From Bradyrhizobium prioriisuperbiae (GTDB lineage: Bacteria > Pseudomonadota > Alphaproteobacteria > Rhizobiales > Xanthobacteraceae), in contig NZ_CP135921.1 in NCBI RefSeq assembly GCF_032397745.1, forward strand, positions 1,922,001-1,986,000: 64,000 bases of DNA. The letters are read 5' to 3'. The notes under the pieces were generated by a model. The model did not search any database and was not told the origin of the DNA. It saw nothing but the letters and a program-made list of their open reading frames with translations. The position numbers were made by a program, and so were the translations under genes. The first letter of the stretch is position 1. The number at the start of each line of letters is the position of its first letter. Below are positions 1 through 64,000 of the stretch, piece after piece.

Positions 1-1
1 G

Positions 2-145
2 GCCTATCTGCGCGATAATCCGGATCCCAGCGACGCGGAGATCCGCGAAGTGCTGTCAGGCAATCTCTGCCGCTGCACCGGCTACCAGAACATTGTCGCC
101 GCCGTGCGCAAGGCCGCCGCCGCCATTCGCAGCGGCCACCCATGA
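2..145 (+). CDS. 2Fe-2S subunit of a molybdenum hydroxylase (CoxS/XdhA-like), 3' end only
   Basis: Only the last 47 residues lie in the window; the 5' part is upstream. The piece carries the C-terminal [2Fe-2S] helical-domain motif [10 protein letters not shown], the second half of the CxxC...CxC cluster-binding pattern of the CO dehydrogenase/xanthine dehydrogenase small subunits. This subunit passes electrons from the molybdenum cofactor towards FAD or another acceptor. The stop codon overlaps the start of the following large-subunit gene (ATGA at 142-145), so the two are translationally coupled and surely form one enzyme. An FAD-binding medium subunit would be expected just upstream but cannot be seen. 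Confidence 0.9.
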
Positions 146-2502
146 GCGCCGCAAGCGACGGCTTCACCCAGATCGGCCGGGCGATTCCCCGTAAGGAGGA
201 CCGGCGCTTCCTGACCGGCGACGGACGCTACCTCGACGACATCGTCATCGCCCACGCCCTGCACGCGACCTTCGTGCGCTCGCCGCATGCACACGCCCGA
301 ATCCTTGCGATCGACACAGCCGCTGCGGCCGCCATGCCGGGCGTGGTGACCGTCGTCACTGGACACGACCTCGCACAATGGACGACGCCACTGCAGATGG
401 CACCGCCGATCGAGGGCTTGCGGCCGACCGAAATGGCGACCCTGCCGATCGACAAGGTGCGTTTCCAGGGCGACCTCGTCGCCTGCGTGGTGGCGCGGGA
501 CCGGTATCTCGCCGAGGATGCCGCCGAGATGGTCGAGGTCAGCTACGAGGCGCTCGCGGCCGTCACCGATGTCACCGCGGCGCTTGCACAGAAGGCGCCA
601 CTGGTCGACGACAGCCTGCCAAGCAACCTTCTGGCGCAACAGAGCTTCAGCCAGGGTGATGTGGCGGCGCGCCAACGCGAGGCCTGCGTGGTGATCGAGG
701 CCAGTTTTTCCCAGCCGCGCCAGACCCACATGCCGATCGAGACCCGGGGATGCGCGGCGGTGTGGGACGACGGGCGGCAGCATCTGACGTTTCACATCGG
801 CAACCAGGCGCCGCATCCGCTGCGCACGCAACTCGCGCGCCGGCTGTCGCTGTCGGAATCCCAGGTCACCGTGATCTCGCCCGATGTCGGCGGTGGCTTC
901 GGCCAGAAGATCGCGCTCTATCGCGAGGAACTCACTGTTGCCGCGCTGGCGCGCCACCTGAAGCGGCCGGTGCGCTGGCGCGAGGACCGTTTGGAAAACC
1001 TGCAAGCCGCCTGTCATGCCCGGGAGGAACGGTGCCTCACCCGCGCGGCGGTGGATGCCGATGGTCGCATCCTCGGCCTGGAGCTCGAGATCAGCGAGGA
1101 TTTCGGCGCCTACAGCTTCTTCCCCGGCAACTACATCGCCCGTGTCGTGGCGCTGATCCTGACCGGGCCGTACCGGGTCAGCGACTATAGCTATGACATC
1201 AAGGTGGCGCTGACCAACAAGTGCGGCGTCGGGCCGATGCGCGCGCCGATGGCGATGGCGAGCTGGGTGATGGACGGAACACTCGACGCGGTCGCCCGCC
1301 ATCTCGGCCTTGATCCGCTCGCCGTGCGGCGCGCGAACATGCTGCAGCCGCAGGACTTCCCCCACACCACCGCCACCGGCGAAGTGCTGGAGGATATCAC
1401 GCCCTCGCAGACCCTCGAGGCCGTGGCCACGACGATCGGTTACGATGATTTTCGCGCGCGCCAGGCCGCGGCCCGCACTGCAGGGCGCCATCTCGGACTG
1501 GGCCTGTGCGTGGTGGTCGAACCCACCACCTACGGCTCACGCTTCTACAAAGGCGCGGGCATCGCCGGCTCCGGCCATGAATCGGCATGGGTCCGTATCG
1601 AGCCGAGCGGCGCCGTCAATGCCTCGGTCGGCCTGATGGGAACGGGGCAAGGCTATGAGACCGCGCTGGCCCAGGCGGTGGCGGAGGGACTTGGCGTCGA
1701 CACGGCGCAGGTCCGCATCGCCCTCGGCAACACCGATGTCGCCCCCTATGGCATGGGCAGCCGCGGCGCGCGTGGCGCCACCGCGGGCGGCGGCGCGCTG
1801 TATCTGTGTGCGCGCAAGGCGCAGGATCATGTCCTGCGGATCGCCGCGCACATGCTCAGCCTCAACAGCCCCGACGATCTGCGCCTGTTCGATGCCCGGG
1901 TGCAGCGGCTGATCGCCGGCACCTGGACCGACAGCGGCGTGGCACTGGCGGATGTCTCCCGCCTCGCCTATCTCGATCCGATGGCGCTGCCCCAGGGCAC
2001 GGCGCCGGGCCTCGATTTCTCGCTGAGCTACGATCCGCCGCCGCTGACCTATTCGAACGCGTCGCATGCCTGCGAGATCGAGCTCGATCCGCAGACCGGG
2101 CGCATCACCATCATGCGTTATGTGGCGGCCGAGGATTGTGGCACGGTGCTGAACCCGATCGTGGTGCGCGGACAGCAGCAGGGCGCCATCGCCATGGGCC
2201 TGAGCGGCGCCCTGCTGGAACACGTGGTCTATGACGAGACCGGGCAGAATCTCAGCAGCTCGCTGGCCGATTATCTCATCGCCACCGCCTGCGAACTGCC
2301 CGACTTCGAGATCCTGCCGATGCACACGCCCAACAAACGCACGCCGGCGGGATTGAAAGGCATGGCGGAAGGCGGCGTGATGGGCGCCATCGGCGCGCTC
2401 ACCAATGCCGTCAACGACGCACTTGCGCCATTCGGCGTCACCGCCGACCAACAGCCCCTGACGCCGCCTTATATCCGTGGCCTGCTGCGCGGGCGGGTGT
2501 AA
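142..2502 (+). CDS. Molybdopterin-binding large subunit, xanthine dehydrogenase/CoxL family
   Basis: A 786-residue protein of usual length for the CoxL/XdhB catalytic subunit. It opens with the family signature [18 protein letters not shown], followed by the aldehyde-oxidase a/b hammerhead domain (about residues 20-135) and the Moco-binding domain (about 150-770). GGGFGQK near residue 252 and the catalytic-glutamate loop GMAEGG near the C-terminus are both present, so it should be catalytically competent. The substrate loop that reads AYRGAGR in form-II enzymes and AYxCSFR in true CO dehydrogenase is here GPMRAPMAM (about residues 363-371), so this is not a CO dehydrogenase and its substrate is unknown. 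No signal peptide is visible, hence probably cytoplasmic. It overlaps the 2Fe-2S subunit gene by 4 bases. Confidence 0.9.
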
Positions 2503-2517
2503 GCTCTTTATTTATCT

Positions 2518-2566
2518 GAGCATGATCTTTTCGGAAAACCGGTTTCCACTTTTCCGGATCATGCTT
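2518..2566. repeat. Dispersed extragenic palindrome (GAGCATGATC type)
   Basis: Outer arms GAGCATGATC (2518-2527) and GATCATGCTT (2557-2566) enclose CGGAAAACCGG and a CTTTTCCG return arm, giving a long imperfect hairpin. From general knowledge, this GAGCATGATC...GATCATGCTC element recurs many times between genes in Bradyrhizobium and relatives. It lies between two converging genes and may act as a bidirectional terminator. A lone arm, GAGCATGATCCGG, also occurs near 53193. Confidence 0.75.
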
Positions 2567-3750
2567 TACGGATGCGGATGGCGCGGCGGATGCGCCTTGA
2601 CCGCCTCTTCGTTGACATCGGCGCCCCAGCCGGGGCGGGTGGGCACGATCAGCTCACCGTTCTCGATGACCGGCGGGTGCGTCACCAGGTCGTCCCGCCA
2701 GGGCACATCGTCGATGTCGATTTCCATGACGGAGAAATTGGGCAGCGCCGCGCAGAAATGCGCGCTCATCAATGTCGACATGTGGCCATAGAAATTATGC
2801 GGCGCGCAGTTGATCTCGTAGGTGTCCGCCATCGCCGCGATCTTCAGTGACTCGACCAGGCCATTCCAGGGAACGTCGATGATCGCCACATCCACCGATC
2901 GGTTCTCGAAATACGGCCGGAACTGGCGGCGGCCGAACAGGGATTCGCAGGACGCGATCGGCATCGGCGCGCGATCACGGATCAGGCGCAGACCCTCGGG
3001 ATCGTAACTGTCGATCTCGAGCCACGCCAGACCGAAGGGTTCGCAGGCGCGCGCGACCTTGATGTAGCCCTCGGTCTTGAAATTGAAGTTGGTGTCGAGA
3101 TGGATGTTCATATCGGGACCGGCGCCCTGCCGGAACGCCGCGAGTCCATCGGTGATGGCGGCGAGCACTGCGCCATCGGCATTGAGCTGGGGATGGCCCG
3201 GGCCGCGGGCAAAGCCCGGCTGATGGATAATGGGCGGATCGAGATCGAAACGAAAGATGTTGCTCTTGAGTCCCTTGAAGCCGCGATCCCTGACGTATTT
3301 GCCCAGCTTGATCAGGTCGTCCAGCGACCGCACCGGTTCGACCCCCAGCACGGCCGCATTGCTGAAACGATACCCGCCGCAATGCGACCAATAGAGCGGC
3401 AACCGATCGCGCACGGGGCCGCCGAACAATGCATGGACCGGAATACCCAGAGCCTTCGCCTTGATGTCGAGCAACGCGTTCTCGATGGCCGCGATGGCCT
3501 GCTGATTGATGCCGCCGGGCGCCTGCCGCGTGATGGCGTGGAATGTCGACGTGATGCGCTGGATCGGCCGCGGATCCTGACCGATCAGGCTTTCAGCCAG
3601 ACGGCGGATCACCGCCGTGAGACCCGCACTGCCGTAACATTCATTGTATTCGGACCAGCCAATCAATCCATCGTCGGTCGTGATCTTGAGGAAGGAGAAG
3701 TCGCGCCAGCCGGCGTCGCAGTGCAGATCGTCAACTCTGGCAATTTTCAT
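2566..3750 (-). CDS. Mandelate racemase/muconate lactonizing enzyme family protein (enolase superfamily)
   Basis: A 394-residue enolase-superfamily enzyme, probably a sugar-acid dehydratase, racemase or cycloisomerase. The MR_MLE N-terminal capping domain spans about residues 1-125 and the barrel about 140-370. The three metal ligands are visible as the D of HLDTNF, the E of WLEIDSYD and the E of ASCESLFGR; the KSN motif (GLKSNIF) and a C-terminal APHNFYGH histidine supply the acid/base residues. The first methionine of MKIARVDD is chosen as the start because AAGGAT lies just upstream, although the frame stays open for 77 further codons. The gene ends inside a dispersed palindrome, and a rhodanese gene lies 55 bases upstream on the same strand. 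The exact substrate cannot be read from the sequence. Confidence 0.88.
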   Translation of the reverse strand: MKIARVDDLHCDAGWRDFSFLKITTDDGLIGWSEYNECYGSAGLTAVIRRLAESLIGQDPRPIQRITSTFHAITRQAPGGINQQAIAAIENALLDIKAKALGIPVHALFGGPVRDRLPLYWSHCGGYRFSNAAVLGVEPVRSLDDLIKLGKYVRDRGFKGLKSNIFRFDLDPPIIHQPGFARGPGHPQLNADGAVLAAITDGLAAFRQGAGPDMNIHLDTNFNFKTEGYIKVARACEPFGLAWLEIDSYDPEGLRLIRDRAPMPIASCESLFGRRQFRPYFENRSVDVAIIDVPWNGLVESLKIAAMADTYEINCAPHNFYGHMSTLMSAHFCAALPNFSVMEIDIDDVPWRDDLVTHPPVIENGELIVPTRPGWGADVNEEAVKAHPPRHPHP

Positions 3751-3805
3751 TGTGTATCCTTCTTGGGTTGCCACCTTGAACGGGTCGAACGCGCCTAAAA
3801 TCACC

Positions 3806-4675
3806 TCAATCGGTTTCGATCGGCAGCGACGGATCCTTCGCCCACTCGCCCATCGACGCGTCGTACAAGGTGAGTCTGTCGTGTCCCAATCGGTGCAGCT
3901 GAAACAGATCAATGGTGGCGGAGATCCCGCCGCCGCAGTAAGCGACGACATCGGTCTCGCGCGTGATGCCCTGCGCTGCAAATTTTGCTTCCGCTTCGGC
4001 TAGTGAAAGGAACACCTTGGTCTGCGGATTGATCAGCGAAGCCGCCGGCACATTGACGCTGCCGGGAATGCGCCCTGGCCGTCCGTAGCGGCTCGGCTCA
4101 AGCCCGCGGTAAAACTGCGGGCCCAGCGCATTGACGACCACCGTGCCGGGCCGATCCGCGGCGGCCAGCACCGCGCGGCTGTCGACGAAACAACCGGGAC
4201 GCGGCGATGCGACGAATGTCGCCGGCGGATAACCTTTGGCCGCACCGCTTTCGGTGGCACGGCCTTCGGCCGTCCATTTATCGAATCCGCCATCCAGCAC
4301 CGACACCCTGTCGAAGCCGAGCGAGCGGAGCATCCACCAGAATCGCGTCGCCCACATCATGGTGCCGATGCTGTACAGCACCACATCCGCATCCGCCGCG
4401 ATGCCGTGTCGACCGAACGCCGTTTCGAGCTGCGCGGTCGGCGGCATCATGAAACGAAGCTCCGTGGCCTGGTCGGAAAATTCGCCCTGCAGGTCGAGAA
4501 AATCCGCACCCGGAATATGCGCGGCTTCGAAGGTGCGCTGCCCCGGCACGGCGAGATATGGCGCATCACTGCCGGGCGGCGTGGGTTCGAGATAGGTGGT
4601 GCAATCGAACACGCGAAGCCCGGGCCTGCCGAGCGCTGTGGCGAGCTCCGCCGTGGCGATGAGTCCAGTCGGCAT
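3806..4675 (-). CDS. sseA: Sulfurtransferase with two rhodanese domains (thiosulfate/3-mercaptopyruvate type)
   Basis: A 289-residue two-domain rhodanese: an inactive N-terminal domain (about 8-135, with AHIPGADFLDL) and a catalytic C-terminal domain (about 165-285). The active-site loop reads AYCGGGISA with the persulfide cysteine near residue 248; the loop resembles 3-mercaptopyruvate sulfurtransferase (CGSGVTA) more than thiosulfate sulfurtransferase (CRKGVTA). It moves sulfane sulfur to thiols or cyanide in the cytoplasm. The start follows GGAGA at 8 bases. The next gene downstream, an enolase-superfamily enzyme, is on the same strand; no metabolic link between them is obvious. Confidence 0.9.
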   Translation of the reverse strand: MPTGLIATAELATALGRPGLRVFDCTTYLEPTPPGSDAPYLAVPGQRTFEAAHIPGADFLDLQGEFSDQATELRFMMPPTAQLETAFGRHGIAADADVVLYSIGTMMWATRFWWMLRSLGFDRVSVLDGGFDKWTAEGRATESGAAKGYPPATFVASPRPGCFVDSRAVLAAADRPGTVVVNALGPQFYRGLEPSRYGRPGRIPGSVNVPAASLINPQTKVFLSLAEAEAKFAAQGITRETDVVAYCGGGISATIDLFQLHRLGHDRLTLYDASMGEWAKDPSLPIETD

Positions 4676-4976
4676 GTGAGCTGTCTCCGGCGAACGGATG
4701 GATCGTGGTATCGACGATGCAGGCTATAGGCGGCTCGATAGCCCGGCAAGCCAAGCTGCATCGGACAAGACACCACAGGAACGCATGACGCGAATGCATG
4801 CGCATGCCTGGCGAAGCCCTTTCGCGTACGCGAGACCGCGACGACGCGAAACATCGATGCGCTCGGAACCGAACTACTATCGCTTTGAAATATTTCGAAA
4901 TATGCGCTCGTTTCATTACCAAACGCTAATTTTGCAGCCATTGGATTTTCGCCAGGCGATCCCTAGAACTAGGCGG

Positions 4977-6137
4977 ATGAAATCCGTGGTGATCACAACC
5001 GACGTGTTTCGCTGCCGCGAATTCGGCGTGGACAGCGTTGTGCCGAATGTCCGATGGCTGCGCGGCCTGCTCTACAATGTCTTCCCCGCAACCGATTTCG
5101 TCCAGACCATCTTCGCCGGCGACTGCGACGACGGGGAATTCGACATCGCCGGCTATCGCCGCGCGCACGATCTTCCGAACGATCGATCCGGTTGGGCGAG
5201 CCTGGTCAACACGCCGATTGCGGACGTCGACGATGGTTATTTCGCCGAGTTGCTCGATGCCGCGCTCGTGATCGGATGGGGACTGACACCCGCATTGATG
5301 CAGCTGCTCGATCGCCATCGGATTCCGTTTGTCGATGTCGAGGTGGACCCAATCCGCTTTGGTGACGACCTGCTGCTGCGCGTGCGCACCAACAGTCCCG
5401 CGCTGTCCGGATACTTCTCTACCCTGCACACCGACGAAGCGATCTTCGCCACCTCGGTCGCGGGGCTGCGGGCGTTCGTCGCCCGCCTTGAAGCCGCAAC
5501 GCTGAAAGCCGGCCGGCCGTTCGGACTGTTCGCCGGCCAATTCCCGATCGATCTGTCGATCGTCAGCGACGGCCGCATCGTGGAGCCTGCCGCTCGGATC
5601 GACGACATCCGCGCCATCGCTGCAAGCGTCGACACGCTGTACGTCAAACCGCATCCCGGCGACCAGACCATGCAGCACATCACGGTGCTGCTGGACACGA
5701 TTCCGAACGCCCGGCTGACCCGCTCGAACATCTATCGCATCCTCAGCGACATCAACCTGAAGCATGTGGTGGCGCTGTCGTCGTCGGTGCTGGACGAAGC
5801 GGCCCAGTTCGGCGTCGCGACCACGCGACTGATCGATCCTGACCGCGACTCCAGTCCCCTGATCCCGCGGTCGATGTCCCGATGGTATCGCATCGCGGCG
5901 GAAGACCTGGCGACCACGGATTTCGTCAACGCGTTCCGCGGATCATCTGCGCCGAGATCAAATGCGCCGCGGCGGCACATTGACCTGCGCCGAAGCCTGA
6001 ACACCAGCTGGGGCTTTGAGGATCTCTATACCCAGGCCGCGCTGCCGCTCAGCATCGCCCCGCGTTACTCGCAGCGCCCCTCCCGTTATCGGCGCGCCGG
6101 CCGCGCGATCAAATCGATCCTGCGGCAGATGCTCTGA
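4977..6137 (+). CDS. Hypothetical protein with a KPHP motif; possible capsule/Kdo-transferase-like fold
   Basis: A 386-residue protein I do not recognise with confidence. MKSVVITTDVFRCREFG at the chosen start looks like a real beginning, while the frame upstream of it reads like non-coding sequence; an AGG lies 6 bases before the ATG. YVKPHPGDQ at residues 222-230 and a run of three serines about 45 residues later (LSSSVLDEAAQFG) resemble the KPHP...SS pattern of KpsC/WbbB-type nucleotide-sugar glycosyltransferases, which is the only hint of function. The C-terminus is strongly basic (SRYRRAGRAIKS), perhaps for membrane contact. No other glycan genes are adjacent. The gene stands alone between a divergent rhodanese gene and a long non-coding stretch. 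Confidence 0.7.
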   Translation: MKSVVITTDVFRCREFGVDSVVPNVRWLRGLLYNVFPATDFVQTIFAGDCDDGEFDIAGYRRAHDLPNDRSGWASLVNTPIADVDDGYFAELLDAALVIGWGLTPALMQLLDRHRIPFVDVEVDPIRFGDDLLLRVRTNSPALSGYFSTLHTDEAIFATSVAGLRAFVARLEAATLKAGRPFGLFAGQFPIDLSIVSDGRIVEPAARIDDIRAIAASVDTLYVKPHPGDQTMQHITVLLDTIPNARLTRSNIYRILSDINLKHVVALSSSVLDEAAQFGVATTRLIDPDRDSSPLIPRSMSRWYRIAAEDLATTDFVNAFRGSSAPRSNAPRRHIDLRRSLNTSWGFEDLYTQAALPLSIAPRYSQRPSRYRRAGRAIKSILRQML

Positions 6138-6599
6138 CGTATCGTCATCAGCGCGCTCGCGCGCTGCAAGAATTCCGTTTTCGGAGCTTGCCGCACGCGG
6201 CCGTGGCATCCCAGATTGTCTCACATCCAGGGCCGCCGGCGCGATCTGCGTCAGCCTCGATGCCACAATCACTCGACTATTGTCGATCGACGAACACAAT
6301 TCATCTCATCATGATCGATGATCCTGATTGTCGCAAAATTTGCACGATGCAAATAAGCTTTCCTTTCCTCTTTGCTCTGCGCTGTTTCGTTTGGCGCGGA
6401 TTACGCGCAAAAATGTATCGATCGAAAGATCATCGCGCCACGACGCTTGCCACGTCGCGCAGTCGCTGCTTAGTATCCAGGACAATACAGATCCTGAATC
6501 TCCATCGATCTGCCTGCCATACTCTCTCAAAATATCGACGGCAAAATTTTTTAGAAAATTTCACGTCGTTCATAAGCGGTGACTGAAGCCGGAGGAGAG
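6138..6599. other. 462-base non-coding region upstream of the Rieske/PQQ operon
   Basis: No credible gene is present: short open frames here have no ribosome binding site and no protein-like composition. Base composition turns AT-rich after about 6280, as expected of a promoter. The palindrome-rich ATCATGATCGATGATC near 6307-6322 and an ICE-like box at 6550-6566 are the only structures seen. The region probably holds the promoter for the Rieske-PQQ dehydrogenase genes. Confidence 0.6.
6550..6566 (+). promoter_or_regulatory. Half-perfect ICE/Irr-like box upstream of the Rieske gene
   Basis: TTTAGAA (6550-6556), a 3-base spacer, then TTC followed by a poor right arm. Compared with the alphaproteobacterial iron-control element TTTAGAA-N3-TTCTAAA, only the left arm is perfect. 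It sits about 35 bases before the start codon. This is a weak prediction. Confidence 0.3.
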
Positions 6600-7328
6600 A
6601 TGCAAGACGTCGACATGGATTGCTTACCCGACGGCTCGTCCCGCCCGTTAGCGGATGCAGCGAAGCCCACGACGAACGCATCAAACGTGGCGAAAGACTC
6701 TGATACCGATCTCACTTCCTCCTGCAGCGCAAACTTCGCAACCGATGTTTCCCCCTGTCCCGGGCGGCGCGCGCTGCTGGTGACGGCACTTGCAGGTTGC
6801 ATCGGCGTGATGACGAACAGGACGTCGCATGCCCAGGACGATGCGCCCGGCAGCGACGAACGGCCCCAAAAGACGGATCTTTTGGTCTTTGCCGACGGAG
6901 AACATGCAGGAGAGGTGATCAAACCGGGCGATTTGAAGATGGGCGGGCCGCCGATCAAGGCATGGCCGATGGATGCCGGCAGCAAAGTGGTGCGCAAGGG
7001 ATCGCGCTTGAACGAGCTGCTGGTGGTGCGGCTCGATGCCTCGGAGATCGACGACGAGACGCGTCCACGCGCGGCCGATGGAATCCTTGCTTATACGGCG
7101 GTGTGCTCGCATGCCGGATGCAACGTCACCGCCTGGGTAAAGCAGGCGGAAGGTGACAAGACCGTCTTCAAATGCATGTGCCACAATTCCGAATTCGATC
7201 CGCGGCAAAGCGGACAGGTGGTATTCGGCCCGGCGCCGCGGCGACTTGCGGTGCTTCCGCTGACGATGGCGGATCAATCCATCACGGTGGCGGCAGCTTT
7301 TGTCGGAAAGGTAGGTTTGCAGCGGTGA
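6600..7328 (+). CDS. Exported Rieske [2Fe-2S] protein
   Basis: A 242-residue protein with a late Tat-like segment (GRRALLVTALAG, about residues 54-65) ending in a possible cleavage site SHAQ, then a Rieske domain. Ligands are visible as C169-x-H171 (CSHAGC) and C192-x-C194-H195 (CMCHNS); C174 and C194 would form the stabilising disulfide found in high-potential bc1-type and arsenite-oxidase-type Rieske proteins. A classical bc1 subunit is unlikely because no cytochrome b or c1 gene follows. The start ATG has GGAGG 4 bases upstream; a methionine five codons later is an alternative. The unusually long polar stretch before the Tat motif is odd. A PQQ dehydrogenase gene follows after 81 bases, which suggests a role in its electron transfer. 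Confidence 0.85.
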   Translation: MQDVDMDCLPDGSSRPLADAAKPTTNASNVAKDSDTDLTSSCSANFATDVSPCPGRRALLVTALAGCIGVMTNRTSHAQDDAPGSDERPQKTDLLVFADGEHAGEVIKPGDLKMGGPPIKAWPMDAGSKVVRKGSRLNELLVVRLDASEIDDETRPRAADGILAYTAVCSHAGCNVTAWVKQAEGDKTVFKCMCHNSEFDPRQSGQVVFGPAPRRLAVLPLTMADQSITVAAAFVGKVGLQR

Positions 7329-7409
7329 CGTCGCGCACCGGAAAGGCAGAACTTAAAAACAATAACAAAAGACAACGACCAAAAACATAACAAAGCAGGA
7401 GGTAGCGCT

Positions 7410-9140
7410 ATGACCATGAAGCGATGGCTCTTATCGAGCCTGGTTGCGTCCGTATGCCTGATCCCGATGATGGCCCAGGCCGCCCCCATCGAGAACTACA
7501 GTCCGGTGACCGCCGAACGGCTCAAGAATCCGGAGCCGGCCAACTGGATGCTGTATCGCCGCACCTATGACGGCCAGGGCTACAGCCCGCTGGACCAGAT
7601 CAACGCCTCGAACGTCAAGGGCCTCGCGCCGGCATGGACATTCTCCACCGGCGTGCTCGAAGGCCATGAGGCGCCGCCGATCATCAACAACGGCGTGATG
7701 TTCGTGGCGACACCGATGGGCCAGGTGATCGCGCTGAACGCCAAAACCGGTGACGAGTACTGGCGCTACAAACGGCAGTTGCCGGAAGACCTGTTCCAGT
7801 TGCATCCGACCAGCCGCGGCGTCGGGCTGTGGCAGGACAAGCTCTATCTCGCCACCACCGACGATCACGTGGTCGCCCTCGATGCCAAAACTGGCAAGGT
7901 GGTCTGGGATACCAAGGTGCAGGACTACAAGAAGGGTCAGTATATGACCCTGATGCCACTGGTGGTGGACGGCAAGGTGATCGTCGGCGGATCCGGCGGC
8001 GAGTTCGGCGTTCGCGGTTATGTGGTGGCTTACGATGCCAACACCGGCAAGGAGCTGTGGCGAACCTTCACCATTCCCGCGCCCGGCGAGCCGGGCAGCG
8101 AAACCTGGCAAGGCGACGACTGGAAAACCGGCGGCGGCTCCGCCTGGATGACCGGGAATTACGATCCCGACACCAAGACGATCTATTGGGGCGTCGGCAA
8201 CGCCGCGCCGTGGCCGGGCGAAGGCCATCCCGGCGACAATCTCTACACCAGCTCGGTGCTGGCGCTGGATCCCGAGACCGGCAAGATCAAGGCGCATCAC
8301 CAGTATCACCAGAACGATTCCTGGGACTGGGACGAGGTCGAAGCGCCGATGCTGATCGACCTACAGCGTGACGGCCGCACCATCAAGAGCCTGATCCATC
8401 CCGGGCGCGACGCCATCTTCTGGATCCTGGAACGCAAGGCCGATCGTATCGACTATGTGGCCGGATGGCCGTTCGTCTATACCGATGTCTGGAAAGGCAT
8501 CACGCCGGAATCCGGGCGGCCGATCGTCGATCCCGCCCACAAGCCGGTGATGGGCAAGCGGATAGAATTCTGCCCGTCGCTGTGGGGCGGCAAGGACTGG
8601 CCGTCCGCGGCCTACAGCCAGAGGACAGGGCTGGTCTACGTTCCGGCCAACGAAAACTTCTGCGGCGGTTTCACCGGTGAGAAACAGCCGCTGGTTCCGG
8701 GACAATTGTGGCTCGGCACCAAACCGGAAGACATCGGCCTGACCGCCCGCCCCGGCGCAACGCATTTTGGCGAGTTGCAGGCCTGGGATCCGGCGACGGG
8801 TAAGAAAGTGTGGACGCACACCTTCGCCAAGTCGCCGCTGTTCGGCTCGGTGACGGCGACAGCCGGCGATCTCGTGCTGGTGGGCGGAACCAACGACCGC
8901 AACTTCCGCATCTTCCACGCCAAGACCGGCGAATTGCTGTGGGAGCAGAACACCAACTCCGGCATCATGGCCATGCCGATTGCCTATGAAGTGGACGGCA
9001 CCCAGTACATCGCGGTGCAGTCCGGCTGGGGTGTCGATGCCCAGCGCATTCAGGACGGCATGGTGACCGCCAAGATACCGGGCGTGGAGGCCAACGTGCC
9101 GCAGGGCGGCGTGATCTGGGTGTTCGCCCTGAAGAAGTAA
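7410..9140 (+). CDS. PQQ-dependent alcohol dehydrogenase, DxD (lanthanide-type) motif, no cytochrome domain
   Basis: A 576-residue periplasmic quinoprotein with a Sec signal peptide (MKRWLLSSLVASVC...AQA). Propeller W-motif repeats such as LNAKTGDEYWRY and LDAKTGKVVWDT run through the whole protein. The catalytic aspartate lies in D306-W307-D308; the extra aspartate two residues on is the hallmark of lanthanide-dependent XoxF/PedH enzymes, calcium MxaF having alanine there. The CC pair that forms the vicinal disulfide in most quinoprotein alcohol dehydrogenases is missing: the segment reads HPTSRGVGLW. There is no C-terminal haem-c domain, so an outside acceptor is needed. AGGAGG lies 7 bases before the ATG. 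It oxidises an unidentified alcohol (or possibly aldehyde). The Rieske gene precedes it and iorAB-type genes follow. Confidence 0.92.
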   Translation: MTMKRWLLSSLVASVCLIPMMAQAAPIENYSPVTAERLKNPEPANWMLYRRTYDGQGYSPLDQINASNVKGLAPAWTFSTGVLEGHEAPPIINNGVMFVATPMGQVIALNAKTGDEYWRYKRQLPEDLFQLHPTSRGVGLWQDKLYLATTDDHVVALDAKTGKVVWDTKVQDYKKGQYMTLMPLVVDGKVIVGGSGGEFGVRGYVVAYDANTGKELWRTFTIPAPGEPGSETWQGDDWKTGGGSAWMTGNYDPDTKTIYWGVGNAAPWPGEGHPGDNLYTSSVLALDPETGKIKAHHQYHQNDSWDWDEVEAPMLIDLQRDGRTIKSLIHPGRDAIFWILERKADRIDYVAGWPFVYTDVWKGITPESGRPIVDPAHKPVMGKRIEFCPSLWGGKDWPSAAYSQRTGLVYVPANENFCGGFTGEKQPLVPGQLWLGTKPEDIGLTARPGATHFGELQAWDPATGKKVWTHTFAKSPLFGSVTATAGDLVLVGGTNDRNFRIFHAKTGELLWEQNTNSGIMAMPIAYEVDGTQYIAVQSGWGVDAQRIQDGMVTAKIPGVEANVPQGGVIWVFALKK

Positions 9141-9470
9141 CCGCTGCGAAACCGGGACCATGGCGTCGCGCGAGCGACACCGATCGCACCGGTGCGATTC
9201 ATGAATTCCGCTCAATAGCCTATGTCATTCCCAGCGGGTTATGTCGTGAGATCGCGCTGGCTAACATCGTCCGACACTGGTGCGGCGCCGTACAACCCAA
9301 GGCGCCGCAAGACCCAAGGCGTGAAATCGACGATCACATTGATGTGCCTTTGGTTTGCCGCCATCCGGAGGCATCGTCACCGCGCAATAGAATCGTTCTA
9401 GATTTATTGTTTGTTTGCCAGCCTCCGATGGGAGGACCGGCAAATGCGTCGCACAATCGGAGGATTGATC
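9141..9470. other. 330-base non-coding region between the PQQ dehydrogenase and iorA genes
   Basis: It contains a perfect 16-base palindrome ATCGCACCGGTGCGAT (9183-9198) shortly after the dehydrogenase stop, which could end transcription or bind protein, and an ICE-like palindrome at 9388-9400. The second half is AT-rich and probably carries the promoter of the iorAB pair, so that pair is likely a separate transcript from the PQQ dehydrogenase. No gene is seen. Confidence 0.6.
9388..9400 (+). promoter_or_regulatory. Perfect TAGAA-TCG-TTCTA palindrome, ICE/Irr-like operator
   Basis: TAGAATCGTTCTA is a perfect inverted repeat, matching the core of the iron-control element TTTAGAA-N3-TTCTAAA bound by Irr in Bradyrhizobium relatives. 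It lies 71 bases before the start codon of the downstream [2Fe-2S] subunit gene. Control by iron status is inference from the motif and the cofactor. Confidence 0.5.
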
Positions 9471-9920
9471 ATGATCACGCTCAAGATAAACGGTGAAACC
9501 AAAACCTGGGACGGCGATCCGTCGCTGTCGTTGCTCTGGTACTTGCGCGATGAACTCGGATTGACCGGCACCAAGTTCGGTTGCGGCGAAGCCTTGTGTG
9601 GCTCTTGCACCGTGATGGTCGGCGACGACGCAGTGCGCGCCTGCATCACCGCGGTGTCCGATGTCTCGGGCGACGTGACCACCATCGAGGGCCTGCATCC
9701 GACCGGCGACCATGCCGTGCAGAAGGCGTGGCGTCAGGTCAATGTGCCGCAATGCGGCTATTGCCAGTCCGGCCAGATCATGCAGGCGGCGGCTTTGCTC
9801 AAGCAGAATGCAAGACCCTCGCACGACCAGATCCGCGAAGCCATGGCGGGCAACATCTGCCGCTGCGGCTGTTATCAGCGCATCGAGAATGCCGTGCATC
9901 TCGCATCGACGGGGGTGTGA
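9471..9920 (+). CDS. iorA: [2Fe-2S] small subunit of molybdenum hydroxylase (IorA-like), module 1
   Basis: A 149-residue two-cluster ferredoxin-like subunit. The plant-type cluster motif FGCGEALCGSCTV lies near residues 38-50 and the helical-domain cluster is carried by CGYCQSG (about 98-104) and CRCGC (about 130-134). The start ATG is chosen because ATCGGAGGA lies immediately upstream, rather than an earlier in-frame start. It has no signal peptide and is expected to be carried out of the cell by its partner's Tat signal. The large-subunit gene begins 2 bases after its stop. It relays electrons from the molybdenum site to an unidentified acceptor; no FAD subunit is encoded nearby, as is usual in the IorAB class. 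Confidence 0.92.
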   Translation: MITLKINGETKTWDGDPSLSLLWYLRDELGLTGTKFGCGEALCGSCTVMVGDDAVRACITAVSDVSGDVTTIEGLHPTGDHAVQKAWRQVNVPQCGYCQSGQIMQAAALLKQNARPSHDQIREAMAGNICRCGCYQRIENAVHLASTGV

Positions 9921-9922
9921 TC

Positions 9923-12226
9923 ATGAACAGCATCTTTCCCGTCCCGACTCCCGCCAAGGTCGAAATCATATCCCGCCGCAGTGTGCTGAAAGGCCTCGGC
10001 CTGATCGGCAGCTTCGTGCTGGCGGCCCCCGTGATGACGCGCGGCGCGTTCGCAGCCTACACCACCGGTGCCGACAAGATGCCGCATGGCACCGTGGTCG
10101 ATCCGCGCATCTTCGTGGCCATCGCGCCCGACGGCATCGTCACCATCCTGGCGCATCGCGCCGAGATGGGCACCGGCGTGCGCACCAGCCTGCCGCTGAT
10201 GGTCGCGGAGGAAATGGAAGCCGACTGGTCGCGCGTGCGCGTGCAGCAGGCGCCGGGCAATGAGGCCAAATACGGCAATCAGGATACCGACGGCTCGCGC
10301 AGCACCCGGCATTATCTGATTCCGATGCGCCAGATCGGCGCGTCGGCCCGCGCCATGCTGGAGGCCGCCGCCGCCAAGCGCTGGGGTGTGCCTGTCGCCG
10401 AGGTCAGGGCCACCAACCACGAAGTGGTCCATGCCAGCAGCGGCCGCAAGCTCGGTTTCGGCGATCTCGCCGCTGATGCCGCCGCGCAGCCGGTGCCGGC
10501 CATCGCGGATCTCAAGCTCAAGAGCCCGAAGGATTTCCGTTATCTCGGCAAGGGCCAGGTCAGTATTGTCGATCTGCACGATATCACCACCGGCAAGGCG
10601 CATTACGGCATCGACACCCGCCTGCCCGGCATGAAGTACGCCGTGATCGCGCGGCCTCCGGTCACCGGCGGCAAGTTGAAGTCGTTCGATGCGGCGGAGG
10701 CGCTGAAGGTTCCCGGCGTCGAAAAGGTGATGGAGGTGCAGGGCTGGCCCTGGCCTTCCAAGTTTCAGCCACTCGGCGGCGTCGCCGTAATCGCGCGCAA
10801 CACCGGCGCGGCGATCAAGGGGCGCGACGCCCTGAAGATCGAATGGGACGACGGCCCCAACGCGAGTTACGATTCGGTGGCCTATCGCGCCATGCTCGAA
10901 GAGGCTGCGCGAAAACCCGGCAAGGTGGTGCGCAATGACGGCGACGTCGAGGCCGCGCTGAAGAGCGCCGACAAGGTGATTGTCGGCGAGTATTATTTGC
11001 CGCATCTCGCCCATGCCAGCATGGAGCCGCCGGTGGCGGTGGCCAATGTGACCGACGGCAAGGCCGAGATCTGGGCGCCGGTGCAAAGCGCCGGCGGCAC
11101 CCGCGAGGATGTGGCGAAAACGCTCGGCATTCCCGAGGACAACGTGACGGTCAATGTCACGCTGCTCGGCGGTGGTTTCGGCCGCAAGTCAAAGTGCGAC
11201 TTCGCGATCGAGGCAGCGCTGTTGTCAAAGACCCTGGGCGCACCGGTGAAGGTGCAGTGGACGCGGGAAGACGACATTCGTCATGACTTCCTGCACACGG
11301 TGTCGGCGGAACGCATCGAGGCCGGCCTCGACAAGAGCGGCAAGGTGATTGCCTGGCGGCATCGCAGCGCGGCGCCGACCATCGCCTCCACCTTTGCCGC
11401 CGGCGCCAAGAACGAAGCACCGTTCGAGCTCGGCATGGGCCTTGTCGACATGCCGTTCGAGATCGCCAACATCCGCTGCGAGAATCCGGACGTCGCCGCC
11501 TATACACGGATCGGCTGGTTCCGCTCGGTGTCGAACATCCCGCACGGCTTTGCGGTGCAATCGATGGTCGGCGAACTGGCGCATGCGACGGGACGCGACC
11601 AGAAGGACATGCTGCTGGAGCTGATCGGCAAGCCGCGGATCGTCAAGCTCAACGATTCGGTGAAGGACCTCTGGAACTACGGCGAGCCGCTGGACAGCTA
11701 TCCGATCGATGCCGGCCGGCTGCGCCGCGTGGTGGAGATGGTGGCCGAGAAGGGCGGCTGGGGCCGCAGCGTGCCGAAGGGCCATGGGCTGGGCATCGCC
11801 GTGCACCGCAGCTTCGTCAGCTACATCGCGACCATCGTCGAGGTGGCGATCGGCGACAAGGGCGAGATATCTGTGCCGCGCGTCGACACCGCGATCGACT
11901 GCGGCACGTTCATCAATCCGGAACGGATCCAGTCGCAGATCGAAGGCGCCGCGATCATGGGCCTGAGTCTTGCCAAGCACGGTGCGATTACGTTCAAGAA
12001 CGGCCGGGTCGAACAAGGCAACTTCGACGACTTCCCCGTGGTGCGGATGGACGAGGCACCGCTGATCACCCACGTCCATATCGTGCCAGCGGATGAAGAC
12101 ACCCCGCCAAGCGGCGTCGGCGAACCCGGCGTGCCGCCGTTCGCGCCGGCGCTGGTCAACGCGATCTTCGCCGCGACCGGAAAGCGGATTCGGACGCTGC
12201 CGATCGGCAAGCAGCTGGAGACGTGA
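9923..12226 (+). CDS. iorB: Tat-exported molybdopterin subunit, IorB/isoquinoline 1-oxidoreductase-beta family, module 1
   Basis: A 767-residue catalytic subunit. The N-terminus carries a Tat signal ([10 protein letters not shown], residues 17-26) followed by a hydrophobic stretch to about 48, so the folded IorAB pair should be exported. The Moco domain shows [12 protein letters not shown] and the catalytic-glutamate loop [12 protein letters not shown] near the C-terminus. Members of this family oxidise aldehydes or hydroxylate N-heterocycles and donate electrons to cytochromes or quinone. Placement after a PQQ dehydrogenase suggests aldehyde oxidation, which is inference. A strong terminator follows. 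A second iorAB pair occurs at 50313-53095 on the other strand next to another PQQ dehydrogenase. Confidence 0.92.
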
Positions 12227-12266
12227 GGTCGGAGTCGATCTGAAAGAATCGACGAATGAATATAAG

Positions 12267-12299
12267 CGGCGGATTGTCTTTAGACGATCCGCCGTTTTT
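12267..12299 (+). terminator. Rho-independent terminator after iorB (module 1)
   Basis: Stem CGGCGGAT (12267-12274) pairs with ATCCGCCG (12287-12294); the inner bases GTC/GAC extend it, leaving a small loop, and five T residues follow directly (12295-12299). It stands 40 bases after the iorB stop on the plus strand. Confidence 0.9.
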
Positions 12300-12402
12300 C
12301 TTGATGGTGCCAGGGATGGGAATACCCAGCTCCGAATTCAATGTCATCGCCCGGCTTGCCTGCTTGCAGCGTCATGCCGAGGCAGACTCAAGGCGACTCA
12401 CA

Positions 12403-12798
12403 TCACAACACCAGTTGCGTCTGCGTCACCACCGCGACCAGTTTCCCCTCAGCCGTCGTGATCCGCGTCTGCCACACCTGCGTGCGGCGGCCGCGGTGGA
12501 CCGGGGTGGTTTCGCCGACCAGACGATTGCCGAGCGGGCCGGCGCCGATGAAATTGGTCTTGCTCTCGATGGTGGTGGTGCCGGCACCTTCTTTCAGGTT
12601 GGCGACGGTGCCGATCGCGCCCAGCGTATCGGCAAAGGCCATCACCGCGCCGCCATGCACCACGTCGGGCCGGGTGCAGAGTTCGGGACGCACCACCATA
12701 TGGGCGACGATTTTTTCGGGCTCGGCGCTGACCAGCTCGATGCCCAGCAAGGTTGCGAAAGGAAGCGGCCGTTCCCTGAGTTGCTGCAGCAGATCCAT
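12403..12798 (-). CDS. PaaI-family hotdog-fold thioesterase
   Basis: A 131-residue single hotdog domain of normal length. The signature VVHGGAVMAFADTLGAIG (about residues 46-63) holds the active-site HGG and the acidic residue of the long helix. Members hydrolyse aryl- or acyl-CoA thioesters in the cytoplasm. GGGGAGA lies about 10 bases before the start. It shares its strand with the Lrp-type regulator gene 88 bases upstream and converges on the iorAB terminator. Confidence 0.9.
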   Translation of the reverse strand: MDLLQQLRERPLPFATLLGIELVSAEPEKIVAHMVVRPELCTRPDVVHGGAVMAFADTLGAIGTVANLKEGAGTTTIESKTNFIGAGPLGNRLVGETTPVHRGRRTQVWQTRITTAEGKLVAVVTQTQLVL

Positions 12799-12886
12799 GT
12801 CGGCGTCTCCCCGTTTTGATTTGATATTGTGATTGCCGGCATCATGTCAGCGGCGCTGGCGCCGCGGCAAGGGGCAAGATCGAGGG

Positions 12887-13360
12887 TTATGATTTCGCCT
12901 TGATATAACTGGTCGGAACCGCTGTCGTGAACTTGAGCTCTTCCATCGCGATGGACGAGTTGACGTCGGAGAACTCCAGCCGCTTGATCATGCGCTGATA
13001 GACCGCGTCGTAGGTTTCAATGTCGGGCACCACGATGCGCAGCAGATAGTCGGTCTCGCCGGTGAGCCGCCAAGCTTCGACGATCTCGGGAATATCGGCA
13101 ATCACCCGGCGAAACGCCTGCAGCCATGCGGCCTCGTGACGTGGCGCCTTGACCGATACGAACACCGTCATCGGCAGATTGACCTTGCGCCGGTTCAACA
13201 GCGCCACGCGCCGGTCGATGACACCATCGTCCTCGAGCCGCCGGATCCGTCGCCAGCAGGGCGCGACACTCAACCCCACCTTGTCGGCAATGGTGGCGAC
13301 CGGCACCATCGCATCGGCCTGCAGGATATCGAGGATTCGGCGGTCGATCGCATCCATCAC
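12887..13360 (-). CDS. Lrp/AsnC-family transcriptional regulator
   Basis: A 157-residue feast/famine regulator. The N-terminal winged HTH spans about residues 4-55 (RRILDILQADAMVPVATIADKVGLS) and the C-terminal RAM ligand-binding domain about 70-145 (ETDYLLRIVVPDIETYD). Such proteins sense amino acids and often control the divergent gene, here an Asp/Glu racemase-like enzyme. Two perfect inverted repeats lie just upstream of its start in the shared intergenic region, suggesting autoregulation. Confidence 0.93.
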   Translation of the reverse strand: MMDAIDRRILDILQADAMVPVATIADKVGLSVAPCWRRIRRLEDDGVIDRRVALLNRRKVNLPMTVFVSVKAPRHEAAWLQAFRRVIADIPEIVEAWRLTGETDYLLRIVVPDIETYDAVYQRMIKRLEFSDVNSSIAMEELKFTTAVPTSYIKAKS

Positions 13361-13372
13361 GGTCGCCCTTCC

Positions 13373-13409
13373 AATAGGCAGGATGCCTATTTCTTATTCT
13401 GATGAATAA
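13373..13409. promoter_or_regulatory. Two adjacent perfect inverted repeats, candidate Lrp-type operators
   Basis: AATAGGC-AGGAT-GCCTATT (13373-13391) and TTATTC-TGAT-GAATAA (13394-13409) are perfect palindromic pairs whose centres are about 20 bases (two helical turns) apart. They lie 12-50 bases upstream of the regulator's start and about 140 bases upstream of the divergent racemase gene, in markedly AT-rich DNA. This spacing suits the cooperative binding of octameric Lrp-type proteins. Binding is inferred. Confidence 0.55.
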
Positions 13410-13550
13410 TTGATAATTAATATCCTATAATCAAGATTTTGAGCAATAATTTTTCTTTCCGGTCCGATTTTCGGGAAACAACGACACCCTCTTTGCAAGA
13501 TCAGCTTGTTATCGTTGCGCCACGGATTCGAAACCAGAAGGCGGACGGGC

Positions 13551-14273
13551 ATGCGGACGATCGGGCTATTGGGCGGGATGAGCTGGGAGAGCACCGCGGT
13601 GTACTACCGGCGGATCAACGAACTGACGCGCGATCGCCTCGGCGGCCTGCATTCCGCCGAGGTGCTGATGCGCTCGGTCAACTTCGACACCATCGTGGCG
13701 CTGCAGCAGGCGGATGCCTGGGACAAGGCCGGCGCAGTGCTCGCGGGTTTCGCGCGCGACCTGGAAGCCGCCGGCGCGGCTTGCATCGTGATCTGCACCA
13801 ACACCATGCACAAGCTGGCCGACACCGTGCAAAGCGCCATCAGCGTGCCGCTGCTGCACATTACCGACGTCACCGGGCAGGCGGTCAAGGCCGCGGGTGT
13901 GAAGCGGCCGCTGCTGCTCGCCACCCGCTACACCATGGAGCAGGACTTCTATCTGTCGCAATTGCGGACCAAGCACGGCATCGCCGCCATGGTGCCGGAT
14001 GCGGAGGACCGCACCATCGTTCACGATATCATCTTCGGCGAACTCTGCCGCGGGATCGTGCGCGACGAGTCGCGGCAGCGCTATCTGGACGTCATCGCCA
14101 AGGCGCGGGCGGCGGGCGCCGACGGCGTGATCCTCGGCTGCACCGAGATCGGGCTTTTGATCGGACCGAATGATCTGAACCTGCCGACCTTCGATTCCAC
14201 GCTGCTGCATGCGGATTCCGCCGTCGCCTTCGCGCTGGCGCAGGATGACGCACCCCAGCGCAATGCCGCATAA
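13551..14273 (+). CDS. Aspartate/glutamate racemase family protein
   Basis: A 240-residue protein with both catalytic-cysteine motifs of the family: VICTNTMHK (about residues 82-90) and LGCTEIGLL (about 194-202). The N-terminal GLLGGMSWEST is typical of the YgeA/RacX group of broad amino-acid racemases. The chosen ATG begins the conserved region directly, whereas an upstream in-frame start adds 15 unlike residues. It acts in the cytoplasm, cofactor-independently, on aspartate, glutamate or related amino acids. It is divergent from an Lrp-type regulator gene, which is its probable controller. Confidence 0.9.
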   Translation: MRTIGLLGGMSWESTAVYYRRINELTRDRLGGLHSAEVLMRSVNFDTIVALQQADAWDKAGAVLAGFARDLEAAGAACIVICTNTMHKLADTVQSAISVPLLHITDVTGQAVKAAGVKRPLLLATRYTMEQDFYLSQLRTKHGIAAMVPDAEDRTIVHDIIFGELCRGIVRDESRQRYLDVIAKARAAGADGVILGCTEIGLLIGPNDLNLPTFDSTLLHADSAVAFALAQDDAPQRNAA

Positions 14274-14411
14274 CACCGGCATGACGCCTGCATCCGCCGC
14301 GGTTCTCCATCGGACACGTTTCACGCTAAGAAGCACCCGCCCCACCCCATCGGCCCATCACCGGCGGCAGGGAATCGTCGCGTCATTTGCGAAGCGAAAC
14401 ACCAGGATCTG

Positions 14412-16709
14412 ATGTCCATTGCCCGAACCCCTTCCCTTGCCCACTGGGGCGCGTTCAACGCGCTGGTGGAGAACGGCCGGGTGATCGGATGCGAGCCCTT
14501 CGCCCGTGATGCGCGGCCATCGCCGATGCTGACCGCCATGCCGGAAATGGTGCACTCGCCTTTGCGGATTGCCCGGCCGGCGATCCGCGACGGCTGGCGC
14601 GAGGGGCGGCCGCGCAGCGGCACCGACCGCTTTCGGGAAGTGGATTGGGACGAGGCGCTCGATCTCGTCGCCGCGGAGTTGACGCGGGTGCGCGGCAGCC
14701 ATGGCGACAGCGCGATTTTTGGCGGCTCCTACGGCTGGTCGTCGGCGGGACGCCTGCATCATGCGCGCACCCTGGTGCGCCGCTTCCTGTTTCTCGGCGG
14801 CGGCTGCGTCGACCAGATCGGAAACTACAGCTGGGGCGCGGCGCAGTTTCTGCTGCCCCATGTGATCGGCACCTATCAACCGGTCACGGGACGCGTGACG
14901 GACTGGAACTCGGTGGTCAAGCACACCCGCCTGGTGATTGCGTTCGGCGGACTGCGTCTCGAGAACAGCCAGGTGACCTCCGGCGGCACCGGCTCGCACG
15001 TGCTGGAAACATGGCTCGACCGGGCCAAAGCCGCCGGCATCGAATTCGTCGTGATCAGCCCCAACCGTGCGGATGCGCCGGTATCGCTCGATGCCCAATG
15101 GCTCGCGATCCGCCCGAACACCGACACCGCGCTGATGCTGGCGCTGGCGCACACGCTGCTGGTCGAACAGCGGCACGACGCCGCATTCCTGGCGCGCTAT
15201 TGCACCGGCTTCGAAACGCTGCAGCGCTATCTGCTGGGCGAGGATGACTCCACGCCCAAGGACGCGGACTGGGCCGCCGCAATCTGCGGCATCGATGCGG
15301 ACAGCATTCTTAGTCTCGCGCGGCGCGCGGCGGAGACCCGCAGCCTGATCACCTGCACATGGTCGCTGCAACGCGCCCATCATGGCGAACAACCCTACTG
15401 GGCGGCGATCGCGCTCTCCGCGATGCTCGGCGGCATCGGCCTGCCGGGCGGCGGCTTCGCCTTCGGCCACGGCTCGCTCAGCGGCGTCGGCGTGCCGCGC
15501 GCGGACCTGCCGGGCCCGGAAATCGCGACGCCGCCGAATCCAGCCGGCAGCGCCATTCCGGTCGCGCGTATCGCCGACATGCTGCTCGACCCCAACGGCT
15601 CCTATGAATTCAACGGCCGCCGCGGCGTCTATCCCGACATCCGTCTGATCTATTGGGCCGGTGGCAATCCCTTCCATCATCACCAGGACCTCAACCGCCT
15701 GCGCAAGGCGTGGCAAAAGCCCGAAACCATCATCGTGCACGACAGCTGGTGGACGCCGACCGTGCGTCATGCCGACATCGTGCTGCCGGCGACCACGTCG
15801 CTGGAGCGCAACGATGTCGGCGGCTCCTCGCGCGATCCCTTCGTGTTCGCGATGCACCGCGCCATCGCACCGGTGGGAGATGCCAAGGATGACTTCGAAA
15901 TCTTCCGCGATCTCGCGACCCGCCTCGGTTATGAGGATACCTTCACCGAAGGCCGCGACGAGATGGCCTGGTGCCGCCACATCTATGAGCGCGTGCGGAC
16001 AGGCTCCGCGCGGAAGAATGTCGCGCTGCCGGACTTCGAGACATTCTGGGCCGACGGCTTTGTCGAGCTGCCGTTACCCGACGAAGACTTCGTGCTGTTC
16101 GACGATTTCCGCCGGGATCCGCAGCTTCATCCGCTGAAGACACCGTCCGGCAAGATCGAGATCGCGTCAAAGGCCATCGCCGGCTTCGGCTATGCGGACT
16201 GCCCGGCGCATCCGGCCTGGCTGCCGCCGGCGGAATGGCTCGGCAGCAGCACGGCCGAGCGCTGGCCGCTGCACCTGATCACCCATCAACCCGCCGGCCG
16301 GCTGCATAGCCAGCTGGACCCGGCGTCCGTCTCGCGCGGTCACAAGCTGCACGGACGCGAACGGATCCGCCTGCATCCGAACGACGCGGATCCCCGCGGC
16401 ATCAGGACCGGCGACATCGTCCGGGTGTTCAATGACCGCGGCGCGTGCCTCGCAGCCGCCGAGCTCGACACCGCCGTGCTGCCGCGGGTCGCCATCATGG
16501 CCACCGGTGCGTGGTTCGATCCTGCACACGCTGACGGAGAACCCGAGCGGCACGGCAATCCCAACGTTCTCACACTCGATATCGGGACATCCCGGCTGAC
16601 CCAGGGCCCGAGCGCGCTCAGCGCGCTGATCGAGATCGAACGCTGGGACGCTCCGCTGCCGCCGGTGGAGGCCTGGACCCCGCCACGGCTCGCCACCCGC
16701 GGGCAATGA
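14412..16709 (+). CDS. Cytoplasmic molybdopterin S/N-oxide reductase (BisC/TorZ-like)
   Basis: A 765-residue bis-MGD oxidoreductase of the DMSO-reductase family. FGGSYGWSSAGRLHHA (about residues 98-113) places a serine where family members ligate molybdenum, as in BisC, DorA and TorA. VIGTYQPVTGRVTDWNSVV and the dinucleotide-binding C-terminal domain (about 640-740) also fit. There is no Tat signal and no N-terminal FeS cysteine motif, which matches the cytoplasmic BisC (biotin/methionine sulfoxide reductase) group. The start follows AGGAT. A DapA-family gene starts 72 bases after its stop, so it may head or belong to the downstream catabolic operon. The substrate is unknown. Confidence 0.88.
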   Translation: MSIARTPSLAHWGAFNALVENGRVIGCEPFARDARPSPMLTAMPEMVHSPLRIARPAIRDGWREGRPRSGTDRFREVDWDEALDLVAAELTRVRGSHGDSAIFGGSYGWSSAGRLHHARTLVRRFLFLGGGCVDQIGNYSWGAAQFLLPHVIGTYQPVTGRVTDWNSVVKHTRLVIAFGGLRLENSQVTSGGTGSHVLETWLDRAKAAGIEFVVISPNRADAPVSLDAQWLAIRPNTDTALMLALAHTLLVEQRHDAAFLARYCTGFETLQRYLLGEDDSTPKDADWAAAICGIDADSILSLARRAAETRSLITCTWSLQRAHHGEQPYWAAIALSAMLGGIGLPGGGFAFGHGSLSGVGVPRADLPGPEIATPPNPAGSAIPVARIADMLLDPNGSYEFNGRRGVYPDIRLIYWAGGNPFHHHQDLNRLRKAWQKPETIIVHDSWWTPTVRHADIVLPATTSLERNDVGGSSRDPFVFAMHRAIAPVGDAKDDFEIFRDLATRLGYEDTFTEGRDEMAWCRHIYERVRTGSARKNVALPDFETFWADGFVELPLPDEDFVLFDDFRRDPQLHPLKTPSGKIEIASKAIAGFGYADCPAHPAWLPPAEWLGSSTAERWPLHLITHQPAGRLHSQLDPASVSRGHKLHGRERIRLHPNDADPRGIRTGDIVRVFNDRGACLAAAELDTAVLPRVAIMATGAWFDPAHADGEPERHGNPNVLTLDIGTSRLTQGPSALSALIEIERWDAPLPPVEAWTPPRLATRGQ

Positions 16710-16781
16710 AATACGAGACATTCGCCTGACAATCGCAACCGACAACCGCTAGACTGCCAGAAATCGAAAAGGAGACATGAG

Positions 16782-17723
16782 ATGTCGAACAAAAAGCTGA
16801 CCGGTTCCTTCGTCGCCCTGATCACCCCCTTCAACAAGGACGGCTCGGTGGACTTCGCGGCATTCCGCTCCCTGCTCAAGTTTCACGAGGACAACGGCAC
16901 CAGCGCGATCCTGATCATGGGCTCGACCGGCGAAAGCTCGATGCTGTCGCCTGAGGAAAAGAAGCAGATCATCGTCGAGACCGCGAAGATGAAGACCGGC
17001 CGCATGCCGATCTTCTTCGGCTGCACCGGCAACAACACCGACACCACCATCGCCAACGTGAAGTTCGCCAAGGACAACGGCGCCGACGGCGCGATCTTGG
17101 CCGCGCCCGCCTACATCTGCGCCCCCGAAGACGATATCGAGCGCTTCTTCCTCGACGTGGCCGACGCCACCGACCTGCCGCTCGGCATCTACAACAACCC
17201 GCCGCGGGTGAAGAGCGACCTGCACTGGGATCACCTGCTGCGCATCTTCAAGCACCCGAACTATGTGGTGCACAAGGAATCCACCGGCCGTGTCGGCCAG
17301 GTGGCGCAGGTGCTGGCCGGCAAGCCCACCGTCGCCGTGATGTGCTGCGACAGCCCCAATCTCGGCCTGGTGGTGCCGACCATGAGCCTCGGCGGCCACG
17401 GCACCGCCAACATGACCGGCAATATCGCGCCCGGCGAAATGGCCACCATCTCCAAGCCATGGACCAGCTACAGCGAAGCCGAAGGCTTCAAGAATGCCTA
17501 TCTCGGCCTGCTGCCGCTGCTGCACTACACTTACTCCGCGATCAATCCGGTGGCGGTGAAGTCGCTGATGAAGGCGCTGGGCATGCCGGCGGGCGACCTG
17601 CGCAAGCCGCTGACCAACCTCGAGGGCGAGGCGCTGGCCAAGGGCATCCGCATCGTCCAGGAGCTCGGCCTCGACAAGCGCTACGGCTACAACATCAAGC
17701 CGCTGTCGGCCGTCGCCGCCTAA
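16782..17723 (+). CDS. Dihydrodipicolinate synthase/N-acetylneuraminate lyase family protein
   Basis: A 313-residue class I aldolase-type TIM barrel. The Schiff-base lysine lies in VVHKESTG (about residue 165), the tyrosine in GIYNNPPR (about 137), and the pyruvate-binding loop is GSTGESSML (about 47-55). A strong AAAGGAGA ribosome site precedes the ATG. Although DapA-like, its setting among an SDR, a Bug solute-binding protein and a DadA-type oxidase points to a catabolic 2-oxo-acid lyase or dehydratase rather than lysine synthesis. The next gene starts 15 bases after its stop. Confidence 0.88.
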   Translation: MSNKKLTGSFVALITPFNKDGSVDFAAFRSLLKFHEDNGTSAILIMGSTGESSMLSPEEKKQIIVETAKMKTGRMPIFFGCTGNNTDTTIANVKFAKDNGADGAILAAPAYICAPEDDIERFFLDVADATDLPLGIYNNPPRVKSDLHWDHLLRIFKHPNYVVHKESTGRVGQVAQVLAGKPTVAVMCCDSPNLGLVVPTMSLGGHGTANMTGNIAPGEMATISKPWTSYSEAEGFKNAYLGLLPLLHYTYSAINPVAVKSLMKALGMPAGDLRKPLTNLEGEALAKGIRIVQELGLDKRYGYNIKPLSAVAA

Positions 17724-17738
17724 GGGATCGACGCACCC

Positions 17739-18518
17739 ATGGATCTCGGAATCCGCGGCCGCAAGGCTCTCTTGAGCGGCGCCAGCCGCGGAATGGGCAA
17801 GGCGTGCGCCATGGCGCTCGCCCAGGATGGAGTGGACCTGACCATCGTGGCCCGCACCCGCGATGTTCTGGAAAAGACCTGCGCGGAGATTCACGACGCG
17901 ACCGGCGTTTCGGTGACGCCAGTGGTGGGCGACATCACCACGGCTCAGGGACGCGCGGACGCGCTGACTGCCTGTCCCGCGCCGGACATTTTGCTCAACA
18001 ATGCCGACGGCCCGATGCCCGGCGATTTTCGCGCCTGGACGCGGGACGACTGGATCGCTGCGTTCGACGCTATGATGCTGTCGCCGATCGAGATGATGCG
18101 CCTGACCGTCGACGGCATGATGGAGCGTGGCTTCGGCCGCATCATCAACATCGTGTCGCGCAGCGTCAAGATTTCACAGGCCGAGCTCGGCCTGTCGAAT
18201 GGCGCGCGCTCCGGCCTGGTCGGTTTTGTCGCGGGACTGTCGCGCCAGACGGTCGCGCATAACGTCACCATCAACAACCTGCTGCCCGGCATCTTCGACA
18301 GCGATGCGCAGGTCCGCCACATCGAAGGCATGCTGGAGCCCGGCGGCAAATCGTTCGATCAGATCTGGCGCGAGCGCGCCGCCGCCAATCCGGCCAGGCG
18401 TTATGGCCGGCCGGCCGAGCTCGGCGCTTACTGCGCATTCCTGTGTTCTGAACACGCCGGCTTCGTGACCGGCCAAAACATATTGATCGACGGGGGAAGC
18501 TATCCAGGGACCTTCTAA
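17739..18518 (+). CDS. Atypical short-chain dehydrogenase/reductase (SxxxR in place of YxxxK)
   Basis: A 259-residue Rossmann protein with the cofactor loop SGASRGMGKA (about residues 13-22), LNNADGP in place of NNAG, and the usual C-terminal GQNILIDGGSY. The catalytic serine is present (NIVSRSV), but where YxxxK is expected the sequence reads LGLSNGARSGL, so tyrosine and lysine appear replaced by serine and arginine. It may still bind NAD(P) but probably uses a different mechanism or has lost reductase activity. It lies between the DapA-family and Bug genes with small gaps, so is co-transcribed. Confidence 0.88.
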   Translation: MDLGIRGRKALLSGASRGMGKACAMALAQDGVDLTIVARTRDVLEKTCAEIHDATGVSVTPVVGDITTAQGRADALTACPAPDILLNNADGPMPGDFRAWTRDDWIAAFDAMMLSPIEMMRLTVDGMMERGFGRIINIVSRSVKISQAELGLSNGARSGLVGFVAGLSRQTVAHNVTINNLLPGIFDSDAQVRHIEGMLEPGGKSFDQIWRERAAANPARRYGRPAELGAYCAFLCSEHAGFVTGQNILIDGGSYPGTF

Positions 18519-18543
18519 ATGATTCAAACTGAGAGGATCCTTC

Positions 18544-19518
18544 GTGAGACATCTTAAATTCTCTGCCGCACTGGGCGCGGCCCTGCTCGGGCTGGCCTCG
18601 ATCTCCGCGATGGCCGACACTTATCCAAGCCGCGGCATCACCATGGTCGTGCCGTATCCGGCCGGTGGCTCTGTCGATGGCGTCGCGCGCATCATCGCGC
18701 AGAAGCTGAACGAATCGCTGGGCCAAAGCGTCATTGTCGAAAACCGCGCCGGTGGCGCCGGTGGCATCGTCGGCGCCAACTATGTCGCCAAGGCCGCGCC
18801 CGACGGCTACACCCTGATGCTGACTGCATCGATCCATGTGGTGACGCCGTTCCTGCGCAAGACCATTCCCTACGACGTGGTCACGGATTTCACGCCGATC
18901 TCGCTGGTGGCGTCCGGGCCGCTGGTGGTCAGCACGACACCGGACGTGCCGGCGAAGACGCTGAAAGAATTCTTCGACCTCGTCCGCAAGGATCCGAACA
19001 AATACACTTTCGCGACCTCGAGCTTCGGGTCGGCCGGCCACCTCGCGCTCGAATTGCTCAAGCGCGAGGCCGGCGTCGAGACGCTGGTGGTCGCCTACAA
19101 GGGCGCGAGCCCGGCTTTGACCGACCTGATGAGCGGCCAGGTGCAGCTGATCGCCGACCCGATGCTGTCCTCGCTGCCGCTGGCGAAGGGCGGGAGCATC
19201 AAGGCGCTGGCCATCACCAGCACCAAGCGCGTGGCGATCGCGCCCGAAATTCAGACCATCGCCGAGTCGGGCATGAAGGGTTTCGACTTCGCCTCGTGGT
19301 ACGGCTTGTGGGCCCCGAAAGGCTTGCCTGCTGATCTCGTGACAAAGATCCAGGGTGAAGTTGCCAAGATCGTCGAACGGCCGGACGTCAAGGAGCGTTT
19401 CGCGGTGATGGGTTTTGAGCCGATCGGCTCCACGCCGGACTATTTCGCCAAATACATCAAGGACGAAATGGCGAAATACGAACAGATCATCAAGGACGCC
19501 AATATCAAAGCCGAATGA
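18544..19518 (+). CDS. Bug-family periplasmic solute-binding protein (TctC-like)
   Basis: A 324-residue tripartite-tricarboxylate-type binding protein. A signal peptide (residues 1 to about 24, ending SAMADT) precedes the hallmark VVPYPAGGSVDGVAR and VENRAGGAGGIVGANYVAKAAPDG. Bug proteins bind carboxylates and similar small acids by the carboxyl group. The start is GTG with GAGGATCC upstream. No TctA or TctB membrane genes are in the window, so it may serve a transporter encoded elsewhere or act as a sensor. It is the third gene of the DapA-SDR-Bug-DadA run. Confidence 0.92.
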   Translation: MRHLKFSAALGAALLGLASISAMADTYPSRGITMVVPYPAGGSVDGVARIIAQKLNESLGQSVIVENRAGGAGGIVGANYVAKAAPDGYTLMLTASIHVVTPFLRKTIPYDVVTDFTPISLVASGPLVVSTTPDVPAKTLKEFFDLVRKDPNKYTFATSSFGSAGHLALELLKREAGVETLVVAYKGASPALTDLMSGQVQLIADPMLSSLPLAKGGSIKALAITSTKRVAIAPEIQTIAESGMKGFDFASWYGLWAPKGLPADLVTKIQGEVAKIVERPDVKERFAVMGFEPIGSTPDYFAKYIKDEMAKYEQIIKDANIKAE

Positions 19519-19588
19519 CGGCAACGGGAGCCTGATCGCTTCACCGGCGGATCAGGCTCTCCATCTCCCTTATCTTCCGGGCGACCCC

Positions 19589-20839
19589 ATGAAAGTCCTC
19601 GTTCTCGGCGCCGGCGTGATCGGCACGGCCTGCGCCTATTATCTGTCCAGAGACGGCCACGAGGTGACGGTGGTCGACCGGCAATCCGGCCCGGCCCTGG
19701 AGACCAGTTTCGGCAATGCCGGCGGCGTGTGTCCGGGCTTCGCCGGCCCGTGGGCCGCGCCGGGCATGCCGCTCAAGGTGGTGCGCTGGCTGTTCGCACA
19801 ACATGCGCCGCTGATGCTGCGCCCGCGGCTCGACCTGCGGCAGTGGCAATGGCTGGCCGCTTTCGTCGCCAACTGCACTGCCGAGCGTTTCGCCGCCAAC
19901 AAGGCGCGCATGCAGCGCATCGCGCATTACAGCAAGGCTTGCCTGGTACAGTTGCGCGCGGACACCGGGATCGCGTACGATCACGGCACCGGCGGCGTGC
20001 TGCAGGTGTTCCAGACCGAGGACGAACTCGCCGCAGCCGTGCGAGCCACCAAGGTGCTGCAGTCCTTCAATGTGACGCATCGGCTGCTCGATGCGGCGGA
20101 AGCCCGGACCATCGAGCCGGCGCTGGCACAATCGTCGGTGACACTGAGCGGCGGTCTTCATCTGCCCGACGACGAGACCGGCGACTGCCATCTCTTCACC
20201 ACGCGGCTGGCGGAGTTGCTGCGCGAGCGCGGCGTCACCTTCCAGACGAACACCACCATCCGCGCCATCTTGCGCGAGGGCGACGGCATCACCGGCATCG
20301 CCACCGATCGGGGCGTGCTGCAGGCGGATCGTTATGTGGTGGCGCTGGCCAGTGAAGCACCGATGCTGCTGCGTCCGCTCGGCATCGATGTCCCGGTCTA
20401 TCCGGTCAAAGGTTATTCCATCACCATCGATGTCGCCGACAGCGATCGCGCGCCGCGCTCCTCGGTGATGGACGAACACAGCAAGGTGATGGTGACGCGC
20501 CTCGGCAACCGCGTGCGCGCCGCCGGCGTCGCCGAAATCTCCGGCTATGATCGCACCGCCGATCGCAACAAGGCCGCCAGCGTGCTGCACGCCGCCCGCA
20601 CACTGTTTCCCGATGCCGGCGACTATGCGCAGGCCGCCTGCTGGGCCGGACTTCGCCCGATGACCCCGGACGGTCCGCCCTATCTCGGCACCACGCCGTT
20701 CCGCAACCTGTTGCTGAATATCGGCCAGGGATCGAACGGCTGGACCCAGGCGTGCGGCAGCGGCCGGATCGTCGCCGATATCGTCGACGGACGAGCGCCG
20801 GATATCGATCTCGGCGGCCTGACACTGGCGCAGCGATAA
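19589..20839 (+). CDS. dadA: FAD-dependent D-amino acid dehydrogenase (DadA-like)
   Basis: A 416-residue DAO-fold flavoprotein. The FAD-binding motif VLVLGAGVIGTACAYYLSRDG lies at the N-terminus, ASE-type substrate-domain segments follow, and GQGSNGWTQACGSGRIVADI near the C-terminus closes the FAD site. DadA enzymes deaminate D-amino acids and pass electrons to the respiratory chain. The start is fixed by homology at MKVLVLGAG. It is 70 bases after the Bug gene and ends 2 bases from the converging TetR gene. Together with the DapA-family gene, a role in degrading a modified amino acid is plausible but unproven. Confidence 0.88.
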   Translation: MKVLVLGAGVIGTACAYYLSRDGHEVTVVDRQSGPALETSFGNAGGVCPGFAGPWAAPGMPLKVVRWLFAQHAPLMLRPRLDLRQWQWLAAFVANCTAERFAANKARMQRIAHYSKACLVQLRADTGIAYDHGTGGVLQVFQTEDELAAAVRATKVLQSFNVTHRLLDAAEARTIEPALAQSSVTLSGGLHLPDDETGDCHLFTTRLAELLRERGVTFQTNTTIRAILREGDGITGIATDRGVLQADRYVVALASEAPMLLRPLGIDVPVYPVKGYSITIDVADSDRAPRSSVMDEHSKVMVTRLGNRVRAAGVAEISGYDRTADRNKAASVLHAARTLFPDAGDYAQAACWAGLRPMTPDGPPYLGTTPFRNLLLNIGQGSNGWTQACGSGRIVADIVDGRAPDIDLGGLTLAQR

Positions 20840-20840
20840 T

Positions 20841-21590
20841 TTATCCGCGGCTGCGGCCACGCACCGGCTTGGCCTTTGACGATCCGATCTCCAACGGCCT
20901 GGCAATGGCCGCCATGGCGAACTCCATCACATGGGCGCGCCAGCCGTCGAGCGCGGCCTCGCTCTCCATGTCGATGTCGAGCGCGGCATGCAGCGTATAG
21001 ATGTTCGAGAAATAGAAGAACGACAGCGCGCTGATCGAGATATAGAAGCGGTTCGGATCGATCCCGGCACGGAACACGCCGATCTCCTCGCCTCGCCGCA
21101 GCGTCTGGCCGATACGCTCGATCAGCGGGACATAGATCGCCCGCAGCTTGCTCGACTGCTTGATATGCCGTCCCTTGTTGTTGTTCTCGTCCGCCAGCAG
21201 CCGCACAAACGCACGGTTGTCGCGCAGGTGGTCGAACGACACGCCGACGAGATAACGCATCGCGGCCACCGGATCGAGCCGGTCGAGATCGAATTCCGGA
21301 TCGTGCGACCGGGAGGCCTCATAGGCTTTCTCCAGCACGGCGAGATAGATCTTTTCCTTGGATCCGAAGTGATGAAACAGGATCTGTTTGCTGACGCCGG
21401 CCCCCTTGCAGATGCCGCCGATGCTCGCGCCATGGAAGCCCATGGCGGCGAACTCCCGATAGGCGGAATCCAGCAGGTTGCCGCGGGTGCGCTCCGGATC
21501 GCGCACGCCGTTCGACGGCTTGCGTTTGCGGGTCGGCGAAATGACATGGACGTCGGCGACCCGTCGCTGCACTTTTGTCGTCAATTCCAT
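20841..21590 (-). CDS. TetR/AcrR-family transcriptional regulator
   Basis: A 249-residue regulator. The N-terminal HTH is seen in ASIGGICKGAGVSKQILFHHFGSKE (about residues 50-74), after an extended basic N-terminus (SPTRKRKPSNGVRDPERTRG); the C-terminal helical ligand-binding domain fills the rest. The methionine of MELTTKV is chosen because TTGGAGCA lies upstream. It is divergent from an ABC importer operon across a 321-base gap holding a near-perfect palindrome, so it probably represses that operon. Confidence 0.92.
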   Translation of the reverse strand: MELTTKVQRRVADVHVISPTRKRKPSNGVRDPERTRGNLLDSAYREFAAMGFHGASIGGICKGAGVSKQILFHHFGSKEKIYLAVLEKAYEASRSHDPEFDLDRLDPVAAMRYLVGVSFDHLRDNRAFVRLLADENNNKGRHIKQSSKLRAIYVPLIERIGQTLRRGEEIGVFRAGIDPNRFYISISALSFFYFSNIYTLHAALDIDMESEAALDGWRAHVMEFAMAAIARPLEIGSSKAKPVRGRSRG

Positions 21591-21740
21591 TGCTCCAATC
21601 GTCCGGATTCCGCGGCACGATAAACGACCATCGTCGCACCCGGCGGGGCGGCAGCGAAACATCCGTCTTCGGCGCAACGCTCCGCCCGGCGGCCCACGCC
21701 GGGCGCGTTGCCCAACAATACAGCCGGCGCCGCTCACAAA

Positions 21741-21760
21741 TCAACCAACCGATTGATTGA
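21741..21760. promoter_or_regulatory. Candidate TetR operator (TCAACCAA-CCGA-TTGATTGA)
   Basis: Inverted arms of 8 bases match at 7 positions around a 4-base centre, a size usual for TetR-family operators. It is located roughly midway between the divergent TetR and solute-binding-protein genes. Binding is inferred from symmetry and position. Confidence 0.5.
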
Positions 21761-21822
21761 CTCGCGAAGAAACTTGCGCTCTGATCGTGATGTCGCCGGT
21801 CCCGAAGCCGGACTGCTTGTCT

Positions 21823-21868
21823 CAGTCGTTGTTTGCCCAGTCGTTGTTTACCTCAGTCGTTGCTTGCC
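21823..21868 (+). repeat. Three tandem 15-base direct repeats (CAGTCGTTGYTTRCC)
   Basis: Units at 21823-21837, 21838-21852 and 21854-21868 read CAGTCGTTGTTTGCC, CAGTCGTTGTTTACC and CAGTCGTTGCTTGCC. They end 43 bases before the binding-protein start codon. They may be a leader duplication that can vary in copy number or a regulator array; there are too few and too short units for a CRISPR. Confidence 0.75.
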
Positions 21869-21911
21869 ACCTGCGGGCCGTCGGTCCGCAAACCAGGACA
21901 GGGGAATCTCC

Positions 21912-23243
21912 ATGACGATGTCCGTTGATCGGCGTGCGGTGCTGGCGGGTCTCGGCGCTTCGGCGTCCCTGCCGTTGCTCGGATCCCTGAGCCGTCCCGC
22001 CGCGGCGGCCGGCGAGACCATCAGCTATACGGCCTGGTCGGCCGCAGTCGATCAGGTGCAGAGCCATATCCACGCCTTCGAGAAGGCGAGCGGCATCGCG
22101 GTCCGCTACGAGAATTTCCCGGGCGCGCAGTTCCGCGCCTCGCTGGTCACCAAGTTCACCAGCAACGAGCCGCTCGACCTGATCTGGATGAACGATGCCT
22201 GGACACCTGAATTCGCCGAGGCCGGCTGGATCACTCCGATCGACGATGTCCCGCAATTGATGGCGTACAACGCCGACGTGCAGAAATACTGCACCGACGC
22301 CATGCGCTACAAGGGCCGGCAATACGGGCTCGTATACTACACCGACCACATGTCCTTCATGTACAACAAGGAGATGCTGGACAAAGCGGGGTTTGAAAAA
22401 CCTCCCGCCACCTGGGACGAGGTCGTCCAGCAGGGCCTCAAGCTGAAGCAGATGGGTCTCGCCGAATATCCGCTGATGCTGGCGCTGACCGCCGACGCCT
22501 GGCTGATCGAGATGATCGGCCCCTTCGTCTACTCCTTCGGCGGCACCTATACCGACCCAGCCGGACTGTCGACACTGCGTGATCCCGGAAACGGGGCCCT
22601 CGCGGCGGCGACCTGGATGCGCGATGCGATCCATACCCACAAGATCGTCTCGCCCGGCGCCGTAACCACCAGCGAGATCGATGCGCTCAAGGCTTTCGCG
22701 AGCGGCAAGAGCGCCTTCGCCATCCTGCCGTCATATCGCATCCGGGTGCTGAACGATCCGGCGCAGGCCAAGGTGGCAGGCAACATCCGCATCAATCTGA
22801 TGCCAGCGGGCAGCGGCGCAAAGGCCGGCAACCATACCTGCGGCTGGGTCCGCTACTACGGCCTGACGCCACATGCCCGCGCGACCAAGGCGCGCGAGGC
22901 GGCGGTGATGAAGCTGATGGAATGGTTCGGCGGCAAGGTCGACGACAAATACGTCTTCCAGAAGATGCTGCTGCTCGATGTCGGCGTTCCCTTCTGCACC
23001 AAGTCGCTGATGCAGGACACCGATGTTCTTGCATTCTACGACAAATGGGCCGGTGGCGAGGGAACCATCCTCAAGCAGTCCAGCATGGCCATCACCAAGG
23101 ACGTGATTTCACCGTGGTTCGGCGAGTGGAACGAGACCAACAACCAGTCCTGGCAATCCGTCTTCCTCAACCAGTCCACGCCCGCCGCGGGGTTGGCCGC
23201 CAGCGGCGACAAGTGGAATCAGCTGAAGAAGCAGTTCGGCTGA
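21912..23243 (+). CDS. ABC importer extracellular solute-binding protein (carbohydrate family 1)
   Basis: A 443-residue lipid-free binding protein with a Tat-like leader (DRRAVLAGLG then a hydrophobic run to about residue 35). The mature part has the family-1 pattern YTAWSAAVDQVQSHIHAFEKASGI and the conserved PATWDE loop (about residue 165). It delivers a sugar-like or other polar solute to the two permeases encoded next. The start is placed at MTMSVDRR; MSVDRR two codons later is equally possible. It opens an operon with tight spacing (permease start 2 bases after its stop) and is divergent from TetR. Confidence 0.92.
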   Translation: MTMSVDRRAVLAGLGASASLPLLGSLSRPAAAAGETISYTAWSAAVDQVQSHIHAFEKASGIAVRYENFPGAQFRASLVTKFTSNEPLDLIWMNDAWTPEFAEAGWITPIDDVPQLMAYNADVQKYCTDAMRYKGRQYGLVYYTDHMSFMYNKEMLDKAGFEKPPATWDEVVQQGLKLKQMGLAEYPLMLALTADAWLIEMIGPFVYSFGGTYTDPAGLSTLRDPGNGALAAATWMRDAIHTHKIVSPGAVTTSEIDALKAFASGKSAFAILPSYRIRVLNDPAQAKVAGNIRINLMPAGSGAKAGNHTCGWVRYYGLTPHARATKAREAAVMKLMEWFGGKVDDKYVFQKMLLLDVGVPFCTKSLMQDTDVLAFYDKWAGGEGTILKQSSMAITKDVISPWFGEWNETNNQSWQSVFLNQSTPAAGLAASGDKWNQLKKQFG

Positions 23244-23244
23244 G

Positions 23245-24195
23245 ATGACGGCAACCTCCTCGCCACCTGCCGAGAGAGGCGTCGCCGCCCTGGCGCGGCC
23301 GCGGTTCTCGCCGCGCGCGCCTAGCCATGACGAACGCCAGGCGCTGATCCTGCTCGCCCCGCTGCTGATCGTGCTCGCCGTCGTGGCCGTGTTTCCGATC
23401 ATCTATTCGTTTTACACCAGCCTGTTCGACATCAACCTCGCGCGTCCGCTGCGGCAGCCGTTCGTCTGGTTCGACAACTATGTCCGGATGCTCGGAGAGC
23501 CGCGCATCCAGATCGCGCTCTGGCGCACCGCGGTCTTCACGGTCGTCACCGTGGCCGGCACCACGCTGGCCGCGCTGGTGGTGGCGCTGTTTCTGAACGA
23601 GACGTTTCGCGGCCGGCGCATCCTGGCGATCCTGCTGCTGGTGCCCTGGGCAACGCCCAGCGTGGTCAACGGGCTGATGTGGAAGTGGATCTACGATTCG
23701 AACTACGGCGTGCTCAACGGCCTGCTCCAGGCGCTCGGCCTGATCGACAATTACAAGATCTGGCTCGCCGATCCGGACAAGACGCTCTATCTGATCGCCA
23801 ACGCGGCGATCTGGAAGCAGATGCCGCTGTCGGCGATCCTGCTTCTCGTCACCATGAAAAGCATCCCGGAGGATCTCTACAAGGCCGCCCGGGTGGACGG
23901 CGCCAACGTGGTGCAGCGGTTTCTGAACGTGACGCTGCCCGCGCTGCGGCCGGGGCTGATGCTGGTGCTGGTCTACGAGACCATGATTTCGATCCGCCAT
24001 TTCGATTTGTTCATGCTGCTGACCCAGGGCGGCCCGGGCAACGCGTCCTCGACGCTGTCCTGGCAGATCTATGTCGAGACCTTCCGCAGCCTGCGCTTCG
24101 GAACCGGATCGGCGCTCGCCTACATTCTCGCATTCCTCACGCTCATTCTCGGCGCCCTGATGATCCGCCTCGGCTGGCGGCGGGAGGCGCGCTGA
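23245..24195 (+). CDS. ABC importer permease (MalF/UgpA-like)
   Basis: A 316-residue inner-membrane protein with about six membrane helices, the first after a proline/alanine-rich N-terminus. The BPD-transport EAA loop is visible as EDLYKAARVDGANVVQRFLNVTLPALRP (about residues 210-237), which contacts the ATPase. Its stop codon overlaps the start of the next permease gene by one base, so the two are translationally coupled and form a heterodimer. Confidence 0.93.
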   Translation: MTATSSPPAERGVAALARPRFSPRAPSHDERQALILLAPLLIVLAVVAVFPIIYSFYTSLFDINLARPLRQPFVWFDNYVRMLGEPRIQIALWRTAVFTVVTVAGTTLAALVVALFLNETFRGRRILAILLLVPWATPSVVNGLMWKWIYDSNYGVLNGLLQALGLIDNYKIWLADPDKTLYLIANAAIWKQMPLSAILLLVTMKSIPEDLYKAARVDGANVVQRFLNVTLPALRPGLMLVLVYETMISIRHFDLFMLLTQGGPGNASSTLSWQIYVETFRSLRFGTGSALAYILAFLTLILGALMIRLGWRREAR

Positions 24196-25112
24196 TGGTC
24201 CGCGCAGCCGCGGTCCGCCTGGGCGGACGATCCCTGATGCTGGCGCTGATGAGCGCGGTGTTTGCATTCTACGTGGCGGGACCAGTCTACTGGCTGGTGA
24301 AGACATCGCTCGAACCCGAGGCCCGCGTCACCGCCGTTCCGCCGACGCTTTTGCCGCAGGACCCCTCGCTCGCCAACTTCAGTTCGATTTTCCACGCCAA
24401 CGACCGCGTCACGTATGAAAACCGCAGACAGGCTGACCCCGCGACCGGCAACTTCGTGCCCTCCAATGCCCGCAACCTGCTGCCGTCGCTGTGGAACAGC
24501 CTGGTCGTCGGCCTCGCCGTCGCGCTGCTGAACATCGCGCTGAGCGCCACCGCCGCCTACGCCATCGCCGTGATCAAGTTTCGCGGGCGCGATGTGACGC
24601 TCTATTCCATCCTGGTGAGCCGGGTGATTCCCGACATCGCCCTGATCGTCCCGTTGTTTCTGGTGATGCGCAGCCTCGGAATCCTGGACACCAGGAGCGG
24701 CCTGGTGATGACCTACCTCGCCGTCACGGTGCCGTTCACCACCTTCATCCTGATCAACTATTTCCGCTCCATCCCGGTGGACCTGTTCAAGGCGGCACGT
24801 GTCGACGGCTGCTCGCATTTCGGCGTGCTGCGCCATGTCTACTGGCCGCTGGCCATGCCGGCCATCGTCGCCTCGCTGATGTTCGCCTTCCTGACCAGCT
24901 GGAACGAGTTCCTGTTCGCGCTGATCATGACCAAGAGCATCCAGGCGCAGACCCTGCCGATCGTCATCTCCAGCTTCGTGCTAGATTTCACTATCAACTT
25001 TTCCTTCGTCAACGCCGCCGGCGTGCTGGCGATCGTTCCGCCGGTCATCCTGGCCATCCTGTTCGAACGTTACATCGTGTCCGGCCTCACCGCCGGCGCG
25101 GTCAAGGGGTGA
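24195..25112 (+). CDS. ABC importer permease (MalG/UgpE-like)
   Basis: A 305-residue inner-membrane protein. The EAA loop reads VDLFKAARVDGCSHFGVLRHVYWPLAMP (about residues 195-222), followed by TSWNEFLFALIMTKS, characteristic of the MalG side. An extended periplasmic loop lies between the first and second helices (about 35-95), with a charged segment (NRRQADPATGNF). It pairs with the preceding permease; the ATPase gene begins 3 bases after its stop. Confidence 0.93.
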   Translation: MVRAAAVRLGGRSLMLALMSAVFAFYVAGPVYWLVKTSLEPEARVTAVPPTLLPQDPSLANFSSIFHANDRVTYENRRQADPATGNFVPSNARNLLPSLWNSLVVGLAVALLNIALSATAAYAIAVIKFRGRDVTLYSILVSRVIPDIALIVPLFLVMRSLGILDTRSGLVMTYLAVTVPFTTFILINYFRSIPVDLFKAARVDGCSHFGVLRHVYWPLAMPAIVASLMFAFLTSWNEFLFALIMTKSIQAQTLPIVISSFVLDFTINFSFVNAAGVLAIVPPVILAILFERYIVSGLTAGAVKG

Positions 25113-25115
25113 AAC

Positions 25116-26276
25116 ATGGCTGGGATTGTCTGCAAGGGACTCAGCAAGCGTTACGGCGCGACCACCGTCATCGACCGACTCGATCTCGAGATCCGCGATA
25201 CCGAGTTCCTGGTTCTGCTCGGGCCGTCCGGTTGCGGCAAGACCACGACACTCAACATCATTGCCGGCCTCGAGGACCTGAGCGAAGGCCAAATTACCTT
25301 CGACGGCGTGCTGATGAACGATGTGCCGCCGCACAAGCGCGAAATCGCGATGGTGTTCCAGAGCTACGCGCTCTACCCGCAAAAGACGATCTTCGAGAAC
25401 ATCGCCTTCGGCCTGCGGCTGCGCCGCGTGCCGGACGCGGAGGTTCGCCGCCTGGTGGCGGACGCGGCGGAGCGGCTGGAGATCACCCACCTGCTGGAAC
25501 GGCGCCCGGCGGAGCTCAGCGGCGGCCAGCGCCAGCGCGTCGCGCTCGGACGCGCCATCGTTCGCAAGCCGACCGCGTTCCTGATGGACGAGCCGCTGAG
25601 CAATCTCGACGCGGCGCTGCGGCTCAGCATGCGCGTCCTGATCAAGCGGCTGCATCAGACCATGGGCACCACCTTCGTCTATGTCACCCACGACCAGGGC
25701 GAGGCGATGAGCCTTGCCGATCGCATCGTGGTGATGCGCAACGGTGTCATCGAACAGATGGGGACCCCGGACGAGATCTATCGCCAGCCACGCAACACCT
25801 TCGTCGCGTCGTTCCTCGGCAGCCCGCAGATCAACCTGATCGAAGGCGTGCTGACCGGAGACGCCGCGAACCGCGGCTTCGCGCGCGGCGAGTTCAGCCT
25901 CGCGCTGAACCGGCGCGGCCTTGCCGGGCATGCGGGACGCGAGGTGACCCTGGGCGTGCGGCCGGAAGACCTTCGCGTCGCGCCGGCGGGCGAGCTGTCC
26001 GCCATGGTCGAATTGGTCTCGCCGCAAGGCTCCGAACAATACGTCAACGTTCGCATCAGTGGCATCGAGGCGATGCTGCGCCTCGACAACCATCAGAAGG
26101 TGGCCCCGGGCGACACGCTGCGCCTGAGCGTCGATCAGAGGCTGCTGCACGTCTTCGACCGGACCACCGGCGAATCGCTGACCGCCGGACTCTTGGCGCT
26201 GGACGACGCCTTGAACGGGTCTGCGGACGACAACCTGCCAGCCACGCCATTCCCCCCAAGAGCGCATCGGCGCTGA
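25116..26276 (+). CDS. ABC importer ATP-binding protein (MalK/UgpC-like)
   Basis: A 386-residue ATPase. Walker A GPSGCGKTTT (about residues 38-47), signature LSGGQRQRVALGRA (about 135-148), Walker B AFLMDEPLSNLD (about 155-166) and the switch histidine THDQGEA are all intact. The C-terminal TOBE-type domain (about 240-365) is typical of the carbohydrate importer ATPases. AAGGGGTGAAAC provides the ribosome site. It energises the two permeases just upstream; a cupin gene follows 19 bases later. Confidence 0.93.
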   Translation: MAGIVCKGLSKRYGATTVIDRLDLEIRDTEFLVLLGPSGCGKTTTLNIIAGLEDLSEGQITFDGVLMNDVPPHKREIAMVFQSYALYPQKTIFENIAFGLRLRRVPDAEVRRLVADAAERLEITHLLERRPAELSGGQRQRVALGRAIVRKPTAFLMDEPLSNLDAALRLSMRVLIKRLHQTMGTTFVYVTHDQGEAMSLADRIVVMRNGVIEQMGTPDEIYRQPRNTFVASFLGSPQINLIEGVLTGDAANRGFARGEFSLALNRRGLAGHAGREVTLGVRPEDLRVAPAGELSAMVELVSPQGSEQYVNVRISGIEAMLRLDNHQKVAPGDTLRLSVDQRLLHVFDRTTGESLTAGLLALDDALNGSADDNLPATPFPPRAHRR

Positions 26277-26295
26277 GACACTGAAAGGACATCCC

Positions 26296-26829
26296 ATGGA
26301 TCGCAAGCCCGTCACACGCGAGGAGATGCTGAAGCGAACAGCCTTTTTCGACAAGCTTCAGCCCAGCTCACGGCCGCTGGTCGATGCGGTGCTGCCGCAG
26401 TTCCAGCGGCAGATCTTCAACATCATCGGCGGCGGCGTCACCGAAGATCCGACCATGCATATCCCGATCCGCGATGCCGAAGGTTTTCACCTGTCGATCG
26501 TGAAGGCCGAACCGCAGAAGGGCACCGGTCTTCACGATCATACCACCACGGAAGTCTTCATGCCGCTGCAAGGCAGTTGGGCCATCATCTGGGGCAGCAA
26601 AGGCGAGAACGAACTGGTGCTGAACGAATGGGACGTGGTCTCGGTGCCTCCGGGGGTCAATCGCGGCTTCCGCAATGTCGGAGCCGGGACCGGCCATCTG
26701 CTGGTGGTGCTCGAGGGCACTGATCCCGGCCGGGTCGCCTGGGTGGACAGCGTGATGAGCGCGGTGCGCGAGAAGGGCTTCGACCTCGACGAGCGCGGCA
26801 AGATCGTGGGCGGCGAAGTCGGCGCGTGA
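26296..26829 (+). CDS. Small cupin-domain protein
   Basis: A 177-residue single cupin. Metal-binding motif 1 is visible as GLHDHTTTEVFMPLQGSW (about residues 78-95) and motif 2 around PPGVNRGFRNVG (about 121-132). Such proteins are often isomerases, lyases or dioxygenases acting on small acids, or sensors. Because it is flanked by ABC importer and amidase genes in one run, it probably acts on the imported compound. The specific reaction cannot be told. Confidence 0.85.
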   Translation: MDRKPVTREEMLKRTAFFDKLQPSSRPLVDAVLPQFQRQIFNIIGGGVTEDPTMHIPIRDAEGFHLSIVKAEPQKGTGLHDHTTTEVFMPLQGSWAIIWGSKGENELVLNEWDVVSVPPGVNRGFRNVGAGTGHLLVVLEGTDPGRVAWVDSVMSAVREKGFDLDERGKIVGGEVGA

Positions 26830-26853
26830 CCGGCGCATCGGGGGATATCGGCA

Positions 26854-28251
26854 ATGGCTGACGACGAACTCTGCTTCATCCCGGCGACGCGCCTCGCCGG
26901 GATGATCTCGCTCCGCGAGGTCTCACCGGTCGAGGTCACGACCGCGGTGCTGGCGCGCGCCGAGCGCCTGCAGCCGGTCCTCAACATTTTTGCCATGCTG
27001 CTGGCAGATGAAGCCCTCGACCTCGCGCGGGCCTCCGAGGCCGCCGTGATGCGCGGCGATGCGCTGGGACCGCTGCACGGCGTGCCGATCACCATCAAGG
27101 ACAATGTGGCGATCGGCGGCCTGCCGATGCGCAACGGCTCGCTGGCCTCTGTCGATCTTGTGCCCGACCATGACGCCACCGTCACGGCGCGGGTGAAGGC
27201 GGCCGGCGCGATCCTGATCGGAACGACGACGCTGCCGGAATTCGCCCACAAGGTGCTGACCGACAGCCCGCTCTACGGTATCACCCGCAACCCTTACGAT
27301 CTCACCCGGACACCCGGCGGCTCCAGCGGCGGCGCCAGCGCTGCGCTGGCGACCGGGGTCGCGCCGCTCGCCATCGGCAGCGACGGCGGCGGCTCGATCC
27401 GCTGTCCGGCGTCCTGCACCGGTGTCGCCGGACTGAAGGCAACACTGGGGCGGATTCCGAACGAGCAGGTCCCCGACAGTTTCGCCAACTACGCGGCCGT
27501 GGGGCCGATGACACGGGTGGTGGAGGATCTGCCGCTGCTGCTCTCGGTGATGTCCGGCCCCCAGATCGACGATCCCTATTCCTACGCCCTCGAAAAATTC
27601 GTGCCGAAGCCCGCGAAGGACCCTGTGCGCGGCCTGCGCGTCGCCTGGATCACGCAGTTCGGCAATGTCCGTCCAGAACCGGACGTCGGCGCGCTGACAC
27701 AAGATGCCGTCGAACTGCTCGCCGCGGCAGGCGCCCATGTGGACGCGGTTTCGACTCCGATCTTCGACAATGTTTTCGACACCTACGTCGTGATCGCCAC
27801 CACCGCGCATGCTGCGCGGCTGGAGGCGATGGCGGCAAAATGGGGCAATGCGATCACCCCGTCGCTGCGCCAGAGCATCGTGCGGGGATTGGGCTATTCT
27901 GCCGCGGAATGGCAGCGTGCAAGCGATCGCCGCAGTGTTCTGTTCCGCGCGGTGCAGCGCCTGTTCGAGCGCTACGATGTGATCGTCACGCCAACGATGA
28001 ACGCAGCCCCGGTCGGCCTCGACGCCGGTGGCTCGATCGAGAGCGAGATGTATGCGCAATGGGCAGGCTATCTGTATCCGTTCAACCTGACCGGCAATCC
28101 CGCGCTGTCGGTCCCCTGCGGCTTCACGGCGGACGGCCTGCCTGTCGGCCTGCAGCTGGTCGGCGCCTATCACGACGAGCAGCGGCTGATCGACGTCGCT
28201 GCAACCATCGAGCGCGCCGGAGGCTGGTCGGCACGACGCCCGGCGTGCTGA
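26854..28251 (+). CDS. Amidase (amidase-signature family)
   Basis: A 465-residue amidase with the full catalytic triad: lysine in PITIKDNVAIGG (about residue 79), the cis-serine and nucleophilic serine in GGSSGGASAALATGVAP and GSDGGGSIRCPA (about 153-190). Family members hydrolyse carboxamides, ureides or aryl amides to the acid and ammonia in the cytoplasm. It ends the importer-cupin run, so the imported substrate probably contains an amide. GatA itself is unlikely without gatB or gatC nearby. Confidence 0.92.
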   Translation: MADDELCFIPATRLAGMISLREVSPVEVTTAVLARAERLQPVLNIFAMLLADEALDLARASEAAVMRGDALGPLHGVPITIKDNVAIGGLPMRNGSLASVDLVPDHDATVTARVKAAGAILIGTTTLPEFAHKVLTDSPLYGITRNPYDLTRTPGGSSGGASAALATGVAPLAIGSDGGGSIRCPASCTGVAGLKATLGRIPNEQVPDSFANYAAVGPMTRVVEDLPLLLSVMSGPQIDDPYSYALEKFVPKPAKDPVRGLRVAWITQFGNVRPEPDVGALTQDAVELLAAAGAHVDAVSTPIFDNVFDTYVVIATTAHAARLEAMAAKWGNAITPSLRQSIVRGLGYSAAEWQRASDRRSVLFRAVQRLFERYDVIVTPTMNAAPVGLDAGGSIESEMYAQWAGYLYPFNLTGNPALSVPCGFTADGLPVGLQLVGAYHDEQRLIDVAATIERAGGWSARRPAC

Positions 28252-28405
28252 TGCACGTCCGGCCTTCGATTGCCAGCGCAGCCGCCTCGCGGAGGCCATG
28301 TCACCCGAGACCGACGCTCCGACATGGTGTATTCGGCGCCTGACGATGGACTTGCCGCCGCCGGCGGTAAAAGTCCATGATCGCGCGGCAAGCCGAGGTT
28401 GCCCC

Positions 28406-29356
28406 ATGATGACACTCCGCCAGGTTGAAGTCGTACGCGCCGTGATGGTGACGGGCACGATCGGCGGTGCGGCAAAGCTGCTCAACGTCTCGGCGCCGGG
28501 CATCAGCCGGCTGGTGAAATACACCGAGAAATCGCTCGGCATCCGCTTTTTCCAGCGCCAGAACGGCCGCTATTTTCCGACCCCCGAAGCTCAAAGCATT
28601 TTCGAGCAGATCAACGGCGTCTACAAAAAGGTCGACGATCTCTCCGGCATGATCTCGGCGATGGGCCGCGGCGGCCTCTCCGAACTGCGGATCGGCTCGG
28701 TGCCGAGCATCTCGCAGGTGATGGTGCCGCGCGCCATCGAGCGGGTGCGGCGGCGTTATCCTGATTTGCACATGGACATCAACATCCTCAAGATCGAGGA
28801 GGCGATCGACTATCTGCTGCTCGGCAAAGGCGAGTGCGTGGCGATGAGCTATCGCCTGCCGCACTCCGGGCTCGACTTCCTGCCGCTGGCGTCGGGTGAA
28901 CTGTTTTGCATCGTGCCGGAGGGACACGAGCTCGCTGGCCGCAAGGAGATCACGGCGGCGGAGATGATCCGTTATCCGCTGATCGGCATCGATCCCAACG
29001 ATCCCTACGGCCGCATCATGGCGGAGATGTTTGCCCGCAACAAACTCAGCTACGACATCACCATCCGCGCGCGATTCGGCACCACGGTGTGCGCGCTGGT
29101 GAAGGCGGGGCTCGGCATTGCCGTGATCGACCAGTTCACCGTGGCGCATGGCGGCGTGCCGGGCATCGAGCTGCTGCGGATTACCGAACCGACCCGGTTC
29201 GACACTTACATCGCGGTGAAGCGCGGCGTGCCGCTGTCGCTGCATGCGGAGGCCTTCATCGAATTCCTGCGCGCCGAGATGCGCGCGGTCGAGCCGGCGC
29301 GGCAAAGCCCGCCGCCGGAGCGGGCTCGCCCCAGATCGGCGGGCCGCAAAAAGTAA
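28406..29356 (+). CDS. LysR-family transcriptional regulator
   Basis: A 316-residue LysR protein. The N-terminal HTH lies in GTIGGAAKLLNVSAPGISRLV (about residues 17-37), and the two-lobed effector domain (about 90-290) follows. The start is the first of two adjacent methionines after GAGG. The C-terminus has a basic tail (RARPRSAGRKK). It stands 154 bases after the amidase gene and 133 bases before the shikimate dehydrogenase gene on the same strand. Control of the latter catabolic cluster, with shikimate or quinate as effector, is the likeliest role but inferred from position only. Confidence 0.92.
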   Translation: MMTLRQVEVVRAVMVTGTIGGAAKLLNVSAPGISRLVKYTEKSLGIRFFQRQNGRYFPTPEAQSIFEQINGVYKKVDDLSGMISAMGRGGLSELRIGSVPSISQVMVPRAIERVRRRYPDLHMDINILKIEEAIDYLLLGKGECVAMSYRLPHSGLDFLPLASGELFCIVPEGHELAGRKEITAAEMIRYPLIGIDPNDPYGRIMAEMFARNKLSYDITIRARFGTTVCALVKAGLGIAVIDQFTVAHGGVPGIELLRITEPTRFDTYIAVKRGVPLSLHAEAFIEFLRAEMRAVEPARQSPPPERARPRSAGRKK

Positions 29357-29366
29357 CATGATGTTA
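29354..29366. promoter_or_regulatory. TAACA-TGA-TGTTA palindrome, possible LysR-type site
   Basis: A perfect 5-base inverted repeat starts at the LysR stop codon and lies about 125 bases before the shikimate dehydrogenase start, in AT-rich DNA. It could be an operator for the downstream cluster; short palindromes like this also arise by chance. Confidence 0.3.
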
Positions 29367-29489
29367 TGTTTGGTGGATAAATGGGTAATTGTGTTATTTC
29401 AGGGATTGACTATCGTCGATCTGCCGCAAGCCCGCGGGACATTATAAGACGCGTGCTGCTGCCGATCATTTCCAACCGCGGACGTCCTC

Positions 29490-30371
29490 GTGCCGAACGA
29501 TTATCACCTTGCGGACCAGTGTTTCCTGACCGGGCTGATCGGCGCGCCGATCGCCCATTCCGCATCGCCCGCGATGCATGAACGGGCGGCGCAGGCGCTG
29601 GGCGCGCGGTGCCATTATCACCTGATCGAGGTGGCCGGCGCCGACCGGGACAAGCTGCGCGCCCTGCTCGACAGCGTCCGGCTGCTCGGCTTCGCCGGCG
29701 TGAACATCACCTTCCCCTACAAGGAAGCCGTGGTGGAGCTGCTCGACGAACTCTCTCCCAGTGCGGCTGCGATGCAGGCCGTCAATACGGTGGTGGTCCG
29801 CGATGGCCGCCTGATCGGCCACAACACCGACACCACCGGCTTTGCGCGTGCGGCGGGCGATCTCGTCGAGGCGTCGAAACGCGGCCCGGTGGCGCTGGTC
29901 GGCGCCGGCGGGGTCGGCAAGGCGATCGCGTTTGCGCTGGCGCATCTCGGCGTCGCAACAATCCGGGTGTTCGACACCGATGTGGCCAAGACCCGCGCGA
30001 TTGCGGCCGCGCTCGGATCGCGCGCAACCATCGTGGCCGCTGATGACGTCGAAGCCGCGCTGCGCGGCGCCGTCGGCCTCGTCAACGCGACGCCGATCGG
30101 CATGCTGCCGAACCGCGGCACGCCGGTGTCCGAACACTTGCTGCACGACGGCCTGTGGGTGGCGGATGCCGTCTATTCGCCGCTGTGGACGCCGCTGCTC
30201 ACTGCGGCCAAAGCGCGCGGCGCACGGGTGATGACCGGGCGCGAGCTTGCGATCTATCAGGCCGCGGATGCTTTCGAACTGTTTACCGGATTGACGCCGT
30301 CGACTGACGTGATGGGAAAAGCCTTTGATGCCGTGATGGCAAAACGATATGCAGCGACGAACGCTGCATGA
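29490..30371 (+). CDS. Shikimate (quinate) dehydrogenase, AroE family, probably catabolic
   Basis: A 293-residue enzyme. The substrate-binding HSASPAMHE (about residues 24-32), catalytic lysine NITFPYKE (about 72-79), aspartate NTDTTGF (about 113-119) and Rossmann loop GAGGVGKA (about 136-143) are intact. It interconverts shikimate and 3-dehydroshikimate with NAD(P). The position directly upstream of a LivK-type importer and a 3-dehydroshikimate dehydratase, instead of among aromatic biosynthesis genes, points to shikimate/quinate breakdown. The start is GTG with a poor ribosome site. Confidence 0.88.
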   Translation: MPNDYHLADQCFLTGLIGAPIAHSASPAMHERAAQALGARCHYHLIEVAGADRDKLRALLDSVRLLGFAGVNITFPYKEAVVELLDELSPSAAAMQAVNTVVVRDGRLIGHNTDTTGFARAAGDLVEASKRGPVALVGAGGVGKAIAFALAHLGVATIRVFDTDVAKTRAIAAALGSRATIVAADDVEAALRGAVGLVNATPIGMLPNRGTPVSEHLLHDGLWVADAVYSPLWTPLLTAAKARGARVMTGRELAIYQAADAFELFTGLTPSTDVMGKAFDAVMAKRYAATNAA

Positions 30372-30423
30372 AGGTTGGTTCATAAGAACCGCCAGAGGGA
30401 CTGAAACGTAAAGGGAGATGACC

Positions 30424-31551
30424 GTGAAACCGATTATTCTTGCGGGCGCAATGCTCGCTGCGCTCTGCGCGACCGCGCAGGCGCAAACCATCAAGCTCGC
30501 CAATGTCGCCGAATTATCCGGCGGCGGCGCGACGGTGGGAACCAACTGGAAGAACGGCATCGATCTCGCGATCGAAGAGGTCAATGCCAAGGGTGGCATT
30601 CTCGGCCGCAAGATCGAAGTCACCCACGCGGATTCTCAATCCAACCCGGGCGTCGCCCGCGCCCAGGTGCAGAAAGCGCTCGACGGCGAGCCTTATGTGC
30701 TGCTCGGGCCCGGCTATTCCGGATCGGTGAAGGTCACCGCGCCGCTGGCGGCGGAAGCCGGCATCGCCCAGATCATGGGCGGCGAAGCGGCCGAGCTGAC
30801 CCAGGCCGGCAACAAGTTTCTATTCCGCACCTCGTTCGGCCAGCAGTCCTCGATGCCCAAGGTCGCCAAATACATGGCCGAGGAGTTGAAGGCGAAATCG
30901 GTTGCGGTCGTTTGGGTCAACAATGACTTCGGCAAGGGTGGTCGCGACGTCATCCTGAAGGAATTCGCCAAGCGCAATGTCAAGGTGGTGGCGGATCTCT
31001 CGACCGAAGCCGGCCAGGCCGACTTCGCCGCCGACGTCTCCAAGGTCAAGGCCGCGGCGCCCGACGCCGTCTTTGTCTATGTCAACGAGGAAGAGAGCGC
31101 GCGCATCCTGAAAGAGCTGAAGCGCCAGGGTGTCACCGTGCCGCTGATGGGCGAAACCACGCTGATCGGCCAGAAGGTGGTCGAACTCGCCGGCGATGCC
31201 GCCAACGGTGCGCGCGGCCATGTCGGCCTGACCACCGATGCGCCGGTCGATCTGGTGAAGGCGTTCCGGGAAAGGTTCGTCAAGAAGTACAACTATGTGC
31301 CCGACCACAACGGCCTGAAGGGCTACCTCTCGATCTACATGATCAAGGCCGCGACGGAGAAGATGGGCAAGGTCGATTCCAAGGGCGTCGCCGACGCGCT
31401 GCATGGCCTCACCATCTCGGCCGCCAAGGAGCCGGGCATCCTGATGGACGTCACCTTCGACCAGAATGGCGACATCGATCGCCAGGGCTTCCTAGTGGAG
31501 ATCGTCAACGGCAAGCAGGTGGTGAAGGAAGTGCTGCCGAAGCTGAACTAA
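30424..31551 (+). CDS. Branched-chain-type ABC solute-binding protein (LivK-like)
   Basis: A 375-residue type I periplasmic binding protein with a Sec signal peptide ending AQAQ at about residue 20. The mature part shows the Peripla_BP_6 pattern (GTNWKNGIDLAIEEVNAKGGI). GTG is chosen as the start because AAGGGAG sits 6 bases upstream of it; the in-frame ATG two codons earlier would abut the ribosome site. It begins a complete LivK-H-M-G-F set within a shikimate catabolic context, so the ligand is probably an aromatic or hydroaromatic acid rather than leucine. Confidence 0.92.
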   Translation: MKPIILAGAMLAALCATAQAQTIKLANVAELSGGGATVGTNWKNGIDLAIEEVNAKGGILGRKIEVTHADSQSNPGVARAQVQKALDGEPYVLLGPGYSGSVKVTAPLAAEAGIAQIMGGEAAELTQAGNKFLFRTSFGQQSSMPKVAKYMAEELKAKSVAVVWVNNDFGKGGRDVILKEFAKRNVKVVADLSTEAGQADFAADVSKVKAAAPDAVFVYVNEEESARILKELKRQGVTVPLMGETTLIGQKVVELAGDAANGARGHVGLTTDAPVDLVKAFRERFVKKYNYVPDHNGLKGYLSIYMIKAATEKMGKVDSKGVADALHGLTISAAKEPGILMDVTFDQNGDIDRQGFLVEIVNGKQVVKEVLPKLN

Positions 31552-31561
31552 TCGCGGCGTT

Positions 31562-31640
31562 GTAGCCCGGGTGAGCGCAAGCGACACCCGGGATTCCACA
31601 CACCGCCGTTCCCGGATGTCGCTTCGCTCATCCGGGCTAC
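31562..31640. repeat. Dispersed palindrome, GTAGCCCGG...CCGGGCTAC type
   Basis: Terminal arms GTAGCCCGG and CCGGGCTAC are perfectly inverted. Inside each arm is a GAGCG-AAGCGACA-type subpalindrome. A relative with the same arms and GAGCG/GCGACA core is found at 50184-50248. It lies between the binding-protein and permease genes of one transport operon, where it could lower expression of the downstream genes. Confidence 0.8.
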
Positions 31641-31672
31641 GAAGATGAAGATCGTTGAGGCAAAGTCAGGTT

Positions 31673-31814
31673 AGCCGTCATCCTGAGGTGCGAGCCTTGC
31701 GGCGCACTTGGCCGCTGGGCGAGCCTCGAAGGATGCACGGCCAAGATACTTGAGGAATTGGCTGTCGCCCTTCGAGGGCCGCGCTACGCACGGCCACCTC
31801 AGGGTGACGGGCTG
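31673..31814. repeat. Second dispersed element, AGCCGTCATCCTGAGGTG...CACCTCAGG
   Basis: Arms AGCCGTCATCCTGAGGTG (31673-31690) and CACCTCAGGGTGACGGGCT (31796-31814) are nearly perfect inverted repeats around about 100 bases. From general knowledge, this CGTCATCCTGAGGTGC type recurs in Bradyrhizobium-type genomes. Together with the preceding palindrome it fills the 285-base gap before the permease genes; no gene is seen there. Confidence 0.75.
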
Positions 31815-31836
31815 ATTCACAACGTCGAGAGGGACG

Positions 31837-32712
31837 ATGTCCAATCTGCTTGACCTTCTGATTGCGGGACTGGCGACCGGCGCGATTTATGCGCTGGTGG
31901 CGGTCGGCTTTACCTTGCTGTGGCAGACGTCGCAGACCATTAATTTCGCCCAGGGCGAATTCGTGATGCTGCCGGCGTTCCTGATGCTGGCCGCCATGCA
32001 CGTCGGCGCGCCGTTCTGGCTCGCGATCCTGCTCGGCATCCTGCTGTCGCTGATCCTGCTGGGCCTTGGCTTCAAATTGTTGCTGGTGGATCCGATGCTG
32101 CGCCACGGCGTGCTGCCGCTGGCGATCGCCACCATGGCGCTGGCGATCGGGCTGAAAGAAGCCGTGAAGCAATTCTTCAGCGCCGAGGCCTCGCCGTTTC
32201 CCTCGATCATTCCCGCCGGTGATATCTCCATCCTCGGCCGCACGGTGTCGCTGCAGAGCATCGGCGTGCTGGTGCTGGCAATCGCGGTGGTGGTGGCGCT
32301 GACCACCCTGCTCAACCGCAGTTCGATCGGCCACCAGATGCAGGCAGCGGCGCAGAACCCGACCGTGGCGCGCATCATCGGCGTCCCTGTGGAGCGGATG
32401 ATCCTGCTGACCTTCCTGATCAACGCGTTTCTTGTCGCCATCGCGTCGCTGCTGATCACGCCGATTTACCTGGCGAAATTCTCCAGCGGCGAAGTGCTGG
32501 GCCAGGCCGCCTTCATCGCCGCCATTGTCGGCGGCTTCAACCAGGTGCGCGGCGCCATCGCCGGCGGCCTCCTGATCGGCGTGGTCGACAATCTGGCGGC
32601 CGCCTATGTCTCCACCCAGTACCGCGCGGCGGTGCCGATGATCCTGCTGATCGCCATCATCCTGTTCCGGCCGCAGGGCCTGATGGGACGCGCCGAGGAG
32701 CGCACCGTATGA
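31837..32712 (+). CDS. livH: ABC importer permease, LivH-like
   Basis: A 291-residue inner-membrane permease with about eight membrane helices. The LivH hallmark LATGAIYALVAVGFTLLWQTSQTINFAQGEFVML opens it, and the Q-loop-contacting segment IGHQMQAAAQNPTVARIIGV lies at about residues 162-181. Its stop overlaps the LivM gene start by 4 bases (ATGA type). Confidence 0.93.
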   Translation: MSNLLDLLIAGLATGAIYALVAVGFTLLWQTSQTINFAQGEFVMLPAFLMLAAMHVGAPFWLAILLGILLSLILLGLGFKLLLVDPMLRHGVLPLAIATMALAIGLKEAVKQFFSAEASPFPSIIPAGDISILGRTVSLQSIGVLVLAIAVVVALTTLLNRSSIGHQMQAAAQNPTVARIIGVPVERMILLTFLINAFLVAIASLLITPIYLAKFSSGEVLGQAAFIAAIVGGFNQVRGAIAGGLLIGVVDNLAAAYVSTQYRAAVPMILLIAIILFRPQGLMGRAEERTV

Positions 32713-33707
32713 CCCGCTCCAGGATTCTTTCGCTCGCGCTGGGCATCGCCGTTGTCATCGCGCTGATTGTCATTCCCCAAGGCTTCAATCGCTACGGCCT
32801 GTTTATCCTGAGCCAGTGGGCGGTGATGAGCATCGCCGCGATGGGGCTCAACCTGACGCTGGGTTATGCCGGACAGGTGTCGCTGGCGCAGGGCGCTTTT
32901 GTCGGCATCGGCGCCTACGCCGCCGCGATCATGACCACCCAAGGGTATCCGCTGATCGGCGCCCTGCCGGTGGCGATCATCCTGTGCTTCGCGGTCGGCT
33001 GGATCCTGGGTTATCCGGCGCTGCGGGTGCAGCATCATTACCTCGCCTTCGTGACACTCGCGTTTTCGACCCTGGCCTTCCTGGTGTTCCGCAACGAGGA
33101 CTGGCTGACCAAAGGCATCTACGGCATCAGCAACATCCCCCGGCCTCATGTCTTCGGCTTCGCCACCAACCGCCCGCTGCCGTTCTATTATGTCTGCCTG
33201 GGATCACTGGGCATCGTCACCTTCATGGTGTGGTGGCTGATCCGTTCGCCCTGGGGCCGCGCCTTCGTGGCGCTGCGTGAAAATCCGGTGCGGGCGCTGT
33301 CCCTGGGCATCGACACCCGTCGTTACACCCTGATGGCATTCGCGATCGGTTCCGCACTCGGCGGTATCGCCGGCACGCTGTATGCACCGCTGACGCAATA
33401 TGTCGACCCTGTGCCGTTCAATCTGTCGCTGTCGCTCGACCTCCTGATGATGGTGATTGTCGGCGGCTCCGGCTTCTTTTTCGGCCCGTTCCTTGGCGCG
33501 ATGATTGCAGTGCTGCTGCCGGAATGGATGCGTGACTTCACCGGAGGCTATTACCTGATGTTCTATGCGGCCGCGGTGATCCTGTTGCTGATCTACTCGC
33601 CCAGCGGCATCCTTGGCATCCTCGATCGTTTCCTCACCGAACGCCGCACCAAGACCGCATCCGCGATGCGCGCAGTAGCCAAAGCCAAACTGGAGACCGC
33701 GCCATGA
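32709..33707 (+). CDS. livM: ABC importer permease, LivM-like
   Basis: A 332-residue inner-membrane permease. GLNLTLGYAGQVSLAQGAFVGIGAYAAA (about residues 45-72) is the LivM signature, and the ATPase-contact loop reads RSPWGRAFVALRENPVRALSLGID (about 180-203). It pairs with LivH. The gene overlaps both neighbours by 4 bases. Confidence 0.93.
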   Translation: MTRSRILSLALGIAVVIALIVIPQGFNRYGLFILSQWAVMSIAAMGLNLTLGYAGQVSLAQGAFVGIGAYAAAIMTTQGYPLIGALPVAIILCFAVGWILGYPALRVQHHYLAFVTLAFSTLAFLVFRNEDWLTKGIYGISNIPRPHVFGFATNRPLPFYYVCLGSLGIVTFMVWWLIRSPWGRAFVALRENPVRALSLGIDTRRYTLMAFAIGSALGGIAGTLYAPLTQYVDPVPFNLSLSLDLLMMVIVGGSGFFFGPFLGAMIAVLLPEWMRDFTGGYYLMFYAAAVILLLIYSPSGILGILDRFLTERRTKTASAMRAVAKAKLETAP

Positions 33708-34447
33708 GTCCGGTTTTGCAGGTCAGCAATATCAAGAAGAATTTCGGCGGCATCACCGCGGTCGACGGTGTGTCCTTCGAGGTCAATGAGGGCGAGATTC
33801 TCGGCCTGATCGGCCCCAATGGCTGCGGCAAGTCGACCCTGTTCAATTGCATCCTCGGCCAGTTGCTGCCGAGCGCCGGCGAAGTGAAAATCGATGGCCG
33901 CACCACCACCGGCATGCGGCCGTCGGAGCTCAACCGGCTCGGTGTCAGCCGCACCTTCCAGCTGCTGCAGGTGTTTCCAAAACTGTCGGTGCGCGAGAAC
34001 CTGATCCTCGCCGGCCAGGAGCACCAGGGCAACATGGCCTCGCGGCTGTTCGGGCCGTCCGACGCCGGCCTCGGCGCCGCCGCCGACCAGATGATTTCCT
34101 TCTTCAAGCTGGAGCATCTCGCCACCGAACCCGCGGGCGGACTCTCCTATGGGCAGCAGAAGCTGCTCGACGCCGCCATGGCCTTCATGGGCGGCCCGCG
34201 GCTGGTGTTGCTGGATGAGCCGGCCGGCGGCGTCAATCTCTCGATGCTCGCTGACCTGAAAGAACGCCTCAGCGCCATCAATCGCGAGAAACGCGCCACC
34301 TTCGTGGTGATCGAGCACAACATGGAGTTCGTGATGTCGCTGTGCTCGCGCGTGGTGGTGATGGCGGAAGGCAAGGTGCTGGCGCAGGGCAAGCCCGCCG
34401 AGGTGCGGTCCAACCAGGCCGTCATCGATGCCTATCTGGGACATTAG
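33704..34447 (+). CDS. livG: ABC importer ATPase, LivG-like
   Basis: A 247-residue ATPase. Walker A GPNGCGKST (about residues 38-46), signature LSYGQQKLLDAAMA (about 147-160) and Walker B LVLLDEPAGGVN (about 167-178) are intact, with SYG in place of the usual SGG in the signature. The C-terminal BCA_ABC_TP tail (AYLGH) is characteristic of LivG. It overlaps livM by 4 bases. Confidence 0.93.
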   Translation: MSPVLQVSNIKKNFGGITAVDGVSFEVNEGEILGLIGPNGCGKSTLFNCILGQLLPSAGEVKIDGRTTTGMRPSELNRLGVSRTFQLLQVFPKLSVRENLILAGQEHQGNMASRLFGPSDAGLGAAADQMISFFKLEHLATEPAGGLSYGQQKLLDAAMAFMGGPRLVLLDEPAGGVNLSMLADLKERLSAINREKRATFVVIEHNMEFVMSLCSRVVVMAEGKVLAQGKPAEVRSNQAVIDAYLGH

Positions 34448-34456
34448 GAGTTTCCC

Positions 34457-35197
34457 ATGAGCGATATCATCCTGGACGTGCAGGGCCTGGTCGGCGGCTA
34501 CGGCAAGATGACGATTCTCAATGGCACCAGTTTCACCGTGCCGAAGGGCTCGATCACCACCGTGATCGGCCCCAACGGCGCCGGCAAGTCGACGGTGTTC
34601 AAGGCGATTTTCGGCCTGCTCAAGCTGCGCGAAGGACGCGTCGTTTTCAAAGGCCGCGATGTCACCCGTTTCACCCAGCGCCAGTTGCTGGAAACCGGCA
34701 TCTGCTATGTGCCGCAGGGTCGCAACATTTTCCCCGAGCTGTCGGTGCGGCACAATATCGAGCTCGGCGCCGTGGCCGCGGGGCGCTCCATCACCGACAT
34801 GCCCCAGCGGATCGAGCGGGCACTGGATCGCTTTCCGAACCTGCGCAAGAAAGCCACCCAGCAGGCCTCCACGCTGTCCGGCGGCGAACAGAAGCAGCTC
34901 GAGATCGTTCGCGGCCTGCTGCTTGATCCGCAACTGGTGCTGATCGACGAACCGTCGATCGGGCTCTCGCCGCTGATGGTGCAGGAGACCTTCGGCATCC
35001 TCAGGGAGTTGCGCGACAAGGGTGTCTCCATCCTGATGATCGAGCAGAATGCACGCTCGGCGCTGGAGATCTCCGATTTCGGCATCGTGCTTGAGCTGGG
35101 ACAGACCCGCATCGTCGATACCGCGCAAAAGATCCTGCACGATCCGCGGATCGGGCAATTGTTCCTTGGCGGCGCGCTGGAGCCAGCCGCGGCATGA
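34457..35197 (+). CDS. livF: ABC importer ATPase, LivF-like
   Basis: A 246-residue ATPase. Walker A GPNGAGKST (about residues 35-43), signature LSGGEQKQLEIVRGL (about 139-153) and Walker B LVLIDEPSIGLSP (about 159-171) are intact. It completes the heterodimeric ATPase with LivG. GGAG lies 8 bases before the start. The stop overlaps the next dehydrogenase gene by 4 bases, tying the transporter to the catabolic enzymes. Confidence 0.93.
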   Translation: MSDIILDVQGLVGGYGKMTILNGTSFTVPKGSITTVIGPNGAGKSTVFKAIFGLLKLREGRVVFKGRDVTRFTQRQLLETGICYVPQGRNIFPELSVRHNIELGAVAAGRSITDMPQRIERALDRFPNLRKKATQQASTLSGGEQKQLEIVRGLLLDPQLVLIDEPSIGLSPLMVQETFGILRELRDKGVSILMIEQNARSALEISDFGIVLELGQTRIVDTAQKILHDPRIGQLFLGGALEPAAA

Positions 35198-36246
35198 GCA
35201 AGCGCATCGGCATCGCCGGCGCCGGGCTGATCGGCAAGAAACACATCGAGCTGGTGCAGGCCAGTGCCGACTGCCGGCTTGCCGGCATTGCCGATCCCTC
35301 GCCGCAAGCGAAGGAAGTCGCCGAGGCCAACAACGTGACTTGGTATGCCGATCATCGTGCCCTGCTCGACACCGAAAAGCCCGACGGCCTGATCATCGCC
35401 TCGCCCAATGCACTGCATGTCGCCATGGCCATGGACTGCATCGATCGCGGCGTGCCGGCGCTGATCGAAAAACCGGTGGCGGATCAGGTCGACGCTGGAC
35501 GCCGGCTGCTGGCGGCGGTCGAGCGCACGGGAATTCCCATGCTGGTGGGTCATCACCGCCGGCACAATCCGCGCATCAAGGCGGTGCGTGATGCCGTGGC
35601 CGAGGGACGTCTGGGCACGCTCACCGCCGTGGTCGGGCTGTGGCTGCTGAAAAAGCCTGACGGCTATTTCGACGTCGGCTGGCGCAAGGAGGCCGGCGGG
35701 GGCCCGATCCTGATCAACTTGGTGCACGACATCGACAACCTCAGATTTATCTGCGGCGAGATTGTCGAGGTGCAGGCCCAGACGTCCAACGCGGTGCGCG
35801 GCTTCGCGGTGGAAGACACCGCCGCGCTGCTGCTGCGGTTCGCGAACGGCGCGCTCGGCACCGTCACATTGTCCGACGCGACGCCAGCGCCCTGGAGCTG
35901 GGAGTTGAGCTCCGGAGAAAATCCCACCTATCCCAAAAACGATCAGCCCTGCTACCTGCTGGCCGGCACCAGGGGATCGCTGGCGGTGCCGGATCTCGAT
36001 GTCTGGTCTTATCCCGGCAAGGACGGATGGTATGAACGGCTGCAAGCTGCTCCCCTGCCCACCCCGGACACCGATCCGCTGGTCGAACAGCTGCGCCATT
36101 TCCTTGCCGTGATCGACCGCCGCGAGACACCGCTGGTGTCGGTGGCGGACGCACTGGGCACCCTCGCCGTGGTCGAAGCAGTCAAGGAAGCGGCCCGCAG
36201 CGGCGGACGCGTTTCACCTCAATTCAACCTGGAGCCTGCGGCATGA
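35194..36246 (+). CDS. Gfo/Idh/MocA-family NAD(P)-dependent oxidoreductase
   Basis: A 350-residue enzyme. The N-terminal Rossmann domain has IGIAGAGLIGKKH (about residues 5-17) and the conserved EKP motif (LIEKPVAD, about 91-98); the C-terminal domain carries the catalytic HD of LVHDIDNLRF (about 177-186). Members oxidise sugar or cyclitol hydroxyls. Overlaps of 4 bases with livF and with the QuiC-type gene place it firmly in this operon, so oxidation of an imported hydroaromatic (for example quinate) is plausible but not established. Confidence 0.9.
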   Translation: MSKRIGIAGAGLIGKKHIELVQASADCRLAGIADPSPQAKEVAEANNVTWYADHRALLDTEKPDGLIIASPNALHVAMAMDCIDRGVPALIEKPVADQVDAGRRLLAAVERTGIPMLVGHHRRHNPRIKAVRDAVAEGRLGTLTAVVGLWLLKKPDGYFDVGWRKEAGGGPILINLVHDIDNLRFICGEIVEVQAQTSNAVRGFAVEDTAALLLRFANGALGTVTLSDATPAPWSWELSSGENPTYPKNDQPCYLLAGTRGSLAVPDLDVWSYPGKDGWYERLQAAPLPTPDTDPLVEQLRHFLAVIDRRETPLVSVADALGTLAVVEAVKEAARSGGRVSPQFNLEPAA

Positions 36247-38114
36247 CCAAACGCTCGATCGCAACTGTTTCGCTCAGCGGCGCCCTTGACGAAAAGCTGC
36301 GCGCCATTGCCGCCGCCGGCTTCGACATGGTCGAGATCTTCGAAAACGATTTCCTGTCGTTCAACGGCGGCCCGCGCGATGTCGGGGCGATGTGCCGCGA
36401 CCTCGGCCTTGCGATCTGCGCCTTCCAGCCGCTGCGTGATTTCGAAGGCATGCCGGAGCCGCAGCGCTCGCGCAACTTCACCCGGGTGGAGCGCAAGTTC
36501 GACCTGATGCAGGAGCTCGGCACGGACCTTTTGATGATCTGCAGCAACGTGTCGCCGGCGTCGCTCGGCGGCATCGATCGCGCCGCAGACGATTTCCGCG
36601 AACTCGGCGAGCATGCCGCCAAACGCGGCCTGCGTGTCGGGTTCGAGGCGCTGGCGTGGGGACGCCATATCAACGACTACCGCGATGCCTGGGAGGTGGT
36701 GCGCCGCGCCGATCACGCCTCGATTGGGCTCGTGCTCGACAGCTTCCATGCGCTGGCGCCGGGGCTGCCGGTCGGCGCGATCCGCTCGATCCCCAAGGAC
36801 AAGATCTTCCTGGTGCAGCTGGCGGATGCCCCCAAGCTCGACCTCGATGTGCTGTCCTGGAGCCGGCATTTCCGCTGCTTCCCGGGGCAGGGCGACCTGC
36901 CGTTCACGAGCTTCATGGATGCGGTCAAGACCACCGGCTACGGCGGGCCGCTGTCGCTGGAGATCTTCAACGACCAATTCCGCGCCGGCTCCGCGGCGCG
37001 GGTGGCCGTCGATGGCCTGCGCTCGCTGATCCTGCTGGACGACCAGACCGCTGCGATATCAAAGCCGCCGGTCGCATCCAAACTTCCGCCAAGGGACAAG
37101 AGCCGCGGCGCAGGCTTTATCGAATTCGCGGTCAGCGAGGAGAAATCCGACGACCTCACCGCACTGTTTCACCAGCTTGGTTTCCAGCAGACCGGCCAGC
37201 ATCGCAGCAAGGCGGTGCAGCGCTGGTCGCAGGGCACGATCGAGCTGGTGGTAAACTGCGAAGCGCACGGCTTTGCGCACTCGCATTATGTCACTCATGG
37301 CGCAGGGGTCTGTGCCATCGCCATCGAGGTCGACGACGTCGCCGCCACCATGGCGCGGGCGGAGGCACTGCACACCAGGACCTTCTACCAGCCGGTCGGG
37401 CCGGGCGAACTGGAGATCCCGGCGATCCATGGCGTCGGCGGCAGCCTGTTGTATTTCCTCAAGCCCGACGACCACAACTGGGATCGCGATTTCACGCCCG
37501 TCGCCACCGAGCGCAGCAGCGATCACCTCAGCAACATCGATCACATCTCGCAATCGATGCCGTATGAAGACATGCTGTCGTGGCTGCTGTTCTACACCGG
37601 CATGCTCGACCTGCAGCGCGCGCCGCAGGTGGACGTGGCCGATCCCGGCGGCCTGGTGCAGAGCCAGGCGATCAGCAATGCGGACGGCAGCCTGCGGCTG
37701 ATCATCAACGGCGCCGCCGCCAACCGGACGCTGTCGGCGCGCTTCCTGTCGGAATTCTTCGGCTCCGGCGTGCAGCATATCGCGTTCGCCTGCGACGACA
37801 TCTTCAAGACAGTCGCCGACATGCGCGCCCGTGGCGCAAGTTTCCTCGACATCCCCGACAATTATTACGACGACATCGAAAGCAAGTACGATCTCGACGC
37901 CGGCACCATGGCGGAGCTGCGCGCCAACGAAATCCTCTACGATCGCGACGGCGACGGTGAGTTCTTCCAGATCTACACCCACGCCTTCGACAATCGCTTT
38001 TTCTTCGAGATCGTCGAGCGGCGAAACTACCAGGGCTTCGGCGCCGCCAACGCCGCCATCCGCCTCGCGGCGCAGGCGCGCGAGGCGCCGCCGATCGGGA
38101 TGCCGCGGATTTAA
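36243..38114 (+). CDS. quiC: 3-Dehydroshikimate dehydratase, QuiC-type fusion (xylose isomerase-like barrel + HPPD-like domain)
   Basis: A 623-residue fusion. Residues 1 to about 280 are an AP-endonuclease-2/xylose-isomerase-like TIM barrel with metal ligands visible in GFEALAWGRHI, LVLDSFH, LVQLADAP and LSLEIFND. Residues about 290-615 form a 4-hydroxyphenylpyruvate-dioxygenase-like double vicinal-oxygen-chelate domain (SNIDHISQSMP, QIYTHAF, FFFEIVERR). This two-domain layout is that of QuiC1, which dehydrates 3-dehydroshikimate to protocatechuate; the reaction itself is carried by the barrel. With the shikimate dehydrogenase upstream it gives shikimate to protocatechuate in two steps. Confidence 0.88.
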   Translation: MTKRSIATVSLSGALDEKLRAIAAAGFDMVEIFENDFLSFNGGPRDVGAMCRDLGLAICAFQPLRDFEGMPEPQRSRNFTRVERKFDLMQELGTDLLMICSNVSPASLGGIDRAADDFRELGEHAAKRGLRVGFEALAWGRHINDYRDAWEVVRRADHASIGLVLDSFHALAPGLPVGAIRSIPKDKIFLVQLADAPKLDLDVLSWSRHFRCFPGQGDLPFTSFMDAVKTTGYGGPLSLEIFNDQFRAGSAARVAVDGLRSLILLDDQTAAISKPPVASKLPPRDKSRGAGFIEFAVSEEKSDDLTALFHQLGFQQTGQHRSKAVQRWSQGTIELVVNCEAHGFAHSHYVTHGAGVCAIAIEVDDVAATMARAEALHTRTFYQPVGPGELEIPAIHGVGGSLLYFLKPDDHNWDRDFTPVATERSSDHLSNIDHISQSMPYEDMLSWLLFYTGMLDLQRAPQVDVADPGGLVQSQAISNADGSLRLIINGAAANRTLSARFLSEFFGSGVQHIAFACDDIFKTVADMRARGASFLDIPDNYYDDIESKYDLDAGTMAELRANEILYDRDGDGEFFQIYTHAFDNRFFFEIVERRNYQGFGAANAAIRLAAQAREAPPIGMPRI

Positions 38115-38119
38115 GTTTG

Positions 38120-38160
38120 GCCCGTCATTCCGGGACGTCGCGGAGCGGCGGACCCGGAAA
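38120..38160. repeat. Fragment of a dispersed CCGTCATTCCGGG...CCCGGAA element
   Basis: The short stretch CCCGTCATTCCGGGACG...CGGACCCGGAAAT between two converging genes resembles a CGTCATTCCGGG intergenic repeat common in this group. It may act as a terminator for both neighbours. Confidence 0.5.
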
Positions 38161-38165
38161 TTTGT

Positions 38166-39251
38166 CTAGGCGCGCTTCGGCGCCGCGTCTTTCTTCGGCT
38201 GCAGCAGCGCGATCAGAAACTTGCGGCCCGGCATTTCGACGTGGCGATAGCACAGCCACGACAGCAGCCATATCGTCGCCAGTGCAACGGCGACACAGGT
38301 GGCATAAGCCAGCGGCGTGGCGCCGAAATGTCGTGCGGTGCGTACCGCGAAACTCACGAACAGCTGGTGCATCAAATAGATCGAGTAGGAGATCGCGCCG
38401 AGGTGATAGACCAGCGGATTGCCGTACAAGAGCTGCGCCAGCCGGCCGTCGCGGGACAGCAGCGCGACAAAGGGAATGAACAGCAGATAGATCGGCAGAT
38501 CATGATGAAACAGGACGCCAACCACCACGATTGCAATCGTCAGGCCCGCGACCAGCAGATCTTGCGCCATCATCGATAGACCGTCGAGAAGGTGTGAGAA
38601 GCGAAAGATCGCCAGCCCCAGCGCAAAGCCGGCAACCGCCCGCAGCAGCGGCAGAAACGAATTGCCGCTGGTGACATCAAGGGGACCTGCGGAGCCCAGC
38701 CCGCTCATGGCGATGACAACAACGGCACCGAGCGCCGCGGCCGTTGCGAGCAAACTGACGACCAGACCGCGCTGAAACATCACAACCAGCAACACCGGCA
38801 GCACAAGATAGGATCCGAGCTCGGAGCTCGCGGCCCAGGACACGCCGATCAGCGGATAAACATGCAGGCCCCATCCGGTCAGCATCAGCACATTTCCGAC
38901 CGCATCATAGGCATCGAAGCTCGACAGCATGTCACGATCGAGCCCCAGCGCCAGCTTGAGCAGATAGAGTGCCGCGATGACCCAATAGGCCGGGTAGAGC
39001 CGGGCGACCCGCTTGACCATGAAGTCGTAGAAATTGCGCAACCCGTCACTGCGAAAGGCGTCGCGGTAGATGTACGCCATCACGAAGCCGCTGAGCATGA
39101 AGAACAGGTCCACGGCGAGATAGCCGTGCGGCACGCGATAATACGGCGCCGTACCCGGCCCCAGCAGCGGCACATTGCCGAAATGATAGAGCACGATAAG
39201 GACCGCCGCGATGCCGCGGACACCGGTCAGTGATCTGATATCTGCGGGCAT
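38166..39251 (-). CDS. OafA/YrhL-type membrane acyltransferase
   Basis: A 361-residue acyltransferase-3 protein with about ten membrane helices. The N-terminal LTGVRGIAAVLIVLYHFG (about residues 7-24) contains the catalytic-histidine motif, and LFFMLSGFVMAYIY (about 50-63) is also diagnostic. These enzymes O-acylate sugars of lipopolysaccharide, capsule or Nod-type molecules. GTGGAG supplies the ribosome site 6 bases before the chosen ATG. It stands alone, downstream of the tonB gene on the same strand but 180 bases away. Confidence 0.9.
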   Translation of the reverse strand: MPADIRSLTGVRGIAAVLIVLYHFGNVPLLGPGTAPYYRVPHGYLAVDLFFMLSGFVMAYIYRDAFRSDGLRNFYDFMVKRVARLYPAYWVIAALYLLKLALGLDRDMLSSFDAYDAVGNVLMLTGWGLHVYPLIGVSWAASSELGSYLVLPVLLVVMFQRGLVVSLLATAAALGAVVVIAMSGLGSAGPLDVTSGNSFLPLLRAVAGFALGLAIFRFSHLLDGLSMMAQDLLVAGLTIAIVVVGVLFHHDLPIYLLFIPFVALLSRDGRLAQLLYGNPLVYHLGAISYSIYLMHQLFVSFAVRTARHFGATPLAYATCVAVALATIWLLSWLCYRHVEMPGRKFLIALLQPKKDAAPKRA

Positions 39252-39428
39252 GTCGAACTCCACCCCGATGACGCATTCGCCAATCCTGCGGGTCGCGGCA
39301 TGACGTCATCGTCACATAGACAAAACGGCGCATTCCGTCGACACCGGCAACGGCGACATAACGCATCCGTGTGACATGGGAAATCGGCTGAGTTGCCCAA
39401 CGGGCGGGCCGCGGCTTGGGGCCTGGGC

Positions 39429-40190
39429 CTAACCCTTGCCCTTGATGCGGAAGATCACCGGGACGGTGAAGCTCAGGCCCTCGTCGGCGATCAGTGGCGG
39501 CGGCGGCGGCAGCGGATCCGACCGCTTCAGCATCGACAGGGCGGCAGCATCGAACGCCGGATCGCCCGAACTCTCGACAATGCTCGACGACAGCAGATGG
39601 CCGGTGCGATCGATGGAGAACGACAGCACGATTTTGGCGGCCTTCTGCGGGCGATCGGTCGGATAACGCTTGTGCCGATCGAGATGCGCGGAGAGATCCT
39701 TCTGCCATGAGGTGCGTACGCGGATCGCCTTGTCCGACACCGGGAGATTGTCGGAGGTCGGCATGGCGGTCGCTTCCGAGGCGATCGACTCGGTCGACGC
39801 CGTCTGCTGGACCGTCGGCTTGTCCGGGATCTCTTCCTGCGGCTTGTTGGTGGCGTCCGGCGCGACCACCCGGTCGGGATCGTCGGTTTCGGTCGGCGTA
39901 TCCTTCGGAAGTTCGGTCTGCTTCAGCTCGGCCTTCTGCTCGACCTGGGCCGGCGAGGCGGCGGAGGCCTCGGAGTCCGGCCCGGGCGGCAACTCGCTCT
40001 GCTCCCCGCGGGGCGCCGTCGGTTCAAGCCCGATTTCGATTCCCTGCACGCTGTCCGGATCATCAGCATCGTCGGCCTGCATGCTCGCAACAGCAAAGGC
40101 GACGCCTCCGACGTGAAGCGCCAGCGCAACGATCGCCGCGAACGCCCAAAGGCTGCGGGATGGTCTGGAGGTTGCGTCCGGATCGGTCAT
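39429..40190 (-). CDS. tonB: TonB-family energy-transducing protein
   Basis: A 253-residue protein: one N-terminal membrane helix (about residues 14-38, LWAFAAIVALALHVGGVAFA), a long Pro/Glu/Thr-rich periplasmic spacer (about 45-150), and a C-terminal TonB domain (about 165-250) with YPTDRPQKAAKIVLSFSIDRTGHLLSSSI. It couples the ExbBD proton channel to outer-membrane receptors. The start is chosen at MTDPDATS since the preceding in-frame residues look non-coding. It ends the receptor-piuC-exbBD-tonB operon; exbD is 16 bases upstream. Confidence 0.92.
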   Translation of the reverse strand: MTDPDATSRPSRSLWAFAAIVALALHVGGVAFAVASMQADDADDPDSVQGIEIGLEPTAPRGEQSELPPGPDSEASAASPAQVEQKAELKQTELPKDTPTETDDPDRVVAPDATNKPQEEIPDKPTVQQTASTESIASEATAMPTSDNLPVSDKAIRVRTSWQKDLSAHLDRHKRYPTDRPQKAAKIVLSFSIDRTGHLLSSSIVESSGDPAFDAAALSMLKRSDPLPPPPPLIADEGLSFTVPVIFRIKGKG

Positions 40191-40206
40191 CGCGGCCTTC
40201 GCCGGT

Positions 40207-40680
40207 TCAAGGCTTCGGTGCGGCGGGCGCAGCAGCTGCCGGTTGCGGCACGCCGTCGGGCACGCCTTCGAGCGCAACCAGCGCCACCTTCAGATAGCCA
40301 CCGGTGCGCAAGATTTCGAGCACGTCCATCATGTCGCCGTAAGGCACTGCGCGATCGGCGCGCAGGAAGATGCGGCGGTCCTTGCTGGCATCGGGCACGG
40401 CATCAAGGGTGCGCACCAGATCGACACGCCTCACCGGGTTCTCGCCGATCGCCACCGCGAGGTCGGACTTGATGGTGACATAGGTCGGCTTGTCCGGCTT
40501 CTTCTGCGGCTGGGCCGTGGATGACGGCAAATCGATCGGCAGGTCGACAGTGGACAGCGGCGCCGCCACCATGAAGATGATGAGCAGGACCAGGATGACG
40601 TCGATGAACGGCGTGACGTTGATCTCGTGGGTTTCCCCGAAATCGTCGCCGTCGTCGACGTCGTTGAAGGTAACGCCCAT
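40207..40680 (-). CDS. exbD: ExbD, proton-channel subunit of the TonB system
   Basis: A 157-residue protein with one N-terminal helix. [25 protein letters not shown] (about residues 18-42) contains the essential proton-translocating aspartate. The periplasmic domain runs to an Ala/Pro-rich tail. It is 12 bases from exbB and directly before tonB; GGAGAG precedes the start. Confidence 0.93.
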
Positions 40681-40692
40681 CGCCGCTCTCCG

Positions 40693-41621
<929 letters not shown>

Positions 41622-41625
<4 letters not shown>

Positions 41626-42311
41626 ACGTCGGCCCAATAGCGGATCAGATTGTGGTAGATGCCGGTCAGTTTGACCGTTTCGGGATCGTCGCGCCCGAGT
41701 CGTTCGACCAGAGCCTGGATCGCGGTATCGAGGTCAAAGATCAGGCTGCGGGCGTGGGCATCGCGTACCATGCTCTGCACCCAGAAGAAAGACGCGGTCC
41801 GGGTGCCGCGGATGACCGGCGTCACCATATGTAGACTTGAAGCCGGGTAAAGTACCAGATGTCCGGCCGGAAGCTTGATTTCGTGGGAACCGTAGAAGTC
41901 TTCTATTGTGAGTTCACCGCCGTCATAGTCCTCCGGCTCCGATAAAAACAACGTGACCGACAGGTCCGTGCGGATGCGCAGGCCGGTGAGGCGGTCGCCG
42001 CGCACGGCATTGTCGACATGGATGCCGAAGTGATGCCCGTCCGCCGACGCATAACGGTTGAACAGCGGCGGGAAGATGTGCAGCGGGATCGCCGCCGCAA
42101 TGAACAGCGGGTTGGCGGTCAGCGCGCTCAAGACCCGTTGCCCGAGCCTGCGCGCCACCTCGCTGTCGGGCGGCAATTGCTGGTTCTTCTTGACCAGCGC
42201 CGACTGCGCACCGGCGGTGGAACGGCCGTCTTCCCACTCGGCGGCATCCATGATGCGACGGAAGTCGGCGACCTCGGCCTTGCTCAGCACCTCGGGGACA
42301 CAAACCAACAT
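41622..42311 (-). CDS. piuC: PiuC/PKHD-type Fe(II)/2-oxoglutarate-dependent hydroxylase
   Basis: A 229-residue hydroxylase. The iron ligands appear as H and D of GIHVDNAV (about residues 95-102) and the distal H of SSLHMVTPV (about 155-163), with the 2-oxoglutarate-binding arginine in GTRTASFFW. PiuC genes typically sit beside TonB-dependent siderophore receptors, as here; the protein is thought to modify siderophore or receptor-associated substrates. The first methionine ([10 protein letters not shown]) is preferred over a TTG four codons upstream. Confidence 0.92.
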
Positions 42312-42410
42312 TCGCGATTCCAATGCTTACGCCCGGCCCCGGCACAACGCCGGAACCGGGCTCGGAATTAAGCTCACATCACGCGCGGAACGACATTGCC
42401 GCGCGAGGCT

Positions 42411-44888
42411 TTAGAACTTCGCGTTCAACACCAGTCCGGCCACGCGGCCCGGCGCCACGAACACGAACGGCGTCGCGCTCTGATAGAAGCCGTCGTAGTA
42501 GAGCTTGTTGAAGATGTTGTTGACGAAGATCTTCGCCGTCAGGTTGGCCGTGACCTTCTTCTCGATGAAGGTATCGAACCGCCAGTAGCTCGGCAGTGCC
42601 GTGCCCTGGTTCGCCGCCAGCAGCGTGCCGCCATAGATCTTGGAGCGGTAGGTCGCCTGGCCGCCCAGTTCCCAACCATCGTCGAACTTGTACTTGGTCA
42701 GCACGTTGAAGGACTCATGGGCGATGTTGGCAAGCTGCAAACCGACATTGCTGGCAAAGGGCGAGCCGGCCGGCGTTCCCACGTGCGACGCCGTAACCTT
42801 CGACCTCATCAGCACGAGCCCGCCGTAGATGCTCCATCGATCGGTGATCTTGCCGGCTGCTTCGAGGTCGATGCCCTGGATGCGATAGGCCGCTCCCGCG
42901 GTGATCGGCACAACGCCGTTAACCGCGGCACCTGCTTCGCGGGCATTGGTCTTTTCGGTCTGGAACAATGCACCGGTCAACAGCAGGCGGCGGTCGAACA
43001 GCTCCCACTTGGTGCCGACCTCGGCAGCCTTGTTGCGTTCGGGGCCCAAAACCTGGGTCGCGAGCTGATTCGGATTGAGACTGACGCCGCCATAGTTGGT
43101 GGATGTTCCATCCAGCTCCGCGCCGAACGGATTGGCCGAGGTCGCGTAAGCTGCATAAACACTGGCGATGGGCAGAGGCTTGATCACGATGCCGGCGTTG
43201 TAGTTCACCAGGCCAAAGTCGACAGGGCCGATACCTGCCGTATTGTTGTGCGCGCTGATGTCGTAGTCGTCATAGCGAACGCCACCGTTGAGAATGACAA
43301 AGTCCCGATAGTTGGCGGTCTCGATCGCATAGACACTCTTGGTGTTGACGTTGATGATCGACGGGTTACCCAACACCGATGGCGAATTCCCGAACGCTTG
43401 AAAATTGTAGGACGGATTGAGGATGGACTGGCCGGGAAGGCTGCCATTCCCGGCAAATGGGGTCCCGTCCGTCGCGACTGTCTCCGAATTAAGCCCGGTG
43501 TAGGTATCGATCGACACTCGCTCCCTCGAAAACTCCACACCAGTCACCGCGGTGTGTTTCCACGGGCCGGTATCGAATTTGAAGGTCGCATCGCTCTGAT
43601 TGGCCAGAACATTGGCCACCTGATAGCGGCTCTGTGGATTGGCCTGGAACGTCCACTGCGGCAGCGAGAGCAGGGTGTTCTTCGGGCTTTCCGGAATCGT
43701 CCCGATATAGTTGAGAACTGCCCGCTCGGCGCGGAACGCATTGTGCAGCGTAACATTCTCGTTCATCTTGATTTCACCGGCGACCGTCCCGATGTCCTGG
43801 GTGGTCTTCTGGAAATCGCGATTGACGAAACCATAATAGGTGTTACGCGGCACGCCGAATTCGGTCACGGGTCCGTTGCCAAGCGCATCGTGCCGATACG
43901 GCACGCCGAAATCCGGCAGCGCGCTAAGATCCGTGTGGACGTAGCTTCCGGTGACCTTGACGTTGTCGGTGGGTGTCCACTTCACGGCGCCAAACGTGCC
44001 CCAGCGATCATCGGTGGTCAGCGAACGACCGGCAACGCCGGCATCCTGGAACAGGCCGCCGAGACGCACCGCCAGGGTCGGGTTGATCGCCTGGTTGACA
44101 TCGAGGGTCAGCCGCTTGCCCGAGTCCGTCGTGAATGAACTCTCAGCGTTATAGAAGTTGCGATCGCTGGCCTGTTTTGTGACGATATTGACCGCGCCGC
44201 CCGCGGTGCCGCGGCCGGCATAAGACGACGCCGGGCCGCGCAGGATTTCGACCTGCTCGGTGAAGAAATTTTCGCGGATGCTGACTGCAGGATCGCGAAT
44301 TCCATCGACAAAAATGTCGTTTCGCGCATCGAAGCCGCGGATGAAGAAGCGGTCGCCGAACGCATTGCCGCCCTCGCCGGTACCGAGCGTGACGCCTGCT
44401 GTGGAGCGGGCAATTTCCTTAAAGCTGGTCGCGTTCTTGTCCTCGAGCAATTCCTTGGTGAGAACCGTGATGGTCCGCGGCGTGTTGACGATCGGCTCGC
44501 TGAATTTGCTGGAAGCCACACGATTCGCCTTGTAGGGCGATGCCGCATCCGCATACGGATTTGCATCGGGCGGCGTCAGACCACCGGCATTGGGAAACGG
44601 CACCGGCGCCTGGGCGGTCTGCTGCCGGCGCGCAGCGCGGCGCAATGCGGTGCGGGCGCGTTGCTGATCCGGCGACGGCTTGATGGACGGCCGCAGCCGC
44701 GCGACCGGGGCATCGACGGTGACCGGCGGCAGCGGAGCCTGCTGGGCTTCGGCGCCGCTGATCGACGCCACCGCAATCAATCCGGCGACGGCCGAGATTT
44801 TCCCCGCCGGATTGGCGTCGGAGCCTTCGCAAGGTCCCCTGACAATGACTGCCGATCGCAATGACCGCGGCGCCTTGATCCCGTTCAT
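42411..44888 (-). CDS. TonB-dependent siderophore receptor (Fiu/FhuA type)
   Basis: An 825-residue outer-membrane receptor. After a signal region (about residues 20-48) and a Pro/Ala/Arg linker, the plug domain (about 110-230) shows NTPRTITVLTKELLEDKNATSFKEIARSTAGVTLGTGEGG and FIRGFDARNDIFVDGIRDP; the beta barrel follows and ends in phenylalanine (LNAKF), as expected for barrel insertion. No STN signalling domain is present, so regulation is not by an anti-sigma relay. It should import a ferric siderophore, probably catecholate or hydroxamate. Two TTCTAAA boxes lie upstream. The ATG seven codons into the open frame has GGGGGC upstream and is preferred. Confidence 0.93.
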   Translation of the reverse strand: MNGIKAPRSLRSAVIVRGPCEGSDANPAGKISAVAGLIAVASISGAEAQQAPLPPVTVDAPVARLRPSIKPSPDQQRARTALRRAARRQQTAQAPVPFPNAGGLTPPDANPYADAASPYKANRVASSKFSEPIVNTPRTITVLTKELLEDKNATSFKEIARSTAGVTLGTGEGGNAFGDRFFIRGFDARNDIFVDGIRDPAVSIRENFFTEQVEILRGPASSYAGRGTAGGAVNIVTKQASDRNFYNAESSFTTDSGKRLTLDVNQAINPTLAVRLGGLFQDAGVAGRSLTTDDRWGTFGAVKWTPTDNVKVTGSYVHTDLSALPDFGVPYRHDALGNGPVTEFGVPRNTYYGFVNRDFQKTTQDIGTVAGEIKMNENVTLHNAFRAERAVLNYIGTIPESPKNTLLSLPQWTFQANPQSRYQVANVLANQSDATFKFDTGPWKHTAVTGVEFSRERVSIDTYTGLNSETVATDGTPFAGNGSLPGQSILNPSYNFQAFGNSPSVLGNPSIINVNTKSVYAIETANYRDFVILNGGVRYDDYDISAHNNTAGIGPVDFGLVNYNAGIVIKPLPIASVYAAYATSANPFGAELDGTSTNYGGVSLNPNQLATQVLGPERNKAAEVGTKWELFDRRLLLTGALFQTEKTNAREAGAAVNGVVPITAGAAYRIQGIDLEAAGKITDRWSIYGGLVLMRSKVTASHVGTPAGSPFASNVGLQLANIAHESFNVLTKYKFDDGWELGGQATYRSKIYGGTLLAANQGTALPSYWRFDTFIEKKVTANLTAKIFVNNIFNKLYYDGFYQSATPFVFVAPGRVAGLVLNAKF

Positions 44889-45037
44889 GACAATTGCCCC
44901 CAACACCCTAACGCGATCGCCCCTCGGGGTGCGACCAAATGGCTCAGAGGTGTCAGTAGCAGTGCGGCGTCCTGTCGCAACCTGAATTGGCCGAAATTGC
45001 GGCCTTGAAATATTTGAATCGCTCTAGATCAAAATGG

Positions 45038-45060
45038 TTCTAAACTAGACTTATTCTAAA
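45038..45060 (-). promoter_or_regulatory. Paired TTCTAAA boxes, ICE/Irr- or Fur-like operator of the receptor gene
   Basis: TTCTAAA occurs at 45038-45044 and again at 45054-45060, a 16-base period; the second is preceded by TAGA-N4, giving an imperfect TAGA...TTCTA inverted pair. The iron-control element consensus in Bradyrhizobium relatives is TTTAGAA-N3-TTCTAAA. The boxes lie 150-172 bases upstream of the receptor start on the minus strand. Iron-dependent control of the uptake operon is expected. Confidence 0.55.
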
Positions 45061-45136
45061 TTGAAAAAATCCCGCACACTGAGATAGTTATCCGAGACGT
45101 CAGGCTTCTCGAAAATTGCAAACGATGGCCTGCCCC

Positions 45137-45385
45137 TCAATCCGGCTGCGCGGCGCTCGGCGGCTTCATCAGCGAGAAAAGTTCGTCGACGGTCTGCTGC
45201 GCCACCTGGCGCACCCGGTCGGTGTTCTCCATGCCCGCGATGTTGATCCCGTGCACCACGGCGCGGATCTCATCGCGGAAGCCGGTGAGAAAGCGCAGGG
45301 GATCCGGCGAGTCGTTGGCGACCCGCGCGATCAGGCCGGTGATCAGGATCTGGCAGGCGATCATGCGGCCGTTGAGTTCTTCCAT
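45137..45385 (-). CDS. Small hypothetical protein
   Basis: An 82-residue protein with CGGAGCC 6 bases before its ATG. It is predicted largely helical, with no signal peptide and no motif that I recognise; segments DSPDPLRFLTGFRDEIRAVVHGINIAGMENTDRV read like genuine coding sequence. It stands between putA and the receptor promoter on the same strand as both. It might be a small adapter, but no function can be given. Confidence 0.65.
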   Translation of the reverse strand: MEELNGRMIACQILITGLIARVANDSPDPLRFLTGFRDEIRAVVHGINIAGMENTDRVRQVAQQTVDELFSLMKPPSAAQPD

Positions 45386-45482
45386 GGCGGGCTCCGGAGT
45401 TCGGGCTGAGACGTCCCGCTGGTTAGCGCCGTTGCGCAGGCCGTGACAAGGCCGACACGCCCACCATACCGACCGCCGCGCG

Positions 45483-48400
45483 TCACGCCTGGTCCTGGCC
45501 GTCGTCCTGCGCCATCAGCGCGGCGTTGCCACCGGCCGCAGCGGTGTTGATGGTGACGGTCTGCTCGATGGCGAAGCGCGGCAGGTAATGCGGACCGCCC
45601 GCCTTCGGCCCGGTGCCGGACAAACCATGGCCGCCGAACGGCTGCACCCCCACCACGGCCCCGATCATGTTGCGATTGACATAGACATTGCCGACCGCGA
45701 GCCGCTCCACCACCGTCGCCACGGTCTCGTCGATGCGCGAATGGATACCGAGCGTCAGTCCATATCCGCTGCGGGCCACCGCTTCGATCACCCGGCCGAG
45801 ATCGGCGGCGCGATAACGCACCACATGCAGGATCGGTCCGAACACTTCGTCCTGCAGCTGCCCGACATCGGCCAGTTCGAACACATGGGGCGCGACGAAC
45901 AGGCCGCCCTTCGGCGCGGTGCCGGCATAATGCACCCGCGCCTGGGTTTTCATCCGTGCCACATGGGCTTCGAGGCGTTGTTTGGCCTCGGCATCGATCA
46001 CCGGGCCGATGTGAATGGAGGGATCGCGCGGATCCCCGATTGCAAGCTCCCGCGCGGCGCCGACGATCATGTCGATCATCCGGTCGGCGACATCCTCCTG
46101 CAGCAGCAGCAATCGCAACGCCGAGCAGCGCTGGCCGGCGGAGCGGAACGCGGACGTGATGACATCGTCGGCGACCTGCTCGGGCAGCGCGGTGGCATCG
46201 ACAATCATCGTATTGATGCCGCCGGTCTCGGCGATCAGCGGCACGATCGGGCCGTCCTTCGCCGCCAGCGCCCGGTTGATGGCACGCGCCACCTCGGTCG
46301 AGCCGGTGAACACCACACCCGCGACATCGCGGTGCGCCACCAGCGCCGCGCCGATGGCGCCGTCTCCGATCACGAGATGCAAGGCCGCGGCCGGCACGCC
46401 GGCCGCATGCAGCAGCCGTACGGCTTCCGCTGAAATCAGCGGCGTCTGCTCGGCCGGCTTGGCCACCACCGCGTTGCCCGCCATCAAGGCGGCCGCAACC
46501 TGTCCCAGAAAAATCGCAAGCGGGAAATTCCAGGGCGAGATGGCGACGATGACGCCGCGGCCACGCAGCCGCAGCACATTGCTTTCACCGGTGGGCCCTG
46601 GCAGCGGCTGGACACCGGCGAACAGCCGGGCACCTTCGACGGCATAATAACGACAGAAATCGACCGCTTCGCGGACCTCCGACAGCGCGTCATCGAGGGT
46701 CTTGCCGCCCTCCCGCTGCAACAGCGCCATCAGATGATCGCGGCGCTGCTCCAGCAGATCCGCCGCACCCATCAGAGCGGCCGCACGCACCGAAGCCGGC
46801 GTGGCGCTCCATTTTGTGAATCCAGAACGCGCGGCGGCCATCGCCCGATCGGCGACGTCGGACGTGGCCTCGACGACATATCCAACCACAGTGGCCCCAT
46901 CGATCGGGCTCATGGTTGCACGGGTCGTGCCCGCAACTGTCTTGCCGTCGATCAGCGACGATGCCGTCACCGGCGCAAGATCGCCGGCCATTCCGGCCAC
47001 CATCGCATCGAGCACCTTGCGATCGCCGAACTCCAGGCCCTGTGAATTGATCCGCTGCGGCTGGAACAGATCGCGCGGCAGCGGCAGTTTCGGATGGCGG
47101 GCATGGTCGGGAGCAGCGACGATGTCCGCCGGCCGTCGCAGCAGTGTCGTCACCGGCACGGACGCATCGGCCGCGACCGCGACGAACGATGTGTTGGCGC
47201 CGTTTTCCAAAAGCCGCCGCACCAGATAGGCCAGCAGTTCGCGATGGCTGCCGACCGGCGCATAGGTCCGGCACGCCAGTTCCGGACGATCCGACAACAG
47301 GCGCGCATAAAGCGCGTCACCCATGCCGTGCAGGCGCTGGAATTCGTACCCCTCGGCGCCATCGGCCAGCTCGAGCACCGTCGCCACCGTCAACGCGTTG
47401 TGGGTGGCGAACTGCGGAAACAGCCGGGGACGCAGCGCCAGCAGCTTGCGCGCGCAGGCGATGTAATTGAGGTCGGTCATCGCCTTGCGGGTGAACACCG
47501 GATAATCGTCCAGCCCGCGCTCCTGCGCGCGCTTCACCTCGGTGTCCCAATAGGCGCCCTTGACCAGACGCACCATCAGACGGCGATTGAGGGTGCGCGC
47601 CAGCGCATCGACATGATCGATCACCGCCTCCGCACGCTTCTGATAGGCCTGGATGGCAAGACCAAATCCATCCCAGCCTGCGAGCGAGGGCTCAGCAAGA
47701 GTCGCTGCAATGACATCCAGCGACAGCTCAAGCCGGTCGGCTTCTTCAGCGTCGATGGTGAGATTGAGATCGAACGACTTCGCCTGCCGCGCCAGTGTGA
47801 TCACCAGCGGCACCAGTTCGCGCATCACCCGCGGCCGGCTGATCGCCTCATAACGCGGATGCAAAGCCGACAATTTGACTGAAATGCCCGGGCGATCGGG
47901 CAAGACATTGCGGCCCGCGGCCCGGCCGATGGCGTCGACGGCTCCGGCATAGGCTTCAAAATAACGTGACGCATCCGCCGCGGTGCGTGCGCCCTCGCCC
48001 AGCATGTCGAAGGAATAACGCGCGGCGTGGCCGTGCTGCGGGCCGGCGTGGGCCAGCGCGGCCTCGATGGTTTCGCCCAGCACGAAGTGATTGCCCATCA
48101 GCCGCATCGCCTGGCGCGTGGCGATCCGCACCGCCGGAAGCCCGATGCGTTTGGCAAGCTTGCCGATGGTGCCCAGCGGTGTTTCGCTGGGCGCGATCAG
48201 CTTCGACGACAGCCCCAGCGCCCAGGCCGAGGCATTGACCAGCAACGCCTGCGACTTGACGTCGTGGCGCGCGAAATCGCCCTGGCCCAGCTTGTCCTCG
48301 ATGAATCTGTCTGATGTCGCGCTATCCGGCACCCGCAGCAGCGCCTCCGCCAGCACCATCAGCGCCACGCCCTCCTTGGTGGAAAGGGCGAACTCCCGCA

Positions 48401-48587
48401 ACATCTCCTCGACGCCGCCAAAGCCGCTGGCCTCGGCCCGGATCGCGGCGACCAGCCGCGCGGCCGTGGCGTCGATGGCCGCTTCACGCTCCGGCGCAAG
48501 GCGGGCGTCCTTCAGCAGCCGCGCCGCGATGTCGCGGTCGTCCGGCATGTCAGCAAATCCGGTCCAGCGAGGAGCATCCTGCATCAT
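45483..48587 (-). CDS. putA: Bifunctional proline dehydrogenase / L-glutamate gamma-semialdehyde dehydrogenase
   Basis: A 1034-residue short-form PutA. The PRODH barrel (about residues 150-460) includes LVKGAYWDTEVKRAQ and FATHNALTV with FAD-binding character; the aldehyde dehydrogenase domain (about 530-1010) has FTGSTEVA, the general-base glutamate in ETGGIN, and the catalytic cysteine in SAGQRCSALR. It oxidises proline to glutamate with internal channelling, feeding electrons to quinone and NAD. It lacks the N-terminal ribbon-helix-helix DNA-binding domain, so it does not repress itself; no putP or obvious regulator gene is adjacent. Confidence 0.95.
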   Translation of the reverse strand: MMQDAPRWTGFADMPDDRDIAARLLKDARLAPEREAAIDATAARLVAAIRAEASGFGGVEEMLREFALSTKEGVALMVLAEALLRVPDSATSDRFIEDKLGQGDFARHDVKSQALLVNASAWALGLSSKLIAPSETPLGTIGKLAKRIGLPAVRIATRQAMRLMGNHFVLGETIEAALAHAGPQHGHAARYSFDMLGEGARTAADASRYFEAYAGAVDAIGRAAGRNVLPDRPGISVKLSALHPRYEAISRPRVMRELVPLVITLARQAKSFDLNLTIDAEEADRLELSLDVIAATLAEPSLAGWDGFGLAIQAYQKRAEAVIDHVDALARTLNRRLMVRLVKGAYWDTEVKRAQERGLDDYPVFTRKAMTDLNYIACARKLLALRPRLFPQFATHNALTVATVLELADGAEGYEFQRLHGMGDALYARLLSDRPELACRTYAPVGSHRELLAYLVRRLLENGANTSFVAVAADASVPVTTLLRRPADIVAAPDHARHPKLPLPRDLFQPQRINSQGLEFGDRKVLDAMVAGMAGDLAPVTASSLIDGKTVAGTTRATMSPIDGATVVGYVVEATSDVADRAMAAARSGFTKWSATPASVRAAALMGAADLLEQRRDHLMALLQREGGKTLDDALSEVREAVDFCRYYAVEGARLFAGVQPLPGPTGESNVLRLRGRGVIVAISPWNFPLAIFLGQVAAALMAGNAVVAKPAEQTPLISAEAVRLLHAAGVPAAALHLVIGDGAIGAALVAHRDVAGVVFTGSTEVARAINRALAAKDGPIVPLIAETGGINTMIVDATALPEQVADDVITSAFRSAGQRCSALRLLLLQEDVADRMIDMIVGAARELAIGDPRDPSIHIGPVIDAEAKQRLEAHVARMKTQARVHYAGTAPKGGLFVAPHVFELADVGQLQDEVFGPILHVVRYRAADLGRVIEAVARSGYGLTLGIHSRIDETVATVVERLAVGNVYVNRNMIGAVVGVQPFGGHGLSGTGPKAGGPHYLPRFAIEQTVTINTAAAGGNAALMAQDDGQDQA

Positions 48588-48740
48588 GGCGGTTTCCGCG
48601 ACTCACCCAGCACGTAGTCTGGCGCAGCTGGTTTTTCGATGGAACAGGCGATATTTTTTTGATACCGCCCGCATAGTGCCGGCCATCCCCGCGTGCTAGA
48701 CGGCTCTGCCGGAGCCTAGAACAACAAGATCAACGCACTG

Positions 48741-50168
48741 ATGGACGACACCCCTTCCGCCCCGGTTACCGCAGCCATGTCGCGGCAATCGACCCAGGTT
48801 GCCCTGCTGGTCGCCAGCGCCTTCTTCATGGAGATGCTTGACGGCACCGTGATCGTGACGGCGCTGCCGGAAATGGCGCGTTCGTTCGGCGTCAATCCGG
48901 TCGACCTGACGCTTGGCATGACCGCCTACATGCTGACACTGGCGGTGTTCATTCCGCTCAGCGGCTGGTTCGCGGACCGGTTCGGCACCCGCAAGGTGTT
49001 CGTGGCGGCACTGCTGATCTTCACCGCAGCATCGGTGCTGTGCGGCCTCGCGGAAGGGGTCTGGACCTTCACCCTGGCCCGCATCGCGCAGGGTTTTGGC
49101 GGCTCGATGATGGTGCCGGTCGGACGGCTGGCGGTGCTGCGCACCACGCCAAAACAGCACCTGATCCGCGCCATCGCCTTCATCACCTGGCCCGGCCTGA
49201 TCGCCCCGATCATCGGCCCGGCGGTGGGCGGATTCCTCACCACCTATGCGAGCTGGCGCTGGATTTTCTTCCTCAATATCCCGCTCGGGATGGCCGCGAT
49301 GGCACTGGCGTGGCGCCTGATCCCCGACGGTGACGAACGGCACGAGCGTCCGCTCGATCACACCGGCTTCGTGATCAGCGCGATCGCCTGCCTCACCTTC
49401 GCCTATGGCCTCAATCTGTTCGGCAATGTGGAGGTGCCGACGGTCCTGGCCACCGGGCTTGTGGTGGTTGGCATCGGCTTCGGTGTCGCCACGTACATCC
49501 ATTCCAGCCGCCATCCGACACCACTGCTCGATCTCTCCGCGCTGAAAATCCAGACCTACGCGTTGAGCGTGGCCGGCGGCTCGCTGTCGCGCGCCGTGAT
49601 CAGCACGGCGCCGTTCCTGCTGCCGCTGATGTTCCAGATCGGCTTTGGACTGGACGCTTTTGAAGCCGGGCTATTGGTGCTCGCCGTGTTTGTCGGCAAT
49701 CTCGGCATCAAGCCGCTGACCACGCCGATCATCCGCCGCTTCGGCTTCAAGCCGGTGCTGCTGGGCAACGGCGTTTTATTCGCGGCCACCCTGGTGGGCT
49801 GTGCCTTCCTGACGCCGGGGACACCACGCCCGGTGCTGCTGCTGTTGCTGGTGATCAGCGGCGCCAGCCGTTCCATGCAGTTCACCTCGATCGCCACCAT
49901 CGCCTTTGCCGACGTGCCGCAGGACAAGATGAGCGGCGCCAACACCTTCTTCAGCCTGATGTTCCAGCTCAGCCTGGGCATGAGCGTGGCGATCGGCGCG
50001 GTCTGCCTCAAGCTCGCGTCACTGATCCTGGGCCATCCGTCCGGTTCGCTGACCCTGGCCGATTTCAAGGTGGCGTTTCTGCTCACCGCCGCATTGGTGA
50101 TCATCAGCCTTTATGACAGCGTGCGGCTGCCGGCCAACGCCGGCGCTTCGGTGAGCCGGAAGACTTAG
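48741..50168 (+). CDS. MFS transporter, DHA2 (14-helix drug:H+ antiporter) family
   Basis: A 475-residue inner-membrane protein with about 14 hydrophobic helices. Motif D1 (EMLDGTVIVTALPEMAR, about residues 34-50), motif A (GWFADRFGTRKVF, about 75-87) and motif C (GPAVGGFLT, about 155-163) are all visible. It probably exports drugs or other toxic compounds. The ribosome site at the chosen ATG is weak; a methionine 12 codons later is possible. It is divergent from putA across 153 bases and followed by a dispersed palindrome. Confidence 0.9.
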   Translation: MDDTPSAPVTAAMSRQSTQVALLVASAFFMEMLDGTVIVTALPEMARSFGVNPVDLTLGMTAYMLTLAVFIPLSGWFADRFGTRKVFVAALLIFTAASVLCGLAEGVWTFTLARIAQGFGGSMMVPVGRLAVLRTTPKQHLIRAIAFITWPGLIAPIIGPAVGGFLTTYASWRWIFFLNIPLGMAAMALAWRLIPDGDERHERPLDHTGFVISAIACLTFAYGLNLFGNVEVPTVLATGLVVVGIGFGVATYIHSSRHPTPLLDLSALKIQTYALSVAGGSLSRAVISTAPFLLPLMFQIGFGLDAFEAGLLVLAVFVGNLGIKPLTTPIIRRFGFKPVLLGNGVLFAATLVGCAFLTPGTPRPVLLLLLVISGASRSMQFTSIATIAFADVPQDKMSGANTFFSLMFQLSLGMSVAIGAVCLKLASLILGHPSGSLTLADFKVAFLLTAALVIISLYDSVRLPANAGASVSRKT

Positions 50169-50183
50169 CCGAGTTCAGCATCG

Positions 50184-50248
50184 TAGCCCGCATGAGCGCA
50201 GCGACATACGGGACGGTCTCCCGGGTATCGCTTCGCTCACCCGGGCTA
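50184..50248. repeat. Dispersed palindrome, TAGCCCG...CGGGCTA type
   Basis: Outer arms TAGCCCG and CCGGGCTA with inner GAGCG-AGCGAC and TCGCTTCGCTC segments; same family as the element at 31562-31640. It lies between converging genes beside a strong terminator. Confidence 0.75.
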
Positions 50249-50254
50249 AGGCGA

Positions 50255-50286
50255 CAAAAAATCCGCCGGAGATCGCTCTCCGGCGG
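50255..50286 (-). terminator. Strong rho-independent terminator after iorB (module 2)
   Basis: A perfect 10-base stem CCGCCGGAGA (50263-50272)/TCTCCGGCGG (50277-50286) with a 4-base loop is followed, on the minus strand, by a run of six T residues (the A tract at 50255-50260). It stands just after the iorB stop and ends the oxidation-module-2 transcript; it may also serve the converging transporter gene. Confidence 0.9.
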
Positions 50287-50312
50287 TTTGTTCTCATCAC
50301 CTCAACCGCGGC

Positions 50313-52607
50313 TTACGCCTTCATCGCGCCCTTCACGGCGTCCGCCGTGATCGGCAGCGAGCGCACCCGCGCGCCGACCGCGTTGAAGATCGCGTTCGCC
50401 AGTGCCGGCGCGACCACGGTCACCGCGGGTTCGCCGACGCCGGTGGCCTTCTCGCCATTGGCGATGACGCTGACGGCAACCTCCGGCAGCTGGCTCATCC
50501 GCAACGGCGTGTAGCTGTCGAAGTTGGTCTGCTCGATCGCACCGTCCTTCAACGTCGCCTTCTCGTACATCGCCAGCGACAGGCCCCACAATGCCGCGCC
50601 CTCGACCTGGGCGCGGATGTTGTCGGGATGCACTTGCGTGCCGACATCGGTGGCCACGGTGAGTTTCCTCACCTTGACCTCGCCCGACGGCGCCACCGCC
50701 ACGTGGGCGACGCAAGCGGTCCAGCTCGCGGTTGCCCGTTCCTGCGACGACACGCAGGCGACACCCATGCCTTCGCCCTTGGGCAACTGCTTGGTGCCAT
50801 AGCCGGCGAGCCCCATGGCCGCGAGCAGGGTGTTGCGCAGACGCTGCGCGCCACCGTCGTTCTTGCCCTTGCCGTCCAGCAGCGCAATGCGGAACTGTGC
50901 CGGATCCTTGCCGGCCGCGTGCGCAAGTTCGTCGATCATGCTTTCGACCGCCCAGAACGTCCAGCCGGGAGCCACCGACCGCAACTGGCCGGAGGGCGTG
51001 GCGTTCTGCGCCATCTCGTTGAGAATGGCGCGGACGTTGTGGTTGGGCACGGAGTAGAAGAAGTCCGCCCCGTTCACGGTGAACGCATCGAGCGCCCCCT
51101 TCTTGTCGACCGAGGGCGACAGGAAATCCGGGATGCCCCAGCGCTTGGTCGGCCAGGCGCTGACCACGTCGTGGTTCAGCGCCACCAGCTTGCCATCATT
51201 GTCGAGGCCGGCCTTGATTTTCTGGTAGGTCAGCGGTCGCGAGAAATCCATCGTCATGTCGTCTTCGCGCGAATAGATGACCTTGACCGGCTTGCCGACG
51301 GCCTTGGCCGCCTGCACCGCCGGCACCATCATGTCGGCATCGAGCCGCCGGCCGAAGCCGCCGCCCAGCCACATCTGATGCAGCACCACGAATTTGGGAT
51401 CCACCCCGGCGGCCCCCGCCGCGATGGCGCCGGAGCGCGTCGCGAACTGGTTGCCGGAATAGATGTGCCAGATGTCGCCCTTCTGTTCGGCGGTGGCGTT
51501 CATCGGCTCCATCGGCGCATGAATGTTGATGTTGGTGGTGTATTCCGCCTCCATCACCTTCGCCGCCGAACCGAGCGCCGCCGCGGTGTCGCCGTCCTTG
51601 ACGAAAAACAGCCCGGTCTCGTCCATGCGTTGCAACCGCTGGGCTTCCTCCAGCAGCGCCGCGCTTGAGATCATCCTGTTTGGGCCGTTGTCATACGTCA
51701 CCTTCAGCGCTTCCGCCGCCTTGCGGGCGTTGGCGTAGGTGCTGGCCACCGCCACCACCCAGCCGGAGGTGGTTCCGGTCTTGTCGTCGAGGGTGACGGC
51801 CTTGATGAAGCCCGGCACTTTTTTCGCCGCGCTGTCGTCCACCGATTTCACCGTGGCGCCGAAGCGCACCGGCGGCATCACGATCTTGCCGTACACCATG
51901 CCGGGCAGGAAGGTATCGATGCCGTACTTCGCTGTGCCGTTGGTCTTCGACGGAATGTCGAGCTGCGGCACCGACACCCCGATCATTGTGTATTGATCGG
52001 GCGTCTTCAGCGTGATGGCCTTGAGCTGATCCGGCGTGAAGGTTTTCGTCACCTTCCCGCTCTTTACGACTTCGGCGAAGGTCATCGCCTTTTTCGACTT
52101 GCCGTGGGCGATGACGGAATCGCGCACCGTCACTTCCTCGACCGGCACCTTCATCAGCCCGGCCGCGGCTTCCGCCAGTGCCATCCGCCCGGCTGCGCCG
52201 GCCCGGCTCATGGCGTCGAAGTTCATCATGGTGCTCCAGCTGCCGCCGGTGATCTGGGCGCCGAGCACGGGATCGTTGAACTTCGGATCGTTGGAGGCGA
52301 GTTGGACCCGCATGTCCTTCCAGTTGGCACCGAGTTCCTCGGCCACGATCTGCGCCATGGTGGAGGCGATGTGCTGGCCCATGTCGGCCTTGCCGCAGGT
52401 CACGGTGACCAGACCATCGGGCGCGATGGCGTACCAGACACTCGGCTCGAAATTGGCGGAAGCGGCAAACGCCGCGCTGTCGCCGACAATGCCGGGAACG
52501 CCGGCATACCCGAGCACAAGACCGGCGGTGCCGGCACCGACCAGGAACGAACGACGGCTGAGATCGACCGATGTCTGCGCGGAAACTTTCTTGATGTGCG
52601 TATTCAT
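50313..52607 (-). CDS. iorB: Tat-exported molybdopterin subunit, IorB-like, module 2
   Basis: A 764-residue catalytic subunit. The Tat signal [10 protein letters not shown] lies at residues 17-26, then a hydrophobic stretch to about 50. The Moco domain has [12 protein letters not shown] (about residue 400), and the catalytic glutamate is in [19 protein letters not shown] near the C-terminus. It is a paralogue of the module 1 gene at 9923. The likely role is exported aldehyde or N-heterocycle oxidation. The start overlaps the iorA stop by 4 bases, so the two are coupled. A terminator follows. Confidence 0.92.
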
Positions 52608-53095
52608 GTGTTCCTCCGATCGTTGCCCGCGTTCGACGCGGTGCGCATGTCGGATGCGGCACGCATGATGGCTTTCTGAATCCGGGAATAGGTCATGCAG
52701 CGGCAGAGATTGCCGTCCATGTGGGCGATGACCTCATCCTTGGTCGGGTTGGTGTTCTTCGACAGCAGCGAGGCCGCCTGCATGATCTGCCCGGACTGGC
52801 AGTAACCGCATTGCGGCACCTGCTCGGCGATCCAGGCCTTCTGCAGCGGATGATCGCCCTTGGCGCTCAGTCCTTCGATGGTGGTGATCTTCTTGCCGAC
52901 GGCTTCGCTGAGCGCGGTCTGGCAAGAGCGAACGGCTTCACCGTTCACATGCACCGTGCATGCGCCGCAAAGTCCCGCGCCGCAGCCGAACTTCGTGCCG
53001 GTCATCTGCAATTGCTCGCGGATGATCCAGAGCAGCGGCGTATCGTTGGCCGCCTCGACGGACATATTCCGTCCATTGATGTTGAGAGTGGGCAT
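52604..53095 (-). CDS. iorA: [2Fe-2S] small subunit of molybdenum hydroxylase (IorA-like), module 2
   Basis: A 163-residue subunit. The first cluster motif [13 protein letters not shown] lies near residues 37-49 and the second cluster residues in CGYCQSG and [10 protein letters not shown] (about 97-139). No leader; it is expected to ride on the IorB Tat signal. The helical-domain motif ends CRCMTY rather than CRCGCY as in module 1. GGAAG lies upstream of the ATG. A TTAGAATCGTT element lies about 135 bases upstream. Confidence 0.92.
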
Positions 53096-53226
53096 TTATC
53101 TTCCCCTTCCGGTGCATGACGTCGCTTACGGCGACACTTCATTCTGAATTCTGAAAACCCGCGGCACCCACCGGGAGGTGCCGGACGGCTGAGCATGATC
53201 CGGTTCGGTTGCGCTGGCAACGCAAA

Positions 53227-53240
53227 TTAGAATCGTTAAA
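53227..53240 (-). promoter_or_regulatory. TTAGAA-TCG-TTAAA ICE-like element upstream of iorA (module 2)
   Basis: TTAGAATCGTTAAA shares the core TAGAATCGTT with the perfect palindrome at 9388-9400 upstream of the other iorA. The left arm fits the iron-control element, the right arm is degenerate. It lies about 132 bases before the start of the iorAB pair. The 257-base gap 53096-53352 otherwise shows nothing notable. Confidence 0.4.
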
Positions 53241-53352
53241 AACGAAAACAGAAACGCGACACCCGGTTGCCGGACGTGTTTGTGCGGCGCGAAAAACATC
53301 GGCGTATGGCTGCGGTTTCCCCGAAGAAACCGCAGCCGCCATCTTTCAGGCC

Positions 53353-54012
53353 TCAACTCTTGCTGCGCAGGATGCTGATCCGCGTCTCGTCGACAAAATT
53401 CTTCTCATCCTGATCGGAGCGGCGAAACAGGTTGCGCTCGACCACCAGCGCACGACCGCTGATGGTCTTGGTGCAACGCTCCTTGAGGTAGACGCCACCG
53501 ACCGACTGCTCGCCGCCTTGCGGCTGACTTTCGACGCAGGACCAGCCATCGTCGCCATAACGCGACTTGGCCTGCAGCCCGAGCAGAAACGCCTTCTTGC
53601 GGATATAGAGCCGCGCCTTGGGATCGGTCTCGATCCTGAGGCCCGCGACTTGGCCGGCCTCGTCGACCAGCAGCGTCAGGACCGCTGGATGTCCCGCCAC
53701 CATGGTGCCTTCGCGGCTGGTGAGGGGATCGTAACCGAAACGAATGGCGCGCAGGGCCGCAGCGTCCGCCGGGCAGTCCTTCCAACTCGCCCAGCCATCC
53801 AGCGCAAGCTTGGGATCATCGGCGCAAGCGAAGTCGACATAGCCTTCCTTTGGAAGGTCGGCCGCGCGCATGCCGATGCGGATATCGCGCAGATCGTTGC
53901 CACGGAATTCGTCGGCACGCGCGGCCGGTGTCGCCGGCGTCACCGCCTGCGACAGCAGCAGCGCGACCGCCATCACGCCCGCAAATCGGGACAATCGAGA
54001 TGATATCGTCAT
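53353..54012 (-). CDS. Unknown exported protein of the PQQ/cytochrome locus
   Basis: A 219-residue protein with a Sec signal peptide (about residues 1-33, ending ARADE). I do not recognise the family. The mature part has an NDLRDIRIGM start typical of small secreted domains, cysteines at FACADDP, SWKDCPAD, WSCVESQP and KERCTKT that could make two disulfides, and mixed beta strands. Its start overlaps the stop of the cytochrome c gene by 4 bases, so it is translated with it. A role in assembling or modulating the cytochrome/PQQ dehydrogenase pair is inferred from this coupling. Confidence 0.8.
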   Translation of the reverse strand: MTISSRLSRFAGVMAVALLLSQAVTPATPAARADEFRGNDLRDIRIGMRAADLPKEGYVDFACADDPKLALDGWASWKDCPADAAALRAIRFGYDPLTSREGTMVAGHPAVLTLLVDEAGQVAGLRIETDPKARLYIRKKAFLLGLQAKSRYGDDGWSCVESQPQGGEQSVGGVYLKERCTKTISGRALVVERNLFRRSDQDEKNFVDETRISILRSKS

Positions 54013-54593
54013 TGGCTTTTCTCCGGGCCGGCCGGCGCGGCCGCCTTCTGCATCTCAGACCTGTAGACGTCGCACACCCGCGAGGTGTTGCCGAAGAAGC
54101 TCGTGCACTCGGCAAAGGTCGGCTCGCCGGCCCCCTTCACGTGAGCGATCACATAATCGGCGACCGCCTCGATATCGTTGGGCCGCAGGAACGTGCCGCC
54201 TTCCGGCGGCATCTGGGCTCCGGCGTCCTGGCGGGTCATGTCGAAGCATTTCACGGTGTCATAGGCGCCGCGGACGAAAAACGGCATGCCGGTGCCGGGG
54301 CGGCCACAGCTCACCGTCTCGACGATCTGCTCCTTGGTCAGTTCGGTCTTGCGCAGCGACAGCGCATCGCCGCCATACCCGCCGCCGCCATTGCCATGCC
54401 ATTTGTGGCAGCCCATGCAGTTGGCGCGCTTGAACACCGCTTTGCCGGCGTCGGTGGGATCGGCAGCAACAGCCGATTGCGCACGGGCAGCGCCTACCAT
54501 CGAAATTTGCATCGACATTGGCATCGAAAAAGCCAAAACGGCACAGGCGAGCAGCGCACCGGCCACAGAGGAAACCCTGGAGATCATCATCAC
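54009..54593 (-). CDS. Periplasmic mono-haem cytochrome c, probable PQQ dehydrogenase electron acceptor
   Basis: A 194-residue protein with a signal peptide (to about residue 39, AARAQ) and one haem-attachment motif C59-M-G-C62-H63. A methionine in AQMPPEGG (about residue 129) is the probable sixth ligand. Four further cysteines (VSCGRPG, VKCFDM, AECTSF, RVCDVY) are unusual for such a cytochrome and could form disulfides. It follows the PQQ dehydrogenase gene after a 62-base gap holding a hairpin, so it is the likely acceptor of that enzyme, like XoxG/MxaG in methanol oxidation. Confidence 0.9.
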   Translation of the reverse strand: MMMISRVSSVAGALLACAVLAFSMPMSMQISMVGAARAQSAVAADPTDAGKAVFKRANCMGCHKWHGNGGGGYGGDALSLRKTELTKEQIVETVSCGRPGTGMPFFVRGAYDTVKCFDMTRQDAGAQMPPEGGTFLRPNDIEAVADYVIAHVKGAGEPTFAECTSFFGNTSRVCDVYRSEMQKAAAPAGPEKSQ

Positions 54594-54614
54594 GTCTCGT
54601 GTTGTTGGAAAACC

Positions 54615-54642
54615 AGAGGGCCCGGTCGTTGCCGGGCCCTCT
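54615..54642 (-). terminator. GC-rich hairpin between PQQ dehydrogenase and cytochrome c genes
   Basis: A perfect 11-base stem AGAGGGCCCGG/CCGGGCCCTCT with a 6-base loop lies between the two genes. On the minus strand GGTTTTCC follows, a weak T tract. It may stop part of the transcription, giving more dehydrogenase than cytochrome, or protect the upstream mRNA 3' end. Confidence 0.7.
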
Positions 54643-54655
54643 TTGCTGACTGGTT

Positions 54656-56440
54656 CTAGAGCGCGAACACGTAGAGCATCGATCCCGGCTGAATGCGCTT
54701 CAGCTCAGGTGTGGAATCGATGAACCACTTGTCCCAGGCACCGCCCAGGCCGACCAGGATCGCGACATACTGCTTGCCATCCACCATGAAGGTCATCGGA
54801 GGTGCATTGACGCCGCCGCCGGTGTTGAACTCCCACAGTTTCTGCAGCGACTTGGCGTCGAGCGCCATCACTTCGCCGGACGGCTCGCCGCTGAAGACGA
54901 GGTCCGGCGTCGCCAGGATGCCGCCAAGCATCGGGAATGGCGTCTCCAGCTTGCCGGCCACCTTGCCCGTGGTGACGTCGATGGCGGTGACGCTGCCGGT
55001 GATCTTGAATGGCTGGCTCGGGCCGCCGCCGGTCCAGAATTCACGCGGCTTCAGCTTATCCTTCTCAGCCACCTCGACCTTGATCCGGTTGCAGCTCTCG
55101 ATCACCGGGATGTACCAGAGCTTCAGATCCGGATTGTAGGCGGTGGGCGGCCAGTTCTTGCCGCCCATGTTGCCCGGACAGATGTCGGTTTCCAGGTTGC
55201 TGCGACTTGGCGTGACGGCTGTATTATAAGTCTGCACCGGCTTTTTCGGATCGTATTCGACCGGCTTGCCGGTTTCCGCATCGAGCCCCTTGGTCCAGGT
55301 CACCTTCTTCACGAACGGAAGTCCCCAGACGAACTTGCCGGAGTTGCGATCGACCGCATAAGCGAAGCCGTTGCGATTGGCATGCAACGCCAGCTTCTGC
55401 GAGCCGTTGGCCACGGGCACGTCGACCAGCACGTTCTCCGACACGCTGTCATAGTCGTAGGGATCGTTTGGCGTGTGCTGGTAGTGCCATTTGATCTTGC
55501 CGGTCGCGGCGTCGAGACCGAGCGAACTGTCGGTGTAGAGATTGTCGCCGGGACGGTATTCATTATCCCAGTCCGGCCCCGGATTGCCGACGCCCCAGAC
55601 GATGGTGTCGGTGGCGGGATCGTAGCTGCCGGTCACCCAGGTGGAACCGCCGCCGCTGGCCTGGGCGTTCTTGTCGTCCTTCCAGGTTTCGCTGCCCGGC
55701 TCGCCCTTGGCGGGAATGGTGTGGGTACGCCAGACTTCCTTCTGGCTCGACAGATCGGTGGCGGCAATCCAGCCGCGGATGCCGTATTCGGCGCCGGCCA
55801 CGCCGGTGATCGCCATGTTCTTGACGATCAGCGGCGCCCCGGTGATGACCTCGCCCTTGTCCGGATCGGCGACCTGACGCTGCCAGGCAACCTGCCCGGT
55901 CTCCTTGTTGGTTGCGATCAGCCGGCCATCGAGGGTGTGCGAGATGACGAGATTGCCCCATAGCGCAACGCCGCGATTGTCGACACCGCAGCAGGCCACG
56001 GCACCGGCCCAGTCGTGATCGGTCTTGGGATCCATCTTCCAGAGCAGCACGCCTTTGCCGCCATGGGTATCGATCTTGTAGACCGAACCCCAGCCGTCGG
56101 TGACATAGAGAAAACCGTTCTCCGCGATCGGCGTGCCTTCGAGACCGCCATGGGTCCAGATGCCACCGCCTTCGACACCGCCCAGATGCATGGTCCAGGC
56201 GACCTTCAGATTCTTGACGTTGTCGCGGTTGATGTCCTTGAGGGTGGAGAACCGCCGGGCCGCGAAGTCCTTGTGATGGTGCAGCCAGTTGCCGGGCTCT
56301 TTCTCGACATTGAGCAGCCGCTCCGGTGTGACCTCGTCGGCGGCACGGGCGGGCAGGGTTACAAGCACACCGGCGGCGGCGAACGTGGCCGCAAGCAGAT
56401 GCACCCGGGCAATGGTGGCGTAGCCTGATAAGCGTTTCAT
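54656..56440 (-). CDS. PQQ-dependent alcohol dehydrogenase, DxD (lanthanide-type) motif, module 2
   Basis: A 594-residue periplasmic quinoprotein with a signal peptide ending ARAADE near residue 35. The vicinal-disulfide pair C150-C151 lies in AVACCGVDNRGVALWG, and the catalytic aspartate is in D329-Y330-D331; the second aspartate is the XoxF/PedH-type lanthanide signature. W-motif repeats such as LDAATGKIKWHY run through the propeller. The start codon has AGGAGG 10 bases upstream; open frame continues 21 codons further but lacks a ribosome site. No haem domain is fused; a cytochrome c gene follows. It differs clearly from the module 1 enzyme in sequence and in keeping the disulfide. Confidence 0.93.
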   Translation of the reverse strand: MKRLSGYATIARVHLLAATFAAAGVLVTLPARAADEVTPERLLNVEKEPGNWLHHHKDFAARRFSTLKDINRDNVKNLKVAWTMHLGGVEGGGIWTHGGLEGTPIAENGFLYVTDGWGSVYKIDTHGGKGVLLWKMDPKTDHDWAGAVACCGVDNRGVALWGNLVISHTLDGRLIATNKETGQVAWQRQVADPDKGEVITGAPLIVKNMAITGVAGAEYGIRGWIAATDLSSQKEVWRTHTIPAKGEPGSETWKDDKNAQASGGGSTWVTGSYDPATDTIVWGVGNPGPDWDNEYRPGDNLYTDSSLGLDAATGKIKWHYQHTPNDPYDYDSVSENVLVDVPVANGSQKLALHANRNGFAYAVDRNSGKFVWGLPFVKKVTWTKGLDAETGKPVEYDPKKPVQTYNTAVTPSRSNLETDICPGNMGGKNWPPTAYNPDLKLWYIPVIESCNRIKVEVAEKDKLKPREFWTGGGPSQPFKITGSVTAIDVTTGKVAGKLETPFPMLGGILATPDLVFSGEPSGEVMALDAKSLQKLWEFNTGGGVNAPPMTFMVDGKQYVAILVGLGGAWDKWFIDSTPELKRIQPGSMLYVFAL

Positions 56441-56564
56441 CGGGGAGTGACCTCCTGTTGGCGTCTTCATGTTTGTTTCGCGCGCCGGCATATCCGGACG
56501 CACGGGTGAGAAGCCTTGTTCAGCGAGTTCAGCAGTCAGCGGGCCTACCCGCCCGCCGCCCTCG

Positions 56565-57059
56565 TCAGGGCGATCGCGTGACGTGAACCTCCGTTTCCTT
56601 GGTTCCTGCCTTTTGAAACACGACGGAACAGGTGAACGTCACGCCGTCGGCGAGCTTCTGCCGCGTCTGCAGCAGCATGATGTGATGGCCGTCGCGCTTG
56701 AGTTCGGTGGTCTGGCCGGCCGGAATCGGGATCGACTTGACCGCGCGCATCGCGGGCGCGCCCTCGCCGCGGTCGACGGTGTGCTTTTCGCTGAAGTTGG
56801 CGATCGGGCAACGCACCCGCAGGATCGCATCGGCTTCCGCCGTTTCGTTCCTGATGGTCATCAGAAACGGCAGATCGACGCCGACTTGGTCCGACACCGG
56901 CACCCGGGCGTTGCTGACCTGCAGATCCTCGGCCGCAGCGACAGCCGGGACCAATCCCAGGCCGAGGGCGAACAAGCTGGACTTGATGAAAATTCCGGCG
57001 AGCGAGCGACGCCGCAACATCGTCCGAGGCTTGCGAACGATACGTATCGTCCGGCCCAT
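56565..57059 (-). CDS. PCuAC-type periplasmic copper chaperone
   Basis: A 164-residue protein with a Tat/Sec-like basic leader (RKPRTMLRRRSLAG then a hydrophobic run ending VAAAED). The DUF461/PCuAC copper motif is visible as the H of EKHTVD, the M of PAMRAV, and HxM in GHHIML. These proteins hand Cu(I) to the CuA site of cytochrome oxidase. AGGAGG lies 9 bases before the ATG. It is the first gene of the module 2 strand, 124 bases before the PQQ dehydrogenase, which suggests a link to respiratory electron disposal. Confidence 0.88.
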   Translation of the reverse strand: MGRTIRIVRKPRTMLRRRSLAGIFIKSSLFALGLGLVPAVAAAEDLQVSNARVPVSDQVGVDLPFLMTIRNETAEADAILRVRCPIANFSEKHTVDRGEGAPAMRAVKSIPIPAGQTTELKRDGHHIMLLQTRQKLADGVTFTCSVVFQKAGTKETEVHVTRSP

Positions 57060-57368
57060 CGACGTCTACCTCCTGCATCGAATTTTTTTGATTTCGATCT
57101 TTGCAAGTGAAAGCATTGCAATGGCAAAACTGCAGTGTGTCAAGCAATGCAAACGCGCAACTGCATCGATGAAGCGAGATCACCGTTCATCGCGCGCAAA
57201 TTCATCGTTCATCGAGCGGCGCTGCAACGCGGTAATTCTCTCTCAAGAAATTACGCAGCATCCGTTGCTGGCATACCATGCGCGCGTTGAGACAATAATG
57301 TTCTCATCGCTGCCGACGTCGTTCATCGGCGTGCTAATGTCACACGCGATCAGAACAAGGATAATCAA
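57060..57368. other. 309-base divergent promoter region (copper chaperone / alpha-beta hydrolase)
   Basis: No gene is seen. The DNA is AT-rich, with a T7 run near 57083 and a perfect palindrome CATTGCAATG (57114-57123) followed by a related AGCAATGCAAA copy at about 57143. These could be regulator sites for the copper chaperone-PQQ dehydrogenase genes. Confidence 0.5.
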
Positions 57369-58136
57369 ATGCCGACGATCACCCGCGATGGCGTCAAGCT
57401 GTATTACGAAGTACACGGCGATGGCCCGCCGCTGCTGCTGACGCATGGTTATTCGGCAACGTCGGCGATGTGGCGCGGACAGATCGCAGCGCTTGCGCGC
57501 CATCACACGCTGATTCTGTGGGACATGCGCGGCCACGGACAATCGGATTATCCGGACGATCAGGCAGCCTACGGCGAAGCGGAGACGGTCGCTGACATGG
57601 CGGCGCTGCTCGATGAACTCGGCGTCGCGAAGGCCGTGATCGGCGGACTGTCGCTCGGCGGCTACATGTCGCTTGGTTTTTATCACGCGCACCCGGATCG
57701 CGTCCGCGCGCTGCTGATCATCGACACTGGCCCCGGCTTCAAGAAGGACGACGCGCGCGAGGCCTGGAACGCGCGGGCGCGCGACACCGGTGCGCGGTTT
57801 GAGCGCGAGGGACTGGACGTGCTGAAGTCGGCCAGCCGCGAACGATCGCAAGCGGAGCACCGCAACGCGACGGGCCTGGCGCTGGCGGCGCGCGGAATGC
57901 TGGCGCAGCGCGACGCCCATGTGATCGAATCGTTGCCGCGGATCGCGGTGCCGTCGCTGGTGATTGTCGGCGCCGACGACACCCCGTTCCTTGCCGCATC
58001 CGATTACATGGCGGCAAAAATTCCGGGCGCCCGCAAGGTGGTGATCCCGAATGCCGGCCACGCCGCCAACATCGACCAGCCGCAAGCGTTCAACGATGCG
58101 GTGACGGCATTCCTGGCTGAACTACCCGCCGCGTGA
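57369..58136 (+). CDS. Alpha/beta-fold hydrolase
   Basis: A 255-residue serine hydrolase. The oxyanion region LLLTHGYSATSAMW (about residues 22-35), nucleophile elbow GLSLGG (about 93-98), acidic residue in VGADDTPF (about 198-205) and catalytic histidine in NAGHAANI (about 224-231) make a full triad. It resembles 3-oxoadipate enol-lactonase and esterase relatives; the substrate is not known. Its 3' end overlaps the converging EamA gene by 15 bases. Confidence 0.9.
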   Translation: MPTITRDGVKLYYEVHGDGPPLLLTHGYSATSAMWRGQIAALARHHTLILWDMRGHGQSDYPDDQAAYGEAETVADMAALLDELGVAKAVIGGLSLGGYMSLGFYHAHPDRVRALLIIDTGPGFKKDDAREAWNARARDTGARFEREGLDVLKSASRERSQAEHRNATGLALAARGMLAQRDAHVIESLPRIAVPSLVIVGADDTPFLAASDYMAAKIPGARKVVIPNAGHAANIDQPQAFNDAVTAFLAELPAA

Positions 58137-59036
58137 CCGCGAGGGAATGGTCATCGCGGCAATGCCGATGATCACACAGGCGAGCCCCGCCCAGGCGGTG
58201 GCCGACGGCGTCTCGCCGAGCACAACCACACTCAAGGCGACACCGATCGGCACCCGCAAATAGGCCTGCGCCGTGGTTCCGACCGGGCCGAGGGTCTGGA
58301 TCAGGCGGAAATAGATCACGAAGGCGAACGCGGTCGAGAACACCGCAAGCCCGACCAGCGCCAGCAGCGATGCCGTCGACGGCTGCAAGGTCCAGGGCTG
58401 TTCGAAGATCACGCTGATCGGCAACAAGATGACCGCGCCGCAGATCATGGAGCCCGCCGCCGGCACCATGGGATCGAGGCCGTTGAAATTCCGTCCGAAG
58501 ATCGCGGCCGCCCCATAACTGACCGCAGCCGCCACCAGCGCCAGCTGCGCCACCAATTGCTGCCCCAGTCCCGCAAGCGCATTGACGCCGACCACCAGGC
58601 AGATGCCGGCAAGCCCGGCCACCACGCCAAACAGCTGGCGCGGCGTCGGCGGGTCGTGCCGCAGGAACACCAGCGCCAGCAGGAAGGTGAAAATCGGAGC
58701 ATTGGAATTCAGGATGGTGGCTAGCCCGGCATCGACATGGCTCTCCGCCCACGCGATCAGGGTGAAGGGAACCACGCTGTTGAAGCAGGCCTGCACCAGG
58801 AAGCGGCGCCAAAGCGCCGGATCGCGCGGCAGGGCAATGCCGCGCACCGCCATAATCGCCAGCAGCACGGCGCCGGCGATCAGGGTGCGTGCCGCGATCA
58901 GCGTCACCGGCGGAATCGTCGCCACCCCGATCTTGATGAAGGTGTAGGACGCGCCCCACAGCGTCGCCAGCAGCAGCAGCAGCGTGAGATTGGCGGCATA
59001 GCGGGACTTGGCGGGGTCGGCGACGGCGAGGGTCAT
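58122..59036 (-). CDS. EamA/DMT-family transporter
   Basis: A 304-residue inner-membrane protein with about ten hydrophobic helices arranged as two EamA repeats (about residues 15-150 and 165-295). The first repeat shows LLLATLWGASYTFIKIG and AARTLIAG; the second ends VLGETPSATAWAGLACVIIGI. Members export amino acids or other metabolites. The start is placed at MTLAVADP; ribosome-site support is weak. Confidence 0.9.
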   Translation of the reverse strand: MTLAVADPAKSRYAANLTLLLLLATLWGASYTFIKIGVATIPPVTLIAARTLIAGAVLLAIMAVRGIALPRDPALWRRFLVQACFNSVVPFTLIAWAESHVDAGLATILNSNAPIFTFLLALVFLRHDPPTPRQLFGVVAGLAGICLVVGVNALAGLGQQLVAQLALVAAAVSYGAAAIFGRNFNGLDPMVPAAGSMICGAVILLPISVIFEQPWTLQPSTASLLALVGLAVFSTAFAFVIYFRLIQTLGPVGTTAQAYLRVPIGVALSVVVLGETPSATAWAGLACVIIGIAAMTIPSRSRGG

Positions 59037-59132
59037 AGTTGGAGATTCTGCCTTTTGATTGGACGTTCGGGACCTTGGCCGAAGCAGCAAGCCGATGCTT
59101 CGGTCGCGGTCGAAGTTTGTCGGAACAATCGA

Positions 59133-59975
59133 TCACCCGATCTGAACGAGATCGTTCAAGCCGAAGCGGTACACACCCTGCGCAGACCAGCACACCGCCA
59201 TGTCCGCCCAACAACTGACCCGGCGAACCTCGAGCGACGCGCCCGTCTCGGTGACCAATTGAATATGGCGGTGGGTCAGGCCGGCGAGCTCGATCACCGT
59301 TGCAAGACCGGTTTGCTTGTAACCACCGATCAACGCCACATGCCGTTCACCGACAAGCAATCCGCGGGCTCCTTGGACCGGAGCCTTGACCATCACCTGA
59401 TGGAACGACTGACCGTCGACATAGCCGAGAAAGAAATTCGAGTAGGCACAGATCCAGGCGCGATCCTGGCGATCGAGAGTCAGGGCGTAGCAGTCATCGA
59501 CGTCCGGACCGGCAGAACCCAGGTGCTCCGCCAACCCAAACTCAAGCCTGCCGTCCTGAGAAAACCGCGCGAGTCCGTTCGACGGAATCGGATCACCGCT
59601 GAAAACGCCTTCATCGAAATAACCTGCCCAAAACCGTCCCTGCCCATCCAGAAGGAACTGGTTGATGCCGTCGCCTGCGGCGAAACTTGTTTGAAACGCC
59701 CCTGAACAATCAAGAACGAGGACATTTTTTTCGCCGGGCTCCGCTCTGGCATACGCCATGGCCGCCCCGCCATCCGGCAGAAGCTGCGCATGCGTCATTC
59801 TCGCCAAAGCCGGATTCGAATCAGCCGGCACGATCGATTGAAAATGCTCATCAACAAGCCTGCGTGGTTCATCTGCGATCAGCACGCAGCGACCACCGAC
59901 ATTGAGATAGCAGGCATACACGCCGTCAGCATCCCTCCAGCGCGCCACCGAGACCGTCGCCGTCGGCTCAATCAT
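59133..59975 (-). CDS. Unknown propeller-like protein linked to AtuA genes
   Basis: A 280-residue protein that I do not recognise as a characterised family. There is no signal peptide. Repeated strands ending in Asp/aromatic turns (LDGQGRFWAGYFDEGVF, LDRQDRAWICAYSNFF, VLVLDCSGAF) resemble SMP-30/NHL-type beta-propeller repeats. The ATG of MIEPTATVSV is chosen since the frame upstream overlaps the AtuA small gene and is a shadow of it. It begins 14 bases after that gene's stop, so the three genes form one unit. Confidence 0.75.
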   Translation of the reverse strand: MIEPTATVSVARWRDADGVYACYLNVGGRCVLIADEPRRLVDEHFQSIVPADSNPALARMTHAQLLPDGGAAMAYARAEPGEKNVLVLDCSGAFQTSFAAGDGINQFLLDGQGRFWAGYFDEGVFSGDPIPSNGLARFSQDGRLEFGLAEHLGSAGPDVDDCYALTLDRQDRAWICAYSNFFLGYVDGQSFHQVMVKAPVQGARGLLVGERHVALIGGYKQTGLATVIELAGLTHRHIQLVTETGASLEVRRVSCWADMAVCWSAQGVYRFGLNDLVQIG

Positions 59976-59989
59976 GTGATTTGCGTCCC

Positions 59990-60334
59990 CTACCCACCCC
60001 GCAGCAGGTTGCCATACTGCTCCGGCACCTCGATCTCGAAGCCGAGGATCGCGGCCGACAGCGCCTTGCCGTAATTGTCCAGGCTGAGGCTGCGCGAGAC
60101 GCCGCCGCCCAGCGCGCCTTCGGCAACGAAGTTCAGCGCCGCGAGATTGTCGGCCTCGTAACGTGTCACCGCTCCCTTGATGGCGCCGCGGTAGAATTCC
60201 TTGAAGCGTTCCGCGGTGAGCTGCTGCTTCAGCAGCGGATAGAATTCGTCGTGATAGGCCATCACGGCGATGTTCGAGGTGTTGCCCTTGTCGCCGGACC
60301 GGACGTGGGCGACGCGTTCGAGTTTGACCCGCAT
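59990..60334 (-). CDS. AtuA C-terminal-domain protein (small partner)
   Basis: A 114-residue protein matching the separate C-terminal domain of AtuA-family proteins: VKLERVAHVRSGDKGNTSNIAVMAY at the N-terminus is characteristic. It begins 3 bases after the stop of the larger AtuA gene and probably forms a complex with that protein. The AtuA family is tied to acyclic terpene (geranyl/citronellyl) use in Pseudomonas but is widespread and mostly uncharacterised. Confidence 0.85.
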   Translation of the reverse strand: MRVKLERVAHVRSGDKGNTSNIAVMAYHDEFYPLLKQQLTAERFKEFYRGAIKGAVTRYEADNLAALNFVAEGALGGGVSRSLSLDNYGKALSAAILGFEIEVPEQYGNLLRGG

Positions 60335-60337
60335 GAC

Positions 60338-61690
60338 TCAGCTCTCGTACCAGACGATGGAATGGGGCACGCGCTCGCGCGGCACCAGCGTCGACCACAC
60401 CCCGATGATTTCGCGGGTGCGCTCCTGATGCGGCACGCGTTTGCCGGTCATGCCGACACCGGATACCGCCATGCCGTCGATCTCACGGCCGACTTTTGCA
60501 GCCTCCTCCCGGGACTTGGTTCGCGCTGCGACTCTCACCGCGATTTCATACGGCTCCGGCCCGTCCACTGGGCTCGCGTCGCCATGGATCGCGTTGACAC
60601 CAAGGAAATCGATGCGCAGATCATCGGCCACGAGGTTCACGATGCGGAACCGCTCTTCAAGAATGCGTTTGGCAAGTTGCGCCCGGCGCAACGCGCCGGG
60701 GCCGGCATAGAAGAACATGTCCTCGCCGATGAAACCCTCCATGCAACCCATCGAGACTTTCAGGGTCGGCGTGCGCGACTTGCCGCCGATCCGGCTGACC
60801 CGCAGCCGATCCGGGGCGACCTGTTCCAGCACCGCGGTGGTGAAATCGACCACCACATCCGGGGTGATGTAATTCGCGGGATCGTGCACTTCATAAAGCA
60901 TCTGCTCGGTCACGGTCATGCGGTTGACCGCACCGCCGGTGCCGGCGACTTTGGTAATCACGGCGCTGCCGTCGGGCTCGACTTCGGCGATCGGGAACGC
61001 CAGATCCCAGGGCGCAGGTACATCCTTGAAGCCGGGGTCGGCGAAATAGCCGCCGGTCACCTGCGCACCGCATTCCAGCAGATGACCAAGGCCGCTGCCC
61101 TGCCCGAGCCGGACATGATCCGATGCGGCCCAGCCGAACTCAAACATCAGCGGCGCCAGAAACAAGGAGGGATCGGCAACGCGGCCGGTGACAACGATGT
61201 CGGCGCCCGCTTTCAGTGCCTCCACGATTGGCTCCGCACCAAGATAAGCTTCCGCGGAAATCAGATCGCCGGCGATGCTCGAAACCGGAGCGCCGTTCTC
61301 CAGAATAGTTCCGTCGAGATGGCGCGCCAGTTCGGTGATCAGGCTGCCGGACACCGCGGCGACCTTTTTGCCTTTGGCGCCATGTTCACGCAGATGTTCG
61401 ACAATCCGCAGCGCGGCGCCGTCCGGATTGATCCAGCCCTGGTTGGTAATGATCCTGGTGTCGCGCTTCAAACATCCCGGCAGCACCGCGCGCATGCGGT
61501 CGTCCAGATAGGTGTCGTAGCCGGGAAACGACGGATCCCTGCGCTTGCGCACCTGGGCGGCGGAGACGGTCGCTTCCGCCATGGTTTCGAAACAGAGATA
61601 GTCGAGGTTGCCGTGCTCGGCATTCTGCCGGGCCGGCTCGATCCGGTCGCCCCACCAGGCGGAGCCCGCGCCTATTCGCAATGTTGGCAA
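60338..61690 (-). CDS. AtuA-family protein (DUF1446), large partner
   Basis: A protein of about 450 residues of the acyclic-terpene-utilisation AtuA family: RIGAGSAWWGDRIEPARQNAEHGNLDYLCFETMAEAT at the N-terminus and VTGRVADPSLFLAP (about residues 195-208) are typical. Start is uncertain: no in-frame ATG precedes the conserved region, and a TTG five bases after AAAGGTG is chosen; a TTG three codons on or another further upstream is possible. The Atu operon's carboxylase and dehydrogenase genes are not here, so terpene use cannot be assumed. The gene start lies close to a divergent small-protein gene. Confidence 0.83.
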   Translation of the reverse strand: MPTLRIGAGSAWWGDRIEPARQNAEHGNLDYLCFETMAEATVSAAQVRKRRDPSFPGYDTYLDDRMRAVLPGCLKRDTRIITNQGWINPDGAALRIVEHLREHGAKGKKVAAVSGSLITELARHLDGTILENGAPVSSIAGDLISAEAYLGAEPIVEALKAGADIVVTGRVADPSLFLAPLMFEFGWAASDHVRLGQGSGLGHLLECGAQVTGGYFADPGFKDVPAPWDLAFPIAEVEPDGSAVITKVAGTGGAVNRMTVTEQMLYEVHDPANYITPDVVVDFTTAVLEQVAPDRLRVSRIGGKSRTPTLKVSMGCMEGFIGEDMFFYAGPGALRRAQLAKRILEERFRIVNLVADDLRIDFLGVNAIHGDASPVDGPEPYEIAVRVAARTKSREEAAKVGREIDGMAVSGVGMTGKRVPHQERTREIIGVWSTLVPRERVPHSIVWYES

Positions 61691-61755
61691 AAGTTCACCT
61701 TTCTCCGCGCGCTTTCGACTTGTGTTGCGCCGCAATCCGAAGAACAATTTGGGTC

Positions 61756-62094
61756 ATGAAGCTAGTTCCGTTCCCTGTCCTTGTCGCCCTCGCCATTGCG
61801 CATGCGGCCCTGACGCCTGCGCGCGCCGAAACGCCGCCGCGGGCCCCGTTCACCACCACGCTGTCGAACAACACCCCGCTCGCCTTCGGCATGAGTCCCG
61901 ACGATGTCTCGGCCGCGCTGGGATCGCCGCTCGGCTATGTCAGGGGACGGCCGGGCGATGAGGTGCTGGTCGCGACCCGAACCAATGGCGGCAGCGGCTT
62001 TTTTCCGCGCACCGATAAATTGTTCCTCCAGTTCCGCCATGGACGGCTTGCCGGCTGGAAAGGCGACTGGGGCCGGAACTGGATGTGGGAATAG
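61756..62094 (+). CDS. Small exported hypothetical protein
   Basis: A 112-residue protein with a clear Sec signal peptide (MKLVPFPVLVALAIAHAALTPARAE). The mature part, about 88 residues, contains FGMSPDDVSAALGSPLGYVRGRPGDEVLV, like the SmpA/OmlA-type GMxxxxVxxxLGxP motif, then an FFPRTDKLFLQFRHGRLAGWKGDW tail. Function unknown; possibly a small envelope protein. It is divergent from the AtuA gene and precedes the dienelactone hydrolase gene by 84 bases. Confidence 0.82.
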   Translation: MKLVPFPVLVALAIAHAALTPARAETPPRAPFTTTLSNNTPLAFGMSPDDVSAALGSPLGYVRGRPGDEVLVATRTNGGSGFFPRTDKLFLQFRHGRLAGWKGDWGRNWMWE

Positions 62095-62178
62095 CCGTCC
62101 GATCGGCGGCCCTTCGACATCACGATCGACTTTCAAAGTCGCCTCACCCAAGTCCTTTCAACAACCATTGGATGAACC

Positions 62179-62853
62179 ATGGGACAAAATATCAAACTGA
62201 CCGCCTCCGACGGCTTCCAGCTCGGCGCCTATCGCGCCGACCCCACCACGACGCCCAAAGCGGCCGTGGTGGTGGTCCAGGAAATTTTTGGGGTGAACTC
62301 GCACATCCGCAATGTCTGTGACCGCTTCGCGGTGCAGGGCTATACCGCAATCGCCCCGGCGATCTTCGATCGCATCGAGCCGAACTTCCAGTCCGGCTAC
62401 TCGCCGGATGAAGTCACGGTCGCCCGCAAGTTCGTCGCAAGCCCCGACTGGGACGCCTTCCTGCGCGACACCCAGGCCGCGATCGATGCCGTGAAGAGTG
62501 TCGGCCCGGTCGGCGTGATCGGGTTCTGTCTTGGCGGTAGCGTGGCGTTCCTGGCGGCGACGCGATTAGGCGGCCTGACCTCGGCAATCGGTTATTATGG
62601 CGGCGCCGTCACCCGCTTCTCGGACGAGACGCCCAAGGTTCCGACCCTGTTGCACTATGGCGAAAAAGACAGCGGCATCCCGCTCAGCGATGTCGAGATC
62701 GTGCGTGCGAAACGGCCTGACGTGGACATTTTCGTCTACGACAACGCCCAGCACGGCTTCAATTGCGACGAGCGCGCGAGTTACGACAAGGCGAGCGCCG
62801 ATATCGCGCGCGAGCGCAGCCTCGGGTTCTTCGCCAAGCATCTGGTGCGGTAG
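62179..62853 (+). CDS. Dienelactone hydrolase family protein
   Basis: A 224-residue alpha/beta hydrolase. The family hallmarks are all visible: VVVQEIFGVN (glutamate about residue 36), nucleophilic cysteine in GVIGFCLGGSVAF (about 117), an aspartate in KDSGIPL region, and the catalytic histidine in NAQHGFNC (about 195). Such enzymes open dienelactone or related lactones in aromatic catabolism, or act as general carboxymethylenebutenolidases. No chlorocatechol genes are adjacent, so a general role is likelier. Confidence 0.92.
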   Translation: MGQNIKLTASDGFQLGAYRADPTTTPKAAVVVVQEIFGVNSHIRNVCDRFAVQGYTAIAPAIFDRIEPNFQSGYSPDEVTVARKFVASPDWDAFLRDTQAAIDAVKSVGPVGVIGFCLGGSVAFLAATRLGGLTSAIGYYGGAVTRFSDETPKVPTLLHYGEKDSGIPLSDVEIVRAKRPDVDIFVYDNAQHGFNCDERASYDKASADIARERSLGFFAKHLVR

Positions 62854-62860
62854 CCGGGTC

Positions 62861-63520
62861 TCAGAACCAGCGTTCGCTGACCACGACCGTGTCGCCGGGC
62901 CTCAACAAGGTGCCGAGCGGCACGGTGGCGCGCACGGCACTTCCGCGTTCCGTGCGGGTGAGATCGACAGAACCTTTTTGCGCGCGTGGCGAGAAGCCGC
63001 CGGCGATCGCCACCGCGCTCTCGACCGTCATGTTCGGCACGTAGGGATACTGTCCGGGTGCTGCGACCTCCCCGAGAATAAAGAAGGGGCGATAAGCCTC
63101 GACCTCGGCGGCAACATAGGGCTCGCGGATATAGCCGCCGCGCAACTTGACGGTGATGGCCTGGGCGAGTTCGGCCGGCGTCAGGCCGCGGGCGCGCACC
63201 GCGCCGATCAGCGGCATGGTGATCGCGCCGCCGGCATCGACCCCATAGGAATTGGTGAGGCCTTCCTGGCCATAAACCACGATGCGCAACCGATCTCCGG
63301 CATCGAGGCGATAGGCCGGATCGGAGGCATGGGCGACCAGTGTCACGGATCCGGTGACAACCGGTCCGCCATAGGCGAGCGCGTCGAGATCACCGCGCAC
63401 GGACGGCGGCGCGCCGGCACCGACGACGGCGACTGGTGGAGGCAGCGTCATGCAACCCGACAGCGCGAGCGCAGTGAGTGCAATGGCACAACAAATTTGA
63501 AACGCGCGCCAAAAACGCAC
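62861..63520 (-). CDS. Polysaccharide export lipoprotein (Wza/ExoF-like)
   Basis: A 219-residue outer-membrane lipoprotein with a basic/hydrophobic leader ending in the lipobox LSGC. A Poly_export domain (about residues 65-150, YRLDAGDRLRIVVYGQEGLTNSYGVDAGG and IREPYVAAEV) and an SLBB-type segment (FILGEVAAPGQYPYVPNMTVESAVAIAGG) follow. It would form the export channel for an exopolysaccharide, but no polymerase, Wzc or glycosyltransferase genes are next to it. The GTG start giving MRFWRAF is chosen for its leader; a TTG six codons upstream is possible. Confidence 0.87.
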   Translation of the reverse strand: MRFWRAFQICCAIALTALALSGCMTLPPPVAVVGAGAPPSVRGDLDALAYGGPVVTGSVTLVAHASDPAYRLDAGDRLRIVVYGQEGLTNSYGVDAGGAITMPLIGAVRARGLTPAELAQAITVKLRGGYIREPYVAAEVEAYRPFFILGEVAAPGQYPYVPNMTVESAVAIAGGFSPRAQKGSVDLTRTERGSAVRATVPLGTLLRPGDTVVVSERWF

Positions 63521-63618
63521 CGGACCTATCCCATCCAAGAGATAGATCCGGTGTGCACCGATTATGGTTAATAAACGGTATCTTCAGTACCGCCGATCAG
63601 ACGTTCCCGCACCATTCG

Positions 63619-63676
63619 CCGCATCCAAAGGTTCGTGTCAGAGGGGGCTGCGAAGTCTCACGAACTTTGGATGCGG
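63619..63676. repeat. Long inverted repeat before msrA 3' end
   Basis: Arms CCGCATCCAAAGGTTCGTG (63619-63637) and CACGAACTTTGGATGCGG (63659-63676) pair with one bulged base around a 21-base loop rich in G. It lies between the export-lipoprotein and msrA genes. It could end msrA transcription or be a dispersed extragenic repeat. Confidence 0.8.
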
Positions 63677-63699
63677 GGCACCAGTCTGTTTTGGCGCGA

Positions 63700-64000
63700 T
63701 CAGGCGCTGACCCCGACGCCGATCGGGCAGCTCACGCCGGTTCCACCGAGACCGCAATAACCGGCGGGATTCTTCGCCAGATATTGCTGGTGGTAGCCCT
63801 CGGCAAAGTAGAAGTCGCCCGCAGGGGCGATCTCGGTGGTGATCTTGTCCAGCCCCTTCGCGGCCAGTGCCTTGTCATAGGCGACCTTCGAGGCCAGCGC
63901 GGCCTTGGCCTGGGCCTCGCCGAAGGTGTAGATCGCCGAGCGATATTGCGTGCCGATGTCGTTGCCCTGGCGCATGCCCTGGGTCGGATCGTGATTTTCC
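63700..64000 (-). CDS. msrA: Peptide-methionine (S)-S-oxide reductase, C-terminal part
   Basis: Only the last 100 residues are in the window; the N-terminus with the catalytic GCFWG motif lies beyond the right edge. The visible part has the conserved [28 protein letters not shown] and [16 protein letters not shown] segments, with the HQQYL characteristic of MsrA. A resolving cysteine region ([14 protein letters not shown]) is present. It repairs oxidised methionine. Confidence 0.95.

Follow-up and report, generated by a model that had tools for sequence, protein, structure and literature searches.

Two alcohol-oxidation modules in Bradyrhizobium prioriisuperbiae and a dedicated Rieske protein as putative electron acceptor of a PQQ dehydrogenase

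The window, that is, the whole stretch of 64,000 nucleotides of Bradyrhizobium prioriisuperbiae DNA analysed here, carries two gene clusters in which a PQQ-dependent alcohol dehydrogenase lies beside an IorAB-type molybdenum hydroxylase. Module 1 (6600-12226, +) begins with RIE1 (6600..7328, +; an alternative start is possible at 6579), a Rieske [2Fe-2S] protein with a twin-arginine leader (PF00355, 37.3 bits, cut-off 20.3). The cluster-binding residues CxHxxC...CxCH and the disulfide residues of RIE1 are invariant in the eight sequences aligned (8/8), and the protein falls below the cut-offs for the Rieske subunit of the bc1 complex, QcrA (77.6 vs 275 and 45.2 vs 97.4 bits). It is followed by the alcohol dehydrogenase PQQ1 (7410..9140, +), which scores 628.2 bits with TIGR03075 (PQQ dehydrogenase, methanol/ethanol family; curated cut-off 480.05). 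A motif alignment places the lanthanide motif DWD in PQQ1, and LHPT at the position where the vicinal Cys-Cys is expected. Beyond a gap of 330 bp (9141..9470, +), likely with a separate transcription start, since the two units are mostly convergent in Bradyrhizobium, lie IorA1 (9471..9920, +; Fer2 and Fer2_2), the subunit with two [2Fe-2S] clusters, and IorB1 (9923..12226, +; MoCoBD_1 and MoCoBD_2), a Tat-leader molybdenum hydroxylase large subunit of the aldehyde dehydrogenase type.

Module 2 (50313-57059, -) starts with a PCu(A)C copper chaperone-like protein (56565..57059, -; PF04314, 79.5 bits), which is present in 60 of the 70 PQQ2 loci. Next come PQQ2 (54656..56503, -; TIGR03075, 533 bits), with ACCG, and thus a vicinal Cys-Cys, and DYD; a c-type cytochrome (54009..54593, -; PF13442 and PF00034), the likely electron acceptor of PQQ2; and the exported protein UNK2 (53353..54012, -). 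PQQ dehydrogenase, cytochrome c and UNK2 form a fixed cassette, found at all 70 Bradyrhizobium PQQ2 loci. UNK2 has no Pfam or NCBIfam match in profile searches, and its structure model (mean pLDDT 79.2) has no PDB match at E <= 0.001 in a fold search. A gap of 257 bp (53096..53352, -) separates it from IorA2 (52604..53095, -; Fer2 and Fer2_2), again with two [2Fe-2S] clusters, and IorB2 (50313..52607, -), assigned by its domain matches to the same large-subunit type as IorB1 and also bearing a Tat leader. The gene content of both modules agrees with the preliminary description, as do the twin-arginine leaders of the IorBs, each of which has the RR pair. That description had missed the RR leader of RIE1, the D-x-D lanthanide signature of both dehydrogenases, the gaps of 330 and 257 bp inside the modules and the absence of a vicinal Cys-Cys from PQQ1. 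The lanthanide type is defined by an extra Asp at the second position past the catalytic Asp, and from this residue both enzymes are predicted to use lanthanides. PqqC is present; scanning the window for Rfam families and tRNAs gave no matches.

Each module was considered as a single operon, and this was rejected on the basis of the intergenic gaps, the convergent and divergent gene orders in Bradyrhizobium, and the similarity upstream of iorA2 in relatives that have no PQQ gene there. With 330 bp between PQQ1 and IorA1 and 257 bp between UNK2 and IorA2, neither module need be one operon. The part of the latter gap nearest iorA2 resembles the same place in the PQQ-less relatives, over 138-152 bp in four of the nine and over 37-49 bp in the other five, and is therefore probably the original iorA2 promoter region; the gap has no match in the six-gene loci L205-L210. 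The window genome (9.08 Mb) encodes five full-length TIGR03075-type dehydrogenases, four of them above the cut-off, and about ten IorB-type proteins, as counted from permuted MoCoBD_2 matches. IorAB lies within 3 kb of two of the five dehydrogenases, a proximity that by rough arithmetic has a chance of below 0.1%.

It is the Rieske protein, rather than IorAB, that invariably accompanies PQQ1. A Tat-type Rieske gene lies within 1 kb of the PQQ1-clade gene at all 80 Bradyrhizobium loci and in all 24 other members, including Beta- and Gammaproteobacteria, and beside only one of 96 other PQQ dehydrogenases; the clade counts come mostly from Bradyrhizobium and the members are not independent. The Rieske-linked dehydrogenases form one branch in a quick tree search (SH-aLRT 100), in which Bradyrhizobium homologs 83-87% identical to the window's PQQ1 stood in for it. 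The branch is predicted to hold both lanthanide (DWD, 100/104) and calcium (DWA, 4/104) types.

Type I quinoprotein alcohol dehydrogenases have, to our knowledge, been described as cytochrome-c-coupled. Two marks of such coupling, the Cys-Cys and a nearby cytochrome c gene, are both lacking in PQQ1 and both present in PQQ2. The vicinal Cys-Cys is absent from all 104 PQQ1-clade members (23/23 outside the Bradyrhizobium scan) and present in 89 of 96 other PQQ dehydrogenases (40/47 outside that scan). A gene with a CxxCH motif lies within 3 kb at one of 86 PQQ1-clade loci, 16 of 25 loci of other PQQ dehydrogenases and 53 of 67 PQQ2 loci, and none of the CxxCH-motif genes near 21 non-Bradyrhizobium PQQ1-clade loci is a small cytochrome gene. 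The small proteins encoded after the Rieske gene in Paracoccus, Alteromonas, L030 and L177 have no Pfam match. In a Deinococcus relative of unsure tree position, the Rieske gene and Cys-Cys occur side by side, so the Rieske linkage and the loss of Cys-Cys can come apart; seven PQQ dehydrogenases outside the clade have neither Cys-Cys nor a Rieske gene, so that this loss has other causes too.

IorAB consists of a [2Fe-2S]2 subunit and a molybdopterin subunit, without a FAD subunit. The best solved structure for both IorB1 (294.6 bits; next 119.6) and IorB2 (591.9 bits; next 128.5) is 8gy3_C, the large subunit of a membrane-bound molybdopterin aldehyde dehydrogenase, presumably from Gluconobacter. 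No multi-haem cytochrome subunit gene adjoins IorAB in module 1, and in module 2 there is only the small cytochrome c of the PQQ2 cassette. IorAB is near PQQ1 homologs at 74 of 80 Bradyrhizobium loci (74/77 without three contig ends), and near the PQQ1-clade gene in six of 24 members outside the genus, in several gene orders. The pairing of PQQ dehydrogenase and IorAB, whose conservation in relatives had earlier been named as a check, is thus real but optional: it recurs and is near-universal for PQQ1 in Bradyrhizobium, and is facultative elsewhere, including the PQQ2 loci (15/70). Among 15 relatives with IorAB1-type genes, ten have no adjacent PQQ1 and four have one, and one short contig cannot be judged. 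In other lineages the pairing seems to have come together on several occasions, and one gain with many losses could also account for it. At seven of the 24 non-Bradyrhizobium Rieske-PQQ loci an aldA-type aldehyde dehydrogenase gene, non-homologous to IorAB, lies within 5 kb in its place; at 11 neither is in view, two of these (L151, L031) ending near the gene. Such replacement, together with the nearness of the IorBs to an aldehyde dehydrogenase, fits the conversion of alcohol via aldehyde to acid. To this extent the earlier proposal of an alcohol-to-acid path in each module holds, with the correction that each comprises two gene units, not one.

Based on gene content, motifs and neighbour conservation, which are read directly from the genomes, we propose that both modules are periplasmic alcohol-to-acid kits of interchangeable units, and that PQQ1 probably passes its electrons to the Rieske protein and not to a cytochrome c. 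Unit A would combine an alcohol dehydrogenase and an electron acceptor dedicated to it, and unit B would be IorAB, a Tat-exported molybdenum aldehyde dehydrogenase that would oxidise the aldehyde product of the PQQ dehydrogenase. In module 2, unit A would be of the ordinary kind, a Cys-Cys quinoprotein that reduces a dedicated cytochrome c. Unit A of module 1 would be unusual: the predicted-lanthanide PQQ1, its vicinal disulfide lost, would work with a Tat-exported Rieske protein of its own; this protein, instead of cytochrome c, would accept the electrons of PQQH2 and deliver them to the respiratory chain. The constancy of the Rieske gene, the absence of Cys-Cys and the near-absence of cytochrome c genes together suggest that the acceptor role passed from cytochrome c to the Rieske protein. 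We lean slightly towards extending this to the whole PQQ1 clade (Alpha-, Beta- and Gammaproteobacteria, with Deinococcus as an outlier), which may use a dedicated periplasmic Rieske acceptor and may have lost the disulfide after the change of acceptor.

Alternatively, IorAB1 may serve XoxF rather than PQQ1 in Bradyrhizobium: it would oxidise XoxF-made formaldehyde in methanol metabolism, and Rieske-PQQ1 would be a mere neighbour with another alcohol substrate. At 48 of the 80 Bradyrhizobium loci a xoxF gene neighbours the PQQ1-IorAB1 cluster, and xoxF-xoxG-frmA-gfa-iorA1-iorB1 share one direction and converge on PQQ1-Rieske; both frmA and gfa match at equivalog level. According to one study (PMC12628762), xoxF, xoxG, frmA and gfa of Bradyrhizobium sp. 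USDA 3456 rise 27- to 59-fold with methanol plus La, and the xoxF region has two further xoxF homologs. Against this reading, the main text of that paper contains neither the word "isoquinoline" nor "xanthine", and the xoxF-like gene of the window genome is at 7.57 Mb, whereas IorAB1 follows PQQ1 at 1.93 Mb. In G113, in Roseomonas and in three genomes of the f182 family, moreover, IorAB1 types lie by Rieske-PQQ with no xoxF in the examined stretch. On balance we regard service to XoxF as rather unlikely.

For module 2, the pairing could be a chance juxtaposition without functional link. Nine relatives have IorAB2 but no PQQ gene, eight of them in a gene neighbourhood shared with the window's right side, and the kept iorA2 upstream region points the same way. 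No IorAB is found at 54 of the 70 PQQ2 cassettes (for two of the 54 the flanks are too short for certainty), and label shuffling on the IorB2 tree shows no extra clustering of the paired state (80/500 as low). However, the genus-wide search found the full six-gene order at six of 70 loci, which weakens mere juxtaposition, and at nine (10 with a remnant) a different IorAB subfamily lies directly upstream of the cassette, so that two subfamilies adjoin it. The cassette tree puts the window's own cassette, L209 and the group L205-L208/L210 in three different places, and in the IorB2 tree the pairing needs at least four changes, a count that gene conversion between copies could inflate. The joining in the window genome apparently arose separately, and chance is an unlikely explanation.

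A reading in which the Rieske protein accepts electrons from IorAB instead of PQQ1 is very improbable: Rieske protein and IorAB share one cluster in the window and neither IorAB has its own cytochrome subunit gene, but 18 of 24 non-Bradyrhizobium loci keep the Rieske gene by PQQ1 with no IorAB in view, and ten IorAB1-type loci without PQQ1 show no Rieske neighbour (tblastn with RIE1). Very improbable too is an action of IorAB on N-heterocycles unrelated to alcohols, to which the family name isoquinoline oxidoreductase and the weaker PDB matches of the IorBs to quinoline and nicotinate enzymes point, since the aldehyde dehydrogenase subunit leads by >170 bits in both, as the aldehyde oxidation suggested earlier would have it, and IorAB is repeatedly linked to alcohol dehydrogenases.

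If the proposed coupling of PQQ1 is true, the Rieske protein would represent a novel type of quinoprotein electron acceptor. We found no report of a Rieske protein as partner of a PQQ dehydrogenase in open-licence papers, and a report elsewhere is possible; in the available parts of PMC5023235, PMC11102522, PMC4013037, PMC10654088 and PMC12314914 Rieske proteins are mentioned in other contexts only. According to PMC12628762, USDA 3456 has seven further PQQ dehydrogenases without known function, and the Rieske-PQQ1 pairing would offer a role for an as yet unassigned xoxF-like Bradyrhizobium gene. That IorAB has been joined repeatedly to alcohol dehydrogenase units is evidence for these IorAB enzymes as aldehyde oxidases in vivo. 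The role of the vicinal disulfide in type I quinoproteins has long been debated, and a clade that lacks it, has almost no cytochrome genes close by and bears a Rieske gene would be a natural test of its purpose.

Several known systems resemble parts of these modules. XoxF methanol dehydrogenase (the form compared here we take to be clade 5) shares with PQQ1 the TIGR03075 family and the D-x-D signature; PQQ1 is about 36% identical to the window genome's xoxF-like protein, and the two fall on different tree branches, PQQ1 being represented there by its Bradyrhizobium homologs. Among solved structures, the Rieske family is closest, across the whole exported domain, to a Rieske protein (PDB 3fou, 1nyk) presumably from Thermus; that protein is named as part of quinol-cytochrome c reductase, whereas module 1 has no cytochrome b gene. 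Both PQQ dehydrogenases best match PedH/ExaF-type quinoproteins (PDB 6zcv and 6zcw, which we take to be lanthanide PedH), with the same motif residues E, N and D-x-D. PedH pairs with cytochrome c550 PedF, according to PMC12997753, whereas PQQ1 is without Cys-Cys and is partnered by a Rieske gene. In acetic acid bacteria, as PMC9171043 describes, a periplasmic PQQ alcohol dehydrogenase is likewise combined with a molybdenum aldehyde dehydrogenase; there both enzymes are cytochrome-linked and feed ubiquinone, whereas here no multi-haem cytochrome gene adjoins either IorAB. A further parallel is PP_3621-3623 of Pseudomonas putida (IorAB and AdhB), which has its own cytochrome c gene, unlike either IorAB here, and locus numbers away from the ped cluster (PP_2674-2680); PMC7188995 presents it as an IorAB aldehyde oxidase complex, more abundant with La3+ and one of several candidates for the step after PedE/PedH in glycerol oxidation.

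Sequence and profile searches confirmed all ten genes of the two modules where the preliminary description had placed them, as well as the twin-arginine leaders on both IorB proteins; the N-terminus of the Rieske protein is likewise a twin-arginine leader. Module 1 (6600-12226, plus strand) comprises Rieske, PQQ1 dehydrogenase, IorA1, and IorB1, and module 2 (50313-57059, minus strand) comprises PCuAC, PQQ2 dehydrogenase, cytochrome c, UNK2 (an exported protein without a family match), IorA2, and IorB2, in a genome that is a single contig of 9.08 Mb, of which the window covers bases 1,922,001-1,986,000. Both dehydrogenases pass TIGR03075 (PQQ1, 628 bits; PQQ2, 533 bits), and their closest solved structure is 6zcv/6zcw, a quinoprotein ethanol dehydrogenase that we take to be the lanthanide enzyme PedH. 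Each has the additional Asp that marks lanthanide enzymes (DWD in PQQ1, DYD in PQQ2), and the genome encodes PqqC. According to PMC12628762, this Asp serves for predicting lanthanide dependency. PQQ2 has vicinal cysteines; the equivalent site of PQQ1 reads LHPT.

IorA has two [2Fe-2S] domains, and the MoCoBD domains of IorB are in permuted order. Since both IorB proteins score far highest against 8gy3_C, the large subunit of an aldehyde dehydrogenase (IorB1, 294.6 bits, next solved match 119.6; IorB2, 591.9 bits, next 128.5), the "isoquinoline" name of IorAB is probably misleading. Judged from gene content, the PQQ dehydrogenases would oxidise an alcohol in the periplasm, with electrons passing to the Rieske protein in module 1 and to cytochrome c in module 2, and the aldehyde product would be oxidised by IorAB. 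Elsewhere in the window, the left edge (142-2502) encodes the large subunit of a third molybdenum hydroxylase, which belongs to the unpermuted CO dehydrogenase/xanthine dehydrogenase type; an IorA-like small subunit lies directly upstream, beyond the window. We count about 30 MoCoBD_2 proteins in the genome. At 29490-38114, what is presumably a quinate/shikimate catabolic cluster combines ABC transporter-like genes with genes for a shikimate dehydrogenase-like protein, a GFO/IDH/MocA oxidoreductase, and a fusion of a TIM-barrel protein with an HPPD-like domain, and a TonB-dependent receptor (42411-44906) adjoins a three-domain PutA-type proline dehydrogenase (45483-48587).

PQQ1 belongs to a clade of Rieske-linked dehydrogenases found in 11 of 385 genomes of a class-wide sample, where a clear score gap surrounds it (at least 853 against at most 481 bits), and in 12 of 398 of an overlapping phylum-wide sample, the window genome and Bradyrhizobium together accounting for nine of the 12. 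Of nine plasmid matches, the eight examined come from Roseomonas, Azoarcus, Methylobacterium, Alteromonas, Paracoccus (three), and the outlier Deinococcus; the Roseomonas plasmid has Rieske-PQQ-IorA-IorB in one tight row. Vicinal cysteines are absent from all 104 distinct clade proteins (81 from the Bradyrhizobium scan, 23/23 of the rest) and present in 89 of 96 other PQQ dehydrogenases (40/47 outside that scan). A script placed a Rieske gene within 1.5 kb for 103 of the 104, missing L127, where one is present, and for one of the 96 others, that of Deinococcus. A CxxCH-motif gene lies within 3 kb in 1/86 clade loci, 16/25 loci of other PQQ dehydrogenases, and 53/67 PQQ2 loci, by a script that misses about a fifth, as tblastn recovers the cytochrome in 70/70 PQQ2 loci. 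The motif occurs in 2/21 non-Bradyrhizobium clade loci, both times within a protein of ~1,100 residues, which in L180 is annotated as FG-GAP-like. The loss of the cysteines, the lack of a cytochrome gene, and the presence of a Rieske gene are concordant and suggest that the clade changed its electron acceptor.

Among the 24 non-Bradyrhizobium members (window included, Deinococcus excluded), a Rieske gene lies within 1 kb in every case, and IorAB is nearby in six (the window genome, L030, L177, L189, L190, L191). Seven have an aldA-type aldehyde dehydrogenase gene no more than 5 kb away (L178, L180, L181, L182, L184, L202, L203; family profile-checked for L178 only); 11 have neither in view. 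The Rieske family is nearest to the Thermus Rieske protein; all 8 proteins compared share the cluster residues and those of the disulfide without variation, and 7/8 have an RR leader. A quick tree search placed the 29 clade rows on a single branch (SH-aLRT 100), with the DWA types (L180, L181, L182, L184, L201, L202, L203) as one sub-branch; DWA there replaces DWD, and a lanthanide-to-calcium switch inside the clade is therefore predicted. In the same search Deinococcus fell outside the clade branch, unsurely placed with two Rieske-less rows from genome G023; almost no support (6) is therefore left for the Rieske link having arisen only once, Deinococcus included. The Deinococcus aetherius plasmid dehydrogenase (L183:6374-8668), which has Cys-Cys and DYD and adjoins a Rieske gene, possibly represents the state preceding disulfide loss.

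PQQ1 homologs (≥56% identity) occur in 8/150 genomes and IorB1 homologs (≥54%) in at least 16/150 (up to seven candidates scored per genome), the window genome included in both. The two stand side by side in five of the eight (the window genome, G026, G065, G087, G113); IorAB is absent beside PQQ1 in G002 and G081, and the G023 contig ends there. A scan of species genomes gave 551 related stretches; in the best 80 (79 labelled Bradyrhizobium, one Bradyrhizobiaceae), a Rieske gene lies upstream of PQQ1 in 80 and IorAB1 nearby in 74, convergent downstream in 70, divergent upstream in four, and never arranged as in the window; of the six stretches that lack IorAB1, three reach a contig edge. In 48/80, gfa, frmA, xoxG, and xoxF continue the order, all pointing towards iorA1. 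This arrangement agrees with the methanol region of PMC12628762, in which these four genes are induced 27- to 59-fold by methanol plus La and which contains two more xoxF homologs. From its xoxF neighbours, the Bradyrhizobium module may act on small alcohols and formaldehyde; on a less favoured reading, IorAB1 would serve XoxF alone. The PQQ1 link requires five changes on the IorB1 tree.

PQQ2 occurs in 65/195 Bradyrhizobium genomes, at 70 places, with 68-89% identity across the stretch aligned by tblastn. The PQQ2-cytochrome c-UNK2 cassette is kept in 70/70 and PCuAC in 60/70; the complete six-gene order appears in 6/70, another, IorB1-like IorAB subfamily (58-61%) lies directly upstream of PQQ2 in 9/70, and no IorAB is visible in 54/70 (flank too short for certainty in two of the 54). 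Outside the window's genus, the relatives G023, G077, G079, and G081 have a PQQ2-like gene, cytochrome c, and UNK2 without IorAB2 (G079 with a weak IorA-like match ~7.6 kb away); G023 has three tandem PQQ2-like genes, followed by a single gene each for cytochrome c and UNK2 (L062:8019-13927). Nine relatives have IorAB2 orthologs (82-86%) with no PQQ gene within the stretch examined, and in eight of these they sit among genes that the window has to the right of module 2. The window's iorA2 upstream region resembles these PQQ-less loci (138-152 bp in four, 37-49 bp in five) and has no detectable similarity to the six-gene loci L205-L210.

In one of the 70 places an iorA remnant lies upstream of PQQ2 with iorB gone (L271:7419-7861), probably a decayed module that was once paired. 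The cassette tree sets the window, L209, and the L205-L208/L210 group apart from one another, with unpaired loci in between, and on the IorB2 tree pairing requires at least four changes, a count that gene conversion with second copies may confound, and is no more clustered than shuffles. A single gain followed by repeated loss may also explain the pattern. Chance juxtaposition was our first reading of module 2 and was changed by the recurrence across the 195 genomes. As joining recurs with two IorAB subfamilies, on either side of the cassette, we read it as selection for a shared pathway.

What is new is the Rieske-linked clade with its vicinal disulfide loss, and the repeated assembly of PQQ dehydrogenase with IorAB; searches of the open-licence literature turned up no paper that describes a Rieske protein as partner to a PQQ dehydrogenase. 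For P. putida, a PedE/PedH and IorAB route is named as a candidate in PMC7188995. The module plan itself, a PQQ alcohol dehydrogenase with a molybdenum aldehyde dehydrogenase, is already known from acetic acid bacteria (PMC9171043).
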